From NCBI RefSeq assembly GCF_027913215.1, contig NZ_CP115784.1, positions 2,666,001 to 2,730,000 on the forward strand: 64,000 bases of DNA, in the 5' to 3' direction. The notes beneath the pieces are model-generated. The model saw only the letters and a list, made by a program, of their open reading frames with translations, searched no databases and had not been told where the DNA came from. This DNA comes from Paracoccus aerodenitrificans. GTDB lineage: Bacteria; Pseudomonadota; Alphaproteobacteria; Rhodobacterales; Rhodobacteraceae. The position numbers were made by a program, and so were the translations under genes. Of the stretch, positions 1-64,000 are shown one piece after another. The number at the start of each line of letters is the position of its first letter. The first letter of the stretch is position 1.

Positions 1-1104
1 TCGCGGACCCCCGCGTGGTGGGTATCGACGACTGGGCATGGCGGAAGGGACAGCGCTACGGCACGCTGATCTGCGATCTCGAATGGCGGAAGGTCATCGA
101 TCTGCTGCCCGACCGGGAGCCCGCCACTGTGGAAGCGTGGCTCCGCGCGCGTCCCGGGATCGAGATTGTTGCCCGTGATCGCAATGGTGGCTACGGCGGT
201 GCCACCGCGCGCGCCCTGCCGGACGCGGTTCAAGTCGCGGATCGTTGGCATCTGTTAGAGAATGCAAGTGCCGCCTTCCTGACCGCCGTGCAGCGGAACA
301 TGCCAGCCATTCGCAAGGCTATCGGGGTAGAGACCCTCGATCCGAGGCTTTTGACGGCAGCGGAAAGGCTGCAATTCGAGGGTTTTCAAAGGCGCCAGCA
401 GACCAACCACATGGTCCGCCGAATGGCAGACGAGGGTGTTCCCATCAAACGGATCGTGCGCCTTACCGGGCTGAGCCGCGGTTTGGTCCGCCAGATCACC
501 CGCGGTGAGCGAGAAGATGTTTTCCGCATCCGCGAGAGCAGCTTGACCGCTTGGTTGCCTCGGCTGGAACGGGAGTGGAGCGGCGGATGCCGTAATGGCG
601 CAGAACTCTGGCGCCGGTTACGGGCTGATGGATTTCAAGGCAGTCTCCGGGTCGTCGGCGAGTGGGCAACACGCCAGCGACGCGCCGAACAAGCGTTGCC
701 GTCCGGAACAGGAAAGTCGCCACCTGCCCGAAGGATTGCGCGGCTCCTGACCATGGGACGAGATCATCTGACTCGTGCCGATGCAATCCAGGTCGCGCGG
801 ATCGAAGCGGCGCGACCAGCTCTGGCAACCGCCCGGGAACTGACCGACCGGTTCACTGACATGGTGCGAAACGCCCGTGAGAATGCCCTGGCCGCCTGGC
901 TCGACGAAGCCGGAGGACAGCATGCTCTCATCCTTCGCCCGTGGCCTTCGTTGCGATCAGGCAGCAGTTGCCGCCGCGCTGCGGGAACCTTGGTCGAACG
1001 GGCAGACCGAGGGCCAGATCAATCGCCTGAAGACGCTGAAACGCCAGATGTATGGTCGCGCGAATATCGACCTGCTCAAAGCTCGGCTTGTCGCGCCATC
1101 ATAG
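1..1104 (+). pseudogene. ISL3-family transposase, 5' end outside window, frameshifted
   Basis: The frame is open from base 3 and begins inside the catalytic core (GIDDWAWRKGQ, typical of ISL3 transposases), so the N-terminal zinc-finger part lies outside the window. Reading continues through an HTH-like stretch near 430-490. The conserved C-terminus (SNGQTEGQINRLKTLKRQMY) is found in a different frame, 877-1104. The coding sequence is therefore frameshifted at about 900-930, near LDEAGGQHA. No slippery run is seen at the break, so I regard it as decay and not programmed frameshifting. The family call is firm; activity is unlikely. Confidence 0.85.
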
Positions 1105-1137
1105 TCGAAAAGGTGCATCAACTTTGAGTCAGAGCCC
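1..1137 (+). mobile_element. ISL3-family element, 3' part
   Basis: The transposase remnant is followed by a sequence ending CTTTGAGTCAGAGCCC near 1122-1137. This resembles the GGCTCTG-type terminal repeats of ISL3 elements read on the other strand. The left end is outside the window. From 1138 to 1330 there is no gene, only what look like the ends of further IS elements (for example CCCCCTGAAACTTGTCCGAG near 1262). Confidence 0.6.
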
Positions 1138-1330
1138 AAAACTGACCCCTATCTGGAGTTCGCCCCTTGAGCGGACCAGCCGGATATATTGAATTGACCG
1201 ATCTTGGAACTCACCCCGTTTCTGGTCCGGCCTTCATGCGACCTTTCGGGTTTTTGGTCCTGCCCCCTGAAACTTGTCCGAGTTGATTGCGAAATTTTGG
1301 GTACATTTCTGGCACCAGAGGAGTGTACCG

Positions 1331-1475
1331 ATGCCGAAGAAAAGATTCAGCGACGAGCAGATTGCTTTTGCGTTGAGGCAAGCAGAGGCCGGAACGACGG
1401 TCGGCGAGATCTGCCGCAAGATGGGGATCGCGGAAGCGACGTTTTATCGCTGGAAGAAGGTCTATGAAGGGCGAT
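1331..1475 (+). pseudogene. IS3-family OrfA N-terminal fragment
   Basis: The translation begins MPKKRFSDEQIAFALRQAEA and continues with a helix-turn-helix (GEICRKMGIAEATFYRWKK), the standard N-terminus of IS3-family OrfA proteins. The GAG of GAGGAGTGTACC supplies a ribosome-binding site. The frame is cut after about 48 residues by another IS3-type element whose terminal repeat starts at 1476. The rest of OrfA and all of OrfB are not found on the far side, so this element was already truncated. Confidence 0.7.
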
Positions 1476-1524
1476 TGAACCGCCCCGGGTTTACCGGAGA
1501 GTAAAACACTCAAAGGATGAGCCC

Positions 1525-1858
1525 ATGACAAAGCAGAGATTCACCCCCGCCTATCCGGTCGAACTTCGCGAACGCGGCGTTCGGCTATTTCGAGAGGACC
1601 GTGCCGGTTACGCCAGCGACACGGTCGCTTACAAGGCGAATTGCGCCGAAGCTTGGCTGCTCACCTGACAGCCTTCGCGTCGGGTGTCAGCAGGCTGAAC
1701 GTGACGCCGGACAGCGCGGCGGTCTGACCAGCGCCGAGAAGGATCGTATCAAGGAATTGGAGCGGGAGAACCGTGAACTTCGCACCGCCAACGAGATCCT
1801 GAAGAAAGCATCTGCTTATTTCGCTGCGGCGGAGCTCGACCGCCCGTTCCGCAAATGA
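1525..1858 (+). pseudogene. IS3-family OrfA, frameshifted
   Basis: Starts MTKQRFTPAYPVELRERGVR, then loses frame near 1640. The conserved leucine-zipper tail (KDRIKELERENRELRTANEI) continues in another frame to the stop at 1858. In functional IS3 elements this zipper mediates OrfA and OrfAB multimerisation. OrfB begins at 1855 with an overlapping ATGA. Confidence 0.75.
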
Positions 1859-2780
1859 TCGCGTTCATCGACGATCACCGTTGTGTTCATGGTGTTGGGC
1901 CGATCTGCCGGGCTCTGGGGATCGCACCATCGACGTATCATGCCTTCAAGGCCGTCGAGCGTGATCCGGACCTGGCATCGGATCGGGCCAGGCAGGATCG
2001 CCTCGACATGGACGCCATCAAGCGGGCCTTCGATGGCAGCCGGGGACGATACGGCGCGTGAAAGGTCTGGCATCAACTACGCCGCGAAGGACGCGACATC
2101 GCCCGCTGCACGGTGGAGCGGCTGATGAAGGCTATAGGATTACAAGGCATTGTCCGCGGCAGACGGGTCATCACAACCAACCCTGGCACGGCGCAGCCTT
2201 GCCCGGACGACAAGGTGAACCGGGCCTTCGTCGCCGATATGCCAAACCAACTCTGGGTCAGCGATTTCGCTGCGCGGACCTTCGGTTCACCTATGTCTCA
2301 AGCTGGCAGGGCATGGTTTACGTAGCTTTCGTCATCGACGTCTTCGCCCGCAAGATCGTCGGCTGGCGCGTCTCGACCTCGATGACCACCGGCTTCGTCC
2401 TAGATGCCCTGAACCAGGCCATCTGCCAGAGGGCACCGTCCGAGGCCGACAAGCTGATCCATCACAGCGACCGCGGCAGCCAATATCTGTCGATCCGATA
2501 CACCGAACGCTTGGCTGAGGCAGGCATCGACACCTCGGTCGGCAGCGTCGGCGATTCATACGACAACGCCTTGGCGGAAAGCATCATCGGCCTCTTCAAA
2601 ACCGAGGTCATCAAGTTCCTCGGCCCTTGGAAATCCGTCGCTCAGGTCGAATGGGAAACCTTGAAATGGGTCGACTGGTATAACAACACGCGCCTGCACA
2701 GCGCCATCGGTTACGTCACGCCGAATGAAGCAGAGGAGGCCTTCTACGCAAGCTTGAACGCTGACGAAAAAGCAGCGTAA
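1855..2780 (+). pseudogene. IS3-family OrfB (DDE transposase), nonsense and frameshift
   Basis: The N-terminal HTH_21-like part reads to GRYGA, where a TGA at 2059-2061 sits where arginine is expected (next residues KVWHQLRREG). Reading resumes, then shifts frame near 2270-2290 before YVSSWQGMVYVAFVIDVFAR. The rve integrase core follows with HHSDRGSQY and the catalytic-glutamate block DNALAESIIGLFKTE. At least two inactivating changes are visible. Confidence 0.8.
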
Positions 2781-3110
2781 TCATTGAACCAGGAACTCTC
2801 CGGTAAAACCGCGGCGGTTCAGATGGAATGGTTTCCGCCCTCTCCCTCACGGCATCGCAATGTGCCATATGTGGTGATGTTGAACGCCACACAACGATGA
2901 GGACTGCAAGATGAATGAATGATGATCGGGGTGGATCTGGCAAAGAGTGTTTTCCAGATCCACGGCGCCTCGATGACGGGGCACGTGAAATTCCGCAAGA
3001 AGCTGACGCGAGCGCAATTCAGGAATTTCGTGTCCGAGCAGCCCGCATGCCTCGTCGTATTCGAGGCCTGCAGCGGCGCGAACTACTGGGTGCGCGAGAT
3101 GGCGGTACTC

Positions 3111-4653
3111 GGCTTATTTTGTTGAAAAACTCGTGCTTGATTGAAGGGCATCTGGCTGATTCAATTCCTGCAATGGGTGGGAGGATTGGCGATGATGGGA
3201 CCGCGGCAGGAGGCGCAGCCGGCGCTGTTTTACGAGTTCTCACTGGAGGATCATGTTCCTCAGGAGCATCTTCTTCGGTCCATTGATCGGTTTGTCGATC
3301 TCAGCAGCATCCGTGCGCATCTTTCGGATTTCTACAGCCACACCGGCCGGCCGTCTGTCGATCCCGAGTTGCTGATCCGGATGCTGCTGGTTGGCTATTG
3401 CTTCGGCATTCGTTCGGAGCGGCGCCTTTGCGAAGAGGTGCATCTGAATCTGGCCTATCGCTGGTTCTGCCGCCTGGATCTCAGCGACCGGGTTCCGGAT
3501 CATTCGACGTTTTCGAAGAACCGGCACGGGCGGTTCCGCGACAGCGAGTTGCTGAGGCATCTGTTCGAGATGACCGTCACGCGCTGCATCGAGGAGGGGC
3601 TGGTCAGCGGGCAGCGGCTGGCGGTGGATGCCAGCCTGATCGAGGCGGATGCCAATAAGCAGAACTCGACAGCGAAGGAAGATTGGGATGCAACGCTGAT
3701 AGACCCCTCGGATGCGCCCCGCGCCGTGCGCGAATACCTTGACACGTTGGACAAGGCCGCATTTGGCGCCGCCAGCGAGGTCCATCCGAAATTCACCTCA
3801 CATTCCGACCCGGCCAGCCAATGGACGGCGGCGCGCAAAGGTCCGGCATTCTTCAGCTATTCCGACAATTACCTGATCGACACGGATCATGGCGTGATTG
3901 TCGATGTCGAGGCGACACGATCCATCCGGCAGGCCGAGGTCGGATCAACCAAAACCATGCTGAAGAGGGTGAAAGACAAGTTCGACCTGCATCCTGAACG
4001 CCTGATCGCGGATACCGCCTACGGCACCGGACCGATGTTGGGCTGGCTGGTCGACAGGGGCATTGCCCCGCATATCCCTGTCTTCGACAAGTCCGGGCGC
4101 AATGACGGCACCTGGACCCGGGCAGACTTCGAATGGGATGCAGAGAACGATCAATACATCTGCCCGGAAGGTCACAGGCTCAAACAGTTCCGCCGCAACT
4201 ATTCGGACCCGAACCGCGGCCCGACTGGCAAGGGAACCGCCAAATACCGCGCACTGAAACTGACCTGCCAGTCCTGCCCATCGAAACAGAAGTGCTGCCC
4301 GAACGCCGATGCCAGATCAATCACCCGCGAGGAACACGAAGATGCGCGCCAGATCGCCCGGGACATCGCCAAGACCCGCCAATACGAAATCTCGATGAAG
4401 CTCCGCAAGAAGGTCGAGATGCTGTTTGCTCATCTGAAACGCATCCTCGGGCTGGGGCGCCTGCGGCTAAGGGGACCTTGCGGCGCGAACGACGAATTCC
4501 TCCTTGCCGCCACCGCCCAGAACCTCCGCAAACTCGCCAAGATCTTTCCTGCACCGCAGCATCCGCGAAAAGCCTGACACCAGAAAGGCTTGCACCCGAA
4601 GGAAACGGTCCAAAAGGCCCCCGATGGCAACGCGTTTTTCCACAGAATCGGCC
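3111..4653 (+). mobile_element. IS1182-type element, copy A
   Basis: This block is repeated at 57507-59049 with the same length; the transposases translate identically and no internal DNA difference was noticed by eye. Terminal inverted repeats are imperfect: TATTTTGTTGAAAAACTCG on the left and, read in reverse, GATTCTGTGGAAAAACGCG on the right. GGCC (GGCT at the left of this copy) lies just outside both ends of both copies, so it is either a 4-bp target duplication or the outer tip of the element. The surrounding IS110 frame is consistent with a duplicated GGCC target. Confidence 0.85.
3192..4577 (+). CDS. IS1182-type transposase, copy A
   Basis: Intact 461-residue DDE transposase. The N-terminal region (FYEFSLEDHVPQEHLLRSID) and the following core (GRPSVDPELLIRMLLVGYCF) are typical of IS1182/IS5-superfamily enzymes. 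The first catalytic Asp is in RLAVDASLIEADANK, the second in LIADTAYGTG, and the Glu lies in the KVEMLFAHLKRILGL block. A cysteine cluster (CQSCPSKQKCC) precedes the C-terminal domain. I chose the ATG at 3192 because GGGAGGA precedes it; an upstream ATG at 3141 is in frame but lacks a ribosome-binding site. Confidence 0.85.
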   Translation: MMGPRQEAQPALFYEFSLEDHVPQEHLLRSIDRFVDLSSIRAHLSDFYSHTGRPSVDPELLIRMLLVGYCFGIRSERRLCEEVHLNLAYRWFCRLDLSDRVPDHSTFSKNRHGRFRDSELLRHLFEMTVTRCIEEGLVSGQRLAVDASLIEADANKQNSTAKEDWDATLIDPSDAPRAVREYLDTLDKAAFGAASEVHPKFTSHSDPASQWTAARKGPAFFSYSDNYLIDTDHGVIVDVEATRSIRQAEVGSTKTMLKRVKDKFDLHPERLIADTAYGTGPMLGWLVDRGIAPHIPVFDKSGRNDGTWTRADFEWDAENDQYICPEGHRLKQFRRNYSDPNRGPTGKGTAKYRALKLTCQSCPSKQKCCPNADARSITREEHEDARQIARDIAKTRQYEISMKLRKKVEMLFAHLKRILGLGRLRLRGPCGANDEFLLAATAQNLRKLAKIFPAPQHPRKA

Positions 4654-4796
4654 ACGAGGTGAAATTGATCGCGCCGCAATAAGTACGTCCCTTCGTCAAG
4701 CGTCCGAAAAATGAAATGGTCGATGCCGAAGCGATCGTGATCGCGGTGCGCCAGCCCAAAATGCGCTTTGTGACCCCGAAGACAGCCTCCTCTTAA

Positions 4797-4840
4797 TGTT
4801 GCCAGTGTCGCGAATAGGGCAGACAGGCATGATCCAGGCT
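4797..4840 (-). repeat. Probable IS6-family end remnant
   Basis: The stretch TTGCCAGTGTCGCGAAT resembles the transposase 3' end of the IS6 copy at 12.6 kb (TTGCCAGCGCCGCGAAT). Only about 40 bases are recognisable. It marks an older insertion or deletion next to the IS110 remnant. Confidence 0.35.
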
Positions 4841-4879
4841 AGAATTGTCCTTTGCGGATAATATTGGAGACAATGCCGA

Positions 4880-5566
4880 TCAGTGACCTTTCGTCTCGTT
4901 AGGAAACGCACCGGTTACAGTGAGATTAAGGTGATCTTTTAGTCGCTTTAAGGCCGCATTAGTGTCACGGGCCAAGATGACGTTCGCCAAACGCTCGTGA
5001 GCATCAATAAGTTCATCTTTGCTTGGACAGGCCGCATGCGAACTACGGCGATATCGGTAGGCCTGAGCATAGAGATCGGCCGCCATACTTATTAGACGAG
5101 GGGAGCCGCAGCCACCGATCAAGGCCGCGTGAAAGTCACGATGCAGGTTCTCGAACAGATCGCTTTCACGGGTGAAATCGGGGCCGGCACGGCGCACATA
5201 GGTCTTCAGCCGGTGCATTGCCGCAACGATCTGCGCTTCCCAATCGTAATCACCCTCCCGCATCGAAATGCACAGAGCTTCGCTCTCGATCAGCAGGCGT
5301 GCGCGGGTGATGTCTTGAAGGTCGGCAAAACTCATACTTTGCACGTTAAACCCGCGGCGACCCGACGCTGTGACCAGGTCGCGCGCAGTCAGTCGTGAAA
5401 GCGCCTCACGGATCGGCGTGGCGCCAATTTGATAGGTCTCAGCAAGGTCGTTCACGACCAGCTTAGCCCCTGGTTTCAGGGTCAAGGAAAGGATATCACG
5501 CGTCAACAGTTGCATCGCACGCTCGGTAAGTGTGGCGGCTTCGACGCCAACGTCCTGCGTATCCAT
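4880..5566 (-). CDS. GntR-family regulator (FadR-type, FCD domain)
   Basis: A 228-residue regulator. An N-terminal winged helix (residues about 15-80, with GATPIREALSRLTARDLVTA) is followed by an all-helical FCD domain. The FCD histidines of such effector or metal pockets are visible (LHRDFHAALIG, DAHERL, LKDHL). The start at 5566 is preceded by GGGAGAA; a GTG 7 codons upstream is possible. It is transcribed away from the ABC operon starting at 5799, a usual arrangement for local repression relieved by the substrate or a catabolite. FCD-type GntR proteins mostly sense small organic acids; the ligand is unknown. Confidence 0.85.
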   Translation of the reverse strand: MDTQDVGVEAATLTERAMQLLTRDILSLTLKPGAKLVVNDLAETYQIGATPIREALSRLTARDLVTASGRRGFNVQSMSFADLQDITRARLLIESEALCISMREGDYDWEAQIVAAMHRLKTYVRRAGPDFTRESDLFENLHRDFHAALIGGCGSPRLISMAADLYAQAYRYRRSSHAACPSKDELIDAHERLANVILARDTNAALKRLKDHLNLTVTGAFPNETKGH

Positions 5567-5639
5567 CTGCCATTTCTCCCTTCCCACCCTTCAGGGGGCG
5601 CATTTTCCTTGACCGCCCAGACTTATCCTATCAAGCTAC

Positions 5640-5720
5640 CGAGCTTCTCACGATTTTATATAGAAAAATATATTAGATCGAGAAAGATTTGACACAGATA
5701 TAAGAATCACTCTACTCCAT
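5640..5720 (+). promoter_or_regulatory. Divergent promoter region of the GntR gene and ABC operon
   Basis: On the + strand TTGACA (5689-5694) is followed 16 bases later by TCTACT (5711-5716), a plausible -35/-10 pair. Just upstream is an AT-rich near-dyad (TATATAGAAAAATATATTA, near 5658-5676), a candidate GntR operator. Assignment is by inspection only. Confidence 0.4.
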
Positions 5721-5798
5721 AAAGTGGGAGGCGCCGCCCGGGAGGGGCGGTCGCGACGGTACGGAACATACGATTCGGACCGAAAAATGGAGAAAATT

Positions 5799-7421
5799 AT
5801 GCCATTTCAAACCATTCGCTGGGTTAGGGCTGCATTAATGGCGGGCGGCGCGGCGCTCGCCACCACGGCCAACGCGCAGGAGCCGGGTACACCCATTCCG
5901 CCGATCAGCCTTAACTACTACGCCGGCGATATGGGCATTGAGCATGAGCAGAGCGCCCGCATCCTAGCCGATGACTGGGCGCGGCTGGGCCTTCAGTTCG
6001 ATCTGCAGCCGATTCAGTTCGGCACCTTCGTCTCTACCATCAACGTCGGTGGACAGCTGAACGGCATGGCTGTCCCAACCGTTGGACCTGATCCGGACCG
6101 CTTGGATCCGACGTACTGGCTGTTCGATAGCTCTGCCTGCGGCCAGCGTCGCAACGCAACCAAATTCTGCGACGAGGAATATTCCGAACTGGCCGAGTTG
6201 CAGCGCACCCAGACCGATCCGGCCGAACGCCGCGAGACAGTGCTACGCCTCCAGCAGATGCACTACGACGCCGCCGCCTGGTGGCCCGTCACGCATATCC
6301 TCTCGGGCATGGTCTGGAACTCTGAACGCTGGGATAACGTGACAAATCCCGCGCCGCTCGCTCCGCATGAAGGCCCAACAAATCCCTGGCTAAAAGCCGT
6401 GCCGCTGACGGATGACCGAATCTTGGACTGGGCGCATCTTGAGGATGTATCCAGCTACAACCCTCTGGCCGAGGAAGGTGCGGTCGGCTGGTTGCGCTTT
6501 GTCTACGACACCTTCGCCAAGACTGATGTCGAAGGCAATATCGTGCCTTGGGCCGCGGAAAGCTGGGAGTTTACTGACGCGAGCACGCTGCGCGTCACGC
6601 TTCGCGAGGGCATGACCTTCCACGACGGCGAACCAGTTACGGCCGATGACGCGGTCTTCACCCTCAATACCGCGGTTGAGATCCAGCCCCCTGCAATGGT
6701 CGCCCGAATCGGTAGCATCGAAAGGGCCGAGATGGTCGACGAGCTGACGTTCGATATACATCTCACCAATCCCGACGCTTCGTTCGTGCCGACCGCTCTA
6801 ACCTTCTTGTTCATCCTGCCTGAACACCATTGGGCGGATTATGAGGGTGACATGGTCGACCGCGATGTAGTCGCCGACGGGGTCGCCATAGGCTCGGGAC
6901 CGTTCAGCTTCCGCAGTTGGCGCGTAAACGAGGTGCATGAACTCGATACCCACACCGCGCACTGGGCAGCGCCAGATTATGACGGTATCCGTCGTTTGGC
7001 CCTTGGACAGCCTGATGCGATCCGCGCAGCGCTGACTGATGGGACAGCCGACATTGCCACCTTGGTGCTGCCGGTTTCGGCGATGAGCGACCTCGCCATG
7101 TCCGAGGACCATCTAGAATTCGCCGAGATCCCGACCCACGGTTCGCAGCTGGTGTGGATGAACCATGACGCCGCACCTTTCAGTGACCCGGCCTTCCGCC
7201 GCGCACTGCGCCAAGCCACCAACAGCCAGCGCGTCCTGATCGAGGCCTACCAAGGCTTCTCGATCGCAGCCAGCGCAGGCCCGCTGCCCGAGTTGTTAAG
7301 CGCTTGGTACAACGACGATCTGGCGCCCGTGACCTTCGATATCGACGCCGCACGCGCCATTCTTGAGGACGCAGGGTATAGCTGGGACGACAACGGTCGC
7401 CTGCTGTTCCCCGCCGAATGA
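5799..7421 (+). CDS. ABC oligopeptide-type substrate-binding protein, apparently circularly permuted SBP_bac_5 fold
   Basis: A 540-residue periplasmic binding protein of family 5 (Dpp/Opp cluster). A Sec signal peptide ends near ANAQ (residues 1-27). Residues about 36-200 match what is normally the C-terminal part of the family: DDWARLGLQFDLQPIQFGTF, then a WLFDSSACG block, TDPAERRETVLRLQQ and WWPVTHILSG. Residues about 205-540 match the normal N-terminal part: SYNPLAEEG, PWAAESWEF, LREGMTFHDGEPVTADD, SGPFSFRSW, AARAILEDAGYSWDDNG. Together they make one full set in swapped order, and the protein ends exactly where the normal chain would run on into its C-terminal lobe. The start at 5799 is preceded by GGAGAA. 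First gene of the operon with the permeases at 7551 and 8513. Confidence 0.85.
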   Translation: MPFQTIRWVRAALMAGGAALATTANAQEPGTPIPPISLNYYAGDMGIEHEQSARILADDWARLGLQFDLQPIQFGTFVSTINVGGQLNGMAVPTVGPDPDRLDPTYWLFDSSACGQRRNATKFCDEEYSELAELQRTQTDPAERRETVLRLQQMHYDAAAWWPVTHILSGMVWNSERWDNVTNPAPLAPHEGPTNPWLKAVPLTDDRILDWAHLEDVSSYNPLAEEGAVGWLRFVYDTFAKTDVEGNIVPWAAESWEFTDASTLRVTLREGMTFHDGEPVTADDAVFTLNTAVEIQPPAMVARIGSIERAEMVDELTFDIHLTNPDASFVPTALTFLFILPEHHWADYEGDMVDRDVVADGVAIGSGPFSFRSWRVNEVHELDTHTAHWAAPDYDGIRRLALGQPDAIRAALTDGTADIATLVLPVSAMSDLAMSEDHLEFAEIPTHGSQLVWMNHDAAPFSDPAFRRALRQATNSQRVLIEAYQGFSIAASAGPLPELLSAWYNDDLAPVTFDIDAARAILEDAGYSWDDNGRLLFPAE

Positions 7422-7550
7422 CCTCCGAACAGGTGGCTCGTATGTGCTGATCCCGATGCGAAGGTCGGGAAGACGCACCTGGCGGGCGTGCCGGCCCACT
7501 GCAGGCGAAAAGCACAGCAGCGCCATCCTTGCCAACCGAAAGAGATTCCC

Positions 7551-8516
7551 ATGCGAGCCTATGTCCTGCGACGCTTCGCCCAGTCGGTGGTTGTCGTGAT
7601 CGCGGTTGTCACCATCATGTTTTTCATGTTCCGTGTGATGCCATCCGACCCCACCGCGATGATGGTTGATCGCGGCATGACCGAGGTTGCGCGCCTGGAA
7701 CTGTTGGAGAAATGGGGCCTGACTGGTAGTCTGTGGGAGCAATATGTCCGCTACATGGGCAACGTTTTGCAGGGCGATTTCGGGGCCTCCTTCTTCTACC
7801 GCAAGCCTGTGTGGGAGGTGCTCTGGCCGCTCATCATCAACTCGCTATGGATCGCCGTCCCAGGCCTCGCTCTCAGCGCCCTTCTCGGTTCGGGACTCGG
7901 CCTGCTGGTGGGCTGGTCGAAGCGCGGCGGCCGGATTGAGCGCGGCGGTATCCTCTTTGCTACCGTGATCCGCGGTACACCCAGCTTTGTGATCGGTATC
8001 TCCCTACTCGCGCTGTTCTCGAGTGCGCTTGGATGGTTTCCGGGCTTCGGCATGGGCGACACCGGCGGTGTGGAAGGCTTCCAGCGCTATCTTAATTGGA
8101 CTTTCGTCCATCACTTGGTGCTGCCGCTGTTCGCGGTCATTCTGTATTTCCTGCCCGAAAACGTTCTGCTTATGCGCTCGGGCGTCATAGAGGCTCGAAC
8201 CGAGGATTACATCGAACTCGTACGCGCGAAGGGTGTGCCGGAACACCGTGTTGCCTGGCATGCTGGGCGCAATTCGCTTTTACCTCTGATTACCTGGCTC
8301 TTTCCCGCCTTAGCCGAGACCATCGCGGGTATCGTGGTGATTGAGATTGTTTTTTCTTGGCCCGGGGTTGGGCGAGAGCTGGTGCTGGCCGTGACCCGTC
8401 AAGACTACCCGTTGGCCCAGGCCGCCTTCTTCTTGATGGCGGTAATGGTGGTGCTCGCGAATCTCGCCGCCGACTTGACTTATACCAAACTCGATCCGCG
8501 GGTAGCTTACAAATGA
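7551..8516 (+). CDS. ABC transporter permease, DppB/OppB type
   Basis: A 321-residue inner-membrane permease with the usual N-terminal helix (YVLRRFAQSVVVVIAVVTIMF), a periplasmic loop, then five membrane segments. The EAA-type loop contacting the ATPases is visible near the C-terminal half (YIELVRAKGVPEHRVAWHAG). The ATG at 7551 follows AAAGAGA. The stop overlaps the start of the next permease (ATGA), which suggests translational coupling. With the neighbours it completes a Dpp/Opp-type importer. Substrate is not deducible from this subunit. Confidence 0.9.
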   Translation: MRAYVLRRFAQSVVVVIAVVTIMFFMFRVMPSDPTAMMVDRGMTEVARLELLEKWGLTGSLWEQYVRYMGNVLQGDFGASFFYRKPVWEVLWPLIINSLWIAVPGLALSALLGSGLGLLVGWSKRGGRIERGGILFATVIRGTPSFVIGISLLALFSSALGWFPGFGMGDTGGVEGFQRYLNWTFVHHLVLPLFAVILYFLPENVLLMRSGVIEARTEDYIELVRAKGVPEHRVAWHAGRNSLLPLITWLFPALAETIAGIVVIEIVFSWPGVGRELVLAVTRQDYPLAQAAFFLMAVMVVLANLAADLTYTKLDPRVAYK

Positions 8517-9403
8517 CGACCTCCACGCCCAGATCCGGTGCCTTTGCTCCGCTCATTACTTCCCTAAAGCGAATGGCCGGCGACAGCTTCGCTATCACGG
8601 GGCTCATTATTTTTATGATCTTCGTTGCAGTGGCCATCCTGGCACCCTGGCTCTCGCCCTATCCGCCCTTCGAGGCGCAATTGACCGAGATCGGGCGTTT
8701 ACGTCGGCTCGAACCGCCTTCGACGCAACACTGGTTGGGCACCACTGCCTTCGGTAATGACGTGCTATCGCAACTTATCTACGGCTTCCGCGTGGCATTT
8801 CAGGTCGGCGTCGTAGCGGCGCTCGCGGTGGGCCTCGTGTCAACGCTGTTCGGCGTATTGGCAGGCTATTTCGGCGGGCTGATCGACGATATTCTGATGC
8901 GTTTAACTGATGTGGCGTTGTCAATTCCCACTCTGCCCTTTGCCATCGTAGCAGTGGGTCTGCTGGGTCCCTCGGTCGAGAACACGATTCTTGTAATCAC
9001 GCTCCTGTTCTGGCGCAACGGCGCACGGATCATCCGTGCCACGGTACTGACCGAGCGCGAGCGCATATTCGTCAAATGGGCGCGCGCGGCGGGGGCGTCG
9101 CATGCGCATGTGATATTTGTGCACATCCTGCCCAACGTACTGCGGGTTGTGTTTCTGTGGATCACCATGTCGGTAGCCTTCGCAATTCTGACTGAAGCCA
9201 GTCTAGCTTTTCTGGGCTTGGGTGATCCCTCGGTGGTCAGCTGGGGCCAGATGCTGAATACCGCTTTCGCCAGCGGCTATCTGCGCCAAGCCTGGTGGTG
9301 GGTCACCCCGCCAGCGGTGGCGCTTGTCGTACTGATTTCAGCCCTCTACCTCGTCGGTCGCGGCTATGAGGAACTCAATAATCCCAGATTGCGCAGGAGG
9401 TGA
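8513..9403 (+). CDS. ABC transporter permease, DppC/OppC type
   Basis: A 296-residue permease. An N-terminal OppC_N segment (SFAITGLIIFMIFVAVAILAPWLSPY) is followed by the extracytoplasmic linker with HWLGTTAFGNDVLSQLIYGF, the standard DppC signature, and then the transmembrane core. The EAA loop is FVKWARAAGASHAHVIFVHI. The ATG overlaps the stop of the preceding gene by four bases. Its own stop overlaps the ribosome-binding region of the ATPase gene at 9406. Confidence 0.9.
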   Translation: MTTSTPRSGAFAPLITSLKRMAGDSFAITGLIIFMIFVAVAILAPWLSPYPPFEAQLTEIGRLRRLEPPSTQHWLGTTAFGNDVLSQLIYGFRVAFQVGVVAALAVGLVSTLFGVLAGYFGGLIDDILMRLTDVALSIPTLPFAIVAVGLLGPSVENTILVITLLFWRNGARIIRATVLTERERIFVKWARAAGASHAHVIFVHILPNVLRVVFLWITMSVAFAILTEASLAFLGLGDPSVVSWGQMLNTAFASGYLRQAWWWVTPPAVALVVLISALYLVGRGYEELNNPRLRRR

Positions 9404-9405
9404 CG

Positions 9406-10473
9406 ATGCCACGCGACCTGACCGCGCTCAACGAGCGCCTCGCCGCCAACCCTCCCGTGCATCTCAGCGTGAAGGATCTTTCTGTCACCTATGCCACTGA
9501 TCGCGGGCCGTTCTACGCCGTGGACAGCGTTAGCTTCGAGATGGCGCCGGGCTCGAACCTCGGCCTCGTTGGCGAAAGCGGCTGCGGCAAGAGCACCGTG
9601 ATTAAAGCGCTGATGCGGCTCACGCCATCCGACGCACGGCTAGACGGCCAAGTGCTGCTGAACGGCACCGATGTGATTGCGCTCAACGCCCGACAGCTGC
9701 AGCAGGTGCGTTGGATGCAGATCGCACTTGTCACGCAAAGCGCGATGAACTCGCTCGATCCGGTCTACCGGGTGGGCGATCAAATCGTCGAATCGATCCG
9801 CGCCCACTATGATGTCAGCCACGCGACCGCCTGGTCCAGGGCCGAGGAAATGTTCGCTCTCGTGGGCCTCCCAGCCCGCCGGTTGTCGGAATACCCTCAT
9901 CAGTTTTCGGGTGGTATGCGCCAGCGCGCGGTGATCGCCATGGCACTCAGCCTCAACGCCGGGCTACTTCTGGCCGACGAGCCAACTACCGCGCTCGACC
10001 CGATCATGCAGGATCAGGTGATGGCCCGTCTGCGCACCGCCCAGACAGCGCTGCACCGATCGATGATCCTGGTCACCCACGATATCGCAGTGGTGGCAGA
10101 GACCTGCGAAAGCGTCGCGGTTATGTACGCCGGCCGTATCGTCGAGACCGGCCCGACGGAGCGCGTCCTGCACGACCCCGCCCATCCCTACACGATGGGC
10201 CTCAGAAACGCGTTCCCCAAGCTACCCAAACCTGGTGCCGAAAAGCCGCCGCTGATCTCGATCTCTGGCGGGCTGCCCAATCTGCTGGAAAAGCCGAAGG
10301 GCTGCCGCTTCGCGCCCAGATGCCCCTTCGCCACCGACATCTGCTACTTCGAAGACCCGGACTTCACCGATATCGGTTACGGCCAATACGCTGCGTGCCA
10401 CCACGCCGCCCGTGCGCCCGAGTTCCGCACCGCGGCCATGCAGGCCGAGACCTGGAAGAGCATCGAAGCATGA
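9406..10473 (+). CDS. ABC transporter ATP-binding protein, DppD/OppD type
   Basis: A 355-residue ATPase. Walker A is GESGCGKST, the Q-loop lies in ALVTQSAMNSLDP, the signature is FSGGMRQRA, Walker B is GLLLADEPTTALD and the switch histidine is in LVTHDIAVVAE. The C-terminal oligopeptide-transporter extension carries the cysteine motif (GCRFAPRCPFATDIC) that ligates a 4Fe-4S cluster in some DppD proteins. The ATG at 9406 is preceded by CAGGAGG; a GTG at 9400 is in frame but overlaps that site. The stop overlaps the next start. Confidence 0.9.
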   Translation: MPRDLTALNERLAANPPVHLSVKDLSVTYATDRGPFYAVDSVSFEMAPGSNLGLVGESGCGKSTVIKALMRLTPSDARLDGQVLLNGTDVIALNARQLQQVRWMQIALVTQSAMNSLDPVYRVGDQIVESIRAHYDVSHATAWSRAEEMFALVGLPARRLSEYPHQFSGGMRQRAVIAMALSLNAGLLLADEPTTALDPIMQDQVMARLRTAQTALHRSMILVTHDIAVVAETCESVAVMYAGRIVETGPTERVLHDPAHPYTMGLRNAFPKLPKPGAEKPPLISISGGLPNLLEKPKGCRFAPRCPFATDICYFEDPDFTDIGYGQYAACHHAARAPEFRTAAMQAETWKSIEA

Positions 10474-11519
10474 CCAGCAAACCCCCAAGTATCCCGATCA
10501 TTGAAGCCCGCGACCTCAAGACCTATTTCCGTGCGTCCAGCGGGCTCCTGTCCTCGATCTTTGGCCACCCCCGTCCGCCCGTACGGGCACTTGACGGAGT
10601 CGACCTCGCCATCACTACAGGCCACGTGAAAGGAGTGGTGGGCGAAAGCGGCTGTGGTAAGTCGACCCTCGGCATGACGATGGTCCGCATGCACGAACCT
10701 ACCGCAGGCAGCATCTTGTTCCGCGGCGGCGAGGTGACGCATACCCACGGCAGTGCGCTTAAGGCATTTCGTCGCAGCGCGCAGATAATCTTCCAAGACC
10801 CCTATTCCTCGCTCAATCCCCGGCTGACCATCGGGCAGATCATAGAAGAGCCGCTGAAAATTCACCGCCTAGGCAACACCGAAGAGCGCGCAGCAAAAAT
10901 CGCCTGGGCACTTAGCCATGTTCGACTGCCAGCCGAAGAATACTTGCACCGCTTCCCCTCGGACCTCTCGGGAGGGCAACGCCAGCGCGTCGCTATCGCC
11001 CGCGCACTGGCGATGGAGCCCGAGTTCATTGTCGCCGACGAGCCGGTCTCGATGCTCGACGTATCGATCCAGGCCGGTGTTCTGGAACTGCTGCAAAAGC
11101 TCTCAATCGAGCTAAACCTCGCCGTGCTTTACATATCGCACGACATTGCCACGGTTGGCTACATCTGCGACGACGTTGCGGTTATGTACCTAGGTCAGGT
11201 GGTAGAGGAAGGTACCACCGACGACGTGCTGCTACGCCCGCTGCACCCCTATACGCAGCACCTGATGGCTGCAATTCCTAATATAGACCCCTCCGTGCGG
11301 CGCCCACGAGTCAGCTTGGGCGGGGAAGTACCTTCGCCCACCGACATTCCGCAGGGCTGCCGCTTTGCCGACCGCTGCCCGCAGGTGGCAGGCTTGTGTC
11401 GGCGGCAGGAGCCCGGGCTAGCAAACCGAGGCCATGGCCGCCGAGTGCGCTGTCACCTCTATCTGCCAGACGTCGACTCGCCCGAGGATGCGCCGAAGCG
11501 CGCGAGCAAACTTGACTGA
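10470..11519 (+). CDS. ABC transporter ATP-binding protein, DppF/OppF type
   Basis: A 349-residue second ATPase of the importer. Walker A is GESGCGKST, Q-loop IIFQDPYSSLNPR, signature LSGGQRQRVAIARAL, Walker B FIVADEPVSMLD, H-switch YISHDIATV. The C-terminal part repeats the cysteine motif (GCRFADRCPQVAGLC). An insert between strands near residues 20-40 (SGLLSSIFGHPRPPVRALDG) is common in DppF. The start overlaps the DppD stop by four bases. It forms a heterodimeric motor with the 9406 product. Confidence 0.9.
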   Translation: MTSKPPSIPIIEARDLKTYFRASSGLLSSIFGHPRPPVRALDGVDLAITTGHVKGVVGESGCGKSTLGMTMVRMHEPTAGSILFRGGEVTHTHGSALKAFRRSAQIIFQDPYSSLNPRLTIGQIIEEPLKIHRLGNTEERAAKIAWALSHVRLPAEEYLHRFPSDLSGGQRQRVAIARALAMEPEFIVADEPVSMLDVSIQAGVLELLQKLSIELNLAVLYISHDIATVGYICDDVAVMYLGQVVEEGTTDDVLLRPLHPYTQHLMAAIPNIDPSVRRPRVSLGGEVPSPTDIPQGCRFADRCPQVAGLCRRQEPGLANRGHGRRVRCHLYLPDVDSPEDAPKRASKLD

Positions 11520-11542
11520 ACCAATAAACTTTGGAGAACGAC

Positions 11543-12508
11543 ATGAGACTTGCAACATTGCCGAATGGCAGCCATGACGGGCGTCTCCACGTTGTCAGTC
11601 GCGACAACGCGCGCAGCATTCCGGCTGAGGTCGTGACCACGATGCAGGCACTGCTCGAAGATTGGGACACCCATGCCCCCGCATTGGAAGCGCAATACCG
11701 CACACTAACGGAAGGGGACGGCGAGGCCTTCGACCCGGCTACGGCACTCGCGCCCATGCCGCGCGCATGGCAATGGCTGGACGGCTCGGCCTATGAAAGC
11801 CACGGTATGCTGATGGCCAAGGTACTCGGCATCGACAACCATGCAGACAAGACGCGTCCACTTATGTACCAAGGACTGTCGGACCGCTTCCTAGCACCTA
11901 CCGCCGATGTGCCGCTGCCGACTGAGGGCGACGGCATCGACTTCGAGGGTGAGTTCGGCGTTATCTGCGATGCGGTTCCGATGGGCACCGACACCGCTAC
12001 GGCGCGCGGTCATATCCGGCTGTTGGTGCAGATCAACGACTGGTCGCTGCGCGCCGTCGCGCCGATTGAGATGCGCACGGGCTTCGGCTGGATTCAGGCA
12101 AAACCCGCTTGTTCCATGGCCCCGGTCGCAGTGACGCCGGATGAACTGGGCGACGCTTGGCGCGACGCACGCGTCGACCTACCGCTGATAGTCGACTGGA
12201 ACGGCGAGCGATTCGGCGCGGCGGGAGGCTATGCAATGGGCTTTGGCTTCGATCAGCTTATCGCACATGCCGCGCGGACTCGAAACTTGGTAGCGGGGAC
12301 TGTGATCGGTTCAGGCACCGTGTCAAACGAGAATTACCGCGAAGTCGGTTCGTCCTGCATCGCGGAAAAGCGCGGGATCGAGATGTTGGACGAGGGCGAG
12401 GCGCGTACTGGCTTCATGTGCTTCGGTGATACGGTCCGCATGGAATGCCGTACCGCTGATGGCTCACCGCTGTTTGGGGCCATCGACCAGAGGGTCGTTG
12501 GGCTCTAG
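11543..12508 (+). CDS. Fumarylacetoacetate-hydrolase-family enzyme
   Basis: A 321-residue FAH-fold protein. The divalent-metal site is visible as DFEGEFGVI plus the downstream asparagine/aspartate block INDWSLR; later come QAKPACSMAPVAV and GTVIGSGTVSN, which line the active site in the family. Family members hydrolyse or decarboxylate C-C bonds in beta-dicarbonyl compounds, often at the end of aromatic ring cleavage. GGAGA precedes the ATG at 11543, 23 bases after the DppF stop, so it is probably the last gene of the ABC operon. That suggests the imported substrate ends as a 2,4-diketo acid or similar. Exact reaction unknown. Confidence 0.8.
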   Translation: MRLATLPNGSHDGRLHVVSRDNARSIPAEVVTTMQALLEDWDTHAPALEAQYRTLTEGDGEAFDPATALAPMPRAWQWLDGSAYESHGMLMAKVLGIDNHADKTRPLMYQGLSDRFLAPTADVPLPTEGDGIDFEGEFGVICDAVPMGTDTATARGHIRLLVQINDWSLRAVAPIEMRTGFGWIQAKPACSMAPVAVTPDELGDAWRDARVDLPLIVDWNGERFGAAGGYAMGFGFDQLIAHAARTRNLVAGTVIGSGTVSNENYREVGSSCIAEKRGIEMLDEGEARTGFMCFGDTVRMECRTADGSPLFGAIDQRVVGL

Positions 12509-12538
12509 CCGGCGTCTGCATTTCGGGGATTCCCAATT

Positions 12539-13216
12539 GGATCTGTCGCAAACTTTTCTTGCGGTCAGGATGCCCCCGTGGTTACCGCCCCCTCATGTTG
12601 CCAGCGCCGCGAATTGGGTAAACGGGCAGAGTCCGGGCGTTAGCTGGCCCTTGCTCACTTCGATCCCGTCGAGTGTGGCTGACGCCGAAGCGAATGATTT
12701 GAAGCCAAGCATGGGACGGATCCGCTTCTTGATGGTGCGGTGGTCCTGCTCGATCATATTATTATCCGTGAGATGTTTGATCCGCACCATCTTGATCGGG
12801 ATCGGGGAATCGAACCGTTTCAGCATGCGATTGATCTAGGTGATGCCGGCAGTATTCGACCCGCTCTTATCAGTGACGATCCTCTGCGGCAGGCCGTTCA
12901 CCTCGAAAGCACGAGCGATGAAGCGGGTGGCCGCCTTTTTGTTGCGTCGTTGTGACAGAATGAAATCAAAGGTCATGCCGAATTTGTCGACGGCGCGATA
13001 GAGATAGATCCATTCGCCTTTTACGCGCATATAAGTTTCGTCCATGCGCCAGGATCGGTCCGTTTGGAGCTTGCAGCGGTGCGCTTCCTCTGCAATCTGA
13101 CGGGTATATTTTATGATCCAGCGGTTCAAGGTCGCGTGGTCTACCTTCACGCCTTGTTCGGCCATGATTTCTTCCAGGTCCCTGTACGAAACCGTGTAGC
13201 GAACGTAAAAGAAGAC
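12539..13216 (-). mobile_element. IS6-family element, one end lost
   Basis: The lower-coordinate end is intact (GGATCTGTCGCAAACTT from 12539, comparable with GGTTTTGTCGCAAACTT at the end of the copy at 20.1-20.8 kb). At the other side the element stops inside its transposase N-terminus and runs directly into a binding-protein gene at about 13217. No target duplication is visible, consistent with a deletion formed next to the IS. Confidence 0.75.
12593..13216 (-). pseudogene. IS6-family transposase, truncated with internal stop
   Basis: The frame starts at VFFYVRYTVSYRDLEEIMAE, lacking the first about 20 residues seen in the copy at 20156. The DDE residues are present: DRSWRMDETYMRVKGEW and RIVTDKSGSNT. 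A TAG replaces the expected glutamate codon in NTAGIT-stop-INRMLKRF (12836-12838). The rest then continues in frame with the third catalytic residue (NNMIEQDHRTIKKRIRPMLG) to ALAT. Two lesions make it inactive. Confidence 0.8.
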
Positions 13217-13342
13217 CGCGAGCCCCGCAGAGGCCCAGTTCATCTCTGCCATCGAGATCGTTCCATATTCGTCCTGCGCATAGGCGATGGGTGAAGTGGC
13301 GATCAGGCCCAAGAGAGCCAATCCCGTTTTCGAGAGTCTCAT
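13217..13342 (-). pseudogene. 5' fragment of a glycine-betaine-type ABC binding protein gene
   Basis: Forty-two residues: a clear signal peptide (MRLSKTGLALLGLIATSPIA, cleavage near YAQ) followed by DEYGTISMAEMNWASAGLA, which resembles the mature start of OpuAC/ProX-type substrate-binding proteins. It then fuses in frame to the IS6 transposase remnant, giving a 168-codon chimeric frame. It diverges from the TetR gene at 13532 and shares its operator region, so it was probably the original TetR target. The rest of the transporter is gone. Confidence 0.6.
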
Positions 13343-13506
13343 TGAATACCTTTCAGCTCATTTCGTCAGCCTGCGATAGGGCTTGCATCACGTCGCAGCA
13401 GCCCGCGCGGCAAGGATCAGCAGGGCTGAAAATAGCGAAACTTGCCCGATTCCGCTCGCGCAGGACCGGATGCCTGGCAGCTGAAGATTATCCTTGACCG
13501 AATCGA

Positions 13507-13543
13507 TGGTTTAGTCGTTTGATTAAGTCAAATGACTAAACCA
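13507..13543. promoter_or_regulatory. Large inverted repeat, candidate TetR operator overlapping a start codon
   Basis: TGGTTTAGTCGTTTGA, spacer TTAAG, then TCAAATGACTAAACCA: 16-bp arms with one mismatch. The ATG of the TetR gene (13532) lies inside the right arm. On the opposite strand TTGACT within the repeat could serve as -35 for the truncated binding-protein gene. Binding here would block both promoters; this is inference from position. Confidence 0.7.
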
Positions 13544-14209
13544 GTTCTCATAGATCCGGCGACAGCCAGTGAAGATGCTCCCGCTAATCCGCGCGATCTG
13601 ATAATGGATGCGGCGGGACGGGTTTTTGGCAGCGTTGGATTCGATGGTGCGACCACGCGTGGCATTGCCGAGGCGGCGGGCGTGAATCTCGGGCTGATCC
13701 ACTACTATTTCGGCAACAAACGCGCCCTGTTCGAAGCCACCGTCATCAAGCAGGCGGATGACTTGAACGAACAGCGACGCGAGCTTTTGGCCCGGCTTCC
13801 CTTCGAGCCCACGCTGAAACAGGTCTTTGAAGCGCTGCTGCGCCCGGCGGTCGAAATCCGACTGCGCCCGGACGGTCAGTATTTCGCGCGACTGGTTGCC
13901 GATGTCGCCTCGGCGGCGGATGAACGCTCGCGTTCGCTGACATCCGCGGCCTTCGATCCCATAGCGCGGGAATTCGTCGCGCAGATCCTGAAGATTTATC
14001 CAGATGCGGCACATGCCATGGCCGTCCGCGCCTATATGTTTGCGATCAGCGTATCGATCTCGCTCATGGTGAATACCGGGCGAGAGGCCGCGCTTGCCGG
14101 GCAGGACAATGACGGAGATCCGGAAAGCGTGATCCAAGATGCGATCAGCTTTGTCACGGCGGGCGCTGAACGTATTCTCGGGCGAAGGGAGGCGACCGCC
14201 CGGCACTGA
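13532..14209 (+). CDS. TetR-family transcriptional regulator
   Basis: A 225-residue regulator. The N-terminal HTH is clear (AAGRVFGSVGFDGATTRGIA, then GVNLGLIHYYFGNKRALFEA), preceded by an unusual 20-residue acidic and proline-rich tail. The C-terminal ligand domain is TetR_C-like. The only upstream ATG in frame (13532) lies inside the 37-bp inverted repeat and has no Shine-Dalgarno match, so the message may be leaderless. The TRAP genes start 26 bp after its stop on the same strand, so it may be cotranscribed with them and sense their substrate. Confidence 0.85.
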   Translation: MTKPVLIDPATASEDAPANPRDLIMDAAGRVFGSVGFDGATTRGIAEAAGVNLGLIHYYFGNKRALFEATVIKQADDLNEQRRELLARLPFEPTLKQVFEALLRPAVEIRLRPDGQYFARLVADVASAADERSRSLTSAAFDPIAREFVAQILKIYPDAAHAMAVRAYMFAISVSISLMVNTGREAALAGQDNDGDPESVIQDAISFVTAGAERILGRREATARH

Positions 14210-14235
14210 CACCGAAACATTCCAGGGAGGATAGA

Positions 14236-15294
14236 ATGAGAAGACTACTACTGGGGACGAGCCTTGCCTTGCTTGCGCAAGCGGGCAGCGCAATGGCGCA
14301 GGAGGAAATCAGCGTGTCGGTCGTCAATGGTCATCCGCCGGTTTTCCTGTGGGTCAAACATCTGACAGAGACGTTCATCCCTACGGTGGATGCGGCACTT
14401 GAAGGCACCGATTATAAGATCAACTGGACCGAGAATTATGGCGGCACACTGGCCGCCGTCGGCGGCGAGCTGGAGGCTTTGGAAGACGGCCTCGCCGAGG
14501 TGGGCATCGTGCCGACGGTTTTCGAGCCGACCGCCCTGCCCCTGCAGAATATCAGCTATTTCACACCCTTCTCCGCCGGAGATCCGAAGCTGGTCATGCA
14601 GGCCATGGAACAGCTTTATGCCGATCAGGATGCGATGCGCGAGGAATGGGCGCGGTACGGGATCGAACATCTGGGCGGCGGCTTCACGCTGGACAATTAC
14701 GTGCTGATGACCTCGTTCCCGGTCGATTCCATCGACGATCTGGAAGGCAAACGCATCGCGGCCCCCGGACCGGCGGTCAACTGGCTGGAAGGCACCGGGG
14801 CGGTCGGCGTTTCGGGCAATCTGACCACCTATTACAGCGACATCCAGACCGGCGTTTTCGAAGGGGTCATCACCTTCCCGACCGCTGCAGCGGCGGCCAA
14901 TCTGCAAGAGGTCGCGCCCTATACCACGGTCACGAATTTCGGGGCGCAATATGCGGGTGCCCTCGTCGCGAATGCCGATTGGTATGCCGACCAGCCGGAA
15001 GAGGTGCAGAACGCGCTGCGCGAAGGGGCCATCGCTTATACACAGGCCTATCTGGATGAGCAGGAACAGCTTGTCGCCGCCGCGATGGAAACGCTGGATA
15101 CCGATGCCGGTGGCGTCAGCGAAATGTCAGATGAGGAAAAGAAGCGTTGGGCAGATGCCCTGCCGCAGATCGCTTCGACCTGGCAAGAGTCCGCAGCAGG
15201 CGACGGGGCAGACACGGGCGCGGTTCTGGATGCCTATATAGGTGCGCTTCAAGCGGGCGGCGCACCCCTGCTGCGCGATTGGCGCATTCAGTGA
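14236..15294 (+). CDS. TRAP transporter substrate-binding protein, DctP family
   Basis: A 352-residue periplasmic receptor. The signal peptide ends near AMAQ (residue 22). DctP-type features follow: ISYFTPFSAGDP, and the ligand-pocket block DDLEGKRIAAPGPAVNWLEG with GVFEGVITFPTAA after it. Members bind carboxylates. AGGGAGG precedes the ATG at 14236. The two membrane subunits follow at 15352 and 15909, and three catabolic enzymes after them, so the ligand is presumably the substrate of those enzymes. Confidence 0.9.
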   Translation: MRRLLLGTSLALLAQAGSAMAQEEISVSVVNGHPPVFLWVKHLTETFIPTVDAALEGTDYKINWTENYGGTLAAVGGELEALEDGLAEVGIVPTVFEPTALPLQNISYFTPFSAGDPKLVMQAMEQLYADQDAMREEWARYGIEHLGGGFTLDNYVLMTSFPVDSIDDLEGKRIAAPGPAVNWLEGTGAVGVSGNLTTYYSDIQTGVFEGVITFPTAAAAANLQEVAPYTTVTNFGAQYAGALVANADWYADQPEEVQNALREGAIAYTQAYLDEQEQLVAAAMETLDTDAGGVSEMSDEEKKRWADALPQIASTWQESAAGDGADTGAVLDAYIGALQAGGAPLLRDWRIQ

Positions 15295-15351
15295 CACTGC
15301 CTGCGCGGGCGGGATTTCCTGCCCGCGCCTGACAGACCAACGGATCATCAG

Positions 15352-15912
15352 ATGAGCTATGCAACCACAACCGAGATGCGGACCGGCATCGGCTGGCTGG
15401 ACGCCGCCGCGCGTCTTCTGGACCGCATGACCGGCCTGCTGAGCGTCTTCGGAACGCTGGGAATCCTTGCGATCATGGTGTTGATCGTCGCCGATATCGT
15501 CATGCGGCTGTTCTTTTCCGCGCCAATCATGGGCGTGCCGGAAATCGTGTCGATGCTGATCCTGTCGATCGTCTTCCTGCAACTGCCGAATGCGCTTGCC
15601 CATGGCAAGATCACGCGGGCGGCTCTGCTGCTCGACCGGCTGGACGTGACACGGCCCCGCATTCGGCTGATCCTTGACGGGGCGTTGCACATGATCGGCG
15701 CGACCGTGATGGCGGTGCTGGTCTCGGCCTTCTACCCGCTGTTCATCCGTGCCTATGAACGACAGGAGATGGTCGGCACCTATGGCCAGTTCCTCGCCCC
15801 CGTCTGGCCCAGCTATCTGGTGGTGCTGATCGGTGCCGTGTTGATGTGCGCGGTCTTCGTTCAGCGGGCCGTCTGCCTTTGGGTTCTTGCCGCGAAAGGG
15901 GACCCGGCATGA
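15352..15912 (+). CDS. TRAP transporter small permease, DctQ type
   Basis: A 186-residue protein with four membrane segments, including LGILAIMVLIVADIVMRLFF and SYLVVLIGAVLMCAVFVQ. The DctQ signature region PEIVSMLILSIVFLQLPNAL is present. Its stop overlaps the start of the large permease by four bases (ATGA). It pairs with the 15909 product in the inner membrane. The 57-base gap after the binding-protein gene contains a GC-rich near-repeat (CCTGCGCGGGCGGG) that might trim transcript levels. Confidence 0.9.
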   Translation: MSYATTTEMRTGIGWLDAAARLLDRMTGLLSVFGTLGILAIMVLIVADIVMRLFFSAPIMGVPEIVSMLILSIVFLQLPNALAHGKITRAALLLDRLDVTRPRIRLILDGALHMIGATVMAVLVSAFYPLFIRAYERQEMVGTYGQFLAPVWPSYLVVLIGAVLMCAVFVQRAVCLWVLAAKGDPA

Positions 15913-17225
15913 GCGGCGTTGAAATCGGCCTGATCTCGCTGGGCGGCATCCTGCTGCTGATTTATTCGGGCCTGCATGTCGCGATCACGCTGGCCTTTGT
16001 CAGCTTTATCGGAATCTGGGTCCTGCGCGGCGATGCGACACAGGCGGCGCGGGTCATGTCGCTGGCGACGCGGGAAAGCATCTCATCCTATCTGTTCGGA
16101 GTCGTGCCGCTTTTCGTACTGATGGGGCTGGTTGTGGCCCGCGCCGGCCTTGGCCGAGACACGTTCGAGGTCGCGGGCCGGGCGCTGCGCCGCGTGACCG
16201 GCGGGCTTGGCATCGCCACCGTCGCGGCGAATGCGATCTTCGCGGCGATCACCGGCATCTCCATCGCCTCGGCTGCTGTGTTCACCAAGGTCGCCGTGCC
16301 AGAAATGATCCGCATGGGTTATGCCCCGCGCTTTGCGACCGGGATCGTGGCGGGCAGTTCGGTCCTTGGGATGTTGCTGCCGCCCAGCCTGCTGCTGATC
16401 CTTTACGGGATTCTCGCCGAACAATCGGTCGGTGCGCTCTTCATCGCCGGGATCGGGCCGGGCGTGCTGCTGTCTTTGGTTTACTGTCTTGCGATCTGGC
16501 TGCTGGTGCACTTCTGGCACAGCTATACCGGCAATCCGCATGAGGCGAGCGAGGTCACAGCGGCGCCCGCGCATGGCCGCTTCGATACACTCAACAAGCT
16601 GTTGCCGATCCTTTTGCTGATCGTGCTGGTCCTTGGCGGGATCTATGGCGGCTTTTTCCCCCCGACAGAGGCCGGTGCGGTCGGCGCCTTCGGGGCCGTG
16701 CTGATCGCCGCCGCAAAACGCCGCCTGAACGCCCGCACCCTGTGGGAGGTGACACTAGAAACCGGTCATGTCACCGCCGCAATCTGCTTCCTGATCATTG
16801 CGGCAACAATGTATAGCCGGATGCTGGCACTGTCGGGCCTGCCCGCCTTCCTGACCGAATGGGTCATTGCGCAGAACCTTGGCATTTACGGCTTTTTGGC
16901 CTGTTTTGTGCTGCTTCTCATCCTGCTTGGCACGATCCTTGACAGCAGTTCCATCCTGCTGGTCACCATCCCGCTGGCCCTGCCCATCGCCACGTCGCTG
17001 GGAATCGACCTGATCTGGTTCGGCCTGATCACCGTCATCGCGGTCGAGATCGGGCTGCTGACCCCACCCATGGGCCTGTCGGTCTTCGTCATCAAATCCA
17101 GCCTCGATGACGAACGCATCCCGATTGGCGACATCTTTGCCGGCACCGCGCCCTTCGCGCTGATCATGCTGGCGGTGCTGATCCTGTGCATTGCCTTCCC
17201 GGTCATCGTGACCGGGCTGGTCTGA
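15909..17225 (+). CDS. TRAP transporter large permease, DctM type
   Basis: A 438-residue permease of about 11-12 membrane segments. Conserved family stretches include ITGISIASAAVFTKVAVPEM, MGYAPRFATGIVAGSSVLG, LLPPSLLLILYGILAEQSVG and the C-terminal IGLLTPPMGLSVFVI. It couples substrate entry to a sodium gradient in characterised members. Normal length for the family; overlaps the DctQ gene. Confidence 0.92.
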   Translation: MSGVEIGLISLGGILLLIYSGLHVAITLAFVSFIGIWVLRGDATQAARVMSLATRESISSYLFGVVPLFVLMGLVVARAGLGRDTFEVAGRALRRVTGGLGIATVAANAIFAAITGISIASAAVFTKVAVPEMIRMGYAPRFATGIVAGSSVLGMLLPPSLLLILYGILAEQSVGALFIAGIGPGVLLSLVYCLAIWLLVHFWHSYTGNPHEASEVTAAPAHGRFDTLNKLLPILLLIVLVLGGIYGGFFPPTEAGAVGAFGAVLIAAAKRRLNARTLWEVTLETGHVTAAICFLIIAATMYSRMLALSGLPAFLTEWVIAQNLGIYGFLACFVLLLILLGTILDSSSILLVTIPLALPIATSLGIDLIWFGLITVIAVEIGLLTPPMGLSVFVIKSSLDDERIPIGDIFAGTAPFALIMLAVLILCIAFPVIVTGLV

Positions 17226-17248
17226 ACGTTCCTATCAAGGAGGCCGCC

Positions 17249-18034
17249 ATGGTCCGGAAGATCATTGATATCTCAGTTCCGCTGATGTCGGGCATCGCAT
17301 CCGATCCGAAAGGATATGAGCCGAAGATTACCTATCTGGACCACAAGACCACGGCCGTCGGCATGGCCTCGTTCTTTGACGGGATGCGACCGGATCAGTT
17401 TCCGGGCGGCGAGGGCTGGGCGATCGAGATGCTGGAAATGTCCACCCATGTCGGCACGCATCTGGACGCGCCCTATCATCACCACTCGACCATGGATGGC
17501 GGCAAACGCGCGATCACCATTGACGAAGTGCCGCTGGACTGGTGTTTCCAGCCCGCCGTGAAGCTGGATTTCCGCCACCTGCCCGATGGCTATGTTGCCA
17601 CGCCCGGCGATGTCGAGGCCGAACTGAAACGCATCGGCCACGATCTGCGCCCGCTAGAGATCGTCGTCGTCAACACGGCGGCAGGCGGGCGCTATGGCGA
17701 AGACGACTATATCGACCGGGGCTGCGGCATGGGCCGCGATGCGACGAACTGGCTGACAGAACGCGGCGTCCGCATCACAGGCACGGATGGGTGGAGCTGG
17801 GACGCCCCCTTCTCTCACACCGCGAAGGCATGGGCAGAGACCCGCAACCCGGCGCTGATCTGGGAAGGGCACCGCGCCTCGATGGATCGCGGCTATTGCC
17901 ATATCGAAAAACTGGCCAATCTGGATCGGCTTCCCGATCATGGCTTCGAAATTTCCTGCTTCCCCTTTAACATTAAGGGCGCCTCTGCGGGCTTTGTCCG
18001 CGCGGTCGCCATCCTCACCGACGAAAGGATCTGA
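17249..18034 (+). CDS. Cyclase-family metal-dependent hydrolase
   Basis: A 261-residue protein of the cyclase/kynurenine-formamidase fold. The metal motif HxGTHxDxPxH is complete at residues 67-77 (STHVGTHLDAPYH). Relatives hydrolyse N-formylkynurenine, isatin or small lactams and cyclic amides. AAGGAGG lies just before the ATG at 17249. It sits 23 bases after the TRAP permease and 3 bases before the BKACE gene, so the three are one operon. By context it likely opens a cyclic amide or ester in the imported compound. The specific substrate is not known. Confidence 0.85.
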   Translation: MVRKIIDISVPLMSGIASDPKGYEPKITYLDHKTTAVGMASFFDGMRPDQFPGGEGWAIEMLEMSTHVGTHLDAPYHHHSTMDGGKRAITIDEVPLDWCFQPAVKLDFRHLPDGYVATPGDVEAELKRIGHDLRPLEIVVVNTAAGGRYGEDDYIDRGCGMGRDATNWLTERGVRITGTDGWSWDAPFSHTAKAWAETRNPALIWEGHRASMDRGYCHIEKLANLDRLPDHGFEISCFPFNIKGASAGFVRAVAILTDERI

Positions 18035-18037
18035 GAC

Positions 18038-18976
18038 ATGAGTGCACATCAAGGCAAGGTCATCATCACCTGCGCGATCACCGGCGGCATTCATACGCCC
18101 TCCATGTCGCCGAACCTGCCCTATAAGCCCGACGACATCGCCGCACAGGCGATCGGGGCGGCAGAGGCCGGGGCCGCGATCCTGCACCTTCACGCCCGCG
18201 ACCCCGATGACGGACGCCCGACGCCTGATCCCGATGTGTTCATGCAGTTCCTGCCCCGCATCAAGCAATCGACCGATGCGGTGATCAACATCACCACCGG
18301 AGGCGGGCTGACCATGACGGTCGAGGAACGGCTGGCCGCACCGCTGAAAACCGCACCGGAAATGTGCTCGTTGAATATGGGCTCGATGAATTTCGCGATT
18401 TTCCCGATGGCAGCGAAGGAACGCGAGTGGCGGTTCGACTGGGAAAAGCCCTATCTTCAAGGCACCGACGATTTCATCTTCCGCAACACCTTCCGCGACA
18501 TCGAACGCATCCTGAAAATGCTGGGAGAAGATCACGGCACCCGGTTCGAACATGAATGCTACGATGTCGGGCATCTGTATAATCTCGCCCATTTCGTAGA
18601 TCGCGGTTTGGTGAAGGGACCGTTCTTCGTGCAGATGATCTTCGGCATTCTGGGCGGCATCGGGCCTTCGGTCGAAAACCTGATCTTCATGAAGGAAACC
18701 GCCGACAAGCTGTTCGGCGATCAGTATCGCTGGTCGGTTCTGGCGGCGGGAAAATGGCAGATGCCGCTGGCCACGCAGGCGGCGATGATGGGCGGCAATG
18801 TCCGCGTGGGTCTTGAAGATAGCCTTTACATCGGGCGTGGCAAGCTGGCGGCGAATAACGCCGAACAGGTCGCCAAGATCCGCCGCATCGTCGAAGAGAT
18901 GGGGCTGGATATCGCCACCCCCACCGAAGCGCGTGAGATGCTGGCGCTCAAGGGCGGCGATCGGGTAAATTTCTAA
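18038..18976 (+). CDS. BKACE family enzyme (DUF849, beta-keto acid cleavage)
   Basis: A 312-residue TIM-barrel protein. The zinc-ligating HLHARDP motif follows AAEAGAAIL, and the ITTGGGLTMTVEERLA and GSMNFAIFP blocks are typical of the family. Characterised members cleave a 3-oxo acid with acetyl-CoA to give acetoacetate and a new CoA ester (Kce acts on 3-keto-5-aminohexanoate). The neighbouring hydrolase and lactonase suggest a beta-keto acid intermediate. Substrate specificity in this family cannot be read from sequence by eye. Confidence 0.88.
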   Translation: MSAHQGKVIITCAITGGIHTPSMSPNLPYKPDDIAAQAIGAAEAGAAILHLHARDPDDGRPTPDPDVFMQFLPRIKQSTDAVINITTGGGLTMTVEERLAAPLKTAPEMCSLNMGSMNFAIFPMAAKEREWRFDWEKPYLQGTDDFIFRNTFRDIERILKMLGEDHGTRFEHECYDVGHLYNLAHFVDRGLVKGPFFVQMIFGILGGIGPSVENLIFMKETADKLFGDQYRWSVLAAGKWQMPLATQAAMMGGNVRVGLEDSLYIGRGKLAANNAEQVAKIRRIVEEMGLDIATPTEAREMLALKGGDRVNF

Positions 18977-18985
18977 GGTTCGGTC

Positions 18986-19996
18986 ATGGCAAACCCGATT
19001 GACGGCTTTCAGATCAATCCCGACAGCCTGCGCTTTGTGGGTGAGGGGTTGCAGCGCCCCGAATGCATCCTCGCCGAACCCGATGGCAGTCTCTGGGCTG
19101 CGGATGCACGCGGCGGCGTCGTTCATATCCGCCCGGATGGCAGCCAGCAGTTGGTCGTGCAGAATCAAAGCGACAGTTTCAGCGGCGATATCGACGAGGC
19201 GCGGCGTTTCACCGAAGGCACCCTGCCCAACGGGCTGGCCTTCGACGGGGACGGCGCGATCCTGATTTCCAATTTCGGCACCGACCGTCTGGAGCGGATG
19301 CAGCGCGACGGACGCTCAACCGTTGTGATCGACCAAATTGACGGACAGCCCATCGGCAAGGTCAATTTCGTGCTGACCGACAGCCGGGGACGGATCTGGC
19401 TGACCGTCTCAACGATGATCCGCAACTGGATGCAGGCGATCAGCCCCAATATCGCCGATGGCTATGTCGCCATGCTGGATGAAAGCGGGGCACGCATTGT
19501 CGCAGACGGGTTCCGCTTCACGAATGAAATCCGCTTCGATGCCGCCAAGGAATGGCTTTACGTCGTCGAGACCACGGGCCGCTGTATCACCCGACTGCGC
19601 ATCGACGATCACGGACAGGCCACCCGAGGCGAGACCTTCGGCCCTTCCGATACCGGAGGCTTCATCGACGGCATCACCTTCGACACGCATGGCAATCTCT
19701 GGGGTACGCATGTCATGTCCGACCGCATCTTCGCGATCACGCCGGACGGGGATTTCCGCGTGCTGCTGGAAGATTTCGACCCCGAACCGGCCCGGCAGAT
19801 GTATGAGGCTTTCGCCGAGGACCGGCTTACCCCCGATCACATGCTGGCCTGTGGCGGGACCATCGCGCCCTGGTTCGCCTCGCTGACCTTTTGCGGGCCG
19901 GATCTGCGCGATGTGGCCATCGGATCATTGCGCGGCACCTGCATCCCGATCTTCCGCTCACCCGTCGCCGGGCTGCCCATGACGCATTGGCGATAG
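18986..19996 (+). CDS. SMP-30/gluconolactonase/LRE-type lactonase
   Basis: A 336-residue six-bladed beta-propeller of the SMP-30 family. The metal-site blocks PECILAEPDGSLWAADARGG, LPNGLAFDGDGAILISNFG and FIDGITFDTHGNLWGTHV are visible. Members hydrolyse sugar or aromatic lactones. It starts nine bases after the BKACE stop, so it is the last gene of the TRAP operon. The combination cyclase, BKACE and lactonase points to catabolism of a cyclic ester or amide whose ring-opened product is a beta-keto acid. Confidence 0.82.
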   Translation: MANPIDGFQINPDSLRFVGEGLQRPECILAEPDGSLWAADARGGVVHIRPDGSQQLVVQNQSDSFSGDIDEARRFTEGTLPNGLAFDGDGAILISNFGTDRLERMQRDGRSTVVIDQIDGQPIGKVNFVLTDSRGRIWLTVSTMIRNWMQAISPNIADGYVAMLDESGARIVADGFRFTNEIRFDAAKEWLYVVETTGRCITRLRIDDHGQATRGETFGPSDTGGFIDGITFDTHGNLWGTHVMSDRIFAITPDGDFRVLLEDFDPEPARQMYEAFAEDRLTPDHMLACGGTIAPWFASLTFCGPDLRDVAIGSLRGTCIPIFRSPVAGLPMTHWR

Positions 19997-20094
19997 GCGG
20001 CGGGAACCTTCCATGCGGCGGCCATCAGGCCTTCGCCCGCCGCGCTGCCACATGCTGATCGCAGGTGCCGACAGGCTGAGGACGATGGCAATGA

Positions 20095-20797
20095 GGTTCT
20101 GTCGCAAGCTTCCACGCTGCTGTGGTTTGAGCTAATTTGCGGGGTATGTATCAGCATGGGCAGATGCAAGATGATCGGCTTCAAGGGTTCCCGGTTTCCG
20201 AAAGATGTCATCCTGTTCGCGGTCTTCTTTTACACTCGCTACATAGTGTCGTACCGGGATCTGGAAAAAATCATGGCCGAGCGAGGTGTGTAGTTGGACC
20301 ACGCAACCTTGAACCGCTGGATCACGAAATACGCCGGTCTGCTGGCCGAGGAAGCGCACCGCCGCAAGTTCCCAACGAACCGGTCCTGGCGCATGGACGA
20401 AACCTATGTGCGGATAAAGGGCGAATGGGTCTATTTTTACCGTGCGGTCGACAAATTCGGCATAACCCTTGATTTCATGTTGTCACAACGGCGCAACAAG
20501 AAGGCGGCCACCCGGTTTTTCGCTCGTGCTCTTGAAGTCAACGGCCTGCCTCGCAAGATCGTCATCGACAAGAGTGGCGCAAACACGGCGGGCATCACCG
20601 AGATCAACCTCATGCTCGGCTTCAAATCATTTGCTTCGGCGTCAGCCACACTCGACGGGATCGAAGTGGCAAATATGATCCGCACGGGACAGCTCCGGCG
20701 CGGATCCTGCCCGTTTGCCCAATTCGCGGCACTGCCAGCGTGAAGCATCGGCTGTGACGGGTCGAGCCTGACGAACAGAAAAGTTTGCGACAAAACC
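20095..20797 (+). mobile_element. IS6-family element, both ends present, internally deleted
   Basis: Ends: GGTTCTGTCGCAAGCTT at 20095 and, in reverse complement, GGTTTTGTCGCAAACTT at 20797. The 703-bp length is short for the family (usually about 0.8 kb), explained by an in-frame internal deletion in the transposase. No target duplication was found. Confidence 0.8.
20156..20743 (+). pseudogene. IS6-family transposase with internal stop and deleted catalytic segment
   Basis: Starts MGRCKMIGFKGSRFPKDVIL. A TAG at 20291-20293 interrupts MAERGV-stop-LDHATLNRW. The first two catalytic residues remain (RSWRMDETYVRIKG, IVIDKSGANT). The segment that should follow NTAGITEIN, carrying the catalytic glutamate in NNMIEQDHR of the 12.6-kb copy, is missing; the text jumps from EINL to MLGFKSFASA. 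The hexamer CATGCT occurs at both borders in the longer copy, so a short-repeat deletion is likely. Confidence 0.8.
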
Positions 20798-20991
20798 TGT
20801 TCCTTCTTATGCTGCTACACGCAAAGCGGTTGAGGATGCAGGGCTTGATTTGTCTGATTCCCAGTTGCGTGCGCTACGAAACAACACGAGCTGCGTGGTT
20901 GTGCGAACCTTTGACCACCAAGCGTTTTCAAGAACCTACGGTGGCAGAAACAATCCAACGCAGATTCAGACTGATGCGCAAGATTTGCGTA

Positions 20992-21832
20992 GGCTCAGGA
21001 CTCGTTCTTGATCATAACCAGAAGATGACGGTCGCGGCGAGCAGGACTGCAGAGAAGAAGGTCTCGGGGCAACGGTCGTATCGGGTGGCGACGCGCCTCC
21101 AATCCTTGAGTCGGCCGAACATGATTTCGATGCGGTTGCGGCGTTTGTAGCGCCGCTTGTCGTATTTGACGGGTTTCTTGCGCGACTTCCGACCCGGGAT
21201 GCAAACCTTTATCCCCTTGTTTTTCAAGGCATCTCTGAACCAGTCGGCATCATAGCCCCGATCGGCCAGCAGCCAATCCGCCTCCGGCAGGCTGTTCAGA
21301 AGTGCCGCTGCCCCGGTGTAATCACTGACTTGTCCGGCGGACATGAAGAACCCTATCGGGCGGCCCTTCGCGTCGGTGACGGCGTGCAGTTTCGTGTTCA
21401 TGCCGCCTTTCGTTCGCCCGATCTGGCGCCCGCGCCCCTTTTTTTGATCCGCAGGCTCGAGGCCGTGCGGTGCGCTTTCAGATAGGTCGCGTCGATCATG
21501 ATCGTATTGTGTTCGGCGCTCTCGGCGGCGAGGCCCACCATGATCCGGGCGAAGGTCCCGTTCTCGCTCCAGCGCTTCCAGCGGTTGTCGAGCGTCTTGG
21601 CGGGGCCGTAGTCCGTCGGCGCGTCGCACCATCGCAAGCCATTACGATTGATGAATATTATGCCGCTCAGCACACGCCGGTCGTCAACGCGTGGCTTGCC
21701 GTGGGATTTCGGGAAATAGGGTTTCAGACGCTCCATCTGCGCGTCAGTCAGCCAGAAAAGGTTGCTCATAAATCAGGTCTCCTTGCAGAGCCTGAATCAC
21801 GCAAACAGCCCGAAATCAATGGGTCTGGAGCC
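20992..21832 (-). mobile_element. IS5-family (IS427-type) element, copy A
   Basis: 841 bp with ends GGCTCAGGACTCGTT and, in reverse, GGCTCCAGACCCATT, flanked by TA on both sides. It is repeated at 49210-50050 in the same orientation with only a few base differences (for example near 21053, 21147, 21439 and 21588). The two copies bracket the aromatic catabolic island. Confidence 0.88.
21012..21769 (-). CDS. IS5-family transposase (two frames, probable programmed frameshift), copy A
   Basis: The first frame (21769 to 21398) begins MSNLFWLTDAQMERLKPYFP and holds the first Asp (MIDATYLKAH). The second frame runs to 21012 and holds LLADRGYDADWFRDAL and NRIEIMFGRLKDWRRVATRY, the remaining DDE residues. 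They join at a run of seven A on the coding strand near 21439 (ATCAAAAAAAGGGG), the usual slip site in IS427-group elements. Intact as a two-frame gene; total about 250 residues. Confidence 0.82.
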
Positions 21833-22165
21833 TAGAAACGGGTTCAGTTCGGCTTGGACCGATTGAACCACTTATTCAATCTAGCTTCTTCCAGCAGTTA
21901 CCGGCGTCAGCCTTTGACGATTCTGATCCGCCATTGTGGTTACGTGAAGAGATTTTTGATGAAGAATTTTATAGGGGAAAGATTTAGAGAAGGCAGATTA
22001 TTCCGGGGCTTCGGGGATTGATGTTTTGGCAGGTCGATCTCGCATGCGCTGATCCATCGGAAGCACTAACGACCCGTCCAGTTGCTTTTATGCACCAATA
22101 TGCGTCATCGCCGTTTTGGATGAGCCTGATTGCGCCTTGGACGCTTGCCGTTCTATGACTGATAT

Positions 22166-22441
22166 ATGACGCTGCGGCTTCGTATCTTCCTGACAGGCTT
22201 TCCGGCGCTGTTCATGGCGGCGATTGTTACGCTGGCACCGTCGCCGTCGACATCGTCTGCAGCGCAGGAATACTACAGCAGCACGCTGGCTGGCACGACG
22301 CTTTCGGATCAGGAGCAGCGGGAGCGGGCTTACAGCCTCGGGATCGTCGCGGGCACGCTGTTCTCGGGCAGTGATGTCGGAAATGTCTATGCCGGAGGAA
22401 ATATCGCGCACTGTCGGGGATTACGAATAACCGGCAGCTAG
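22166..22441 (+). CDS. Small secreted protein of unknown function, probably 3'-truncated
   Basis: Ninety-one residues. A signal peptide is clear (MTLRLRIFLTGFPALFMAAI, cleavage near SSAAQ). The mature part reads EYYSSTLAGTTLSDQEQRER then AYSLGIVAGTLFSGSDVGNV. The tail RGLRITGS abuts the decayed IS3-type element at about 22445, so the true C-terminus may be missing. No ribosome-binding site stands out. I do not recognise the family. The 300 bases before it (21867-22165) show no clear gene. Confidence 0.45.
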   Translation: MTLRLRIFLTGFPALFMAAIVTLAPSPSTSSAAQEYYSSTLAGTTLSDQEQRERAYSLGIVAGTLFSGSDVGNVYAGGNIAHCRGLRITGS

Positions 22442-22444
22442 GCA

Positions 22445-23640
22445 ATCCTCTCCGTGGTTAAGGGGATGCGGAAGTAGAATTTTCTCGGCAAAATGAACGA
22501 GGAGATTCCGATGAAGAAAAGCCGTTTCACCGAAGCGCAGATCATGGCCTGCTGCGCCAAGCGGAGGGCGGGATGCCCGTGCCCGAGTTGCACCGCGAGC
22601 ATGGGATCAGCAGCGCGACGTTCTATAAATGGCGGGCGAAGTATGGCGGCATGGATGTGTCCATGATGAGCCAGAGTGAGCGGTGAACGCCACCGGTTCG
22701 AGAGAACCGTGAACGGCGCTGGAGGACGAGAACCGTCGGCTGAAGCGCATGTTTGCCGATCTCAGCATGCAGGCCTATCTGCTGCGAGAAGCTCTGGGAA
22801 AAAAGTGCCGCGGTCAGCTCAGCGCCGCGAACTGGCCGAGAAGGCGGTGGCGACAAAGGGGGTCAGCATCGCGCTGGCCTGTCGCGCGTTTGGCGTCAGC
22901 GAGACCTGCTTCCGCTACAGCCCGAAGCGCGACGACGAGAACGATATGATTGCCGACCTGCTGGTCGGGCTGACCAAAGTCCACAGGACCTGGGGCTTCG
23001 GCCTGTGCTTCCTGCACCTGCGCAACGTGAAAGGGCATGGCTGGCACCACAAGCGGGTCCACCGGATCTATTGCGAACTGGAGCTGAACCTGCGGATCAA
23101 GGCGAGGCGGCGACTGAAGCGCGATAACCCGGAGGAACTGGCCGTGCCGGGAGCCCCCCAACCTCGCCTGGTCGATGGACTTCATGGCCGATCGCCTAGC
23201 CGACGGGCGGCAATTCCGGCTGCTGAACGTGCTGGACGACTTCAACCGCGAGGGCCTGGGCATTGAGGTCGATTTCTCGCTGCCCGCCGAACGGGTCGTC
23301 CGCTCCCTGAACCCGTCGTCGGGGAAACGGTCCCCCGGACCGTTTCCTGATCCTCCTCCACATTGAATGGTGCGGAAAGCCATTGGCGATCAGAATCGAC
23401 AACGGCCCCGAATATGTCAGTTCAAAGCTGACGATCTGGGCCGAGAAGCAGGGCATCGCTCTGAAATACATCCAGCCCGGAAAGCCCCAGCAGAACGCTT
23501 ACGTCGAGCGCTACAACCGGACGGTCCGGCATGAATGGCTATGGACCTACAACAACGAACGACTCAACATGGGTATGATAACGGTCACTTCAATCAGTTT
23601 CTGAAACCGCCCCCACAGCGCATCTGGCAGGGGTACTGAC
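22445..23640 (+). mobile_element. Decayed IS3-family element (IS51/IS407-like)
   Basis: OrfA and OrfB pieces of one IS3-type element are recognisable in order but in several frames. The outer ends are approximate: no matching terminal repeats could be paired by eye. Confidence 0.65.
22512..23604 (+). pseudogene. IS3-family transposase, multiple frameshifts
   Basis: OrfA starts MKKSRFTEAQIMA with the HTH block LHREHGISSATFYKWRAKYG in another frame. OrfB parts follow: [54 protein letters not shown] (first Asp), MAIRIDNGPEYVSSKLTIWA (second Asp) and QQNAYVERYNRTVRHEWL (Glu). At least three frame changes separate them. Dead element. Confidence 0.8.
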
Positions 23641-23646
23641 ATGATC

Positions 23647-23719
23647 CATCCTCCCGAAAAGGATGAATCACAAATCCAGACAGCCGGAAACCCTCATGAT
23701 TCAAACTTCGGGAGGGATG
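23647..23719. repeat. Imperfect long inverted repeat
   Basis: CATCCTCCCGAA at 23647-23658 is mirrored by TTCGGGAGGGATG at 23707-23719, and the similarity extends inward (GGATGAATC against GATTCAAAC). It lies between the dead IS3 element and the 3' end of the FAD oxidase gene. It could be a terminator for that gene or the ends of a small non-autonomous element. Confidence 0.4.
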
Positions 23720-23758
23720 CTTTAGCTGCAGAACCGCCGCCGTGTCCGCCGGGCGGGG

Positions 23759-25156
23759 TCAATCCGATATCAGCTTGCCGGGGTTCATCAGGCCCCCAGG
23801 GTCGATCAGGCGCTTGATGCCCTGCTGGATGGCATATTCGACATCCGACTTCTGGTCGCGCATCCGGTCGACAAAGACCGATCCGACGCCATGTTCGGCT
23901 ATGACCGAGCCGCCGAAGGACCAGATCAACTCGTCAATAGTCCGCAGGGTTTCTTGCTTCATCGTCTCGAACCCGGGCGTGGCAGGGTCGGCGAAGGCGC
24001 TGTAGTGCACATTGCCGTCCCCAACGTGGCTGACCGCGTAGGGCGTGGCGCCGGGGCAGGTCTCGGCGACCAGTGCATCGGCGCGGGCGATGAATTCGGC
24101 GATCCGGCCGACCGGGACCGAAACATCCCATTTTAGCATCGTCATGCCGGGGAAGTACTGGTGCGGCATCATCTGTTCGCGGATCTCCCACAGGTTGCGG
24201 TCCTGGGCAACCGACTGGGCAAGCACGCCGTCTGAGAATATGTCATCCTCAAGCCCAACCTCGAATAGGTCGAGCAGCATAGGCTCGACCTCGGCCGTAT
24301 CGGAAAGCCGGATCAGGACGCTCCATGGCGGAATCGTTTCGAACGGCCGACGCAGGTCAGGGTAACGCTCGAGTGCCATCGACACGCCCAACCCCGGCAG
24401 CAACTCGACTGCGCTTAGCAGGCGGCCGGCCTTGCGACGTGCTAGGATCATAAGGTCAGGCAGCCGGTTCAGGTCGGACAGGGCGACCATCATCGAGCGG
24501 TTGACCCTCGGCGCGGGATGCAGGCGGAAGACGATCCGCGTCACGATGCCGAGCGACCCTTCCGACCCGATAAATAACTGCTTGAGGTCATAGCCCGAAT
24601 TGTCCTTGGTGAGCGCACGCAACCCGTTCCATACGCGACCGTCCGGCAGCACGACCTCAAGCCCAAGCACCTGTTCCCGCGTGGTGCCGTAGCGCAGCAC
24701 GTTCAACCCACCGCCGTTTGTGCCGACCGCGCCGCCGACGGTCGCGCTGCCCCGTGCGCCCCAGTCCGGCGCGAACAGGAGGTCACGATCAAGCGCGGCC
24801 TCCTGCAGCGTCTGGATCAGGCAGCCGGCCTGCACCGTCACTGTCGCCGCCTGGGGATCGAGGGATTCGATCCGGGTCATCCGCCCGAGCGACAGCACCA
24901 CGGCCGGCAGAGTACCGGTCGGAACCGCCATTCGGCAAACATTGGTGTTGCCACCCTGGGGCACGACGGGAAGCGCTCGGTCGTGGCACATCCGCAGCAG
25001 GCGCGAGACCTCATCGGTCGAGGTCGGGCGTGCCACCATAAGGCAGGGTGCCTCGGCCTCGCCGTAAATATCAGAGGTGTAGGACCCGGCCTCGGCGGGT
25101 GGCAGGATCACGCCTTCCGGGAATTCCGACCGGAAACTCTGCAGGATTTCAGACAT
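23759..25156 (-). CDS. FAD-linked 2-hydroxyacid oxidase/dehydrogenase (GlcD/D-lactate dehydrogenase type)
   Basis: A 465-residue VAO/PCMH-family flavoprotein. The FAD-binding part shows VVPQGGNTNV, WGARGSATVGGAVGTNGGGL and KDNSGYDLKQLFIGSEGSLG. The C-terminal FAD-oxidase_C domain has VSHVGDGNVHY and SVIAEHGVGS, then the terminal IDPGGLMNPGKL. Relatives oxidise D-2-hydroxy acids (D-lactate, glycolate, D-2-hydroxyglutarate, D-mandelate) to 2-oxo acids. GGAGGAG precedes the ATG. It sits in the IS5-bracketed island, and a motif like those at the other catabolic promoters lies 114 bp upstream. I infer it feeds an aryl-2-oxo acid into the ThDP decarboxylase at 33700. Confidence 0.85.
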   Translation of the reverse strand: MSEILQSFRSEFPEGVILPPAEAGSYTSDIYGEAEAPCLMVARPTSTDEVSRLLRMCHDRALPVVPQGGNTNVCRMAVPTGTLPAVVLSLGRMTRIESLDPQAATVTVQAGCLIQTLQEAALDRDLLFAPDWGARGSATVGGAVGTNGGGLNVLRYGTTREQVLGLEVVLPDGRVWNGLRALTKDNSGYDLKQLFIGSEGSLGIVTRIVFRLHPAPRVNRSMMVALSDLNRLPDLMILARRKAGRLLSAVELLPGLGVSMALERYPDLRRPFETIPPWSVLIRLSDTAEVEPMLLDLFEVGLEDDIFSDGVLAQSVAQDRNLWEIREQMMPHQYFPGMTMLKWDVSVPVGRIAEFIARADALVAETCPGATPYAVSHVGDGNVHYSAFADPATPGFETMKQETLRTIDELIWSFGGSVIAEHGVGSVFVDRMRDQKSDVEYAIQQGIKRLIDPGGLMNPGKLISD

Positions 25157-25269
25157 ATCGACGGGTCTCCTCCGAATTGCACGGCTCGGGCGGGCAGATT
25201 GCCGAGCGCCAGTCGGCGATAGCTTTCATGGAAATACATTCTAGCATTTTACCCTCGGCGGCAATATAA

Positions 25270-25281
25270 TTAACGTGTTTA
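25270..25281. promoter_or_regulatory. Candidate HpaR-type operator upstream of the FAD oxidase gene
   Basis: TTAACGTGTTTA differs at one base from TTAACATGTTTA at 25893-25904. On the minus strand a TATAAT lies just upstream of it (25282-25287). It sits 114 bases before the FAD oxidase start. Weaker than the other three sites. Confidence 0.45.
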
Positions 25282-25871
25282 TTATATCCATAGGAGGACG
25301 CAAAGGAGGATCAGCCCGATAGAACCAACACCGGCATCGACACGACCGACCAGATCGCCGGATTGGCTTGGATGTCAGCGCTAGAGTCCAGCTGACCATT
25401 TCAAACGCATCTGGCCGTACCTGCAAGCTACAGGAGTAGTTGAGCCAATGGGTAGTCACCGACATCACCGCGGCGCCCGCGTTGCTGGCATTACCAAGTT
25501 GTTTTGTCGAGACTGATCGTCCCGACAGCAATCAAATCATGCCGTCGTTTCGTGGGCATAGTCGCTCGATAGCTTGAAAGCACCTGAATATCTTAACAGA
25601 CAGAATGGCGAATCGATAGTGCTGTGGGCAAGGCGCTGAAGCATCCGTACGTATAGCCAGATGGGATCGGAGGCTTGTAGGATAGCGGACGAACTGGTGG
25701 TCTTCCTCTTGACTGGCGGCTCGTTGAAACTGGCTCTCTGTGCGTCTCTATCTGAAATCATTCATAGATTCTTGATCCTCCTCTCCTTGTATGCATATCC
25801 AGGCAAGCTTGCACGGCAACGCCAGGCCCGGATGCTTTTTGAGTACTTTCGCGACAATTTTTCTTTCCTGT

Positions 25872-25904
25872 TTGACAGACCTTAAAAATTAGTTAACATG
25901 TTTA
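25872..25904 (+). promoter_or_regulatory. Promoter and candidate HpaR-type operator of the TAXI-TRAP genes
   Basis: TTGACA at 25872-25877 and TAACAT at 25894-25899 (16-base spacing) form a good promoter. The -10 lies inside GTTAACATGTTTA (25892-25904), whose exact reverse complement recurs upstream of the dioxygenase operon at 28957-28969. Repressor binding there would block polymerase. Confidence 0.7.
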
Positions 25905-25938
25905 TTGAATGGGACATATAGCTTAGGGAGGGCTACCC

Positions 25939-26931
25939 TTGAAATTCAGTTATTTGGCAGCCGCGTCGATCTTTGCCGTGATCGGAGCTCAACAACCTGC
26001 TCAAGCAGAGCTTAACAATATCACGATCGGTACGAACCCGTCAGGGTCATCATTCTTCGTGATCGGCAGCGGATTTGCGAAGCTATTTCAGGAAACACTG
26101 GGGATCAGATCAACGGCGCAGCCGTTTGCAGGTTCGTCGGTTTATCTGCCCGCCATCGAAGTGGGTGACATGACGCTGGGTCTGGCGTCTACGGTAGATT
26201 CGAGCCTCGCCTATACCGGAAGCAGCGACTATCCACAGGAGCTTACAAGACTTCGCGCAATCGCGAGCGTGTGGAACATTCCCTACGCTTTCATCACTCA
26301 AGCCAACTCAGGGATCATCACTGCTGATGATCTTGCCGGAAAGCGCATAATGGGCGACATGCCGGCATCTCAGGCACTGACCGAAATCAATAAAGCGATT
26401 GTCCAATCTGGCGGCTTGGGTCTCGAAGAGGTCGATTTCATGAGCAGCGGCGGCCTGATGGATGGGATCAGCGCTGTGGTTGAAGGGCGTGCAGATGCAG
26501 CCCCTGTTGCAACCTCAATGCCCGTCCTGCTGGAATCTCAGGCGTCGGTGTCGGGCGGACTAAGGATCGTTGCGAATGGCAGTCAAGGAAGCGACGAATT
26601 CTTTAGAACAGCAGTTGTCGGAGTAGGCGGAAACGTCGCGAAAGAGGACCCACAGCGGCCCTTCATAATCGGCGACACCGATATTGTTTCTTACGATACG
26701 TTGCTCGTAGCAAGCTCCGAAATGTCTGAAGAAGATGCGTATCTTCTTGCAAAAACACTCTATGAAAACTGGGGTAAGTTGCAGGAGAGTATGGGACAGC
26801 TTCGCAGCATCGACCAGAATGAAATTGCGTTGAGCTCTTCATCGATACCGTATCATCCGGGCGCAATCCGCTTCTACAAAGAGGTGGGTGTATGGACGGA
26901 TGCTCATGAAGAAAACCAGAGCAAATTCTGA
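25939..26931 (+). CDS. TAXI-family TRAP substrate-binding protein
   Basis: A 330-residue periplasmic receptor. The signal peptide ends near AQAEL. The TAXI-type mature start is NITIGTNPSGSSFFVIGSGF, followed by LGLASTVDSSLAY and DDLAGKRIMGDMPAS. The start codon is TTG at 25939 with GGGAGG eight bases before it. TAXI receptors pair with fused 4TM-12TM permeases such as the next gene. Its placement at the head of the dioxygenase region, behind the shared operator, suggests it imports the aromatic acid. Lower GC than the hpa genes. Confidence 0.88.
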   Translation: MKFSYLAAASIFAVIGAQQPAQAELNNITIGTNPSGSSFFVIGSGFAKLFQETLGIRSTAQPFAGSSVYLPAIEVGDMTLGLASTVDSSLAYTGSSDYPQELTRLRAIASVWNIPYAFITQANSGIITADDLAGKRIMGDMPASQALTEINKAIVQSGGLGLEEVDFMSSGGLMDGISAVVEGRADAAPVATSMPVLLESQASVSGGLRIVANGSQGSDEFFRTAVVGVGGNVAKEDPQRPFIIGDTDIVSYDTLLVASSEMSEEDAYLLAKTLYENWGKLQESMGQLRSIDQNEIALSSSSIPYHPGAIRFYKEVGVWTDAHEENQSKF

Positions 26932-27018
26932 TCTGTATCAATGGGTGATTGCTTTCGGACGGTTGTTCGGAAGCAATCCGAGGATGCAGCAAACTCGCTT
27001 CTCAAGGAGCAGCCAGCT

Positions 27019-28914
27019 ATGGATCGCATCAAAGACGTCATACTGACGTCGTGCCTTATTTTGTGCCCGGTTATCGGTGTATTATGGGCGCTTAATGTTC
27101 CACAAATGTTCGGCATGGGCCTTGTCACGCAGCAGGTCGTGGCAATCATGCTTGGAATAGCAGTATGTGCCGGACTTCTGTCTCACCCCTACTTCAAGCG
27201 CTACATCTGGATCGACGTAATCATCGCGATCATCGCCGCATTTTGTTGGTTCTGGTACGCGTGGAACTTTAGAGAGTGGATGGTCACGATGGCCTTCCGT
27301 ACACCAGATATGTGGATACCCGGTGCCATCGCATTGGTTTCGCTGGCTGAAGGCCTTCGGAAGACGATGGGGCTAATCATCGCAGCCCTGGTGTGGGTCA
27401 TCGCTGCCTACGGCTTTTTCGGAGACATGGTTCCCGGCATGCTGCAGGCCTCGGTTTTCGCGCCGACACGCACGATCATGTATCTTTATGCGGACAGCAA
27501 CGGTGTTCCTGGCCTGGTCATTACGGTCATTGTAACGCTTGTGCTGCCGTTCATGGTCTTCGGTAAAGTACTTGAGATCGCAAACGGAATGACCTTTTTC
27601 AACAACCTCGCGCTCTCAGCCGTCGGCCATCGTCGCGGTGGACCGGCCAAGGTCGCTATTGTTGCATCCGGATTTTTTGGGACCATGTCGGGTTCTACAG
27701 TTGCGAACATCATGTCGACGGGGATCTTCACGATTCCGATGATGATCCGGACCGGTATGACGCGGGTTCAGGCGGCTGCTATTGAGGCTGTTGCTTCGAA
27801 CGGTGGCCAGATTGCCCCGCCGATCATGGGAGCTACCGCCTTCATCATGGCCGAGATGTTGCAGGTGCCGTATTCAGACATCGTTAAAGCCGCAACCATT
27901 CCTGCCATTCTCTATTTTTTAACTTTGTTTTTCAAAGTCGATGCACTGGCGACCGCAAACGGACTTCAAGGTCTGGGTCGATCAGAAATCCCTTCCTTTC
28001 GTGAAACACTTAAAGGTGGATGGGAGATACTAATTTCCATCGGGGTTTTGCTATATCTCTTGTTCGCTACGGGATTTAACCCCGGACTTTGCGCTTTGAT
28101 TTCCTCTGGCATGATGCTCGTGGTCTATGCGATCAAGATTCGTTTCAAGTTTGATGTACCCGTACTGATCTCGGCAATGATTTCACTCGGACGAGAGCTT
28201 GCTCCGCTTCTGCTAATTGGTGGGGCCGCAGGTGTCATTATCGGCCTGATGAACTCGACGGGTTTTGCGTTTCAACTTTCCCTGGCGCTGACTCACATGG
28301 CAAGTGCATACGGCATTTTCGCACTGCTTCTGCTTTCGGCGCTTGTCGCAATTATCCTCGGTATGGGTATGCCGACGGCCGCTGTCTATATCGTCCTTGT
28401 CACGGTTGTTGCACCGACGATGATCGAGCTCGGCGTTGCACCCATGGCGGCGCATATGTTCCTTCTCTATTTCGGCCTGATGAGCATGGTTACGCCACCG
28501 ATCGCGATCGGCAGTATCGTCGCGGCACGGTTGGCCGAAGCGAATATGTGGTCCACAGGCTTTCTGGGTTTGCGGATTGGGATTGTCGCTTACGTCCTGC
28601 CATTTGTCTGGGCCTTCAATCCTGCGCTTCTCCTGGATGGCAGCATGCTTGAAGTTGCTATCGTGGCATCTAACGCTCTAGCGGGCTCTTATCTACTCAA
28701 ACTGTCGATGTTGCCATCGCCCATCATCGGCGTGCCAAGCTGGCTTTATGGCAAACTCATCATGGTTTTGGGATTGGCCGTCATGTCAGCCACTGCAATT
28801 TTCGGTTCTGCCAGTATCGCGGCCGTTGCGGCTACCATCGCCGCGATCCTATTGGCGATGATAATTTCAAAGCAGACAAGCCAGATACGACAGAAAGCCT
28901 CGACAGAAACCTGA
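27019..28914 (+). CDS. TRAP transporter fused permease (4TM/12TM)
   Basis: A 631-residue membrane protein: an N-terminal DctQ-like block (about residues 1-130) fused to a DctM-like block. Typical stretches are SGFFGTMSGSTVANIMSTG, ASNGGQIAPPIMGATAFIMA, LSALVAIILGMGMPTAAVYI and LMSMVTPPIAIGSIVAARLA. I chose the ATG at 27019 because AAGGAG lies nine bases upstream; an earlier in-frame ATG at 26941 has no such site. It follows the TAXI receptor gene by 87 bases, one operon. Confidence 0.88.
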   Translation: MDRIKDVILTSCLILCPVIGVLWALNVPQMFGMGLVTQQVVAIMLGIAVCAGLLSHPYFKRYIWIDVIIAIIAAFCWFWYAWNFREWMVTMAFRTPDMWIPGAIALVSLAEGLRKTMGLIIAALVWVIAAYGFFGDMVPGMLQASVFAPTRTIMYLYADSNGVPGLVITVIVTLVLPFMVFGKVLEIANGMTFFNNLALSAVGHRRGGPAKVAIVASGFFGTMSGSTVANIMSTGIFTIPMMIRTGMTRVQAAAIEAVASNGGQIAPPIMGATAFIMAEMLQVPYSDIVKAATIPAILYFLTLFFKVDALATANGLQGLGRSEIPSFRETLKGGWEILISIGVLLYLLFATGFNPGLCALISSGMMLVVYAIKIRFKFDVPVLISAMISLGRELAPLLLIGGAAGVIIGLMNSTGFAFQLSLALTHMASAYGIFALLLLSALVAIILGMGMPTAAVYIVLVTVVAPTMIELGVAPMAAHMFLLYFGLMSMVTPPIAIGSIVAARLAEANMWSTGFLGLRIGIVAYVLPFVWAFNPALLLDGSMLEVAIVASNALAGSYLLKLSMLPSPIIGVPSWLYGKLIMVLGLAVMSATAIFGSASIAAVAATIAAILLAMIISKQTSQIRQKASTET

Positions 28915-28942
28915 ATCGTTGTGTCAACGAGTTGCTGTCTCA

Positions 28943-28969
28943 TTGACACAAACAAGTAAACATGTTAAC
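28943..28969 (+). promoter_or_regulatory. Promoter and candidate HpaR-type operator of the dioxygenase operon
   Basis: TTGACA at 28943-28948 is followed by TAAACATGTTAAC at 28957-28969, the exact reverse complement of the 25892-25904 site. The -10 is not sharply defined (TAACTT at 28966-28971 with 17-base spacing overlaps the site). The dioxygenase start is 44 bases further on. Confidence 0.7.
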
Positions 28970-29012
28970 TTTATATGGCTAGATAAAATCAAGCTGTCGG
29001 AGGAGAATCGCG

Positions 29013-30386
29013 ATGTCCCATATGCAAAAGGCCGCTAACTATGTTGATTGGCGCCGGGGTCAGATCAGCCGTGAAATTTATGTCAGTGAGGAAGTCTATC
29101 GCCGCGAGCTGGAGACGCTGTTTACTCGTGCTTGGTTGTTCGTCGGACACGAATCTCAGATCCCAAATCCCGGCGATTTCTTTACGTCGCGCATGGGGGA
29201 AGAGTCGGTAATTCTGGTCCGCGACAAGGCTGGTGAGATTCATGTTTTCCTCAACAGCTGCCGTCATCGCGGCATGAAGGTCTGCCGATATGAATCTGGC
29301 AATACATCGCTATTTACATGTCCGTACCACTCGTGGACTTATACAACAGATGGACGCATCCGAGGGATCCCGCTTTATAAAGCGCTTTACGATGGGAACC
29401 TTGACCGGGATGAGTGGTCGCTGATCGAAGTTGCCAAGCTTCATAACTACAAGGGAACGATCTGGGCAACATGGGATCCGGAAGCGCCAGACTTCATGAC
29501 GTATCTGGGCGATGTAAAGGTTCACCTTGATCAGGCTCTGGATTGCCGAGACGGCCGCCCCGGCGGATCCGAGGTGATTGGTGTGCATAAATGGATTTTC
29601 CCGGCAAACTGGAAGTTCGCTGCAGAGAACTTCCTGGGCGACACCTATCATAATCCAAGCCATCGGTCTGTCGATATGATCGGGATTGGCCCCTCGGCAC
29701 TGGAGGGAGTGAAAGGTCGCCGTGACAACGAGTTGGAACAGGCTCAGCATGTATGGTGCAGCTTTCCCGCTGGACATGGAGTGCACTCGGCTGTTCAGCC
29801 GGAAGGCTATGAATTCGTTGATGCCTTCAAAAATGACCCGGAAATCGCCGATTACTTCCGTCATTGTCATGAGGAACGTAAGCGTCGGTTAGGCGAGCAG
29901 GCCCGGTTCTTGCCTTTCGTCGGTACTATCTTCCCGAACACGTCCTATCACGGGCGTCAGCCCCGCAGTCTCTGCACATGGCACCCCCACAGCGCGAATG
30001 AAACGGAAGGTTGGCGCTTCTTCCTAGTGGACGCTGATGCTCCGGCAAAGATCAAAGATTTTCTGCGCGGCTACTACATGCGTTATTCAGGTCCTGCAGG
30101 CATGACCGAACAGGATGACATGGAAAACTGGCTCTACGCGACCAATGCGTCTATGGGCACCATCGCGCGACGCCACAACTTCAACTACTCCCAGTCCATG
30201 GGCTCTAGTCAGTTGAATCCGATTGTTAACGGGATCGAGGTTAGGGGCGATGTTTCGCAGCAGGTGACCGAACACATGGCCGTGGGCTTCTATCGCCGTT
30301 GGGCAGATCACCTGGATATGCAGCCTTGGGACGTGTTGCTAGGTGGTGATGACGAGCGATTTGTCGAAACTATGGCTGCGCAATGA
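29013..30386 (+). CDS. Rieske ring-hydroxylating dioxygenase, large (alpha) subunit
   Basis: A 457-residue catalytic subunit. The Rieske cluster ligands are C83, H85, C103 and H106 (CRHRG and CPYHSW). The mononuclear iron site is in AAENFLGDTYHNPSHRSVD, with D210, H213 and H217; the two histidines are four apart. GGAGGA precedes the ATG. The SDR gene overlaps its stop by four bases; the beta subunit, reductase and ferredoxin follow. By context it probably dihydroxylates the ring of an arylacetate or its precursor to a cis-diol. 4-Chlorophenylacetate 3,4-dioxygenase (EC 1.14.12.9) is a known enzyme yielding homoprotocatechuate, but specificity cannot be read here. Confidence 0.9.
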   Translation: MSHMQKAANYVDWRRGQISREIYVSEEVYRRELETLFTRAWLFVGHESQIPNPGDFFTSRMGEESVILVRDKAGEIHVFLNSCRHRGMKVCRYESGNTSLFTCPYHSWTYTTDGRIRGIPLYKALYDGNLDRDEWSLIEVAKLHNYKGTIWATWDPEAPDFMTYLGDVKVHLDQALDCRDGRPGGSEVIGVHKWIFPANWKFAAENFLGDTYHNPSHRSVDMIGIGPSALEGVKGRRDNELEQAQHVWCSFPAGHGVHSAVQPEGYEFVDAFKNDPEIADYFRHCHEERKRRLGEQARFLPFVGTIFPNTSYHGRQPRSLCTWHPHSANETEGWRFFLVDADAPAKIKDFLRGYYMRYSGPAGMTEQDDMENWLYATNASMGTIARRHNFNYSQSMGSSQLNPIVNGIEVRGDVSQQVTEHMAVGFYRRWADHLDMQPWDVLLGGDDERFVETMAAQ

Positions 30387-31201
30387 ATACGGCGGGAGAA
30401 AAGCCGGAAAAAACCGTAATCGTGTCGGGAGCCACTTTCGGGATCGGCCATGAGATGGCTCTCTATCTGGCGCGTTCAGGTTTCCGTGTGGTGGGTTTTG
30501 GCCTTGAAAAAGCGCCTGTTTCCAGCGTGGCCGAAGCCTCTGTTGCGGATCTGAATTCGGCGGTCAAAGCCGAAGGTCTGAGCGCAGAGTTTGTTGCGGG
30601 GGATGTAACGAGCGAATCCGATGTTGAGCGTGCCGTCTCGAAGGCGCTGGAATATGGCGATGGAATCTTTGGTTTGGTGAACAATGCTGCCATCGGACCT
30701 TTGGGTACCATTCTCGATACCCAGCCGGACCTATTCATGCGTATTATGGAGGTAAACCTAAAAGGATCGTATCTTATGGCGCGGGCCGTTATTCCTCATA
30801 TGAGGGAGCGTGGCGGGGGACGCATCGTAAATATCGGGTCCGGTGCGGGTTGGGGGAAGCCCAATATGGCGGCCTATTCAACCAGTAAAGGTGGTCTCGT
30901 TGCGCTATCCAAGGCTATGGCTCTGGATCATTTTGCTGACGGGGTCGCCGTCAACACCGTGATCCCTGGAGGCGGCGGCATCATTTCGGGCATGAGTCTT
31001 GGGCGGGTCGCAGGCGATCAGGAAAAACTACAGTCCAAAGCAATCGGTACTGTCGCAGGACGCATCATGAACGGTTCTGACATGGCTGGGGCAGTCCGCT
31101 TTTTGTTGTCAGAAGAAGCCGCAGCCATCTCGGGCACAATCATTGATGTAGGATGTTTCGCGCATCAGGGGTCGTCGACACCACTGCCGAGACGTGCATG
31201 A
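30383..31201 (+). CDS. SDR-family dehydrogenase, probable cis-dihydrodiol dehydrogenase
   Basis: A 272-residue short-chain dehydrogenase. The cofactor motif is SGATFGIG (residues 15-22), NNAAIGPLG follows, and the active site shows NIGSGAGWGKPNMAAYSTSK with the YxxxK pair. The ATG overlaps the alpha-subunit stop and the beta subunit follows 15 bases after its end. Its insertion between the two dioxygenase subunit genes argues for oxidising the cis-diol product to a catechol. It is a classical-length SDR; NAD(H) versus NADP(H) is unresolved. Confidence 0.85.
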   Translation: MNTAGEKPEKTVIVSGATFGIGHEMALYLARSGFRVVGFGLEKAPVSSVAEASVADLNSAVKAEGLSAEFVAGDVTSESDVERAVSKALEYGDGIFGLVNNAAIGPLGTILDTQPDLFMRIMEVNLKGSYLMARAVIPHMRERGGGRIVNIGSGAGWGKPNMAAYSTSKGGLVALSKAMALDHFADGVAVNTVIPGGGGIISGMSLGRVAGDQEKLQSKAIGTVAGRIMNGSDMAGAVRFLLSEEAAAISGTIIDVGCFAHQGSSTPLPRRA

Positions 31202-31216
31202 CAAGGAGGAAGCAAG

Positions 31217-31783
31217 ATGGACGCAATTGTCGAGACAAAGCGCATCCAGCGTGATGATGACTACTATTTGCTACGGCGCGAGATCGAGGAATATTACTAT
31301 GATGAAGCCGAACATCTAGACAACCGACGTTTCAACGAATGGCTCGACATGCTGCATGAAGACCTGCGGTACTTCATGCCCATGCGGCACAATGTGAAGT
31401 TCGGTCAACACTCAGAGCGCGAAGATACAAAAGAGGAATACGGCATCAGCTGGTTTAACGAAGATAAGTGGACCGTTACTAAGCGTGTCGAACAAATTCT
31501 CACTGGTGTTCACTATGCCGAAGAGCCGTTGTCACGCACCACGCATATGCTTACGAATATTCAGCTTCTCGAAGCTGATCCCTCTGCAGCGGAAGCTAGC
31601 GAGGTAAAGACCTCCTGTCGTTTTCTGACCTATCTGAATCGGGTGGAAACGGAGACCTACACTTTCGTCGGTAAACGCTACGACACGCTGCGGAAAGTAG
31701 ATGGCGCTTGGAAGGTGCTGCACCGCCGCATCATTCTGGACCAGAACGTGCTTCAGGCCAAAAACCTGTCAACGTTCTTTTGA
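31217..31783 (+). CDS. Ring-hydroxylating dioxygenase small (beta) subunit
   Basis: A 188-residue protein of the SnoaL-like beta-subunit fold. Recognisable are EIEEYYYDEAEHLDNRRFNE, WLDMLHEDLRYFMPMR, the SRTTHMLTNIQLLEAD block, and the C-terminal RYDTLRKVDGAWKVLHRRII. It has a structural role in the alpha3beta3 complex. AAGGAGG lies seven bases before the ATG. Length is normal. Confidence 0.9.
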   Translation: MDAIVETKRIQRDDDYYLLRREIEEYYYDEAEHLDNRRFNEWLDMLHEDLRYFMPMRHNVKFGQHSEREDTKEEYGISWFNEDKWTVTKRVEQILTGVHYAEEPLSRTTHMLTNIQLLEADPSAAEASEVKTSCRFLTYLNRVETETYTFVGKRYDTLRKVDGAWKVLHRRIILDQNVLQAKNLSTFF

Positions 31784-31806
31784 TCGCGGAAGGGAGGAAT
31801 GTAGAT

Positions 31807-32004
31807 ATGGCAAAACTCGTACTTAATACCACAACCGACCTTCTTAAGGTTCCCGCAGGTGCCGGCATCAAACTTCATGATGGCCGGACCGGCAAAGTCG
31901 AAGAAAACATGGGGGACGGTCAATGGCTTAATGTACTCTTCGACGATGATGACATGGAGCTAGTCCATAGTCAGGATATCGCCGAAGTTCACGAGCCCGA
32001 GTAG
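31807..32004 (+). CDS. Small acidic protein of unknown function in the dioxygenase operon
   Basis: Sixty-five residues starting MAKLVLNTTTDLLKVPAGAG, with GRTGKVEENMGDGQWLNVLF and an acidic DDDDME patch. A strong ribosome-binding site (GGAAGGAGG) and tight spacing (23 bases after the beta subunit, 9 before the next gene) support it as real. The glycine-rich beta pattern suggests a small beta-barrel. I recognise no family. It could be an assembly factor or an accessory of the oxygenase; this is speculation. Confidence 0.65.
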   Translation: MAKLVLNTTTDLLKVPAGAGIKLHDGRTGKVEENMGDGQWLNVLFDDDDMELVHSQDIAEVHEPE

Positions 32005-32013
32005 GAGTGTATA

Positions 32014-32430
32014 ATGCTACGTATGGGCTTTATGCCGAGTGATTTTCATCCCGTTTTGCTTGTCTTGGGGCAGCCCAAACACTTGATGGTCTTCGCCGAC
32101 GCATTGGAAAAATTCTCTGATCAGGGGGGCAGTCTGAGCCTGAATGATGAGGGCGCCTTTTCTACTGATACTAAGGTGATGCTCGAAGAGCATCCTGCTG
32201 GTGGTCCAGAGAAAGTCGGACTGTGGCCGGTGACGCCCGGCAGTATGGAGTTGGTTTGGCGTCTACCAAAAAACTACGCGTGGATATTCTCGAACGAGGT
32301 TGCCAACCTTGCAAATTCCGGCGAGCCGGCAGGTTCTGCAACACTCGAATGCGATATCCTGGGGGAAGTCCGGGTCAAAGTATCGATCGGTGAGTGGGAA
32401 GATCACTATCTCAGCGACGAGATAAGGTAG
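32014..32430 (+). CDS. Unknown protein in the dioxygenase operon
   Basis: A 138-residue protein without signal peptide or membrane segment. Readable stretches are MPSDFHPVLLVLGQPKHLMV, FADALEKFSDQGGSLSLNDE and PVTPGSMELVWRLPKNYAWI; the tail ends GEWEDHYLSDEIR. TAGGAG precedes the ATG. It lies 9 bases after the small acidic gene and 8 before the reductase gene, so it is translated with the oxygenase components. No family recognised. The conserved operon position makes a role in oxygenase assembly or substrate handling plausible but unproven. Confidence 0.65.
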   Translation: MLRMGFMPSDFHPVLLVLGQPKHLMVFADALEKFSDQGGSLSLNDEGAFSTDTKVMLEEHPAGGPEKVGLWPVTPGSMELVWRLPKNYAWIFSNEVANLANSGEPAGSATLECDILGEVRVKVSIGEWEDHYLSDEIR

Positions 32431-32438
32431 AAGCTGCC

Positions 32439-33707
32439 ATGACAGAGAAAGTTGTTATCGTCGGCGGCGGTCAGGCCGCCGTATCAGCTGCTTTGCGCCT
32501 GCGAGCCGGTGGCTATGCAGGGAAACTCGATATTATCGGTGAAGAACCGACGCTGCCATACCAGCGTCCACCTTTATCGAAAAAATACCTCAAGGGAGAA
32601 ATCCCCCTTGATCGCCTGCATCTACGCCCGGAAGCGTTGTATCGTGACCAAGGCATCGCATTACATATGGGAAAACAGGCTCTGTTCATCGATAGGGTCA
32701 ATAAGAAGCTGGCCACAGATAAAAACCAGAAGCTTCCCTATGACAAGCTGATACTTGCGACTGGGGCAACGCCGCGCAGACTACCTGACGAGGTTGGAGG
32801 GCATCTTGCCAATGTTCATACATTCCGGACTCTGGCTCATGCGGATGGTTTGCAGGATGCATTGCGCCCCGGAAAACGATTGCTGATTATCGGTGGAGGT
32901 TATATCGGCCTTGAAATGGCAGCGGTGGCTGTGGGCCTTGGTCTTGAGGTGACGCTCATCGAGTTTCAGGAACGTATCCTGAACCGGGTGGCAGCCCCGG
33001 AAACCGCCGATTGGTTCCGCGTACTCCATCTGAAGCACGGGGTCGATCTACGCGAAGGCGTCGGATTGGAGCGCCTGATCGCCAAAGACGGGCGTGCGCA
33101 TATGGCGCAACTCAGCGATGGGTCTGCGGTTGGTGTCGATCTGGTAATTGCAGGTATCGGCGTCCTCGCGAATGATGGCCTAGCCCGTTCGGCCGGTTTG
33201 ACCACGGATAACGGCATCGTAACCGACCAATGCTGTCGTACCTTCGATCCCGATATTTATGCGATCGGTGATTGCGCAGTGCTCCCTTTCCGAGGAGAAC
33301 CAACGCGTCTCGAGTCCGTTCAAAATGCATGTGATCAGGGAGATTATGTTGCCGATCATATTCTTGGTGTTGCGACATCATCATATGATCCGGAGCCTTG
33401 GTTCTGGTCGGATCAATACGACATTTCGCTAAAAATAGCTGGCCTTAACCGCGGTTATGATAATGTTATAACACGTCGCGGTGAGCGCGATGGCGGGCTG
33501 TCAGTCTGGTACTTCGCGGGTGACAAGCTTTTGGCTGTGGACGCGCTGGATGATCCAAAGTCCTACATGATGGGCAAAAAGTGGCTGTCATCTGCTCAGG
33601 ATCCTGACCCAACCGCTCTCGCTGATCCAGAAATACCACTTAAATCGATTCCGACGCGGAATCGTGCGGCCCAATTGCAAGTCCAGCGAGGAACGCGTGA
33701 TGGATAA
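32439..33707 (+). CDS. Ferredoxin reductase (FAD, NADH) of the dioxygenase system
   Basis: A 422-residue flavoprotein of the putidaredoxin-reductase type. FAD motif: VVIVGGGQAAVSAALRLR; NAD motif: LLIIGGGYIGLEMAAVAVGL; second FAD motif: IYAIGDCAVLPF. A C-terminal reductase domain follows (EPWFWSDQYD). It passes electrons from NADH to the 2Fe-2S ferredoxin at 36909 and on to the Rieske centre. Its stop overlaps the ThDP enzyme start by eight bases, so the electron-transfer and decarboxylase genes are coupled. Confidence 0.9.
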   Translation: MTEKVVIVGGGQAAVSAALRLRAGGYAGKLDIIGEEPTLPYQRPPLSKKYLKGEIPLDRLHLRPEALYRDQGIALHMGKQALFIDRVNKKLATDKNQKLPYDKLILATGATPRRLPDEVGGHLANVHTFRTLAHADGLQDALRPGKRLLIIGGGYIGLEMAAVAVGLGLEVTLIEFQERILNRVAAPETADWFRVLHLKHGVDLREGVGLERLIAKDGRAHMAQLSDGSAVGVDLVIAGIGVLANDGLARSAGLTTDNGIVTDQCCRTFDPDIYAIGDCAVLPFRGEPTRLESVQNACDQGDYVADHILGVATSSYDPEPWFWSDQYDISLKIAGLNRGYDNVITRRGERDGGLSVWYFAGDKLLAVDALDDPKSYMMGKKWLSSAQDPDPTALADPEIPLKSIPTRNRAAQLQVQRGTRDG

Positions 33708-35379
33708 TCCGAAAACTAATATCGATATGACCGGGGGCGAGGCCCTTGTTTCCGCCCTGATCTCGGCGGGTACCGACACACTCTTTGCAATTCCGGGAAT
33801 ACAGCTGGATTGGGCTGTCGACGCGCTCGCCGCCCGATCAGAAATTTCAGTCTACGTACCACGGCATGAGCAGTCGATTACTTATATGGCGGATGGGTTC
33901 GCGCGTGTTACCGGACAGCCCGGCGTCGGAATGGCAGTACCGGGACCGGGGATGCTAAATGCTACTGCCGGACTTAGTACTGCCTATGCCTGTAACTCTC
34001 CCGTAATATTTATTGTCGGTCAGATCCATTCAGACGCTATCGGCAAGGGTTACGGTAATCTGCACGAAATTCCCGACCAGAGTGGTGTACTTCGCGGCTT
34101 GACCAAATCGCATGAACTCGTTTTAGACCATAACCGCATTTCCGGCGCTATTCAGGCAGCGTTTTCGGCTGCGATGAACGGACGCAAACGCCCTGCTTCA
34201 GTTGAGCTTCCCTATGATCTGCTGATCGAGAAAGGTGAAGTGCCTGCAGAAGCGCAGCAAATGCCGGATGAACCGCCTGCACCCGAAGAAAAGCTGATTG
34301 AAAAGGCATCAGAACTGATCAATCAAGCGTCTTTTCCTGTAATCTACATAGGTGGAGGCGCAATTGATGCCGGCGCCGAAATCCTCGCCCTGGCGCGGAA
34401 GCTCGGTGCGCCGGTAATCGCAAGCGACAACGGGCGTGGGGCAATCCCAGATTCCGATCCGCTGATGTTTAACTCGCTCGCTGGACGACCGCTATTCCAG
34501 AAAGCGGATCTGATTCTGGTAGTTGGATCGCGCTTTATGGATATCATGACGCCAGAGCCAAGCTGGCCGCAAAACGATAAAACTTTCATCTACATAAACA
34601 TAGATCCATGTGATTTAGGTGGACTGCGACACGGGGCTGTGGACATCGTTTCCGATGCGGCTTTGGCTGCAGAAGCCCTTACTCAATCGGTTGCGCATCG
34701 CGAAGGGATGAACGCAGAGCAATCGTCCAGAATAAAGGCTTGGGCACTATCTCAGATCCACGCGACCGGGACATTGTGGGAGTATGTCTCAGCCTTGCGC
34801 GAAGCACTTCCCGATGACGGCATATTCGTGAACGAGTTGACGCAAGTTGGCTATCTCGCGCGTATTGCTTTTGAGTGCCGCCAACCGCGCACATTGATCG
34901 GTCCTGGTTATCAGGGGACGTTGGGATACAGTTTTCCAACGGCTCTTGGCGCGGCTGTAGGAGGTGGAGGCCGTCGCGTATTCTCAATCTCAGGCGATGG
35001 CGGCTTCGGTTGGTCTGTTCAGGAGCTTGCGACCGCGCGTCGATATAACCTGCCTGTGACATTAGTGATCTTCAACGACGGGCTGTACGGGAATGTACAT
35101 GCAATCCAAAATGCAACCTTTGGACGCAACTATATCACTGAACTTGCCAATCCAAACTTCGAGCAGCTGGCTCGTGCGTTCGGTATCGACTTTGCTCGGG
35201 CTTCTGACCCGGGATCATTGAAGCAAATTCTTAGTGAAAGTGTGAAGGTTAATGGGCCGTTACTGGTCGAAGCGCCTGTCGGTAAAATGGCGGCTCCCTG
35301 GCCGCTCTTACGCTTGCGACCGATGGGCGGTGGACAACAGGCAGACTACAGCGATCTTTTCGAAAAGTTTGGAGAGTAA
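33700..35379 (+). CDS. ThDP-dependent enzyme, probable 2-oxoacid decarboxylase (acetolactate-synthase-like)
   Basis: A 559-residue three-domain ThDP enzyme. The catalytic glutamate that activates ThDP is E57 in VPRHEQSITYMADGFAR. The central domain reads FPVIYIGGGAIDAGAEIL, and the ThDP/Mg motif is SISGDGGFGWSVQEL with NDGLYGN. The fold covers acetolactate synthase, benzoylformate and phenylpyruvate decarboxylases. No biosynthetic neighbour (regulatory subunit, ilvC) is present. Sitting between a dioxygenase reductase and an aldehyde dehydrogenase, it most likely decarboxylates an aryl-2-oxo acid to an aldehyde. The alternative, a benzoin-type lyase, cannot be excluded. Confidence 0.8.
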   Translation: MDNPKTNIDMTGGEALVSALISAGTDTLFAIPGIQLDWAVDALAARSEISVYVPRHEQSITYMADGFARVTGQPGVGMAVPGPGMLNATAGLSTAYACNSPVIFIVGQIHSDAIGKGYGNLHEIPDQSGVLRGLTKSHELVLDHNRISGAIQAAFSAAMNGRKRPASVELPYDLLIEKGEVPAEAQQMPDEPPAPEEKLIEKASELINQASFPVIYIGGGAIDAGAEILALARKLGAPVIASDNGRGAIPDSDPLMFNSLAGRPLFQKADLILVVGSRFMDIMTPEPSWPQNDKTFIYINIDPCDLGGLRHGAVDIVSDAALAAEALTQSVAHREGMNAEQSSRIKAWALSQIHATGTLWEYVSALREALPDDGIFVNELTQVGYLARIAFECRQPRTLIGPGYQGTLGYSFPTALGAAVGGGGRRVFSISGDGGFGWSVQELATARRYNLPVTLVIFNDGLYGNVHAIQNATFGRNYITELANPNFEQLARAFGIDFARASDPGSLKQILSESVKVNGPLLVEAPVGKMAAPWPLLRLRPMGGGQQADYSDLFEKFGE

Positions 35380-35383
35380 TCTC

Positions 35384-36880
35384 ATGGCATTGGATCAGGA
35401 GAAAATCAACAATCTGCGTGAAGCCCATATCGGTACGATGCAGAACTTCATCGATGGCAGATGGCAGGTCAGCAATGACGGGGGAGAGATTGCGGTAGTT
35501 AGTCCCGGTACCGGGCGACAGATTGCAACTATCATCGATAGCTCAGAGCGAGATGTAGAGGCCGCAATTTCAGCTGCACGACGCAGTTTCTCAGATGGAA
35601 GCTGGGCCAGGATGGCACCACATGCCAGAAAAGCCATCCTGTTCCGCCTCGCCGAGCTGATCGAAAACGAAGCGCTACAACTTGCTGTTATGGGAGTTCG
35701 TGACAATGGAACCGAAATCGGCATGGCTATTGGCGCGGAGCCGGGGAGCGCGGCGAATACTTTCCGCTTTTATGCGGAAGCCTTGGATAAGGTGAACGGC
35801 GATATCACCCCCACCTCCCCGGAAGTGTTAAGTCTTATCCACCGCGAACCGGTTGGTGTAGTCGGTGCCATCGTACCTTGGAATTTCCCGCTGATGATAG
35901 GTGCTTGGAAAATTGCTCCAGCACTCGCTGCCGGTAACTCAGTGGTACTTAAACCCTCAGAAGCGGCGTCATTGACGCTGCTGAGGCTGGCTGAACTGGC
36001 ATCTTTGGCGGGGGTTCCCCCGGGTGTTTTCAATGTTGTAACCGGAATCGGTGCAACCGCCGGTAGGACACTGGCTCTTAGCGATGACGTGGATGTGTTG
36101 ACCTTCACGGGGTCGGGTCAGGTAGGCCGACACTTACTACATTCTTCTGCCGACTCAAACTTCAAACCGGTGCACCTGGAACTGGGCGGAAAGTCCCCGA
36201 ATATCGTTTTCGATGACTGCGGTGATCTGGCGTCTGTCGCGTATCAATCTGCTCGGGCGATCTTTGCCAATTCGGGTCAGGTATGTGTCGCTGCAAGCCG
36301 GTTGCTCGTTCAGGACAGTATTTATGATCGCTTTCTGGAAGAAGTAAGTGCCGCTGCGGACGCCACTATTGTGGGCGATCCACTTGACATAAAAACGCAA
36401 GCGGGAGCCATAGGAACTGCCGCGCAACTCGAAAAAAATATCTCATTTGTTGATCGCGCCAGGCAAGCTGGTGACAGCGTAATTGTTGGCGGAGAGAACA
36501 TCGAACGCGATGGCTATTTCTTCAAGCCAACAGTGATTGCGGCGCTTTCCGAAACCAGTCCGGTCGTTCGCGATGAGGTCTTCGGGCCCGTTTTAGCTAT
36601 ACAGCGATTCCGAGATGAGGAGGATGCAGTACGGCTTGCGAATGACACCAGCTATGGATTGTCGTCCGGTGTCTGGACCCAAAATATCTCGCGTGCCCAC
36701 CGCATGGTGCGGAAATTACAGGCGGGGGTCGTTCACGTGAACTGTTACGGCGGCGCAGACATCACAGCGCCGCTTGTTGGCACGAAACAATCGGGGAACG
36801 GCTTTGACCGTTCACTTGAGGCTCTTTCTAAGTATCAGAAACGTAAAACGGCATGGATCAAGCTGGAGCAGACAGCCTGA
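35384..36880 (+). CDS. Aldehyde dehydrogenase, probable arylacetaldehyde dehydrogenase
   Basis: A 498-residue ALDH-superfamily enzyme. The oxyanion Asn lies in IVPWNFPLMIGAW, the catalytic Glu in LELGGKSPN and the catalytic Cys in ANSGQVCVAASR; FGPVLAIQRF is near the C-terminus. GGAGAG precedes the ATG at 35384, four bases after the ThDP gene. The pairing with a decarboxylase suggests oxidation of the aldehyde that enzyme releases to the arylacetate. It is separate from the HpaE and succinate-semialdehyde enzymes at 45324 and 42846. Confidence 0.85.
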   Translation: MALDQEKINNLREAHIGTMQNFIDGRWQVSNDGGEIAVVSPGTGRQIATIIDSSERDVEAAISAARRSFSDGSWARMAPHARKAILFRLAELIENEALQLAVMGVRDNGTEIGMAIGAEPGSAANTFRFYAEALDKVNGDITPTSPEVLSLIHREPVGVVGAIVPWNFPLMIGAWKIAPALAAGNSVVLKPSEAASLTLLRLAELASLAGVPPGVFNVVTGIGATAGRTLALSDDVDVLTFTGSGQVGRHLLHSSADSNFKPVHLELGGKSPNIVFDDCGDLASVAYQSARAIFANSGQVCVAASRLLVQDSIYDRFLEEVSAAADATIVGDPLDIKTQAGAIGTAAQLEKNISFVDRARQAGDSVIVGGENIERDGYFFKPTVIAALSETSPVVRDEVFGPVLAIQRFRDEEDAVRLANDTSYGLSSGVWTQNISRAHRMVRKLQAGVVHVNCYGGADITAPLVGTKQSGNGFDRSLEALSKYQKRKTAWIKLEQTA

Positions 36881-36908
36881 TTGCCTTCTTAAAATGGAAG
36901 ATACTGCT

Positions 36909-37226
36909 ATGGTAAATATTACGTTCGTCGAGACTGACGGCACGGAAAGAAATGTCGAGGCTGAGGTGGGACTTTCGATTATGGAAGTTGCAACCCGAAA
37001 TAATGTTGCCGGTATCATCGCGGAGTGCGGAGGTCAGTGCTCCTGTGCAACCTGCCACGTCTATATTGAGGGCGCGTTCTTCGACAAGGTTGGTGAGCCC
37101 GTCGATGATGAGGAGGATATGTTAGACTTCTCAGAAAACCGTAAAGAAAACTCCCGTTTAGGTTGTCAGATCGAAGTTACAGATGATCTGGACGGTATGA
37201 CGGTACGTGTCGCGGAAGAAGAATAG
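36909..37226 (+). CDS. 2Fe-2S ferredoxin, adrenodoxin/putidaredoxin type
   Basis: A 105-residue ferredoxin. Cluster ligands are C40, C46, C49 (ECGGQCSCATCHVY) and C86 (SRLGCQIEV). The type matches the putidaredoxin-like reductase at 32439 and not a Rieske-type ferredoxin, which defines the oxygenase electron chain as reductase, plant/vertebrate-type ferredoxin, Rieske oxygenase. It is 28 bases after the aldehyde dehydrogenase. Confidence 0.9.
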   Translation: MVNITFVETDGTERNVEAEVGLSIMEVATRNNVAGIIAECGGQCSCATCHVYIEGAFFDKVGEPVDDEEDMLDFSENRKENSRLGCQIEVTDDLDGMTVRVAEEE

Positions 37227-37348
37227 AAAGCTAATGTGGGCAAGGATCTGCTCTGGCGCCGACAAAAATATGCTTATGCCCGCTGCTTGCGCGAGCTTAA
37301 GCTAACGGCGGCAGACTTACCCAGAACTCTCTATTCAGGGTTGAAAAA

Positions 37349-38590
37349 ATGATAGGATCGGCAGTGCCAGATGGATATAGGTCACCTGTTTCCTATACTA
37401 TAGGTTCTCGCGGAAAACTGCGGCCTGGCATGCCAGGATTCAGGATTATGAGACGCGCATTGTTCGCGTCAGGTTTTACCACTTTTGGCTTGCTATACTA
37501 TATCCAGTCACTCTTTCCGGTATTTTCTTCGGAATTAAATGTATCGCCAACACAAAGCAGTTTTTCCCTTTCACTCACGACAGGAGTCATGGCATTTTCG
37601 CTTCTGATCGTCAGCGCAATCTCGGATAAAGTCGGGCGAAAACGGCTCATGACGCTATCGCTTCTTTCGTCATCGATACTGACAATACTGATGGCATTTG
37701 CTCCATCATGGAATGCAATCTTGTCGAGTCGCCTGCTGATGGGGGTCTCGTTGTGCGGCGTACAGTCAGTCGCCATGGCCTATCTCGCGGAAGAAGTTGA
37801 ACCAACCAGCTTTGGTTCAACGCTCGGATTGTTCATCGGGGGCAGCGCCTTAGGCGGAATGGCAGGCCGAATGGTTTCGGCTGTAATAGCGGATCACTTT
37901 GGCTGGGAAGTGGCAGTAGGGTTTATGGGGGTTCTTGGCCTAGCCGCGACCGTATATTTTTGGGTGGCGCTGCCGGACTCTCGATATTTCTTGCCGCGTC
38001 AGCCAGGCTGGCACAGTTTGGCGAGTGATTTCAAAACCATCATTAAAGACCGCCTGCTACTTCGCCTTTTCTTCATCGGCTTTGCTGTGATGAGCGGTTT
38101 CGTGACGATCTATAACTATGTAAGCTATCGTCTGATCGCGGCACCTTTTGAACTGTCACAATCAGAGGTTGGCCTGATCTTCCTGCTCTATGTATTCGGC
38201 AGCATCGGTGCCAGCGTCGGCGGCTCGCTCGCATCAAGGTTTGGCCATAATCATGTGCTCTGGATCAGCATTGCTATCATGGTTTCCGGAATAATCCTGA
38301 CCCTACCAGAGCAGATCGGGACAGTGCTATTAGGGCTGTCCGTGCTCACGTTTGGGATGTTTGCGAGCCATAGTATTTCCAGCGGTTGGGTTAGCCTGCA
38401 TGCAAAATCGAGCAAAGCCCTCGCCGCTTCTCTTTACCTTTTTGCGTATTATCAAGGGGGCAGCCTTATTGGTGCAATCGGAGGATTGTTTTGGGAGGGT
38501 GATGGTTGGTATGGTGTTGTCTTTATTACTGCTGGAATTGTTACAGTCGGATTGATTTCTGCAATATCTCTAATTTATAAACGAACCTGA
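37349..38590 (+). CDS. MFS transporter
   Basis: A 413-residue protein with about 12 membrane segments. The family loop motif is present after the second helix (SDKVGRKRLMTLSLL). The N-terminus before residue 34 is hydrophilic; the ATG at 37430 or 37448 may be the true start, since the match upstream of 37349 (CAGGG) is weak. Placed at the end of the dioxygenase operon, it could import the aromatic substrate or export a toxic intermediate. It resembles YnfM-type carriers. It is followed by a convergent gene, with an AT-rich 30-base gap that may terminate both. Confidence 0.8.
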   Translation: MIGSAVPDGYRSPVSYTIGSRGKLRPGMPGFRIMRRALFASGFTTFGLLYYIQSLFPVFSSELNVSPTQSSFSLSLTTGVMAFSLLIVSAISDKVGRKRLMTLSLLSSSILTILMAFAPSWNAILSSRLLMGVSLCGVQSVAMAYLAEEVEPTSFGSTLGLFIGGSALGGMAGRMVSAVIADHFGWEVAVGFMGVLGLAATVYFWVALPDSRYFLPRQPGWHSLASDFKTIIKDRLLLRLFFIGFAVMSGFVTIYNYVSYRLIAAPFELSQSEVGLIFLLYVFGSIGASVGGSLASRFGHNHVLWISIAIMVSGIILTLPEQIGTVLLGLSVLTFGMFASHSISSGWVSLHAKSSKALAASLYLFAYYQGGSLIGAIGGLFWEGDGWYGVVFITAGIVTVGLISAISLIYKRT

Positions 38591-38620
38591 GCAAATTTTT
38601 AATTTTTTTATGGACGAAGT

Positions 38621-40294
38621 TCATTTTGCTCTATTTTCAAAGTCATCGAAAAATCTTCCTGATATGATAGAAAGTAATTTTTCAGCAGCCTTTCTGTCAA
38701 TCGCCTCGCCGCGCCAGGCGACATGATGATCTGGCCTGACGATAATGAGTGGCGTTGGATATTGGTCAGCCACCTGTTCCGGTGGATCAATATCCAGGCA
38801 CTCCAGTGGTACACCCATCATCTCCGCAGCGTTCAGCAGTGGTTTCACCTCAACCTTGGTGTCCGTCCGCAGCAGTGTATAGCCTGGCCCCAACCTGTCG
38901 AAGAGCGAGGTGCTTTCAGACAGCCAGAAATGCGGTACCCTACATCCCGGAACGCTTGATGGAGTAAACTCGCTCATGGAATAGGCGGGAGGGTTGACGT
39001 CACTGGGAGTGATAATCGGAGATTGATCGTAAAAATACCCGAAATTTAGTCCCGCGCACACATATTGCTGAACATTCAGATCATAGGCTTCGCGCCCCAT
39101 TTTTTTACGCGCGAGCTCGCCAGCAACCGTCTGATCTTCAATCTGATCTGGTACTGAGCTCCGTTGCTTCGCCATCGCAATGCAATGGTTCATGGCATAT
39201 TGGCTGACCTGTTCTGTTATGGGCAGTCGCTCTGCCTCATAGGCCGCAAGCATGCCTTCTCCTCCCCATCCGCTAACGACCGATGCAAGAAGCCAGGAAA
39301 GATCAGCAGCATCCGCGATGCCGGCATTCATACCATAGCCGGCATAGGGTACCCAGAGATGCGCCGCGTCACCACAGATGAATACTCGACCATCCCGCAT
39401 CTTATCTGTCACTAGTCTGCGACCAATCCAGTCTTCATTGGCAAGAACCTCGTATTCAAAAGCTTCATCAACACCCAGTATGGCGCGGATACAGGAATCC
39501 CGATCCACACTGTCGAATTCTGGCTCATTGTCGCGAAGATAGTTGTGAACAAGCCAGCGCTCTTTTCCATCGATCGCGTAAACGTTTCCTGTCCGCTTTG
39601 GGTTCAATGAAAACATTGCCCAAGTCGGATCATGCTTCATCTGCTCAATGAGCTGCGGAGCCCGAATATACGTAGACTGTACTCTCTGAAGGACGGGATC
39701 CCCGCTGAGCGTTGCGCCAATTGACTTTCTGACGAGGGAGCGGCCACCGTCACAGCCAACCAAAAAAGAAGATTTAATGGTTTGTACACCGTGAGCATCA
39801 CGAAGTTCTGCCGAAACACCATAGGTTTCCTGATCAAACCCAACCAGTTCCGATCCGTAGCATAGCGTGATGTCAGCATTTCTTTGTGCAGCTTCTACAA
39901 GAATCGGTTCGAGGAAAATCTGATTCATCCGGTGCGGCGGTTCCGGGGTTGGCCAGTTTCCGTCCGGACCGTCATCGCGTTCCGTAAAACGGTCATTTCG
40001 CGACGGGATCCGAATGCGCGTCAACTCTGTACCCGTCGTTGTGGTCCTGTAAGAGACGCTTTGCTCATAATCCCCCGGCAAGCCAGAATTTCTGATAATA
40101 TTCGAAAGACCGAGCCGCCTGAAGCTTTCCATGCTTCGCGAAGATATGTGATTGCAACGCACAGTAGGCATGAAGCCTTCTTCTCGTTGCTCAGCAATGA
40201 AAACTCTGACGCCTTTTGCAGCGAGTTCGAGTGCGAGTACAAGGCCGACGGGACCGGCACCAGCTATAATTACATCGTAGTCCAGCTTGTTCAT
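38621..40294 (-). CDS. FAD-dependent aromatic hydroxylase (PheA/TfdB/MhpA type)
   Basis: A 557-residue class A flavoprotein monooxygenase. GxGxxG is IIAGAGPVGLVLALELA, the DG motif is VGCDGGRSLVRK and the GD motif is VFICGDAAHLWVPYAGYGMN. The C-terminal thioredoxin-like domain of phenol hydroxylase relatives follows. GGAGGGA precedes the ATG at 40294. It lies 97 bases downstream of hpaI on the same strand, yet its base composition resembles the dioxygenase region more than the hpa genes. It probably hydroxylates a phenolic side-route substrate (for example a hydroxyphenylacetate), replacing the absent HpaBC. Substrate not shown. Confidence 0.85.
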   Translation of the reverse strand: MNKLDYDVIIAGAGPVGLVLALELAAKGVRVFIAEQREEGFMPTVRCNHISSRSMESFRRLGLSNIIRNSGLPGDYEQSVSYRTTTTGTELTRIRIPSRNDRFTERDDGPDGNWPTPEPPHRMNQIFLEPILVEAAQRNADITLCYGSELVGFDQETYGVSAELRDAHGVQTIKSSFLVGCDGGRSLVRKSIGATLSGDPVLQRVQSTYIRAPQLIEQMKHDPTWAMFSLNPKRTGNVYAIDGKERWLVHNYLRDNEPEFDSVDRDSCIRAILGVDEAFEYEVLANEDWIGRRLVTDKMRDGRVFICGDAAHLWVPYAGYGMNAGIADAADLSWLLASVVSGWGGEGMLAAYEAERLPITEQVSQYAMNHCIAMAKQRSSVPDQIEDQTVAGELARKKMGREAYDLNVQQYVCAGLNFGYFYDQSPIITPSDVNPPAYSMSEFTPSSVPGCRVPHFWLSESTSLFDRLGPGYTLLRTDTKVEVKPLLNAAEMMGVPLECLDIDPPEQVADQYPTPLIIVRPDHHVAWRGEAIDRKAAEKLLSIISGRFFDDFENRAK

Positions 40295-40391
40295 TGTTCC
40301 CTCCATGATCCTGCATGCGCGAAGCAGGAAGCCAAGCATCCTAAAATTGTCTGGTAGGTTTTTATTTCCTTCGGAGATAGGATAGCGTCCC

Positions 40392-41150
40392 TTAGAAACC
40401 TCCCCGCAACCGGCGCAATCCCGCGCCCAAAACACCCACATCGCTTCCAACGGCCAGAAACTCGATCCCAATATCGGCATATTTATGCGCCAGGCTCTGA
40501 GCAGATGTCAGAATGCCTGCGGCCCGGCCCGCCGCGCGGATACGGCTCAAGGCATCAAGGACGACCTCTTGAACCTCGGGTGCTTCCGGTTGGCCAAGAT
40601 AGCCCATATCGGCCGCTAGGTCGGCAGGACCTATAAAGATGCCATCGACACCTTCAACGGCCAGGATTTCGTCTAATGACTCGATGCCCAGACGACTTTC
40701 GATCTGCAGCAACAGGCAGATTTGGTCATTTGCGCTTTTAAGATAATCTGTGACCGCACCATAACCGGAGGCCCGGGCGAGCGCCGCTCCGATGCCTCGC
40801 ACACCATTTGGCGGATATAACACTGAACGCACCGCCTGCCGCGCCTGTTCGCCGCTTTCGATCATCGGGATCAGGATCGTCTGCGCACCTATATCCAGCA
40901 TCTGCTTGATCACTGCGCGATTGTCGTCGCGCACGCGCACCACCGGATGGCTGGCGCTGCCCACCGCGCGAAGCTGGGCCAATACGTCGCGCAACCCGTT
41001 GGGGCCGTGTTCGCCATCGATCACCAGCCAGTCAAAGCCGGTCCGGGCGGCCAGTTCTGCCGCCGATGGGTCGCCAAGCGCGACCCACAATCCGATCTGG
41101 GTGTCGCCCGATTTCAGGCGCTTCTTGAAACGGTTTTCAGGGGCGGGCAT
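40392..41150 (-). CDS. hpaI: 4-hydroxy-2-oxoheptanedioate aldolase
   Basis: A 252-residue HpcH/HpaI-family class II aldolase. Visible: VIDGEHGPNGLRDVLAQLRA (catalytic His/Glu region), RVRDDNRAVIKQMLDIGAQT, LLLQIESRLGIESLDEI and GIFIGPADLAADMGYLG. It splits 4-hydroxy-2-oxoheptanedioate into pyruvate and succinate semialdehyde, the last carbon-cleaving step of the homoprotocatechuate route. I chose the ATG at 41150 because TGAGG precedes it; one 15 bases upstream overlaps hpaH. Last hpa gene before the FAD hydroxylase. Confidence 0.9.
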   Translation of the reverse strand: MPAPENRFKKRLKSGDTQIGLWVALGDPSAAELAARTGFDWLVIDGEHGPNGLRDVLAQLRAVGSASHPVVRVRDDNRAVIKQMLDIGAQTILIPMIESGEQARQAVRSVLYPPNGVRGIGAALARASGYGAVTDYLKSANDQICLLLQIESRLGIESLDEILAVEGVDGIFIGPADLAADMGYLGQPEAPEVQEVVLDALSRIRAAGRAAGILTSAQSLAHKYADIGIEFLAVGSDVGVLGAGLRRLRGGF

Positions 41151-41157
41151 GGGAACC

Positions 41158-41961
41158 TCATTCAAAATTTATGGAAACCTGTCCAAACCCCCGGTAATCG
41201 GCACGAATTTCGGTGCCAGAGGGGCATTCGACCGGGCCGATAAAGGACCCGGACAATACGACTTGCCCGGCCTCGATCCGCTGGCCATACTGGCCCATGC
41301 GGCGCGACAGCCAGACCATGCCGGTGACCGGATCGTCCAGCACCGCCGCGCCAAGGCCGGTGGCCACCACCTGCGCATCGCGCTTGACGATGGCGCCGAC
41401 CCACCGCAGATCGACGCTGCCCGGGGCATGGCGCTGCGGACCCAGCACGATACCCGCATTGGCGGCATTGTCGGCCACGGTGTCAAAGATGCGGCGCGGC
41501 TGGCCGGTGGCGGGATCGCTGCGCATGACGCGGGTGTCGAGGATCTCGATGGCGGGCGCGACGGCCTCGGTCGCGGCCAGCACCTGATCGCGGGTCACAT
41601 CGCCCGTCAGCGGGGCCTTCATGATAAAGGCGATCTCGGCCTCGATCCGGGGCTGGATGAAACGGCCCGCGGGCACCGTCGCGCCATCGGCGAAATCCAT
41701 GTCGTCATACAGCACGCCCGAATCCGGCGTGTCGATGCCAAGCGCATCCTGCATCGCCTTCGAGGTCAGCCCGATCTTCCAGCCGATGATCCGGCGGCCC
41801 TGCGCCAGCTTCCGCGCCATCTGCGCGGACTGGATCGCATAGGCATCGTCCAGCGTGATGCCCGGATGGCGCTGCGACAGAAGGCCGATCTGGCGGCGCG
41901 TGGCCTCGGCCTCCAGCAGATCGGCGGCGGCGGTGTCGATGGCTTCGGGATCAAGGCTCAT
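41158..41961 (-). CDS. hpaH: 2-oxohept-4-ene-1,7-dioate hydratase
   Basis: A 267-residue hydratase of the MhpD/HpcG family. Characteristic blocks are LDDAYAIQSAQMARKLAQGR, IGWKIGLTSKAMQDALG, RIEAEIAFIM (metal-binding glutamates) and DNAANAGIVLG. It hydrates 2-oxohept-4-enedioate to the aldolase substrate. The ATG overlaps the hpaG stop by four bases, indicating coupling. Confidence 0.9.
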   Translation of the reverse strand: MSLDPEAIDTAAADLLEAEATRRQIGLLSQRHPGITLDDAYAIQSAQMARKLAQGRRIIGWKIGLTSKAMQDALGIDTPDSGVLYDDMDFADGATVPAGRFIQPRIEAEIAFIMKAPLTGDVTRDQVLAATEAVAPAIEILDTRVMRSDPATGQPRRIFDTVADNAANAGIVLGPQRHAPGSVDLRWVGAIVKRDAQVVATGLGAAVLDDPVTGMVWLSRRMGQYGQRIEAGQVVLSGSFIGPVECPSGTEIRADYRGFGQVSINFE

Positions 41962-42833
41962 TCGTCGGCCACCCCGTTGCGCAGGATGCCGATGCCTTCG
42001 GCCTCGATCTCGATCACATCGCCCGGCACCAGCCAGCGCGGAGGATCGAAGCGCGCCCCCGCCCCGGTCGGCGTGCCGCAGACGATCACATCGCCCGGCA
42101 CCAGCGTGCAGAAGGTCGAGACGTAGTTCACGATATAGCGGAAATCGAACATCATCCGGCTGGTGCGGTCCTGCTGGCGGATCTCTCCGTTGACGCGGGT
42201 GGTCAGTTCGATGTCGTCAAGCTGTCCCGCCTCGCGGAACGGCACCAGCCACGGCCCGATCGCGCCCGAGGCATCCCAGTTCTTGCCCTGCGTGACGTTG
42301 AATTTGGCATGGCGCACCCAGTCGCGGATGGTGCCTTCGTTGCACAGGCTCAGCGCGGCGATGTGGTCATAGGCATCCTCGCGCGCGATGCGGCGTCCGG
42401 ATTTGCCGATCACGATCACCACCTCGCCTTCATAATCAAGCTGCGGACTTTCCGGCGGGCGGATCAGGTTCTGGCCATGGCCGGTGAAGCTGCGCGGAAA
42501 GCGGATGAACATCGAGGGGCGGGGCGGAGCCTCTTGCCCGTCCTTGTATTCGGCATTGCGGTCGGGAAAGTTCACCCCGATGCAGATCAGCTTTTCCGGC
42601 GCGGCAATGGGGATCAGGAATTCCACCTGATCGCTGCGGAATGTGGGCGGGCGGCCCTTTGCTGCGGCGATCACCTGTTCCAGCGCGCCGGCCTCGACCA
42701 CCTGTTGCAGGCCGGCAAAGCGGGTGCCGAATTCCGGCGTCAGGTCGATGATGCCGTCATCGGTCACGACGCCATAGCGGTCTGCGCCATTGGCGCGAAA
42801 GGCGGCGATGCGGGCGGGGATCGGACGGGTCAT
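41958..42833 (-). CDS. hpaG: FAH-fold isomerase/decarboxylase of the homoprotocatechuate pathway, single-domain HpaG
   Basis: A 291-residue FAH-family enzyme. Metal ligands lie in LDYEGEVVIVIGKSGRRIA; LICIGVNFPDRNAEY, FIRFPRSFTGHGQNL and VCGTPTGAGARFDPPRW are family blocks. In E. coli HpaG is a tandem of two FAH units acting as decarboxylase and isomerase on the 5-oxopent-3-ene-tricarboxylate branch. Here only one unit is encoded, so one protein must do both steps or the partner lies elsewhere (the FAH protein at 11543 is a distant candidate). Confidence 0.85.
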   Translation of the reverse strand: MTRPIPARIAAFRANGADRYGVVTDDGIIDLTPEFGTRFAGLQQVVEAGALEQVIAAAKGRPPTFRSDQVEFLIPIAAPEKLICIGVNFPDRNAEYKDGQEAPPRPSMFIRFPRSFTGHGQNLIRPPESPQLDYEGEVVIVIGKSGRRIAREDAYDHIAALSLCNEGTIRDWVRHAKFNVTQGKNWDASGAIGPWLVPFREAGQLDDIELTTRVNGEIRQQDRTSRMMFDFRYIVNYVSTFCTLVPGDVIVCGTPTGAGARFDPPRWLVPGDVIEIEAEGIGILRNGVADE

Positions 42834-42845
42834 GCGGGCTTTCTC

Positions 42846-44294
42846 CTAGTTAATTCCGCCGAAGCAGAGATATTTCAGCTCCAGAAACTCCTCGATCCCA
42901 TGCCGCGACCCTTCGCGGCCCAGTCCCGACAGCTTGATCCCACCGAATGGCGCCTCGGCGGTTGAAATCAATCCGGTATTGATGCCGACCATGCCATATT
43001 CCAGCGCCTCGCCGACCCGCCAAGTACGGGACAGGTCCCGGGTATAGAAATACGAGGCTAGCCCGAATTCGGTATCGTTGGCCATGGCGACGACATCCGC
43101 CTCGTGATCAAAGCGGAACAGGGGGGCCAAGGGGCCGAAGGTTTCTTCGCGGGCAACGGCCATCGACTGGCTGACGCCTGTCAGAATAGTGGGTTCAAAG
43201 TAGTTTCCGCCCAGAGCATGCGGTTGGCCACCCAGAACCAACTGCGCCCCATTGCTTACGGCGTCTTCTATATGTTCCTGCACTTTTGCGACTGCGGCGG
43301 CATCGATCAGCGGACCGAAGACAGTTCCCGCCTCCATCCCGTCGCCGACTTTCAGCGAGGCCACCGCCGAGGCCAGCTTTTCGGCAAAGGCATCATGGAC
43401 CGATGACTGCACGTAGATGCGGTTGGCACAGACACAGGTTTGTCCGTTATTGCGGAACTTGGCGATTATGGCCCCTTCGACCGCCGCGTCGAGGTCGGCG
43501 TCGTCAAAGACGATAAAGGGGGCATTGCCGCCCAGCTCAAGGCTCAGTTTCTTCACCGTGCCCGCAGATTGCCGCATGAGTTCGACCCCTACCTCGGTCG
43601 AACCTGTGAAGGTCAGTTTGCGCACGGCGGGGCTTGCCGTCATCTCGGCCCCGATCGCGCGGGCCGAGCCTGTGACAACCGAAAACAGCCCTTTCGGAAG
43701 GCCCGCCCGTTCGGCCAGAACGGCCAGGGCAAGCGCCGAAAACGGCGTTTGTGAAGCTGGCTTCAGCACGATCGCACAGCCTGCGGCCAGTGCGGGCCCG
43801 ACCTTGCGGGTCACCATCGCGTTGGGAAAGTTCCATGGCGTGATTGCGGCAACGACGCCGATCGGCTGCCGGATGACCATCAGCCGCTTGTCTGGCTGAT
43901 GGCCGGGGATCGTTTCTCCATAGATGCGCCGCGCTTCTTCGGCGAACCATTCGATGAAACTGGCACCGTATAGTATCTCGCCCGTTGCCTCGGCCAGCGG
44001 CTTGCCCTGTTCCAGCGTCAGGATGCGGGCCAGATCGTCGGCATGCGCTACGACCAGGTCGTACCACCGCCGCAGGATGACCGCGCGCTCTTTCGCGGTC
44101 AGGGCCGCCCATGCAGGCTGCGCCTTTCCGGCCGCGGCAATGGCTGCCCGGGTTTCGCTGGCCCCCAGTCTGGGAACGTGGCCGATGACCGCGCCAGAGG
44201 CCGGGTTGTTCACCGCGATACCATTGGCATCTGCGGCAATCCATTTGTCCCCGATCAATGCCGCCTGACGCAGAAGGTTGCAATCCTTTGGCAT
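42846..44294 (-). CDS. gabD: Succinate-semialdehyde dehydrogenase-like aldehyde dehydrogenase
   Basis: A 482-residue ALDH. Catalytic residues are in TPWNFPNAMV, LELGGNAPFIVFDDADL and NNGQTCVCANR; the C-terminus GMVGINTGLISTAEAPFGGI then GLGREGSRHG is typical of GabD. Its place inside the hpa operon fits oxidation of succinate semialdehyde released by HpaI to succinate. High GC like hpaG and hpaH. Confidence 0.88.
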   Translation of the reverse strand: MPKDCNLLRQAALIGDKWIAADANGIAVNNPASGAVIGHVPRLGASETRAAIAAAGKAQPAWAALTAKERAVILRRWYDLVVAHADDLARILTLEQGKPLAEATGEILYGASFIEWFAEEARRIYGETIPGHQPDKRLMVIRQPIGVVAAITPWNFPNAMVTRKVGPALAAGCAIVLKPASQTPFSALALAVLAERAGLPKGLFSVVTGSARAIGAEMTASPAVRKLTFTGSTEVGVELMRQSAGTVKKLSLELGGNAPFIVFDDADLDAAVEGAIIAKFRNNGQTCVCANRIYVQSSVHDAFAEKLASAVASLKVGDGMEAGTVFGPLIDAAAVAKVQEHIEDAVSNGAQLVLGGQPHALGGNYFEPTILTGVSQSMAVAREETFGPLAPLFRFDHEADVVAMANDTEFGLASYFYTRDLSRTWRVGEALEYGMVGINTGLISTAEAPFGGIKLSGLGREGSRHGIEEFLELKYLCFGGIN

Positions 44295-44304
44295 GATCCC
44301 CCCT

Positions 44305-45285
44305 TTACGGCGCGATGATCGGGCTGGCCTTCAGCCCGCTTTCGCTGGGTGCGACCCCCTGGAACAGCGAACCATGTTCGAACCACGACCGCGGCGCGGG
44401 CGCCCCCCACAGGGTCTGTCGCTGCGGGTCCTTCAGGTCCCATTTGATCGCCTCGAGATCCGGGTCCACGGTCTGATAGTCCGAGCAATATATCTCGATC
44501 CGGTGGCCGTCGGGGTCGAGGACATACAGGAAGAAGGCGTTGGAAATCCCGTGCCGTCCCGGGCCGCGTTCGATGCTGCCGACATAGCCGGTCGTCGCCA
44601 TCAGATCGCACAGGTCGATGATGTTCAGCGGTGTCGGCACCCAGAAGGCGGTGTGGTGCAGGCGCGGGCCGGTGCCATTGGTGAAGGCAATGTCATGCAC
44701 GCCGCCCTTGCGATGGGTCCATGCCGCCCACAGACGGCCGGTTTCCTCATCCTCGGTATATTCCGTCACGCGGAACCCGATCTGGTTGTAGAAATCGACC
44801 GCCGTGTCGACATCGGTGGCAAAGCAGTTGAAATGGTCGATGCGCAGCGGCTTGACGCCCTTGTACAGCGCGTATTTCTGATGGATAGGCGGCAGGCGGT
44901 CCATCCTGAAATAGAACTCGATCGGCATGCCGAAACAGTCATGGGTGCGCAAAGTACGGCCCTGATAGGCGCGCTCGACCCATTCGACCTTGTGCCCCTG
45001 ACCCTTGAACCAGTCATGGGCCTTGTCCAACTCGCCCTCGTCAAAGACCTTGAAGGCAAGGCTGCGGACATTCGATTCATCGGATTTGCGCAGCACCATG
45101 CAGTGATGGCCGCGTTCCTCCATCGCGCGCAGGAAGATGTGGTCGTCATCCTCGTCGGTGACCTGCAGGCCCAGCGTATCGACATAGAAGGCACGGCTGG
45201 CGGCAAGATCTTTCACGCCGAAAACGACATGGGACAGACGGATGACGTTGAAGGGCGGATACAGGTTCGGGGCCGGAATGGGCAT
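44305..45285 (-). CDS. hpaD: 3,4-dihydroxyphenylacetate (homoprotocatechuate) 2,3-dioxygenase, extradiol type I
   Basis: A 326-residue vicinal-oxygen-chelate enzyme. Iron ligands are H151 (LRIDHFNCFATD), H210 (RLHHTAFWV) and E264 (HRIEIYCSDY); the spacing is close to that known for the Brevibacterium homoprotocatechuate enzyme. It opens the ring of homoprotocatechuate to 5-carboxymethyl-2-hydroxymuconate semialdehyde. GGAGGAG precedes the ATG at 45285. E. coli HpaD belongs to the unrelated LigB fold, so this is the type I version of the pathway. Confidence 0.92.
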   Translation of the reverse strand: MPIPAPNLYPPFNVIRLSHVVFGVKDLAASRAFYVDTLGLQVTDEDDDHIFLRAMEERGHHCMVLRKSDESNVRSLAFKVFDEGELDKAHDWFKGQGHKVEWVERAYQGRTLRTHDCFGMPIEFYFRMDRLPPIHQKYALYKGVKPLRIDHFNCFATDVDTAVDFYNQIGFRVTEYTEDEETGRLWAAWTHRKGGVHDIAFTNGTGPRLHHTAFWVPTPLNIIDLCDLMATTGYVGSIERGPGRHGISNAFFLYVLDPDGHRIEIYCSDYQTVDPDLEAIKWDLKDPQRQTLWGAPAPRSWFEHGSLFQGVAPSESGLKASPIIAP

Positions 45286-45323
45286 GGTTTCTCCTCCTGA
45301 AAAGATGGGTGGCGCGGCGCGGG

Positions 45324-46835
<1,512 letters not shown>

Positions 46836-46847
46836 GCGGTGTTCCTT

Positions 46848-47237
46848 TCAGCCTTTGCCCGACAGGCGGGCATGGATGGGGGTGTTCTTCCAGCTGAGAT
46901 CCGGATCGGCGACCCGGATTTCCAGCGAGAGGGCGAAATGCGGCGTCGCCAGCGGCCGGGCCAGCGCGGCTTCGGCGGCGGCCATGATCTGCTGACCGGC
47001 GCGGGCCAGCGCATCCTTGCTGCGGCCTGCGCCGACGATCAGCGTCAGCGCGGCAAAGTCGTTTTCCGGCAGGCCGTCGGCCACGATCGCATGATCGGCG
47101 GCATAGGCGCGGATGCGGATGCCCGCCTGAGGAAAGATTCCGGCCTCGTTCATGGCCCGGTGCAGCGTCCGGCAGAGGGCGGGAATGTCAGCCCGCCCCT
47201 CAAGCCCGCGCGAATATTCGATCCTCAGATGTGGCAT
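46848..47237 (-). CDS. hpaF: 5-carboxymethyl-2-hydroxymuconate isomerase
   Basis: A 129-residue CHMI-family tautomerase. It begins MPHLRIEYSRGLEGRADIPA, so the catalytic Pro follows the initiator Met, as in the tautomerase superfamily; LEIRVADPDLSWKNTPIHA is the family C-terminus. First gene of the hpa operon. GGGGGGAGG precedes the ATG, with the shared operator motif 22 bases upstream of it. Divergent from hpaR. Confidence 0.9.
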   Translation of the reverse strand: MPHLRIEYSRGLEGRADIPALCRTLHRAMNEAGIFPQAGIRIRAYAADHAIVADGLPENDFAALTLIVGAGRSKDALARAGQQIMAAAEAALARPLATPHFALSLEIRVADPDLSWKNTPIHARLSGKG

Positions 47238-47258
47238 CAGCCTCCCCCCTCTATTTAC

Positions 47259-47289
47259 TTAACATGTGAAATATATTGATTCGTGTCAA
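47259..47289 (-). promoter_or_regulatory. Promoter and candidate HpaR operator of the hpa operon
   Basis: On the minus strand TTGACA (47289-47284) precedes ACATGTTAAGT. The core TTAACATGT (47259-47267 on +) is the same nine bases found upstream of the TAXI and dioxygenase genes. The site is between hpaF and the divergent hpaR, the expected place for HpaR control. Confidence 0.7.
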
Positions 47290-47416
47290 GGCTGGATTGG
47301 AGCTGTACTCAAACCGGCTATCTAAACAGCCGGGTTCTATCCATCTAACCCATATTCCTTGCCATTTCCCGCAATCTGTAACATGTTCAGAAACTATCTC
47401 GGGAAGCGACAACTGC

Positions 47417-47875
47417 ATGAATGACACATCTCTCCGCGACGGCTTCGAGTTCGCTAAAACGCGGCGCAGCCTCCCAATGGCTCTGCTGATGGCTCGTGAA
47501 GCTGTAATGGAACGCTTTCGCCCCATGCTAAACGCGCAAAATGTCACCGAACAACAATGGCGAGTCCTGCGGGTACTAAGAGAAGTAGACATAGCAGATG
47601 CTTCGGCTCTGGCACGGATGGCTTGCGTACTGCCACCTTCGCTGACACGAATTCTTCGCGCGTTGCAGGATCGTGGCTTTGTTGAAACCCGCCGCGACCC
47701 CAGTGATGGTCGTCGCGCCAAAATAGCCCTGACCGACGCCGGACATAGCTTCATCAACGCAGTCTCTCCCCAGAGCGCCGCTATCTATGCAGAAATCGAA
47801 AACCTTGTGGGTCCCGAGCGCATCACCGCACTGCTCGATGAGATCGAGTTCCTATATAACACTTTAAATAACTGA
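47417..47875 (+). CDS. hpaR: MarR-family regulator of homoprotocatechuate degradation
   Basis: A 152-residue winged-helix regulator. The helix TEQQWRVLRVLREVDIADAS, recognition region MACVLPPSLTRILRALQDRG and wing RRDPSDGRRAKIALTDAGH match the HpaR group. Such proteins repress the hpa operon and release DNA when an aromatic pathway compound binds. It is divergent from hpaF across a 179-base gap that contains the operator motif. Confidence 0.88.
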   Translation: MNDTSLRDGFEFAKTRRSLPMALLMAREAVMERFRPMLNAQNVTEQQWRVLRVLREVDIADASALARMACVLPPSLTRILRALQDRGFVETRRDPSDGRRAKIALTDAGHSFINAVSPQSAAIYAEIENLVGPERITALLDEIEFLYNTLNN

Positions 47876-47929
47876 AAATAAGCAATTAAGATGTCCGTCC
47901 GGTTTGGCTGCTCTGACGGCTGATAGAGA

Positions 47930-48130
47930 GTGCTGATAGTGTCAACTATCGATAGTGGACATCGTGGGGTACTCGATGGCGATCAAGAAGGGTCAAAGAA
48001 GCCGTTTTGGTCGGATGACGAGAAGCGTTCGATCTGTACGCAAACGCGGGCGGCGGGTATTTCGGTTGGCTCACATGGGTTCTCGACCGCCTCCTGGATC
48101 ACAAGATCAACTACATTAATGAGCTAATGC
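47930..48130 (+). pseudogene. IS66-family remnant (tnpA start joined to tnpC end)
   Basis: GSKKPFWSDDEKRSICTQTR is the conserved N-terminal stretch of IS66 TnpA (the HTH protein). Seventy bases later another frame reads LDRLLDHKINYINELMPWHF, the C-terminus of TnpC. An internal deletion removed nearly the whole element. No open gene remains between 47876 and 48186. Confidence 0.65.
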
Positions 48131-48264
48131 CGTGGCATTTCACGGCAGGTTCGGTGGCCAAAACTGAAGAGCCGAATGGCGCGTAGGAGCTAAGTTATGG
48201 GTATGAGATCCATCTCGAACGCAAACATGCCCACGAGATCACGTTCCAAGAATGGCAGCTCGCC

Positions 48265-48735
48265 GTGGATAATCACCCGCTCGTACGGTTGTCTCAAGAA
48301 ACCACCCATACGGTGACAAATCCGGAAACGGGAGAACAGATTGGAACAACAATCACGCCCGGTGACGCAGAAATCTGGATCGAAGATTTGAACTCCTGGG
48401 GATCTGCCCTTAGGTGGAGAAGCGGTCGTGTGTCGGTCAATGCGCCGCGCGATTTCGATGATGAAAACAGCTTCTTGCGAAAGCTATTACGTGAACTCGC
48501 AACCGAATTGGGCGCGTCAATACGAGGCGATGAGGGAGAAAATACAAGTGACGAAGACCACAAGGCCTCGCTAACGCGCCGACACCGGACGCTACTAATT
48601 AAGAAACGTGCTGGACACAGCATTCTAACTGAACATCATTCTTATGACCACGCCATAGCACGCTCATTTGTGAATTCGGCCCTGAACGACTATGCAGGAA
48701 TATGTATTCTGGAAGGCTCTCGGGATGAAAGATGA
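48265..48735 (+). CDS. Hypothetical protein, 5' end possibly lost
   Basis: A 156-codon frame with a GTG start at 48265. The same frame is open upstream to a stop at 48184-48186 and reads YGYEIHLERKHAHEITFQEW, which looks like the normal N-terminus of small soluble proteins that begin M-x-Y-x-I-H; its ATG was probably removed when the IS66 remnant formed. Core: VRLSQETTHTVTNPETGEQI and FDDENSFLRKLLRELATELG. The last part (after about residue 110) has atypical composition and overlaps the MarR gene by 11 bases. Function unknown. Confidence 0.5.
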   Translation: MDNHPLVRLSQETTHTVTNPETGEQIGTTITPGDAEIWIEDLNSWGSALRWRSGRVSVNAPRDFDDENSFLRKLLRELATELGASIRGDEGENTSDEDHKASLTRRHRTLLIKKRAGHSILTEHHSYDHAIARSFVNSALNDYAGICILEGSRDER

Positions 48736-49210
48736 AAAGTTGTTGGCGAATCCATCCACGCTTGACCTAGTTGGCATGAAATATGTCGATCGGTCTTTGG
48801 CGATAGCATGTACAAGAGGGCGCGAAGCAATCGTCTCACGCTTTCGAGAGCTTTTACGTCGCGAAGATCTGTCTGAACAGCAGTGGCGAGTGTTGCGCAT
48901 TCTGTTTGATATTGGCCCTATCACATCAATTGAGATTTCTGCGCATGCTTGTATCCACAAAGTCAGCATTTCCCGCATTCTTAGGTCCCTTGAAAGCCGT
49001 GGACTTGTTAGCCGAAAGGCAAGCCGGTCCGATGCAAGGGCTAGCATCGTCGAGTTGACGTCAACCGGGCACAAAGCGATGCTTCCACTTGTAGATGAGG
49101 CAACAGAAATACACTCCGGGATCGCGCGAGATTTCGGGGTTGATCGCTATGAACAGCTTCTACAGCTGCTGCGTGAACTGTCTGAAATAAACAATCCTGT
49201 AGTGCCTTAG
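48725..49210 (+). CDS. Second HpaR-like MarR-family regulator
   Basis: A 161-residue paralogue of hpaR: GREAIVSRFRELLRREDLSE, QQWRVLRILFDIGPITSIEI, SISRILRSLESRGLVSRKAS and a matching C-terminal helix. GGAAGG precedes the ATG at 48725. The stop codon TAG is formed at the edge of the IS5 insertion (49208-49210), so a few C-terminal residues may have been replaced. Its proximity to hpaR suggests dual control of the island or a different effector. Confidence 0.8.
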   Translation: MKDEKLLANPSTLDLVGMKYVDRSLAIACTRGREAIVSRFRELLRREDLSEQQWRVLRILFDIGPITSIEISAHACIHKVSISRILRSLESRGLVSRKASRSDARASIVELTSTGHKAMLPLVDEATEIHSGIARDFGVDRYEQLLQLLRELSEINNPVVP

Positions 49211-50050
49211 GCTCAGGACTCGTTCTTGATCATAACCAGAAGATGACGGTCGCGGCGAGCAGGATTGCAGAGAAGAAGGTCTCGGGGCAACGGTCGTATC
49301 GGGTGGCGACGCGCCTCCAATCCTTGAGTCGGCCGAACATGATTTCGATGCGGTTGCGGCGTTTGTATCGCCGCTTGTCGTATTTGACGGGTTTCTTGCG
49401 CGACTTCCGACCCGGGATGCAAACCTTTATCCCCTTGTTTTTCAAGGCATCTCTGAACCAGTCGGCATCATAGCCCCGATCGGCCAGCAGCCAATCCGCC
49501 TCCGGCAGGCTGTTCAGAAGTGCCGCTGCCCCGGTGTAATCACTGACTTGTCCGGCGGACATGAAGAACCCTATCGGGCGGCCCTTCGCGTCGGTGACGG
49601 CGTGCAGTTTCGTGTTCATGCCGCCTTTCGTTCGCCCGATCTGGCGCCCGCGCCCCCTTTTTTGATCCGCAGGCTCGAGGCCGTGCGGTGCGCTTTCAGA
49701 TAGGTCGCGTCGATCATGATCGTATTGTGTTCGGCGCTCTCGGCGGCGAGGCCCACCATGATCCGGGCGAAGGTCCCGTTCTCGCTCCAGCGCTTCCAGC
49801 GGTTGTAGAGCGTCTTGGCGGGGCCGTAGTCCGTCGGCGCGTCGCACCATCGCAAGCCATTACGATTGATGAATATTATGCCGCTCAGCACACGCCGGTC
49901 GTCAACGCGTGGCTTGCCGTGGGATTTCGGGAAATAGGGTTTCAGACGCTCCATCTGCGCGTCAGTCAGCCAGAAAAGGTTGCTCATAAATCAGGTCTCC
50001 TTGCAGAGCCTGAATCACGCAAACAGCCCGAAATCAATGGGTCTGGAGCC
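49210..50050 (-). mobile_element. IS5-family (IS427-type) element, copy B
   Basis: 841 bp, nearly identical to 20992-21832 and in the same orientation, flanked by TA. Together with copy A it encloses the aromatic catabolic island in a composite-transposon-like layout. Confidence 0.88.
49230..49987 (-). CDS. IS5-family transposase (two frames, probable programmed frameshift), copy B
   Basis: Same two-frame structure as copy A: the first frame is 49987-49616 and the second ends at 49230. The slip run on the coding strand is six A followed by five G (near 49657), against seven A and four G in copy A, so frameshift efficiency could differ. DDE residues are all present. Confidence 0.82.
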
Positions 50051-50053
50051 TAG

Positions 50054-51485
50054 TACTACAGTTGCATTTGCCTTGCGTTTCTGGTTCATCTTTCTCTGGG
50101 ATTGGGAGGGATTGTCATGTCTGTTGCGGATTGGGCGGGCAGTGTTTCAGATTGGTCGCATGCGCTTGCCGGTTTGAAGGAGCTCATCGCCCCTGCGTTC
50201 AAACGTTCTGAGCAACGCGCCTCCGCGGGCGTGTTTCTTGATGGCCTGCTGTCTGGAGCGGAACGCAAGACGGGCTGGATGCTGGCGGAAGAAGCTGGGT
50301 TGGCGCGGCCCTATCGGATTCAGTCTTTGCTGGGCCGATCCTCCTGGTCAGCAGATACGCTCTGCGAGCGGGTTCGGAGGTATGCGATTGAGGCGCTTGG
50401 CGATCCGGATGGTGTACTGGTCGTGGATGAGACTGGATTTCTGAAGAAGGGTACACACTCCGCCGGCGTTGCACGGCAGTATTCCGGCACCGCAGGGCGG
50501 ATCGAGAACTGCCAGATCGGTGTGTTCGCAAGCTATGCCAGCCGCTGGGGCCATGCGTTGATCGATCGACGGCTTTATCTTCCCAAGGCCTGGGCCGATG
50601 ATCCTGACCGCCGTGCCAAGGCGCATGTGCCCAAAGAGATGTCTTTCGCCACTAAGCCCGCTATGGCCTGCGACATGATAGCAAACCTGCTGGACGAGGG
50701 AACGCCTTGTGCTTTCGTACTGGCCGATGCGGTCTACGGGTCCGATTTCCGGTTCCGCAGGATGCTGGAGGCGCGGGACCAGCCCTATGTTCTGGCCGTG
50801 CGCTCGACACACCACCTGCGGTTTCTTGATGAATGGCACCTGGTTCAGACCGACCCCGCGACAATGATCGCAGAGTTGTCGCCCGAGGATTGGCAGGCGC
50901 TCAGCGCAGGCGAAGGCACCAAGGGGCACAGGCTGCATGACTGGACCAGGGTGCCGCTCAACTATACGGCCGCAGAAGGTTTTTCCCGGTGGTTGCTGGC
51001 TCGTCGAAGCCTGCGTGACCCGGAGAACATTGCGTATTACCTGGCTTATGCCCACACCGATGCAACACTGCCGGAACTGGCCGCCGCCGCCGGACTGCGC
51101 TGGACCATCGAGGAATGCTTCCTGCGCGCCAAAGATGATCTCGGGCTCGATCATTGCGAGGCGCGCTCTTGGCACGGTTGGCATCGACATATGAGCCTGG
51201 TGATGGCCGCCGCCGCGCTCCTCGCACGCCTCAGCGCTGATCAGCGCCGCACGGCCTTCAGCAAACCGAACAAAACGAGTCCGCGGAGCCAACCGGCAGC
51301 AGCATAGTCAAACGGCTCCGAAACACGTTGACCACAGCGGAAATTCGCTACCTGATCGCCCGCCTCCTGCTGCGCCCGATATTGACCGTCGCCTTTGTCT
51401 GGGACTGGTCACGATGGCGACGAGAACATCAAGCGATCGCTGCCATCGCACATCGGAAGTTGCGCATCAATGCGCAACTGTAGTA
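50054..51485 (+). mobile_element. IS701-family element
   Basis: Ends TACTACAGTTGC and, in reverse complement, TACTACAGTTGC. A CTAG target duplication lies at 50050-50053 and 51486-51489, as expected for IS701. The left CTAG is built from the last base of the IS5 copy plus its flanking TAG, so IS701 inserted precisely at the IS5 border after IS5 had arrived. Confidence 0.9.
50117..51307 (+). CDS. IS701-family transposase, C-terminus in another frame
   Basis: 396 residues from ATG 50117. DDE parts: VLVVDETGFLKKGTHSAGVA, FVLADAVYGSDFRFRRMLEA and WTIEECFLRAKDDLGLDHCE; RSWHGWHRHMSLVMAAAALL is the C-terminal hallmark. After about 51280 the usual tail (TTAEIRYLIARLLLRPIL, then WDWSRWRREHQ) continues in the -1 frame to a stop at 51481-51483. 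Either a recent indel or a frameshift extends the protein; the DDE core is intact. Confidence 0.85.
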   Translation: MSVADWAGSVSDWSHALAGLKELIAPAFKRSEQRASAGVFLDGLLSGAERKTGWMLAEEAGLARPYRIQSLLGRSSWSADTLCERVRRYAIEALGDPDGVLVVDETGFLKKGTHSAGVARQYSGTAGRIENCQIGVFASYASRWGHALIDRRLYLPKAWADDPDRRAKAHVPKEMSFATKPAMACDMIANLLDEGTPCAFVLADAVYGSDFRFRRMLEARDQPYVLAVRSTHHLRFLDEWHLVQTDPATMIAELSPEDWQALSAGEGTKGHRLHDWTRVPLNYTAAEGFSRWLLARRSLRDPENIAYYLAYAHTDATLPELAAAAGLRWTIEECFLRAKDDLGLDHCEARSWHGWHRHMSLVMAAAALLARLSADQRRTAFSKPNKTSPRSQPAAA

Positions 51486-51489
51486 CTAG

Positions 51490-51825
51490 GTCATGTTGGC
51501 AAATGGCGGAGCCATATCGGCCGAGATCTCCGCTAGTGATCACGTAGACCGACATGCGCGGGCGTGACTCACATGGTTTAGGGACACATTTCTGCGCCAG
51601 AAAGGGTAAGCGGCCCCAAGGACCTTGCAGAACAAACAGGTTAAGACGGAGCGCTTTTCGTAGAAAGTCGATCAGTCGTTGCTATTTTCCATGGAACTGG
51701 AAGGAATACGACGGTGGCCTTTAACGCTGCAATCCGGCCAGGCGCACTCAAGAGCTTGACAATCTCTTGGGCACCATCCAAGGTGATCTTGGTCTAAATC
51801 CAGGACTATTTCATGGAGAAGCGCG
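51490..51825. other. Intergenic region without a recognised gene
   Basis: No convincing coding frame or RNA gene was seen. GGAGAAG at 51812-51818 serves the antitoxin gene that follows. Confidence 0.4.
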
Positions 51826-52047
51826 ATGCAGATGAACATTGCCGAGGCGAAGGCCAAGCTGTCCGAGTTGATCGCTGCGGCGGAAGGCGGGCAGGAGGTC
51901 GTGATCGCGCGCGGGGGCCATCCCGTGGCGCGACTGGTCCCGGTTGGCCGACCGGTCATCCGGATCGGAGTTGGTGATGGGCTGGTCAGCCGCGTTCCCG
52001 ATTTCCTTGCGCCAATGACCGAAGGCGAGCTTCAGGACTGGGAATGA
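51826..52047 (+). CDS. Type II antitoxin, Phd/YefM family
   Basis: Seventy-three residues: MQMNIAEAKAKLSELIAAAE, then GGQEVVIARGGHPVARLVPV, the DNA-binding N-terminal half of Phd/YefM proteins. The C-terminal tail (FLAPMTEGELQDWE) is the flexible toxin-wrapping part. GGAGAAG precedes the start, and the PIN toxin gene overlaps its stop by four bases, the usual antitoxin-first order with autoregulation. Confidence 0.88.
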   Translation: MQMNIAEAKAKLSELIAAAEGGQEVVIARGGHPVARLVPVGRPVIRIGVGDGLVSRVPDFLAPMTEGELQDWE

Positions 52048-52481
52048 CCGCCGTCCTTCTCGACACACATGCTTTCGTCTGGAGCCTGTTCAAGTCGTCT
52101 GAGTTGAGTGCGTCGGCCAGGACCATGATGGAAGCCGCCGATGCGGTTTATGTCGCGCCGATCTCTTTCTATGAAATCACGCAGAAACATCGCCTCGGGA
52201 AATGGCGCGAGCTTGATCCGGTGATCGGCAGACTGCTGGAGCTTTGGCGATCCCAGGGCAGCGAACAGGCCCCCTATACTGCCGAGATCGCTTTCCTGGC
52301 AGGGGCGATGCATTGGGCTCATCGTGATCCATTTGACAGAATGATTGCCGCTACAGCAATCGGGTTGGGTTGTCCGCTGATCTCGAAGGACACAGCATTC
52401 GATGATCTGAAGGAACAGCCGGGCTGGAAGGGACGGTTTTGGGATATTTCACCGCCTGATGATCCCGCTGTTCAACTTTAG
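52044..52481 (+). CDS. PIN-domain toxin (VapC-like ribonuclease)
   Basis: A 145-residue PIN-domain protein. The first acidic residue is in VLLDTHAFVWSLF, then PISFYEITQKHRLGKW (Glu), and HRDPFDRMIAATAIGLGCPL with LISKDTAFDDL (C-terminal acidic residues), so the metal site is complete. Such toxins cut RNA, commonly tRNA or rRNA. It pairs with the overlapping antitoxin and may stabilise the mobile segment. Confidence 0.88.
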   Translation: MTAVLLDTHAFVWSLFKSSELSASARTMMEAADAVYVAPISFYEITQKHRLGKWRELDPVIGRLLELWRSQGSEQAPYTAEIAFLAGAMHWAHRDPFDRMIAATAIGLGCPLISKDTAFDDLKEQPGWKGRFWDISPPDDPAVQL

Positions 52482-52558
52482 CGCCAACGACCTCTTCGTC
52501 AGAAGTTCCCCCTCTTATGCCAACTGCGACCTCGCTCCTTCCTATCGGGCGGGTTTGA

Positions 52559-52577
52559 AGGGAGGGTGTCCCTCCCT
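52559..52577. terminator. Short GC hairpin after the toxin gene
   Basis: AGGGAGGG, loop TGT, CCCTCCCT: a perfect 8-bp stem 78 bases after the toxin stop. No T-run follows, so termination is uncertain. Confidence 0.35.
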
Positions 52578-52604
52578 CATCGTGGCGGCTTGCCGGTGCG
52601 ACGT

Positions 52605-52627
52605 CTGTCCGGATTCCGTCCGGACAG
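52605..52627. promoter_or_regulatory. Inverted repeat upstream of the antitoxin fragment
   Basis: CTGTCCGGA, spacer TTCCG, TCCGGACAG: 9-bp perfect arms, about 60 bases before the TacA-like start. Ribbon-helix-helix antitoxins bind such repeats, so it is a likely operator. Confidence 0.5.
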
Positions 52628-52688
52628 AATTACCCTTGCTGAGGTCAGTGTCATCGTTTAGCCTGGTTCTTGAAGGGAACGCAGCGTC

Positions 52689-52817
52689 ATGTCAGGCAAC
52701 GCTCTTGTAGCACGCAAACGCTCGAAACGCTCCGAAGACGCGAAATCGGCCCGGATGGATATCAGGGCGTCACCAGATCAGAAACAGGCTGTGGAACGGC
52801 ATGCAAAACTGACGTAA
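52689..52817 (+). pseudogene. TacA-type (DUF1778) antitoxin, truncated
   Basis: Forty-two codons: MSGNALVARKRSKRSEDAKS, then ARMDIRASPDQKQAVERHAK and a stop. The ARMDIRASPDQK stretch is the ribbon-helix-helix strand of DUF1778 antitoxins. The stop lies in the first bases of the IS66-type end (GTAAGCGG), so the insertion cut off the rest and presumably separated it from its acetyltransferase toxin, which is absent. Confidence 0.65.
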
Positions 52818-52865
52818 GCGGTGCAAATTACCCCCTATTTGCCGGATTTTCTGGTCGTCAGTTTA

Positions 52866-52898
52866 CCTTTATATTGGCGCTACCCGCCAATATAAAGG
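52866..52898. repeat. Perfect 14-bp hairpin inside the IS66 left part
   Basis: CCTTTATATTGGCG, loop CTACC, CGCCAATATAAAGG. No T-run follows. It lies between the IS66 end and the transposase 3' end, in a stretch (52825-53090) without a supported gene. Confidence 0.6.
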
Positions 52899-53094
52899 GC
52901 GGCTGCGTACGGTATTCGTCTGTTTTTATTGCAAAAACAGAAACAGAGTTGGTGTGGACTTGCCAATTGCCCACATGCTTGCCCCTGAAGAACAGCAGGC
53001 ATATGGCGGCGCAGGCGTTGATCTGGGGCCAACAAGGCGGAAAATGTGATCCGTGCTATCAGGTCTACAGGAAGAAACATACAGCGATGAAAAC

Positions 53095-53129
53095 GGCCCG
53101 AAGGGCAGCGCCTCCGGGCCTTTCGGGCC
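53095..53129 (-). terminator. Candidate terminator of the IS66 transposase gene
   Basis: GGCCCGAAGG pairs with CCTTTCGGGCC across a GC-rich loop. Read on the minus strand it is 25 bases after the transposase stop and is followed by GTTTTC. Confidence 0.5.
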
Positions 53130-53153
53130 ATGATCTTTCTATTGGCTTTTGCC

Positions 53154-54929
53154 TTATGCCAGGATTATCCGTTTCGCTTTCGGCAGCTTCCTCTTAACGT
53201 GGCAGCTTTCGGGAGCGTTCCAGGGCAGAAGTTCGGCATATTCCGATCGCGGCTTCTTGCGTGCGATCTCATCCAGCACCCAAAGCAGATACCGATAGGG
53301 ATCGACGGAGTTCATCAGGCAGGTTTGGATCAGCGAGAACAAAATCGCCCAGGCCCGCTCGCCGAGGTCGCTGCCAATGAACAAGGAGTTCTTGCGCGCT
53401 ATGATCGGTGCCTTGAACAGCCTTTCGACATTATTGTTGTCTAATTCGATCCGACCGTCGTCAAGGAAGCGTGTCAGGCCGGTCCAGCGTCGCAACGCAT
53501 AGCTGATCGCCTTGCCCATGCCGCCTTTTTCCAGGTGATGCGGCCTATAGTCATGAAGCCGCCTATGGATCTCGGCCATTATCGGCGTCGTCAGGCGGCG
53601 CCTAACCCGTTTGCGTTGTCGCGGCGATGATCCGCGGATCTGCTCTTCGATCCGATACATTCGGGCGATCAGCTCGATCAGATGATCGGCGTGCGCCGTC
53701 TTGTTGTAATTGTATTCATCAACGAAATATCGTCGGCAATGCGCCCAGCATTCGGTGGAGATGATCGCTGCAAGGCTGGTTCCGGCTTGGCCAAGCTCAT
53801 TGAACACCGCTGCCCCATCATGCTGCACGGTCAACTGCCGGCCACCAAGCAATTCCGCCACCACCTTTTGCGTCAGCGATGGATAGACGTAGTAGATCAC
53901 GGCTCGCGGCAATGTCTCACCATAGCCGTGCCCATCGCGAGCAATCGCGACAAGGTCGCGGTGCGCAACCTTACCCCTGCCATTGATTTGGCGATAGATC
54001 ACCGAAGCGTCCATGTGAAGCACGGCGCTTTCGTCGAGGATATGCCGTTCCAGAATGTCATAGATAGGAGCAAGGGCCTCGCTCGTCACCTTGTTCACGT
54101 TCCGGGATAGGGTCGAACGCTGAATATTGACGCCGGACTGCCGTGCGATGCGCTCTTGGCGATAATATGGCGACGCCCAATCGAATTTTCCGACCATGGT
54201 GTAGGCGAGGACGCTGTGCGTCATCTCACCGCCAGGAAAGATCGCCGGCTTAAACGGGGTGCCAATGATCCGGTTCTCCTTCAAACAGCGATGTCTCGGG
54301 TATTTGCGAACGAGAATATAATAGTGGGCGGGAACAGCGATCAGCTCTTCCCGAATGTCGTAACCGAGAGTCCCTCCGCCGCAGTCACAGAGCCCCTCGC
54401 TCATGATCTCCTCGACGCGTGGCAAGTCACCGTAGTCCTTTGGGCCGCGACGGGCTATTTTACGTGACTTCTTCGACTTTTCTTGGGCTCTTGTAGGATC
54501 GTTTGCGGGGCGCTTTGTGGCTGCGGACGCTCTATCAGACGCGGATGCCGGGACTTGTGTAATTTGTTCTTCAGCTTCCGTCGGCGCTTCCCGCTTCTGG
54601 CGGTCAGCCTTTGATCCGAACACCATCTGGTTCTTCTTGGCGAGGTCCCGTTGAAGACGCTCGATTTTGGCGCGAAGGCTCCGCACCTCGGCGGTGAGAA
54701 CCTTGCTTCGTGCAGTCGCCTTTCGTTCGTTCTCCTCCGCCTTCTGGTGTATTTTGTGCCAGACATCTATCTCTGTCGCATGCTTTGCCTCCAAGCCCCG
54801 CACCAGCGCAATGACGCGGTTCGTCAAAGCTGCGCCGAGCTGCGGCCCGACGGCAGCAGCAATTTCGGTGCAAACTTTTTCAAGGCTGTCGACCATGCCA
54901 CGCTGTTCGCCGCAAAGCGACGTTCCCAT
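53154..54929 (-). CDS. IS66-family transposase TnpC
   Basis: A 591-residue transposase. An N-terminal leucine-rich coiled coil (LTAEVRSLRAKIERLQRDLA) precedes KKNQMVFGSKADRQ, then a cysteine-containing zinc segment (EGLCDCGGGTLGYD). The DDE core reads LHMDASVIYRQINGRGK, QHDGAAVFNE with AHCRRYF, and IELDNNNVERLFKAPIIARK. The C-terminal SLIQTCLMNSVDPYRYLLWV and LLPWN are standard. Intact length. No TnpA or TnpB genes accompany it, as in the ISBst12-like subgroup. Confidence 0.88.
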   Translation of the reverse strand: MGTSLCGEQRGMVDSLEKVCTEIAAAVGPQLGAALTNRVIALVRGLEAKHATEIDVWHKIHQKAEENERKATARSKVLTAEVRSLRAKIERLQRDLAKKNQMVFGSKADRQKREAPTEAEEQITQVPASASDRASAATKRPANDPTRAQEKSKKSRKIARRGPKDYGDLPRVEEIMSEGLCDCGGGTLGYDIREELIAVPAHYYILVRKYPRHRCLKENRIIGTPFKPAIFPGGEMTHSVLAYTMVGKFDWASPYYRQERIARQSGVNIQRSTLSRNVNKVTSEALAPIYDILERHILDESAVLHMDASVIYRQINGRGKVAHRDLVAIARDGHGYGETLPRAVIYYVYPSLTQKVVAELLGGRQLTVQHDGAAVFNELGQAGTSLAAIISTECWAHCRRYFVDEYNYNKTAHADHLIELIARMYRIEEQIRGSSPRQRKRVRRRLTTPIMAEIHRRLHDYRPHHLEKGGMGKAISYALRRWTGLTRFLDDGRIELDNNNVERLFKAPIIARKNSLFIGSDLGERAWAILFSLIQTCLMNSVDPYRYLLWVLDEIARKKPRSEYAELLPWNAPESCHVKRKLPKAKRIILA

Positions 54930-55043
54930 CTATTGAACGAAGAACGGCAGCGGCATCCACCCCGCTGAGGCAGGATGCCGTTGACTTTCACAAAGTGTGA
55001 TGGGATGATCGGGAAAGAAAATCGCGTACCAAACGATTTCTCC

Positions 55044-55077
55044 GAGGCTCGGTTAGGACTGCAATCCGCCGAGCCTC
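55044..55077 (-). terminator. Candidate terminator of the small HTH gene
   Basis: GAGGCTCGG pairs with CCGAGCCTC across a 16-base loop, 33 bases beyond the stop of the minus-strand HTH gene at 55110. Confidence 0.45.
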
Positions 55078-55109
55078 AGCCTTTTCAGAGCCCATGTTGA
55101 CCGATCAGA

Positions 55110-55358
55110 TCATGCGGCGTCCTCCGGCTTTTCGCTCAGCCTTTCGGGCCAAAGCTCTGCCTCGGGCACACCAGCGCGTTTAGACAGCTCGGCCTCGATT
55201 CGCCGTGAGCGGCTGCGTCCGAGAGAAACTGCGCTGACAGTCGAAGCGCTTACGCCGAGCCGCGCGGCCACGTCCGAAAACGATGAACCGGCCAAAGCAA
55301 GCAAATACTTTACTTTGGCATGTTTCTCGCGGTCAATTTGGACATCGTGGGGGCGCAA
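55110..55358 (-). CDS. Ner/Nlp-like helix-turn-helix regulator
   Basis: Eighty-two residues with a TTG start. The HTH reads VKYLLALAGSSFSDVAARLG then VSASTVSAVSLGRSRSRRIE, and the tail AGVPEAELWPERLSE is typical of Ner/Nlp-type DNA-binding proteins related to the phage Mu repressor Ner. It stands alone next to an IS66 element. Target unknown. Confidence 0.7.
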   Translation of the reverse strand: MRPHDVQIDREKHAKVKYLLALAGSSFSDVAARLGVSASTVSAVSLGRSRSRRIEAELSKRAGVPEAELWPERLSEKPEDAA

Positions 55359-55872
55359 AACTAAACCTCAAACCTCAGCCACCCTATTGGTCGCATGCGA
55401 TTCGAGATAGATCAATAGTTTTTTGTATCTCGCTCACAATTCTATGGGAATGTCAATATTAGACATCCCTTAACGCGGATAAATTGATGATCGTTGGAGT
55501 CGGTCCGCGAGGTTTCGACAGGACATTCTGAGGGATATTTACTTTATATCATATGGTTAGCTGTAATTTCATCCGGCGAATATTTTATGAACACGGCCAT
55601 GGCAGCGGCTTCCGAACTAAGCTCGGCTGGTCAGATCACCTTGCAGCACCTCAATGCCGCTAGACAGACAGTACCGGGCCGGAACGGGCGATAGTCAGGC
55701 CGTGAGGCTGTCCATACCAAAATCCATTGATGCTCTGCGTTCACCTTGAGTAGATCTGCTACGTCAATGCCCAAGCCTGCTATCGTCACTGGCTATGGGC
55801 CGATGAGCGCCAGCCTGCATATACCTTTTGGAAAGCCGCCGATTTGACCTGCAACGCGCCCCTAAAGTGATC
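55359..55872. other. Intergenic region without a clear gene
   Basis: A 35-codon frame at 55587-55694 (MNTAMAAASELSSAGQITLQ) and a short open stretch reading YRHWLWADERQPAYTFWKAA before 55867 could be relics, but neither has a ribosome-binding site or a family match I recognise. Confidence 0.3.
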
Positions 55873-56127
55873 TCAGGATAGTCGCTGCTTATTCAACTCA
55901 GCTTCCACGGCTGTCATCAAGTCTGCCATCGAGAGGCTCAGCCCGCGACACAATCCATGGATCGTTGCCAAGCTTGGCTGATGCCGCCGACTTTCGAGCA
56001 AGGACACGTACCGCATGCTCACTCCTGCCCGATGGGCCAGTTCTTCCTGCGATAGACCAGTGGCAATGCGCTGCTTTCGCAGAGTTTTTGCAAAGGCGTC
56101 GAGAAGGGCATCTTCAGCATTCATCAT
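55873..56127 (-). CDS. XRE-family helix-turn-helix protein
   Basis: Eighty-four residues: FAKTLRKQRIATGLSQEELA, HRAGVSMRYVSLLESRRHQP, then SLATIHGLCRGLSLSMADLM, a canonical five-helix XRE domain with little else. It could be an antitoxin-like or phage-type repressor. Divergent from the secreted-protein gene at 56212, and may regulate it. Confidence 0.82.
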   Translation of the reverse strand: MMNAEDALLDAFAKTLRKQRIATGLSQEELAHRAGVSMRYVSLLESRRHQPSLATIHGLCRGLSLSMADLMTAVEAELNKQRLS

Positions 56128-56211
56128 GCCAGATGCAGACGCGTCAATCAGGTTTGACTCTATGAAGTATTTTGTGAATTATGAAGAAAACTGTGAATTA
56201 GGAGATTTCCT

Positions 56212-57018
56212 TTGCTGTATCCCTCCCGCATTTTCGCCCTGACCACGCGGCGGTTGACTGCCGCTGTCTGCGTATTGCTGGTCGCAACCGCGCCCGTACT
56301 GGCCGACGACCTGACTCCGCTGCCCGCGCCCGATGCAAGGCCCTATCCATACAAGGTTCTCGACATTCAGCCCGGCCAGGTCGCGGCAGATATCGTGCCG
56401 CAGCTCGAAGAGCATCTGGGTGGATCGCTTGCGCCTGTCATCATGCAGCAGGCGGTCACCTCGCCTCAAGGACGACAGTTCGAGGCGGATATCACAATCG
56501 GTTACGAAACCATGGGCGTGAGCCTGTACACCCGGATGGGCGACCAGCCCTATGAAGAAGTGCTGCTGAAAAACGCCACACCTGTCCTCGAAGGCCGTGT
56601 CATCAGCATCTTGCGAAACATGCGCCAGCCGAACGCCGGTCTTCCCGATCCCGCCGAACTGACCGCTCAACTGGAAGACCTCTATGGCCCGCCGAGTTGG
56701 GTTGGACCCGATCCCATCGGAGCAAGGATGGTCAAATATGTCTGGACGCCGTCAGGTCAACTGGCGCCGCAACAGGAAGAACCCTGTTCGCGCCTGACCT
56801 ATAAGGGCTATTTTTTCGACAATAACCGCGAACCCATCGCACCGCCGGAATGTTCCGCTGTCTTCATGATGAGCTATGAGACCGAGGCCGGGCAATCGAC
56901 CGTGCGCTTCAGCCTGATCGACTTCGATCTGGCGCGGCAGGACCTTGAAGAAACGGATCGGCAGATTCTGGAACAGATTTCGGACGAGGGCGTGCAGCCA
57001 TCCGATATGAAGCTTTGA
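56212..57018 (+). CDS. Exported protein of unknown function
   Basis: 268 residues. The signal peptide covers about residues 1-31 (LTTRRLTAAVCVLLVATAPV, cleavage near LAD). The mature part begins DDLTPLPAPDARPYPYKVLD and contains PCSRLTYKGYFFDNN and PPECSAVFMMSYE, which may form a disulfide. The start is TTG at 56212 with AGGAGA seven bases before it. I do not recognise the family. The next gene follows eight bases after the stop. Confidence 0.65.
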   Translation: MLYPSRIFALTTRRLTAAVCVLLVATAPVLADDLTPLPAPDARPYPYKVLDIQPGQVAADIVPQLEEHLGGSLAPVIMQQAVTSPQGRQFEADITIGYETMGVSLYTRMGDQPYEEVLLKNATPVLEGRVISILRNMRQPNAGLPDPAELTAQLEDLYGPPSWVGPDPIGARMVKYVWTPSGQLAPQQEEPCSRLTYKGYFFDNNREPIAPPECSAVFMMSYETEAGQSTVRFSLIDFDLARQDLEETDRQILEQISDEGVQPSDMKL

Positions 57019-57025
57019 GCCGGGC

Positions 57026-57454
57026 GTGGAACCGCTTAGCCCGGAAGAAAACCAAGACCTGATTGCGCTTCTAGTCACCATGGCCGTGGATTCCGGCTAT
57101 CTGCCGCTGCACGGCGCCGAGAAGCTGATGATCTACGGGCTGATAGAAGTGCAGGAGACCGTCATCTCCACGCCTGCCGGACCGAGAACATTTCAGGTTT
57201 TCGAGCCGACACCGCGCGCGATAGACTTCGCTGGACACATGCGCTCCACGTCTGCATCGGCGCCATTACCGATGCTGATGCCGGGACGAGTTGGCGGTAA
57301 CGATGCCATCAGCCGCAGCTTCAAAAAGCTGATCCCTCGTGGCAAGCGGAAGTGGGTCGCCTCCAAGAAGTATCTAGATAGCTGTGATCCCGATGAACTC
57401 CCAGCCTTGATCGCTTCGGTCGCCAGATGCTGGTGGCCCCCCGCCTCGTCCTGA
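57026..57454 (+). CDS. Hypothetical protein, probably 3'-altered by the IS1182-type insertion
   Basis: 142 codons with a GTG start eight bases after the preceding gene. The first half is plausible as protein (EENQDLIALLVTMAVDSGYL, HGAEKLMIYGLIEVQETVIS). The second half contains KLIPRGKRKWVASKKYLDSC. The frame stops 52 bases before the IS1182-type copy B. Family unknown. Confidence 0.45.
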   Translation: MEPLSPEENQDLIALLVTMAVDSGYLPLHGAEKLMIYGLIEVQETVISTPAGPRTFQVFEPTPRAIDFAGHMRSTSASAPLPMLMPGRVGGNDAISRSFKKLIPRGKRKWVASKKYLDSCDPDELPALIASVARCWWPPASS

Positions 57455-57506
57455 TCACGCCTAGCTATGCGCGCATACGCGGCAGATGGGCAAAGTCGAC
57501 AGGATC

Positions 57507-59049
57507 GGCCTATTTTGTTGAAAAACTCGTGCTTGATTGAAGGGCATCTGGCTGATTCAATTCCTGCAATGGGTGGGAGGATTGGCGATGATGGGACCGC
57601 GGCAGGAGGCGCAGCCGGCGCTGTTTTACGAGTTCTCACTGGAGGATCATGTTCCTCAGGAGCATCTTCTTCGGTCCATTGATCGGTTTGTCGATCTCAG
57701 CAGCATCCGTGCGCATCTTTCGGATTTCTACAGCCACACCGGCCGGCCGTCTGTCGATCCCGAGTTGCTGATCCGGATGCTGCTGGTTGGCTATTGCTTC
57801 GGCATTCGTTCGGAGCGGCGCCTTTGCGAAGAGGTGCATCTGAATCTGGCCTATCGCTGGTTCTGCCGCCTGGATCTCAGCGACCGGGTTCCGGATCATT
57901 CGACGTTTTCGAAGAACCGGCACGGGCGGTTCCGCGACAGCGAGTTGCTGAGGCATCTGTTCGAGATGACCGTCACGCGCTGCATCGAGGAGGGGCTGGT
58001 CAGCGGGCAGCGGCTGGCGGTGGATGCCAGCCTGATCGAGGCGGATGCCAATAAGCAGAACTCGACAGCGAAGGAAGATTGGGATGCAACGCTGATAGAC
58101 CCCTCGGATGCGCCCCGCGCCGTGCGCGAATACCTTGACACGTTGGACAAGGCCGCATTTGGCGCCGCCAGCGAGGTCCATCCGAAATTCACCTCACATT
58201 CCGACCCGGCCAGCCAATGGACGGCGGCGCGCAAAGGTCCGGCATTCTTCAGCTATTCCGACAATTACCTGATCGACACGGATCATGGCGTGATTGTCGA
58301 TGTCGAGGCGACACGATCCATCCGGCAGGCCGAGGTCGGATCAACCAAAACCATGCTGAAGAGGGTGAAAGACAAGTTCGACCTGCATCCTGAACGCCTG
58401 ATCGCGGATACCGCCTACGGCACCGGACCGATGTTGGGCTGGCTGGTCGACAGGGGCATTGCCCCGCATATCCCTGTCTTCGACAAGTCCGGGCGCAATG
58501 ACGGCACCTGGACCCGGGCAGACTTCGAATGGGATGCAGAGAACGATCAATACATCTGCCCGGAAGGTCACAGGCTCAAACAGTTCCGCCGCAACTATTC
58601 GGACCCGAACCGCGGCCCGACTGGCAAGGGAACCGCCAAATACCGCGCACTGAAACTGACCTGCCAGTCCTGCCCATCGAAACAGAAGTGCTGCCCGAAC
58701 GCCGATGCCAGATCAATCACCCGCGAGGAACACGAAGATGCGCGCCAGATCGCCCGGGACATCGCCAAGACCCGCCAATACGAAATCTCGATGAAGCTCC
58801 GCAAGAAGGTCGAGATGCTGTTTGCTCATCTGAAACGCATCCTCGGGCTGGGGCGCCTGCGGCTAAGGGGACCTTGCGGCGCGAACGACGAATTCCTCCT
58901 TGCCGCCACCGCCCAGAACCTCCGCAAACTCGCCAAGATCTTTCCTGCACCGCAGCATCCGCGAAAAGCCTGACACCAGAAAGGCTTGCACCCGAAGGAA
59001 ACGGTCCAAAAGGCCCCCGATGGCAACGCGTTTTTCCACAGAATCGGCC
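57507..59049 (+). mobile_element. IS1182-type element, copy B
   Basis: Same length as 3111-4653, with the same ends, in the same orientation. GGCC lies at both borders (57507-57510 and 59046-59049). The pair encloses about 53 kb including all metabolic genes of the window. Confidence 0.88.
57588..58973 (+). CDS. IS1182-type transposase, copy B
   Basis: Protein identical to the copy A product, 461 residues, all DDE residues present. Conservation of both copies without change indicates recent duplication or gene conversion. Confidence 0.88.
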   Translation: MMGPRQEAQPALFYEFSLEDHVPQEHLLRSIDRFVDLSSIRAHLSDFYSHTGRPSVDPELLIRMLLVGYCFGIRSERRLCEEVHLNLAYRWFCRLDLSDRVPDHSTFSKNRHGRFRDSELLRHLFEMTVTRCIEEGLVSGQRLAVDASLIEADANKQNSTAKEDWDATLIDPSDAPRAVREYLDTLDKAAFGAASEVHPKFTSHSDPASQWTAARKGPAFFSYSDNYLIDTDHGVIVDVEATRSIRQAEVGSTKTMLKRVKDKFDLHPERLIADTAYGTGPMLGWLVDRGIAPHIPVFDKSGRNDGTWTRADFEWDAENDQYICPEGHRLKQFRRNYSDPNRGPTGKGTAKYRALKLTCQSCPSKQKCCPNADARSITREEHEDARQIARDIAKTRQYEISMKLRKKVEMLFAHLKRILGLGRLRLRGPCGANDEFLLAATAQNLRKLAKIFPAPQHPRKA

Positions 59050-59269
59050 CAGAGCAGACCTTCGGAATGTCAGCATGCTGCGCTGCCGCATTCGCCAAAG
59101 CTACCGCTCGGCTGGGCCGTAGTAAATTAAGCCATTGCACAACGAAAGTATTAAATTTACGAAAGTTTCTCTTATCCGAACACCGCACTTATCGGATCAT
59201 CAATCGCGCCCTTGCGCTGAACGCTTGTATTCCCGAAAACTGCGAGAACTCTGATAGTGAAGGGCTCCA
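59050..59269. other. Upstream region of the helicase gene
   Basis: 220 bases, AT-rich in the middle (ATTAAATTTACGAAAGTTTC near 59150), without a supported gene. It probably contains the helicase promoter, but no clean -35/-10 pair was identified. AAGGGCTCCA before the ATG at 59270 is a weak ribosome-binding site. Confidence 0.4.
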
Positions 59270-62200
59270 ATGAAAGCGTTTGAATTTGATCATCAACTGA
59301 TCCGTGCATATGAGCTTTTTTCGCGTTCATTTAGCGCAATTCGGGCACCCGACCTGAAATCCGAGATTGATGCCCAGTACGACGCCGGAAAATTCTGGCC
59401 GGATGCCCTCTTGTCTCTGAACCCACGCTTCATGGCGGGGCCGACGGTTGATGAACTCGTCGCCACGGGTGATCTCGACGACGGCACGGGCAAGGTTTTC
59501 CGGTTTGGCACCACGCCTCTTCGCTTTCATCGGCACCAAGCCGAGGCGATCGCGAAGGCGAAGCAAGGAAAGAGCTATGTCGTCACTACCGGCACGGGTT
59601 CGGGGAAATCCCTGTGCTTCTTCGTGCCGGTTGTCGACTCGATCATCTGCGCGCGGCGCGCAGGAAAGCCGCGGCGCACAACGGCAATCATCGTCTACCC
59701 CATGAACGCTCTGGCAAACAGCCAGATGAAGGAGATCGACAAGTTCATCGCCGGTTCCGGTTTGCCCGATGAGCACAAGCCGGTGGTCAAGCGCTACACC
59801 GGCCAGGAAAACCGTGAAGAACGCGAGCGCATCGCTGCCAATCCGCCCGATGTTCTCCTGACGAACTACATGATGGCGGAACTGCTTCTGACGCGTCAGG
59901 ACGACCTGGACTCGAAAGTCGTCTCGAACGCGTCCGGTCTCGAGTTCATCATTCTCGACGAACTCCATACCTATCGCGGGCGCCAAGGTGCCGATGTCGC
60001 GGTCCTCGTTCGGCGCCTGCGGGACAGGTGCTCGCCTGACAAGGAGCCAATCTGCATAGGGACCTCGGCGACGATGGCCTCCGAGGGATCAGACGAGAGC
60101 CGCGCACTTGCTGTTGCGAACGTAGCGTCGCGTCTGTTTGGTACCGAAATTGGCCCGGACGCGGTCATCGACGAGTCCTTGCAACGTGCGACCGATGACG
60201 CCCTTAAGACCGAGCACATCCTTGGCGCTTTGAAGACGGTCCTGACGCAGCCTTTGCCGGACGCGTTCGATGACAAAGCACTGAAGCGCCATCCGCTCTC
60301 GGTGTGGGCCGAACTCGAACTCGGATTGGAAGATGGGCTTGAGCTTCGCAGGAAGAAGCCGATCCCTTTCGAAGAGGCCGTCGAAAAGCTCTCTCTGGCC
60401 AGTGCGGTCGATGCCGAAACCTGCCGAGATTATCTCGAAAAATTCCTGACCCGGGTAAGCCTTCCGGAGCATGAGCGCGGCGGCACGAAGGACGGAGCCT
60501 TTCTCGCCTTCAAACTCCACCGGTTCATCTCCGGTGCCGGCGAAGTCTTTACGACGCTCACAGCCAGGCCGCGTCGGATCCTTCTGGAAGGACAGCTCGA
60601 GGATCCAGAAGCCCCTGGCAACCGCCTCTACCCCACGCGGTTCTGCCGAAACTGTGGCCAAGAGTACCATGTCGTGACCAAGGTCGACGACGATGGGAGT
60701 TTGCGCTTTCTGCCCCGAAGCATCGACGACACACCCCTCGATACCGAGGAAGACGAAGTCGCAGGGTATCTCTGTCCGGTGATGCCCGGCGATACTGACT
60801 TTCAGTTCACAGGCGAGCTTGAGGGTTACCCCGAAAGCTGGCGAGAAGAGAAAAACGGCATTGAACGGCTGAGAGTGTATCGCAAGAAGCGTATGCCGGT
60901 ATCCTACGTCGTGGGCGCTGATGGTCGCCATGGAGCGGGCGGAAACGATTTCTGGTTCATCCCGGGAAAGTTCGCGTTCTGCCTGTGCTGCCATGACGAA
61001 CCGACGCAGGGGATGCGTGAGCGCAGCAAGTTGGCGGGTCTGTCCGGCGAAGGGCGAAGCTCGGCTACAACCTTGCTCGTAGCCAGCGCCCTGGAGTGGA
61101 TGAACAAACCTAGCAGCGGCGTACCCGAAACGAAGCGGAAGCTTCTAGGGTTCACGGATAACCGTCAGGATGCAGCCCTGCAGTCCGGCCATTTCAATGA
61201 CTTCCTGTTCGTAAGCCTGTTGAGAGGAGCCATTCTTCGCGCGGTCATTGCTGCTGGCTCAGGTGGGCTCGCAGAAGACGAGTTCGGCCTGCAGGTGGTA
61301 AAGGCGCTTGGCTTCACTGCCACCAACAAAGAGGCGCGCCAGCATTGGCTGCTGGATTCGAATGCTGGTGCCATCATTCGTGAAGATGCCCAGCGGTCGC
61401 TCGCAAAGGTTCTCGCCCATCGCGTCTGGACCGACCTGCGTCGCGGTTGGCGCTTCACCAACCCCAGCTTGTCTGTCCTGAACCTGATCGACGTGAACTT
61501 CCTCGGCCTTGAGGAAATCTCTGAAGATCGCGAGCGCTTCATGGCCATCCATCCAGAGCTGGGAGACCTCAGCCTCGAGCAGCGGCAGGCAATTCTCAAG
61601 GCGATTTTGTCCGCGATGCTCGAGGGCCTGGCTGTTCAGACCGAAGCCTTGGACCTGACCCTCCTCGACGGCGTGGCCCAGAAATCCCGAATGCTGCTTC
61701 AGGCACCTTGGGCAATTGACCAAAAGGAAAATCCGCGAGCGCGGTCCTCGCTTGTCCTGCGCGCGGGCAGCAAGAACGTCGTCACGCTGCGTGAAGAACA
61801 AACACTTCTTCGGGCAGGTTCGAATTCGCGGATCGCACGGCTCGTGAACCGGAAGTCCGTTCTCGGCACGAAGCTGAACAAGGATGAGTACTACGAGTTC
61901 ATGGAAGGGATGCTTGCCTTCCTGAGCGACGAAGGGCTGCTGGTGCCTGTCGAACTCGATAGCGATGTGACGGGCTGGCGCCTGTCGCCATCTGCGGTTC
62001 GGCTTGTGCCGGGACCGGCCCTCGATGATGAAACCCACCGCGGCAACCGTTATTTCCACGACCTCTATACCGCGATTGCCAGTGACCTTGGCGACGGGCG
62101 CAGTTCCTACTGGGGGCTGGAGGGACGCGAGCACACAGCTCAGGTTTCCCAGAAACAGCGTGAATGGCGCGAGTGGCGGTTCCGGTTCGAACAGGATGAC

Positions 62201-64000
62201 ATGGAACACCTCGCCACCTCGGAATACCGCACGGAAATTCGGGCAACCGGCGAGTCAGACCGGTTCCTGCCCGCGCTGTTCTGCTCTCCGACCATGGAGC
62301 TCGGCGTCGACATTTCCGCTTTGAACGCTGTCTACTTGCGCAACGTTCCTCCTACGCCGGCGAATTACGCGCAACGCGCTGGTCGTGCCGGTCGCTCGGG
62401 TCAGGCTGCAGTTGTCGTGACCTACTGCGCCTCGGGGTCTCCGCATGATCAGTATTTCTTCGAACGGCGCAACGATATGGTGGCCGGTGTCGTGCGGCCG
62501 CCAGCGCTCGATATCACCAATGAAGAGCTGGTCCGATCGCACCTGCACGCGGTGTGGCTGGCGGAAGCGAAACTGGCGCTTTCTCCCGATATCCCGGAGA
62601 TTTTGGACCTTCACGGGGATAAATTCCCGCTGAAGGAGGACGTTCTGGCGGTCATCTCGAAACCCGCTCTGGTCTCGCAGGCACGGGGACCTATGGCGCG
62701 TGTCTTGAAGCAGATTCTGGCGTCCGACGGAGGACAAACCCCGATCTGGATGGACGATCCAGACGAGTTCGTTCTTCACACGGCAATGAATGCCCCAAAG
62801 GAGTTTGACCGCGCCTTCGACCGTTGGCGGGAGCTTTATAGTTCTGCCAGGACGCAATTAGCCGAGGCCAACAAGCGTTCGGAGATTACGGGGCTATCGG
62901 GAGCCGACCGGCGCAAGATCAAAGCCGCGCAAATGCAAGCCCAGGATCAGATCGCCATCCTCGAACAAGGCAAAGCCTCAAATGGCTCAGATTTCTATTC
63001 GTATCGGTATCTGGCAACAGAGGGCTTCCTGCCCGGGTACAACTTCCCGCGCCTGCCACTCTACGCGTTTGTTCCTGGCGAAGGTAAGACGGGGTCATTC
63101 CTGTCCAGAGCCCGCTTCCTGGCCATTTCCGAATTCGGCCCGCGCAGTCTGATCTATCATGAGGGCCGCGCCTACCGGGTCATGAAAGCCAAACTGCCGC
63201 CCGAGGTGCGTCAGGGCGACGGATCGGAATTGGCGACCAAGGATATCTACATCTGCTCCAACTGTGGCGCATCGCATGAGGGCGAGGTCGAGCGGTGCCA
63301 TGGGTGCAACAACCACATGGCGGGTGAGGTCCCCATCAAGAAGACCCTGCGCATCGACAACGTCGAGGCCGCCCCGACTGAGCGCATCACGGCGAACGAT
63401 GAAGAGCGCGTTCGGCAGGGCTTTGACATCCAGACCGTCTTCTCCTGGCCGAAGAAGGATGGGCAGGTCCAAGTGACCAACGCCAAATTCGTCTGTGGCG
63501 AGACTTCGCTCTTGGCCCTGCAATACGCCAACAGCGCAGAAATCAGCAGACTGAACAAGGGCTTGAAGCGCCGAAAGGACCAGACGGTCTTCGGTTTCCA
63601 CATCGATCCGAGGTCCGGATACTGGGCGAAATCCGACGACGAGGACAGCGACACGGACGTCCCGCCGGACGTGGTCAAGCCGGTTCGCATCGTTCCGATT
63701 GTCCGCGACAGAAAGAATGCCCTGTTGTTCCGCTTCGAAAAGCCAGAGCAGTATGAGCCCGAGACAATTGCGACGGTTCAGCATGCGTTGCTGCGGGGAA
63801 TCGAGGTGGTTTTCCAGTTGGAGGAAGGCGAAATCCTCGGTGAACCGCTGCCCGCGAGGGACAACCGTCGCGCAATCCTTGCCTACGAGGCAACGGAAGG
63901 CGGCGCCGGCGTGCTCACGCGCCTGATTGATGACGGAAAGGCAATCAACGAGGTAGCGAAGACCGCGCTGGGTCTGATGCACTTCGAGAATGTGGATGCT
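59270..64000 (+). CDS. Very large DEAD/DEAH-box helicase with DUF1998-like C-terminus, 3' end outside window
   Basis: At least 1577 residues and still open. Walker A is TTGTGSGKS (about residues 106-114), the DEAH-type box is ILDELHTYRG (D230-H233) and motif III is GTSAT (about 264). The second RecA lobe shows FCSPTMELGVDISALNAVYL and YAQRAGRAGRSGQ (about 1033-1045). Zinc-like pairs occur at CRNCG (about 458) and CSNCG...CHGC (about 1328-1345). Near residue 1540 AYEATEGGAGVLTRL is the DUF1998 signature. This layout is shared by DruE of Druantia, DrmA/DrmB-related proteins of DISARM and MrfA repair helicases. The size favours a defence helicase, but no partner gene is in view. Confidence 0.8.
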   Translation, partial: MKAFEFDHQLIRAYELFSRSFSAIRAPDLKSEIDAQYDAGKFWPDALLSLNPRFMAGPTVDELVATGDLDDGTGKVFRFGTTPLRFHRHQAEAIAKAKQGKSYVVTTGTGSGKSLCFFVPVVDSIICARRAGKPRRTTAIIVYPMNALANSQMKEIDKFIAGSGLPDEHKPVVKRYTGQENREERERIAANPPDVLLTNYMMAELLLTRQDDLDSKVVSNASGLEFIILDELHTYRGRQGADVAVLVRRLRDRCSPDKEPICIGTSATMASEGSDESRALAVANVASRLFGTEIGPDAVIDESLQRATDDALKTEHILGALKTVLTQPLPDAFDDKALKRHPLSVWAELELGLEDGLELRRKKPIPFEEAVEKLSLASAVDAETCRDYLEKFLTRVSLPEHERGGTKDGAFLAFKLHRFISGAGEVFTTLTARPRRILLEGQLEDPEAPGNRLYPTRFCRNCGQEYHVVTKVDDDGSLRFLPRSIDDTPLDTEEDEVAGYLCPVMPGDTDFQFTGELEGYPESWREEKNGIERLRVYRKKRMPVSYVVGADGRHGAGGNDFWFIPGKFAFCLCCHDEPTQGMRERSKLAGLSGEGRSSATTLLVASALEWMNKPSSGVPETKRKLLGFTDNRQDAALQSGHFNDFLFVSLLRGAILRAVIAAGSGGLAEDEFGLQVVKALGFTATNKEARQHWLLDSNAGAIIREDAQRSLAKVLAHRVWTDLRRGWRFTNPSLSVLNLIDVNFLGLEEISEDRERFMAIHPELGDLSLEQRQAILKAILSAMLEGLAVQTEALDLTLLDGVAQKSRMLLQAPWAIDQKENPRARSSLVLRAGSKNVVTLREEQTLLRAGSNSRIARLVNRKSVLGTKLNKDEYYEFMEGMLAFLSDEGLLVPVELDSDVTGWRLSPSAVRLVPGPALDDETHRGNRYFHDLYTAIASDLGDGRSSYWGLEGREHTAQVSQKQREWREWRFRFEQDDMEHLATSEYRTEIRATGESDRFLPALFCSPTMELGVDISALNAVYLRNVPPTPANYAQRAGRAGRSGQAAVVVTYCASGSPHDQYFFERRNDMVAGVVRPPALDITNEELVRSHLHAVWLAEAKLALSPDIPEILDLHGDKFPLKEDVLAVISKPALVSQARGPMARVLKQILASDGGQTPIWMDDPDEFVLHTAMNAPKEFDRAFDRWRELYSSARTQLAEANKRSEITGLSGADRRKIKAAQMQAQDQIAILEQGKASNGSDFYSYRYLATEGFLPGYNFPRLPLYAFVPGEGKTGSFLSRARFLAISEFGPRSLIYHEGRAYRVMKAKLPPEVRQGDGSELATKDIYICSNCGASHEGEVERCHGCNNHMAGEVPIKKTLRIDNVEAAPTERITANDEERVRQGFDIQTVFSWPKKDGQVQVTNAKFVCGETSLLALQYANSAEISRLNKGLKRRKDQTVFGFHIDPRSGYWAKSDDEDSDTDVPPDVVKPVRIVPIVRDRKNALLFRFEKPEQYEPETIATVQHALLRGIEVVFQLEEGEILGEPLPARDNRRAILAYEATEGGAGVLTRLIDDGKAINEVAKTALGLMHFENVDA

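Follow-up and report, generated by a model that had tools for sequence, protein, structure and literature searches.

A putative IS-bracketed cassette feeding homoprotocatechuate cleavage in Paracoccus aerodenitrificans

A segment of the Paracoccus aerodenitrificans genome probably joins a cassette of entry genes, which would feed homoprotocatechuate (HPC; 3,4-dihydroxyphenylacetate), to an HPC meta-cleavage operon under one HpaR-type operator, the whole being a transferable catabolic cassette bracketed by two insertion sequence (IS) copies; this combined explanation is held with moderate confidence. HPC as the common product of the entry genes is well supported and very likely correct, and the entry route leading to it may be new. 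The basis at the sequence level is gene content, conserved linkage, a shared DNA word, the absence of HpaB and PaaA, and the IS bracket; we infer every reaction upstream of HPC as well as the order of the steps.

As proposed, TRAP and MFS transporters would import an aromatic acid, the FAD dehydrogenase would form an arylpyruvate from a D-aryl-lactate, decarboxylation of this product by the ThDP enzyme would give the arylacetaldehyde, and the aldehyde dehydrogenase (ALDH) would yield the arylacetate. An unsubstituted arylacetate would then be taken to a cis-dihydrodiol and on to HPC by the Rieske dioxygenase (with electrons via the FAD reductase and the Fer2 ferredoxin) and the SDR, and a mono-hydroxylated analogue would reach HPC by ortho-hydroxylation through the flavin monooxygenase (FMO). 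HpaD, E, F, the G-like protein, H and I together with succinate-semialdehyde dehydrogenase (SSADH) would degrade HPC to pyruvate and succinate. The chances are about even that GlcD, ThDP and ALDH shorten a C3 side chain, and slightly poorer that the Rieske enzyme acts on the arylacetate rather than on an earlier acid.

If this proposal is true, a Rieske group with generically named relatives gains a function, the HPC pathway gains a dihydrodiol entry in a genome without HpaB and PaaA, peripheral and central pathways are joined within one IS-bracketed segment, and the palindrome TTAACATGTTAA becomes usable as a search word for further HPC entry modules.

Gene content of the segment

The window, meaning the whole stretch analysed, is 64,000 nt of P. 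aerodenitrificans contig NZ_CP115784.1 (assembly GCF_027913215.1, positions 2,666,001-2,730,000). The catabolic genes from GlcD through the HPC operon lie at 23.8-47.2 kb, and two HpaR-type regulators reach 49.2 kb. When checked against the window, all named families are open frames at the coordinates in Table 1, and the gene families listed in an earlier note on this DNA were found present, open and correctly placed by profile matches, motifs and coordinates. That list named the enzymes, but left out the TAXI-TRAP genes, orf65, orf138, the MFS transporter, the FMO, both HpaR-type genes, the operator and the IS bracket.

Table 1. Features of the window, in order of position
Feature	Coordinates	Strand	Evidence
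Left IS copy, IS5-like (846 bp)	20990..21835	-	transposase ORF 21012-21632; DDE_Tnp_1; imperfect terminal repeats
GlcD-type FAD D-2-hydroxyacid dehydrogenase	23759..25156	-	PF01565+PF02913
Operator-like site before GlcD	25270..25281		TTAACGTGTTTA; matrix rank 3 in window
Operator-like site before TAXI gene	25893..25904		TTAACATGTTTA; matrix rank 2
TAXI-family solute-binding protein	25939..26931	+	TIGR02122 above cut-off
Fused TRAP permease	26941..28914	+	TIGR02123 above cut-off
Operator-like site before Rieske alpha	28957..28968		TAAACATGTTAA; matrix rank 4
Rieske dioxygenase alpha, HcaE/BphA branch	29013..30386	+	PF00355+PF00848; Rieske and iron-ligand motifs intact
SDR, presumed cis-dihydrodiol dehydrogenase	30383..31201	+	PF00106
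Rieske dioxygenase beta	31217..31783	+	PF00866 115 bits; NF007479 194.6 bits, cut-off 145
orf65, conserved 65-aa protein	31807..32004	+	no Pfam or NCBIfam name
orf138, conserved 138-aa protein	32014..32430	+	no family name; AlphaFold model pLDDT 88.4
FAD ferredoxin reductase (FdR)	32439..33707	+	PF07992+PF14759
ThDP enzyme of the PRK08266 group, presumably a 2-oxoacid decarboxylase	33700..35379	+	639.6 bits, cut-off 571
Aldehyde dehydrogenase (ALDH)	35384..36880	+	PF00171; ELGGK and GQVC motifs
[2Fe-2S] ferredoxin, Fer2 type	36894..37226	+	PF00111; four cysteines
MFS transporter	37349..38590	+	nearest aromatic-acid/H+ symporters, 69 bits, far under cut-off
Flavin monooxygenase (FMO), PRK06126 group	38621..40294	-	648 bits, cut-off 445
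HpaI-type 4-hydroxy-2-oxoheptanedioate aldolase	40392..41150	-	TIGR02311 345 bits, cut-off 369
HpaH hydratase	41158..41961	-	TIGR02312 357 bits, cut-off 351.5: passed
FAH-family protein, HpaG position	41958..42833	-	PF01557; TIGR02303 170 bits, cut-off 276
Succinate-semialdehyde dehydrogenase (SSADH)	42846..44294	-	NF008415 831 bits, cut-off 828: passed
HpaD 3,4-dihydroxyphenylacetate 2,3-dioxygenase, glyoxalase/VOC type	44305..45285	-	TIGR02295 425 bits, cut-off 321
HpaE dehydrogenase	45324..46835	-	TIGR02299 777 bits, cut-off 638
HpaF isomerase	46848..47237	-	PF02962 136 bits, passed; NF011605 69 bits, cut-off 215
Operator-like site before HpaF	47259..47270		TTAACATGTGAA; matrix rank 1
Weaker operator-like site before HpaR	47378..47389		matrix score 11.3, inside shuffle range
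HpaR, MarR family	47417..47875	+	TIGR02337 148 bits, cut-off 121.2
Second MarR regulator, HpaR-like	48725..49210	+	TIGR02337 109.8 bits, under cut-off
Right IS copy, IS5-like	49208..50053	-	direct repeat of left copy, imperfect terminal repeats

A full route from HpaD to HpaI with SSADH had been claimed, and it stands for HpaD, HpaE, HpaH and SSADH, which passed their NCBIfam cut-offs, whereas HpaI, HpaF and the single FAH-family protein fell below theirs; HpaF does exceed the Pfam CHMI cut-off (PF02962). The names of these three rest on homology and operon position, and as the HpaG-like protein and HpaI belong to the correct superfamilies and keep the gene order, they may still function as HpaG and HpaI. 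In the host genome there were 0 matches to HpaB (PF11794) and 0 to the PaaA/PaaC epoxidase (PF05138).

The Rieske alpha subunit carries the motif CxH-x17-CxxH (CRH...CPYH), and the iron-site motif DxxHxxxH is kept in it and in all 80 relatives (73/81 by pattern, 8 by eye), the carboxylate ligand being D368 or D369 by conservation alone. Among the 120 best of 3851 database matches, its nearest relatives bear generic names only, where named.

For the side-chain genes, the best PDB relatives of the GlcD-type protein are 3pm9 and D-2-hydroxyglutarate dehydrogenase. The ThDP enzyme has the ThDP motif and the RHEQ glutamate, and its group, PRK08266, is acetolactate-synthase-like; no arylpyruvate decarboxylase was seen among the 60 of its 151 PDB matches that were listed, and its role as an arylpyruvate decarboxylase is presumed from domains, group and motifs. 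The FMO gene lies 97 bp behind HpaI, co-directional with hpa, and its product has RebC, RdmE, 2,4-dichlorophenol 6-monooxygenase and 2-hydroxybiphenyl 3-monooxygenase as PDB relatives. A route that starts from a D-aryl-lactate and passes by way of the arylpyruvate to the arylacetate would fit the GlcD, ThDP and ALDH genes. The end point of HPC in the earlier note is supported, but the FMO had been omitted from the route proposed there.

Comparison with known pathways

The oxygenase branch is like the 3-phenylpropionate/cinnamate dioxygenase of E. coli (HcaEFCD) with its dihydrodiol dehydrogenase HcaB, as both comprise alpha and beta subunits, an FAD reductase and an SDR, which in the cassette would rearomatise the diol. 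Unlike hca, the cassette product would enter HPC cleavage, the HcaE and HcaF equivalog cut-offs are missed (NF042946, 350/830 bits; NF042947, 129/230 bits), the iron-ligand spacing HX3H is one residue shorter than the HX4H of HcaE, and the ferredoxin is Fer2-type rather than Rieske-type. The 4-chlorophenylacetate 3,4-dioxygenase of Pseudomonas CBS3 is a Rieske-type enzyme which forms HPC from a phenylacetate, as is proposed for the cassette; it is not known to have a beta subunit or to require a diol dehydrogenase, because chloride leaves, whereas the cassette has both a beta subunit and an SDR. A Rieske oxygenase paired with a MarR regulator is also found in the arylacetate pathway of iad/iac auxin degradation, but in a PDB search the cassette alpha subunit scored 118 bits against 7yls, which we take to be the iad oxygenase, and 295 bits against biphenyl dioxygenase.

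The mandelate pathway (MdlB, MdlC, MdlD) likewise places a 2-hydroxyacid dehydrogenase, a ThDP decarboxylase and an aldehyde dehydrogenase in series, but the side chain handled by the cassette would be one carbon longer and its ThDP enzyme is of the PRK08266 group. The known HPC (hpa) meta-cleavage pathway is entered via HpaBC. HpaD, E, F, H, I, SSADH and HpaR of that pathway are in the window; in contrast, entry in this HpaB-lacking host would be by the Rieske/SDR pair and the FMO, and one FAH-family protein stands where the Achromobacter locus L078 has HpaG1/G2. On this pathway, P. xenovorans is treated in PMC10983741.

Linkage in related loci and rival routes

The linkage survey comprised 80 loci related to the Rieske unit of the window, with their fetched flanks, and such relatives adjoin HPC genes in Aquabacter, Nocardia, Acinetobacter, Bradyrhizobium, Variovorax, Alcaligenes and Achromobacter. 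HpaE-like genes (at least 43% identity) are in the flanks of 9 loci (L010, L020, L046, L062, L065, L067, L068, L077, L078), HpaG1/G2 in those of L071, and HpaI with SSADH in those of L004; on extending L013 and L016 along their own contigs, HPC genes were found just past the fetched end in both. The Aquabacter locus L020 holds, in series on one strand, HpaF-E-D-FAH-H-I, a GlcD-type gene (40%), Fer2 and FdR, followed by Rieske alpha, SDR, beta, orf65 (27%) and orf138. In L078, HpaG1, HpaG2, HpaD_Fe, HpaH and HpaE, all above cut-off, lie beside Rieske, SDR and FMO genes.

At the genome level, HpaE is above cut-off in 42/72 Rieske-carrying genomes searched (18/24 and 24/48) and in 14/289 genomes of the host's class, host counted. 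Four other genomes of the class have a Rieske relative (54-67% identity) without HpaE, and HpaE accompanies just 1 of 22 loci without the SDR, indicating that the Rieske family serves other purposes too. Of the 72 related loci whose HpaE state is known, 50 have the SDR; its association with HpaE is not significant once corrected for relatedness (3 independent pairs, mean 2.1 agreeing, 0.0 opposed). Tentatively, these enzymes could form a new family of Rieske arylacetate or aryl-C3-acid 3,4-dioxygenases with an HX3H iron site, often with orf65 and orf138, which would open a dihydrodiol-based way into HPC cleavage in Proteobacteria and Actinobacteria; in this strain, the enzyme would have come under the operator of the HPC regulator and would lie, together with the complete pathway, on a stretch mobilised between two IS copies.

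The HpaE-positive Rieske-carrying genomes have PaaA in 22/26 and HpaB in 11/26, so there is no general need for a new phenylacetate or 4-hydroxyphenylacetate route there, and the PaaA count argues against plain phenylacetate as the sole Rieske substrate. Retention of the cassette beside PaaA would be accounted for if the ring were attacked first, with Rieske and SDR (or FMO) hydroxylating a phenyllactate- or phenylpyruvate-type C3 acid and GlcD, ThDP and ALDH then shortening the chain to HPC, as phenylacetate would never be formed. This order leaves gene set and product unchanged, and the ThDP gene adjoins the FMO gene or is one gene away in L033, L035 and L077; however, L020 and L078, both Rieske-SDR-HPC loci, have no ThDP gene in their fetched flanks, meaning that the Rieske product is already cleavable there or that the ThDP gene is elsewhere, and the reversed order is considered unlikely.

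In the four closest cassettes (L003, L004, L005, L007), GlcD, TRAP, Rieske unit, ThDP, ALDH and Fer2 are all present, and the FMO in three. That the FAD dehydrogenase belongs to the set, as the earlier note had it, is upheld: no match above 43% identity was found in 40 other genomes of the genus, yet the gene sits at the same place in all four cassettes (56-60% identity). Across the 80 loci, FMO relatives occur in 20 and ThDP genes (at least 46% identity) in just 11, and the Rieske and ThDP modules are separable. This separability, along with the two transporter types of the cassette, would suit several entries under one regulator, in which the Rieske unit handles a substituted phenylacetate or other aromatic acid and ThDP, ALDH and GlcD a different HPC-funnelled substrate. 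The HPC operon of a congener (G008) is similarly adjoined by other genes bearing the same operator word, its neighbours being an ALDH, a DctM-type TRAP permease and a GMC-like oxidoreductase (the last by eye). Against this, Rieske, ThDP and ALDH (3/4) form one tight co-directional run in the four closest cassettes, and separate entries are rather improbable.

Operator-like word, regulators and IS bracket

The palindrome TTAACATGTTAA precedes the HPC operon, GlcD, transporter and Rieske genes. The form TTAACATGTT has two exact copies in the window (expected 0.04), before the TAXI and Rieske alpha genes, and all 7 of its exact sites in L003-L086 (1.54 Mb) precede cassette or hpa genes. When the window was scanned with a matrix built from hpa-promoter sites of other genomes, the HpaF, TAXI, GlcD and Rieske alpha promoters took ranks 1-4. 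The operator is not a general feature. No site with at most 1 mismatch lies ahead of HpaF in the HPC operons fetched from the L004 and L005 genomes (L108, L109), and none at this tolerance was found in L010, L013, L016, L033, L035, L062 and L068; operator-like sites in the L005 cassette are all weak (best 14.4, shuffle maximum 15.0). The second MarR gene, whose product is 57-64% identical to the MarR proteins of the L003, L004, L005 and L007 cassettes, is probably the cassette's own regulator, and we infer that either this protein or HpaR binds the word. The earlier view of one functional set ending in HPC is borne out by distant linkage, the operator shared in the window and some relatives, the HpaR-type regulators, and the lack of HpaB and PaaA in the host.

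The segment is rich in IS, and GC content is 0.49-0.56 at 25-41 kb versus 0.62-0.67 at 41-47 kb, giving two composition blocks. As cassette and HPC operon are also on different contigs in the closest relatives, the genes might be unrelated neighbours assembled by insertion sequences. This is very improbable, as the linkage recurs in other genera and another phylum, and the operator word precedes both separated units in the L003 and L007 genomes (2/4 closest relatives). The two IS elements (IS5-like being a label assigned in the present analysis) form a direct repeat of 99.5% identity, so that two copies of one 846-bp IS bracket the cargo in the manner of a composite transposon. In the target-duplication check, TA was found at all four IS ends, inner and outer.

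Gene content and composition of the segment

The host genome is 3.56 Mb in length and 99.98% complete, and the window covers 64 kb of it. All of the genes that the earlier note had listed for its route from an aryl-2-hydroxy acid through homoprotocatechuate (3,4-dihydroxyphenylacetate; HPC) were found as open frames in the window, and the Rieske, ThDP, aldehyde dehydrogenase (ALDH) and ferredoxin proteins carry the expected motifs; the genes that extend this list are collected in the table. Between 29013 and 37226 the genes are tightly packed on a single strand, with overlaps of a few bases in two pairs.

Genes of the window that extend the list of the earlier note
Feature	Position	Strand	Remark
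TAXI-TRAP transporter	25939-28914		not in the earlier list
small conserved ORF (orf65)	31807-32004		not in the earlier list
small conserved ORF (orf138)	32014-32430		not in the earlier list
MFS transporter	37349-38590		not in the earlier list
PRK06126-group flavin monooxygenase (FMO)	38621-40294	minus	97 bp behind HpaI; not in the earlier list
HpaR	47417-47875		added to the earlier list
second HpaR-like MarR gene (MarR2)	48725-49210		added to the earlier list

The segment consists of two blocks of different composition, with a GC content of 0.49-0.56 over 25-41 kb versus 0.62-0.67 over 41-47 kb; the low-GC block corresponds to the peripheral Rieske cassette and the high-GC block to the HPC operon of meta-cleavage genes. 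Both sit between two direct 846-bp IS copies that are 99.5% identical and lie 28,218 bp apart from start to start, and the stop codon of MarR2 coincides with the boundary of the right copy. As TA borders all four ends of this inner IS pair, movement of the segment as one piece is not readable from them. The inner pair is enclosed by an outer pair of 1545 bp (3109-4653 and 57505-59049; 99.9%; DUF772/DDE transposase), which places the region inside two nested pairs of different IS elements. Diverged inverted repeats (12544-13221 and 20217-20792; 75-82%) with DDE_Tnp_IS240 fragments lie immediately to the left of the inner bracket, and 14236-19996, likewise outside the bracket, is a separate small catabolic cluster encoding a second TRAP transporter (DctP, DctM) together with cyclase-family, beta-keto acid cleavage and SMP-30-like proteins. 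The stretch between HpaR and MarR2 (47876-48724) is low in GC and holds an ORF of 156 aa (48265-48735) without a Pfam family.

Distribution and origin of the cassette

Relatives of the Rieske alpha subunit numbered 222 in a scan of the genome collection, and the best 80 were used as loci. Three of the four closest cassettes (L003, L004 and L007) are arranged as MarR, GlcD, TAXI, TRAP, (MFS in L004), alpha, SDR, beta, orf65, orf138, the FAD ferredoxin reductase FdR, ThDP, ALDH and Fer2, with an FMO adjoining in L003 and L007; the fourth, L005, has the same order except that ALDH is placed after the FMO on the other side. Relatives of the ThDP enzyme (at least 46%) occur in 11 of the 80 loci and those of the FMO (at least 53%) in 20, while among the 72 loci whose genome was searched for HpaE, SDR is present in 50, orf65 in 38 and orf138 in 42.

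HpaE scores over the curated cut-off in 42 of these 72 Rieske-carrying genomes versus 14 of 289 class members, host included. The 72 (from 80 loci) combine a hand-picked set, which takes in loci already known to carry hpa genes (18/24), and the remaining loci minus L006, L009, L021, L025, L029, L034, L027 and L030 (24/48). Four other genomes in the class sample carry a more distant Rieske relative (54-67%) and lack HpaE, and in L046, L067 and L071 the missing HpaE may reflect contig ends. HpaE is present in 41 of the 50 genomes with SDR versus one of the 22 without (Fisher p 3e-10, confounded by kinship); the association is suggestive only, because the tree gives just three independent pairs and is not significant when tested on them. 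The loci without SDR (L037, L040-L045, L053, L059, L069 and others) hold the same Rieske family and are mostly from Acetobacteraceae/Rhodopila, a group that probably acts on a different substrate or performs a different reaction.

Within the set of 61 relatives' genomes, Rieske alpha occurs in one at E 1e-100, the host standing alone among 37 of its genus, and HpaD in four at E 1e-60, all within the genus. The HpaD copy of the congener G008 is 96% identical, and this genome, which has no Rieske relative, keeps the HpaF-to-HpaI order of the host plus a MarR gene, with an HpaI only 55% identical. From this distribution and gene order, the HPC operon is a feature of a few strains in the genus, and the cassette appears to have been acquired. 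The surroundings of the G008 operon (joined positions 21527-39754 of L091-L093) hold TRAP relatives and, behind the operon, a sulfatase-like gene seen by eye only; in front of it are an ALDH, a GMC-like gene (by eye), another TRAP and the word TTAACATGTT at L093:2796. These neighbors are possibly another HPC entry module.

GlcD could be taken for a native neighbor given its GC3 of 0.80, where the TAXI-to-FMO genes of the cassette range over 0.46-0.60. It was nevertheless assigned to the cassette because no match in 40 other genomes of the genus exceeds 43%, but identity is 56-60% in the same place in all four closest cassettes. On the right, MarR2 shares 57-64% identity with the MarR gene of these four cassettes, and cassette genes thus now flank the HPC operon on both sides. 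Inheritance of cassette and operon as one piece is unsupported, as the two lie on separate contigs, of different lengths, in the L003, L004, L005 and L007 genomes. HpaF, E, D, FAH, H and I are all present in the HPC stretches of the L003, L004 and L007 genomes, HpaI was not seen in the stretch fetched from the L005 genome, and relatives of HpaI and succinate-semialdehyde dehydrogenase (SSADH) adjoin the L004 cassette.

Linkage to HPC genes and a shared operator-like word

Rieske and HPC genes recur together in distant carriers. In Aquabacter spiritensis (L020), HPC genes are co-directional with a GlcD-type gene (40%), Fer2, FdR and the Rieske core, and in Achromobacter kerstersii (L078) the Rieske core, FMO, HpaG1, HpaG2, HpaE, HpaD_Fe and HpaH are clustered, the Hpa proteins scoring over curated cut-offs. 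The ring-cleaving gene of Alcaligenes endophyticus (L077) is a LigB-type HpaD (381 bits to 8iq8) adjoining the Rieske core, with ThDP, ALDH, FMO and HpaG1, G2, E, F and H within the same 21 kb; Variovorax gossypii (L068) combines ThDP, FMO and the Rieske core with HpaG1, G2, E, D, F, H, I and SSADH. Nocardia (L010) has relatives of HpaD (42%) and HpaE (52%), in Acinetobacter (L013/L105) Rieske alpha and an HPC operon are separated by about 12 kb, and the Rieske alpha contig of Bradyrhizobium mercantei (L016/L104) also carries HpaE, at a distance of about 14 kb, together with HpaD, FAH, FMO and a GlcD-type gene (41%). As the linked groups differ in transporter (TRAP or TTT), reductase (FdR and Fer2 or BenC-like) and HpaD type (several), the association appears to have been assembled more than once.

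The intergenic stretches of both the cassette and the HPC operon have in common a palindrome, TTAACATGTTAA, which was first spotted by eye. The window has two exact copies of its ten-base core, one ahead of TAXI and one ahead of Rieske alpha, versus 0.04 expected; GlcD, HpaF and HpaR are each preceded by a site with one mismatch, and another such site (51635) lies outside the segment. The 1.54 Mb of L003-L086 contain seven exact sites, every one of them ahead of a cassette or hpa gene: L003, L004 and L007 have two apiece, and the seventh precedes the L020 HpaF operon. A matrix was built from nine hpa-promoter sites of other genomes, all exact matches to the word, the L106/L110 pairs being near copies; since the word had been found by eye and all of these sites match it, the test is not blind. 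The matrix ranks HpaF (27.2), TAXI (25.5), GlcD (23.3) and Rieske alpha (19.8) first to fourth in the window, against a maximum of 15.0 in 20 shuffles that moved pairs of bases. A fifth match, inside the HpaR gene, also exceeds this maximum (17.0), and the HpaR-promoter site, at 11.3, is inside the shuffle range.

In L003, L004 and L007 the TAXI and Rieske promoters are again the two best matrix matches, and the separate HPC operons of the L003 and L007 genomes (L106, L110) also have the word before HpaF. No site with at most one mismatch precedes HpaF in the operons of the L004 and L005 genomes (L108, L109), the matrix finds only weak sites in the L005 cassette, and L010, L013, L016, L033, L035, L062 and L068 have no site with at most one mismatch; at loci lacking the word, other sites or regulators would therefore act. 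We infer that the word is bound by HpaR or MarR2. The recurrent linkage together with the shared word makes an unrelated juxtaposition of cassette and HPC genes very unlikely, and this reading was dropped.

Proposed function and comparison with known systems

HPC is most likely the product of the peripheral part, because of the linkage, the regulators and the window's own sites. Neither HpaB nor PaaA was found in the host genome, and the candidates for HPC formation in the window are the Rieske/SDR pair and the FMO. In the proposed route, GlcD, ThDP and ALDH in series would shorten an aryl-lactate to an arylacetate, a role favored, though not proved, by their occurrence alongside the Rieske unit; the Rieske enzyme would introduce the two oxygens at C-3 and C-4, the SDR would rearomatize the product, and hydroxylated analogues would be handled by the FMO, among whose PDB relatives are enzymes named as phenol ortho-hydroxylases. 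Alternatively, the C3 acid may be hydroxylated first and its side chain shortened afterwards. Plain phenylacetate is not convincing as sole substrate, because PaaA is also held by 22 of the 26 relatives examined for PaaA and HpaB, a selection from the HpaE-positive genomes; the substrate may instead be a substituted phenyl acid.

The central operon shares most membership features of the HPC pathway, with its HpaG and HpaI under the cut-offs. Among the openly licensed papers listed by the searches, none was recognizable from its listing as describing a Rieske entry to HPC, which is weak evidence of absence, and the system would join known enzyme families to a known central pathway through an entry module for which no description was found. 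The Variovorax and Bradyrhizobium carriers prompted consideration of indole-3-acetate (iad/iac) degradation, which was rejected as the scores of HcaE and BphA structures are far higher than that of 7yls, presumably an iad enzyme. The oxygenase of the window falls by sequence in the HcaE/BphA branch; however, at 350 bits it is far under the HcaE equivalog cut-off of 830, and its alpha-subunit iron site (residues 210-217 of the product of 29013-30386) is HX3H, as in all 80 relatives, whereas the aligned sites of HcaE (HX4H) and biphenyl dioxygenase (HX5H) are one and two residues longer.
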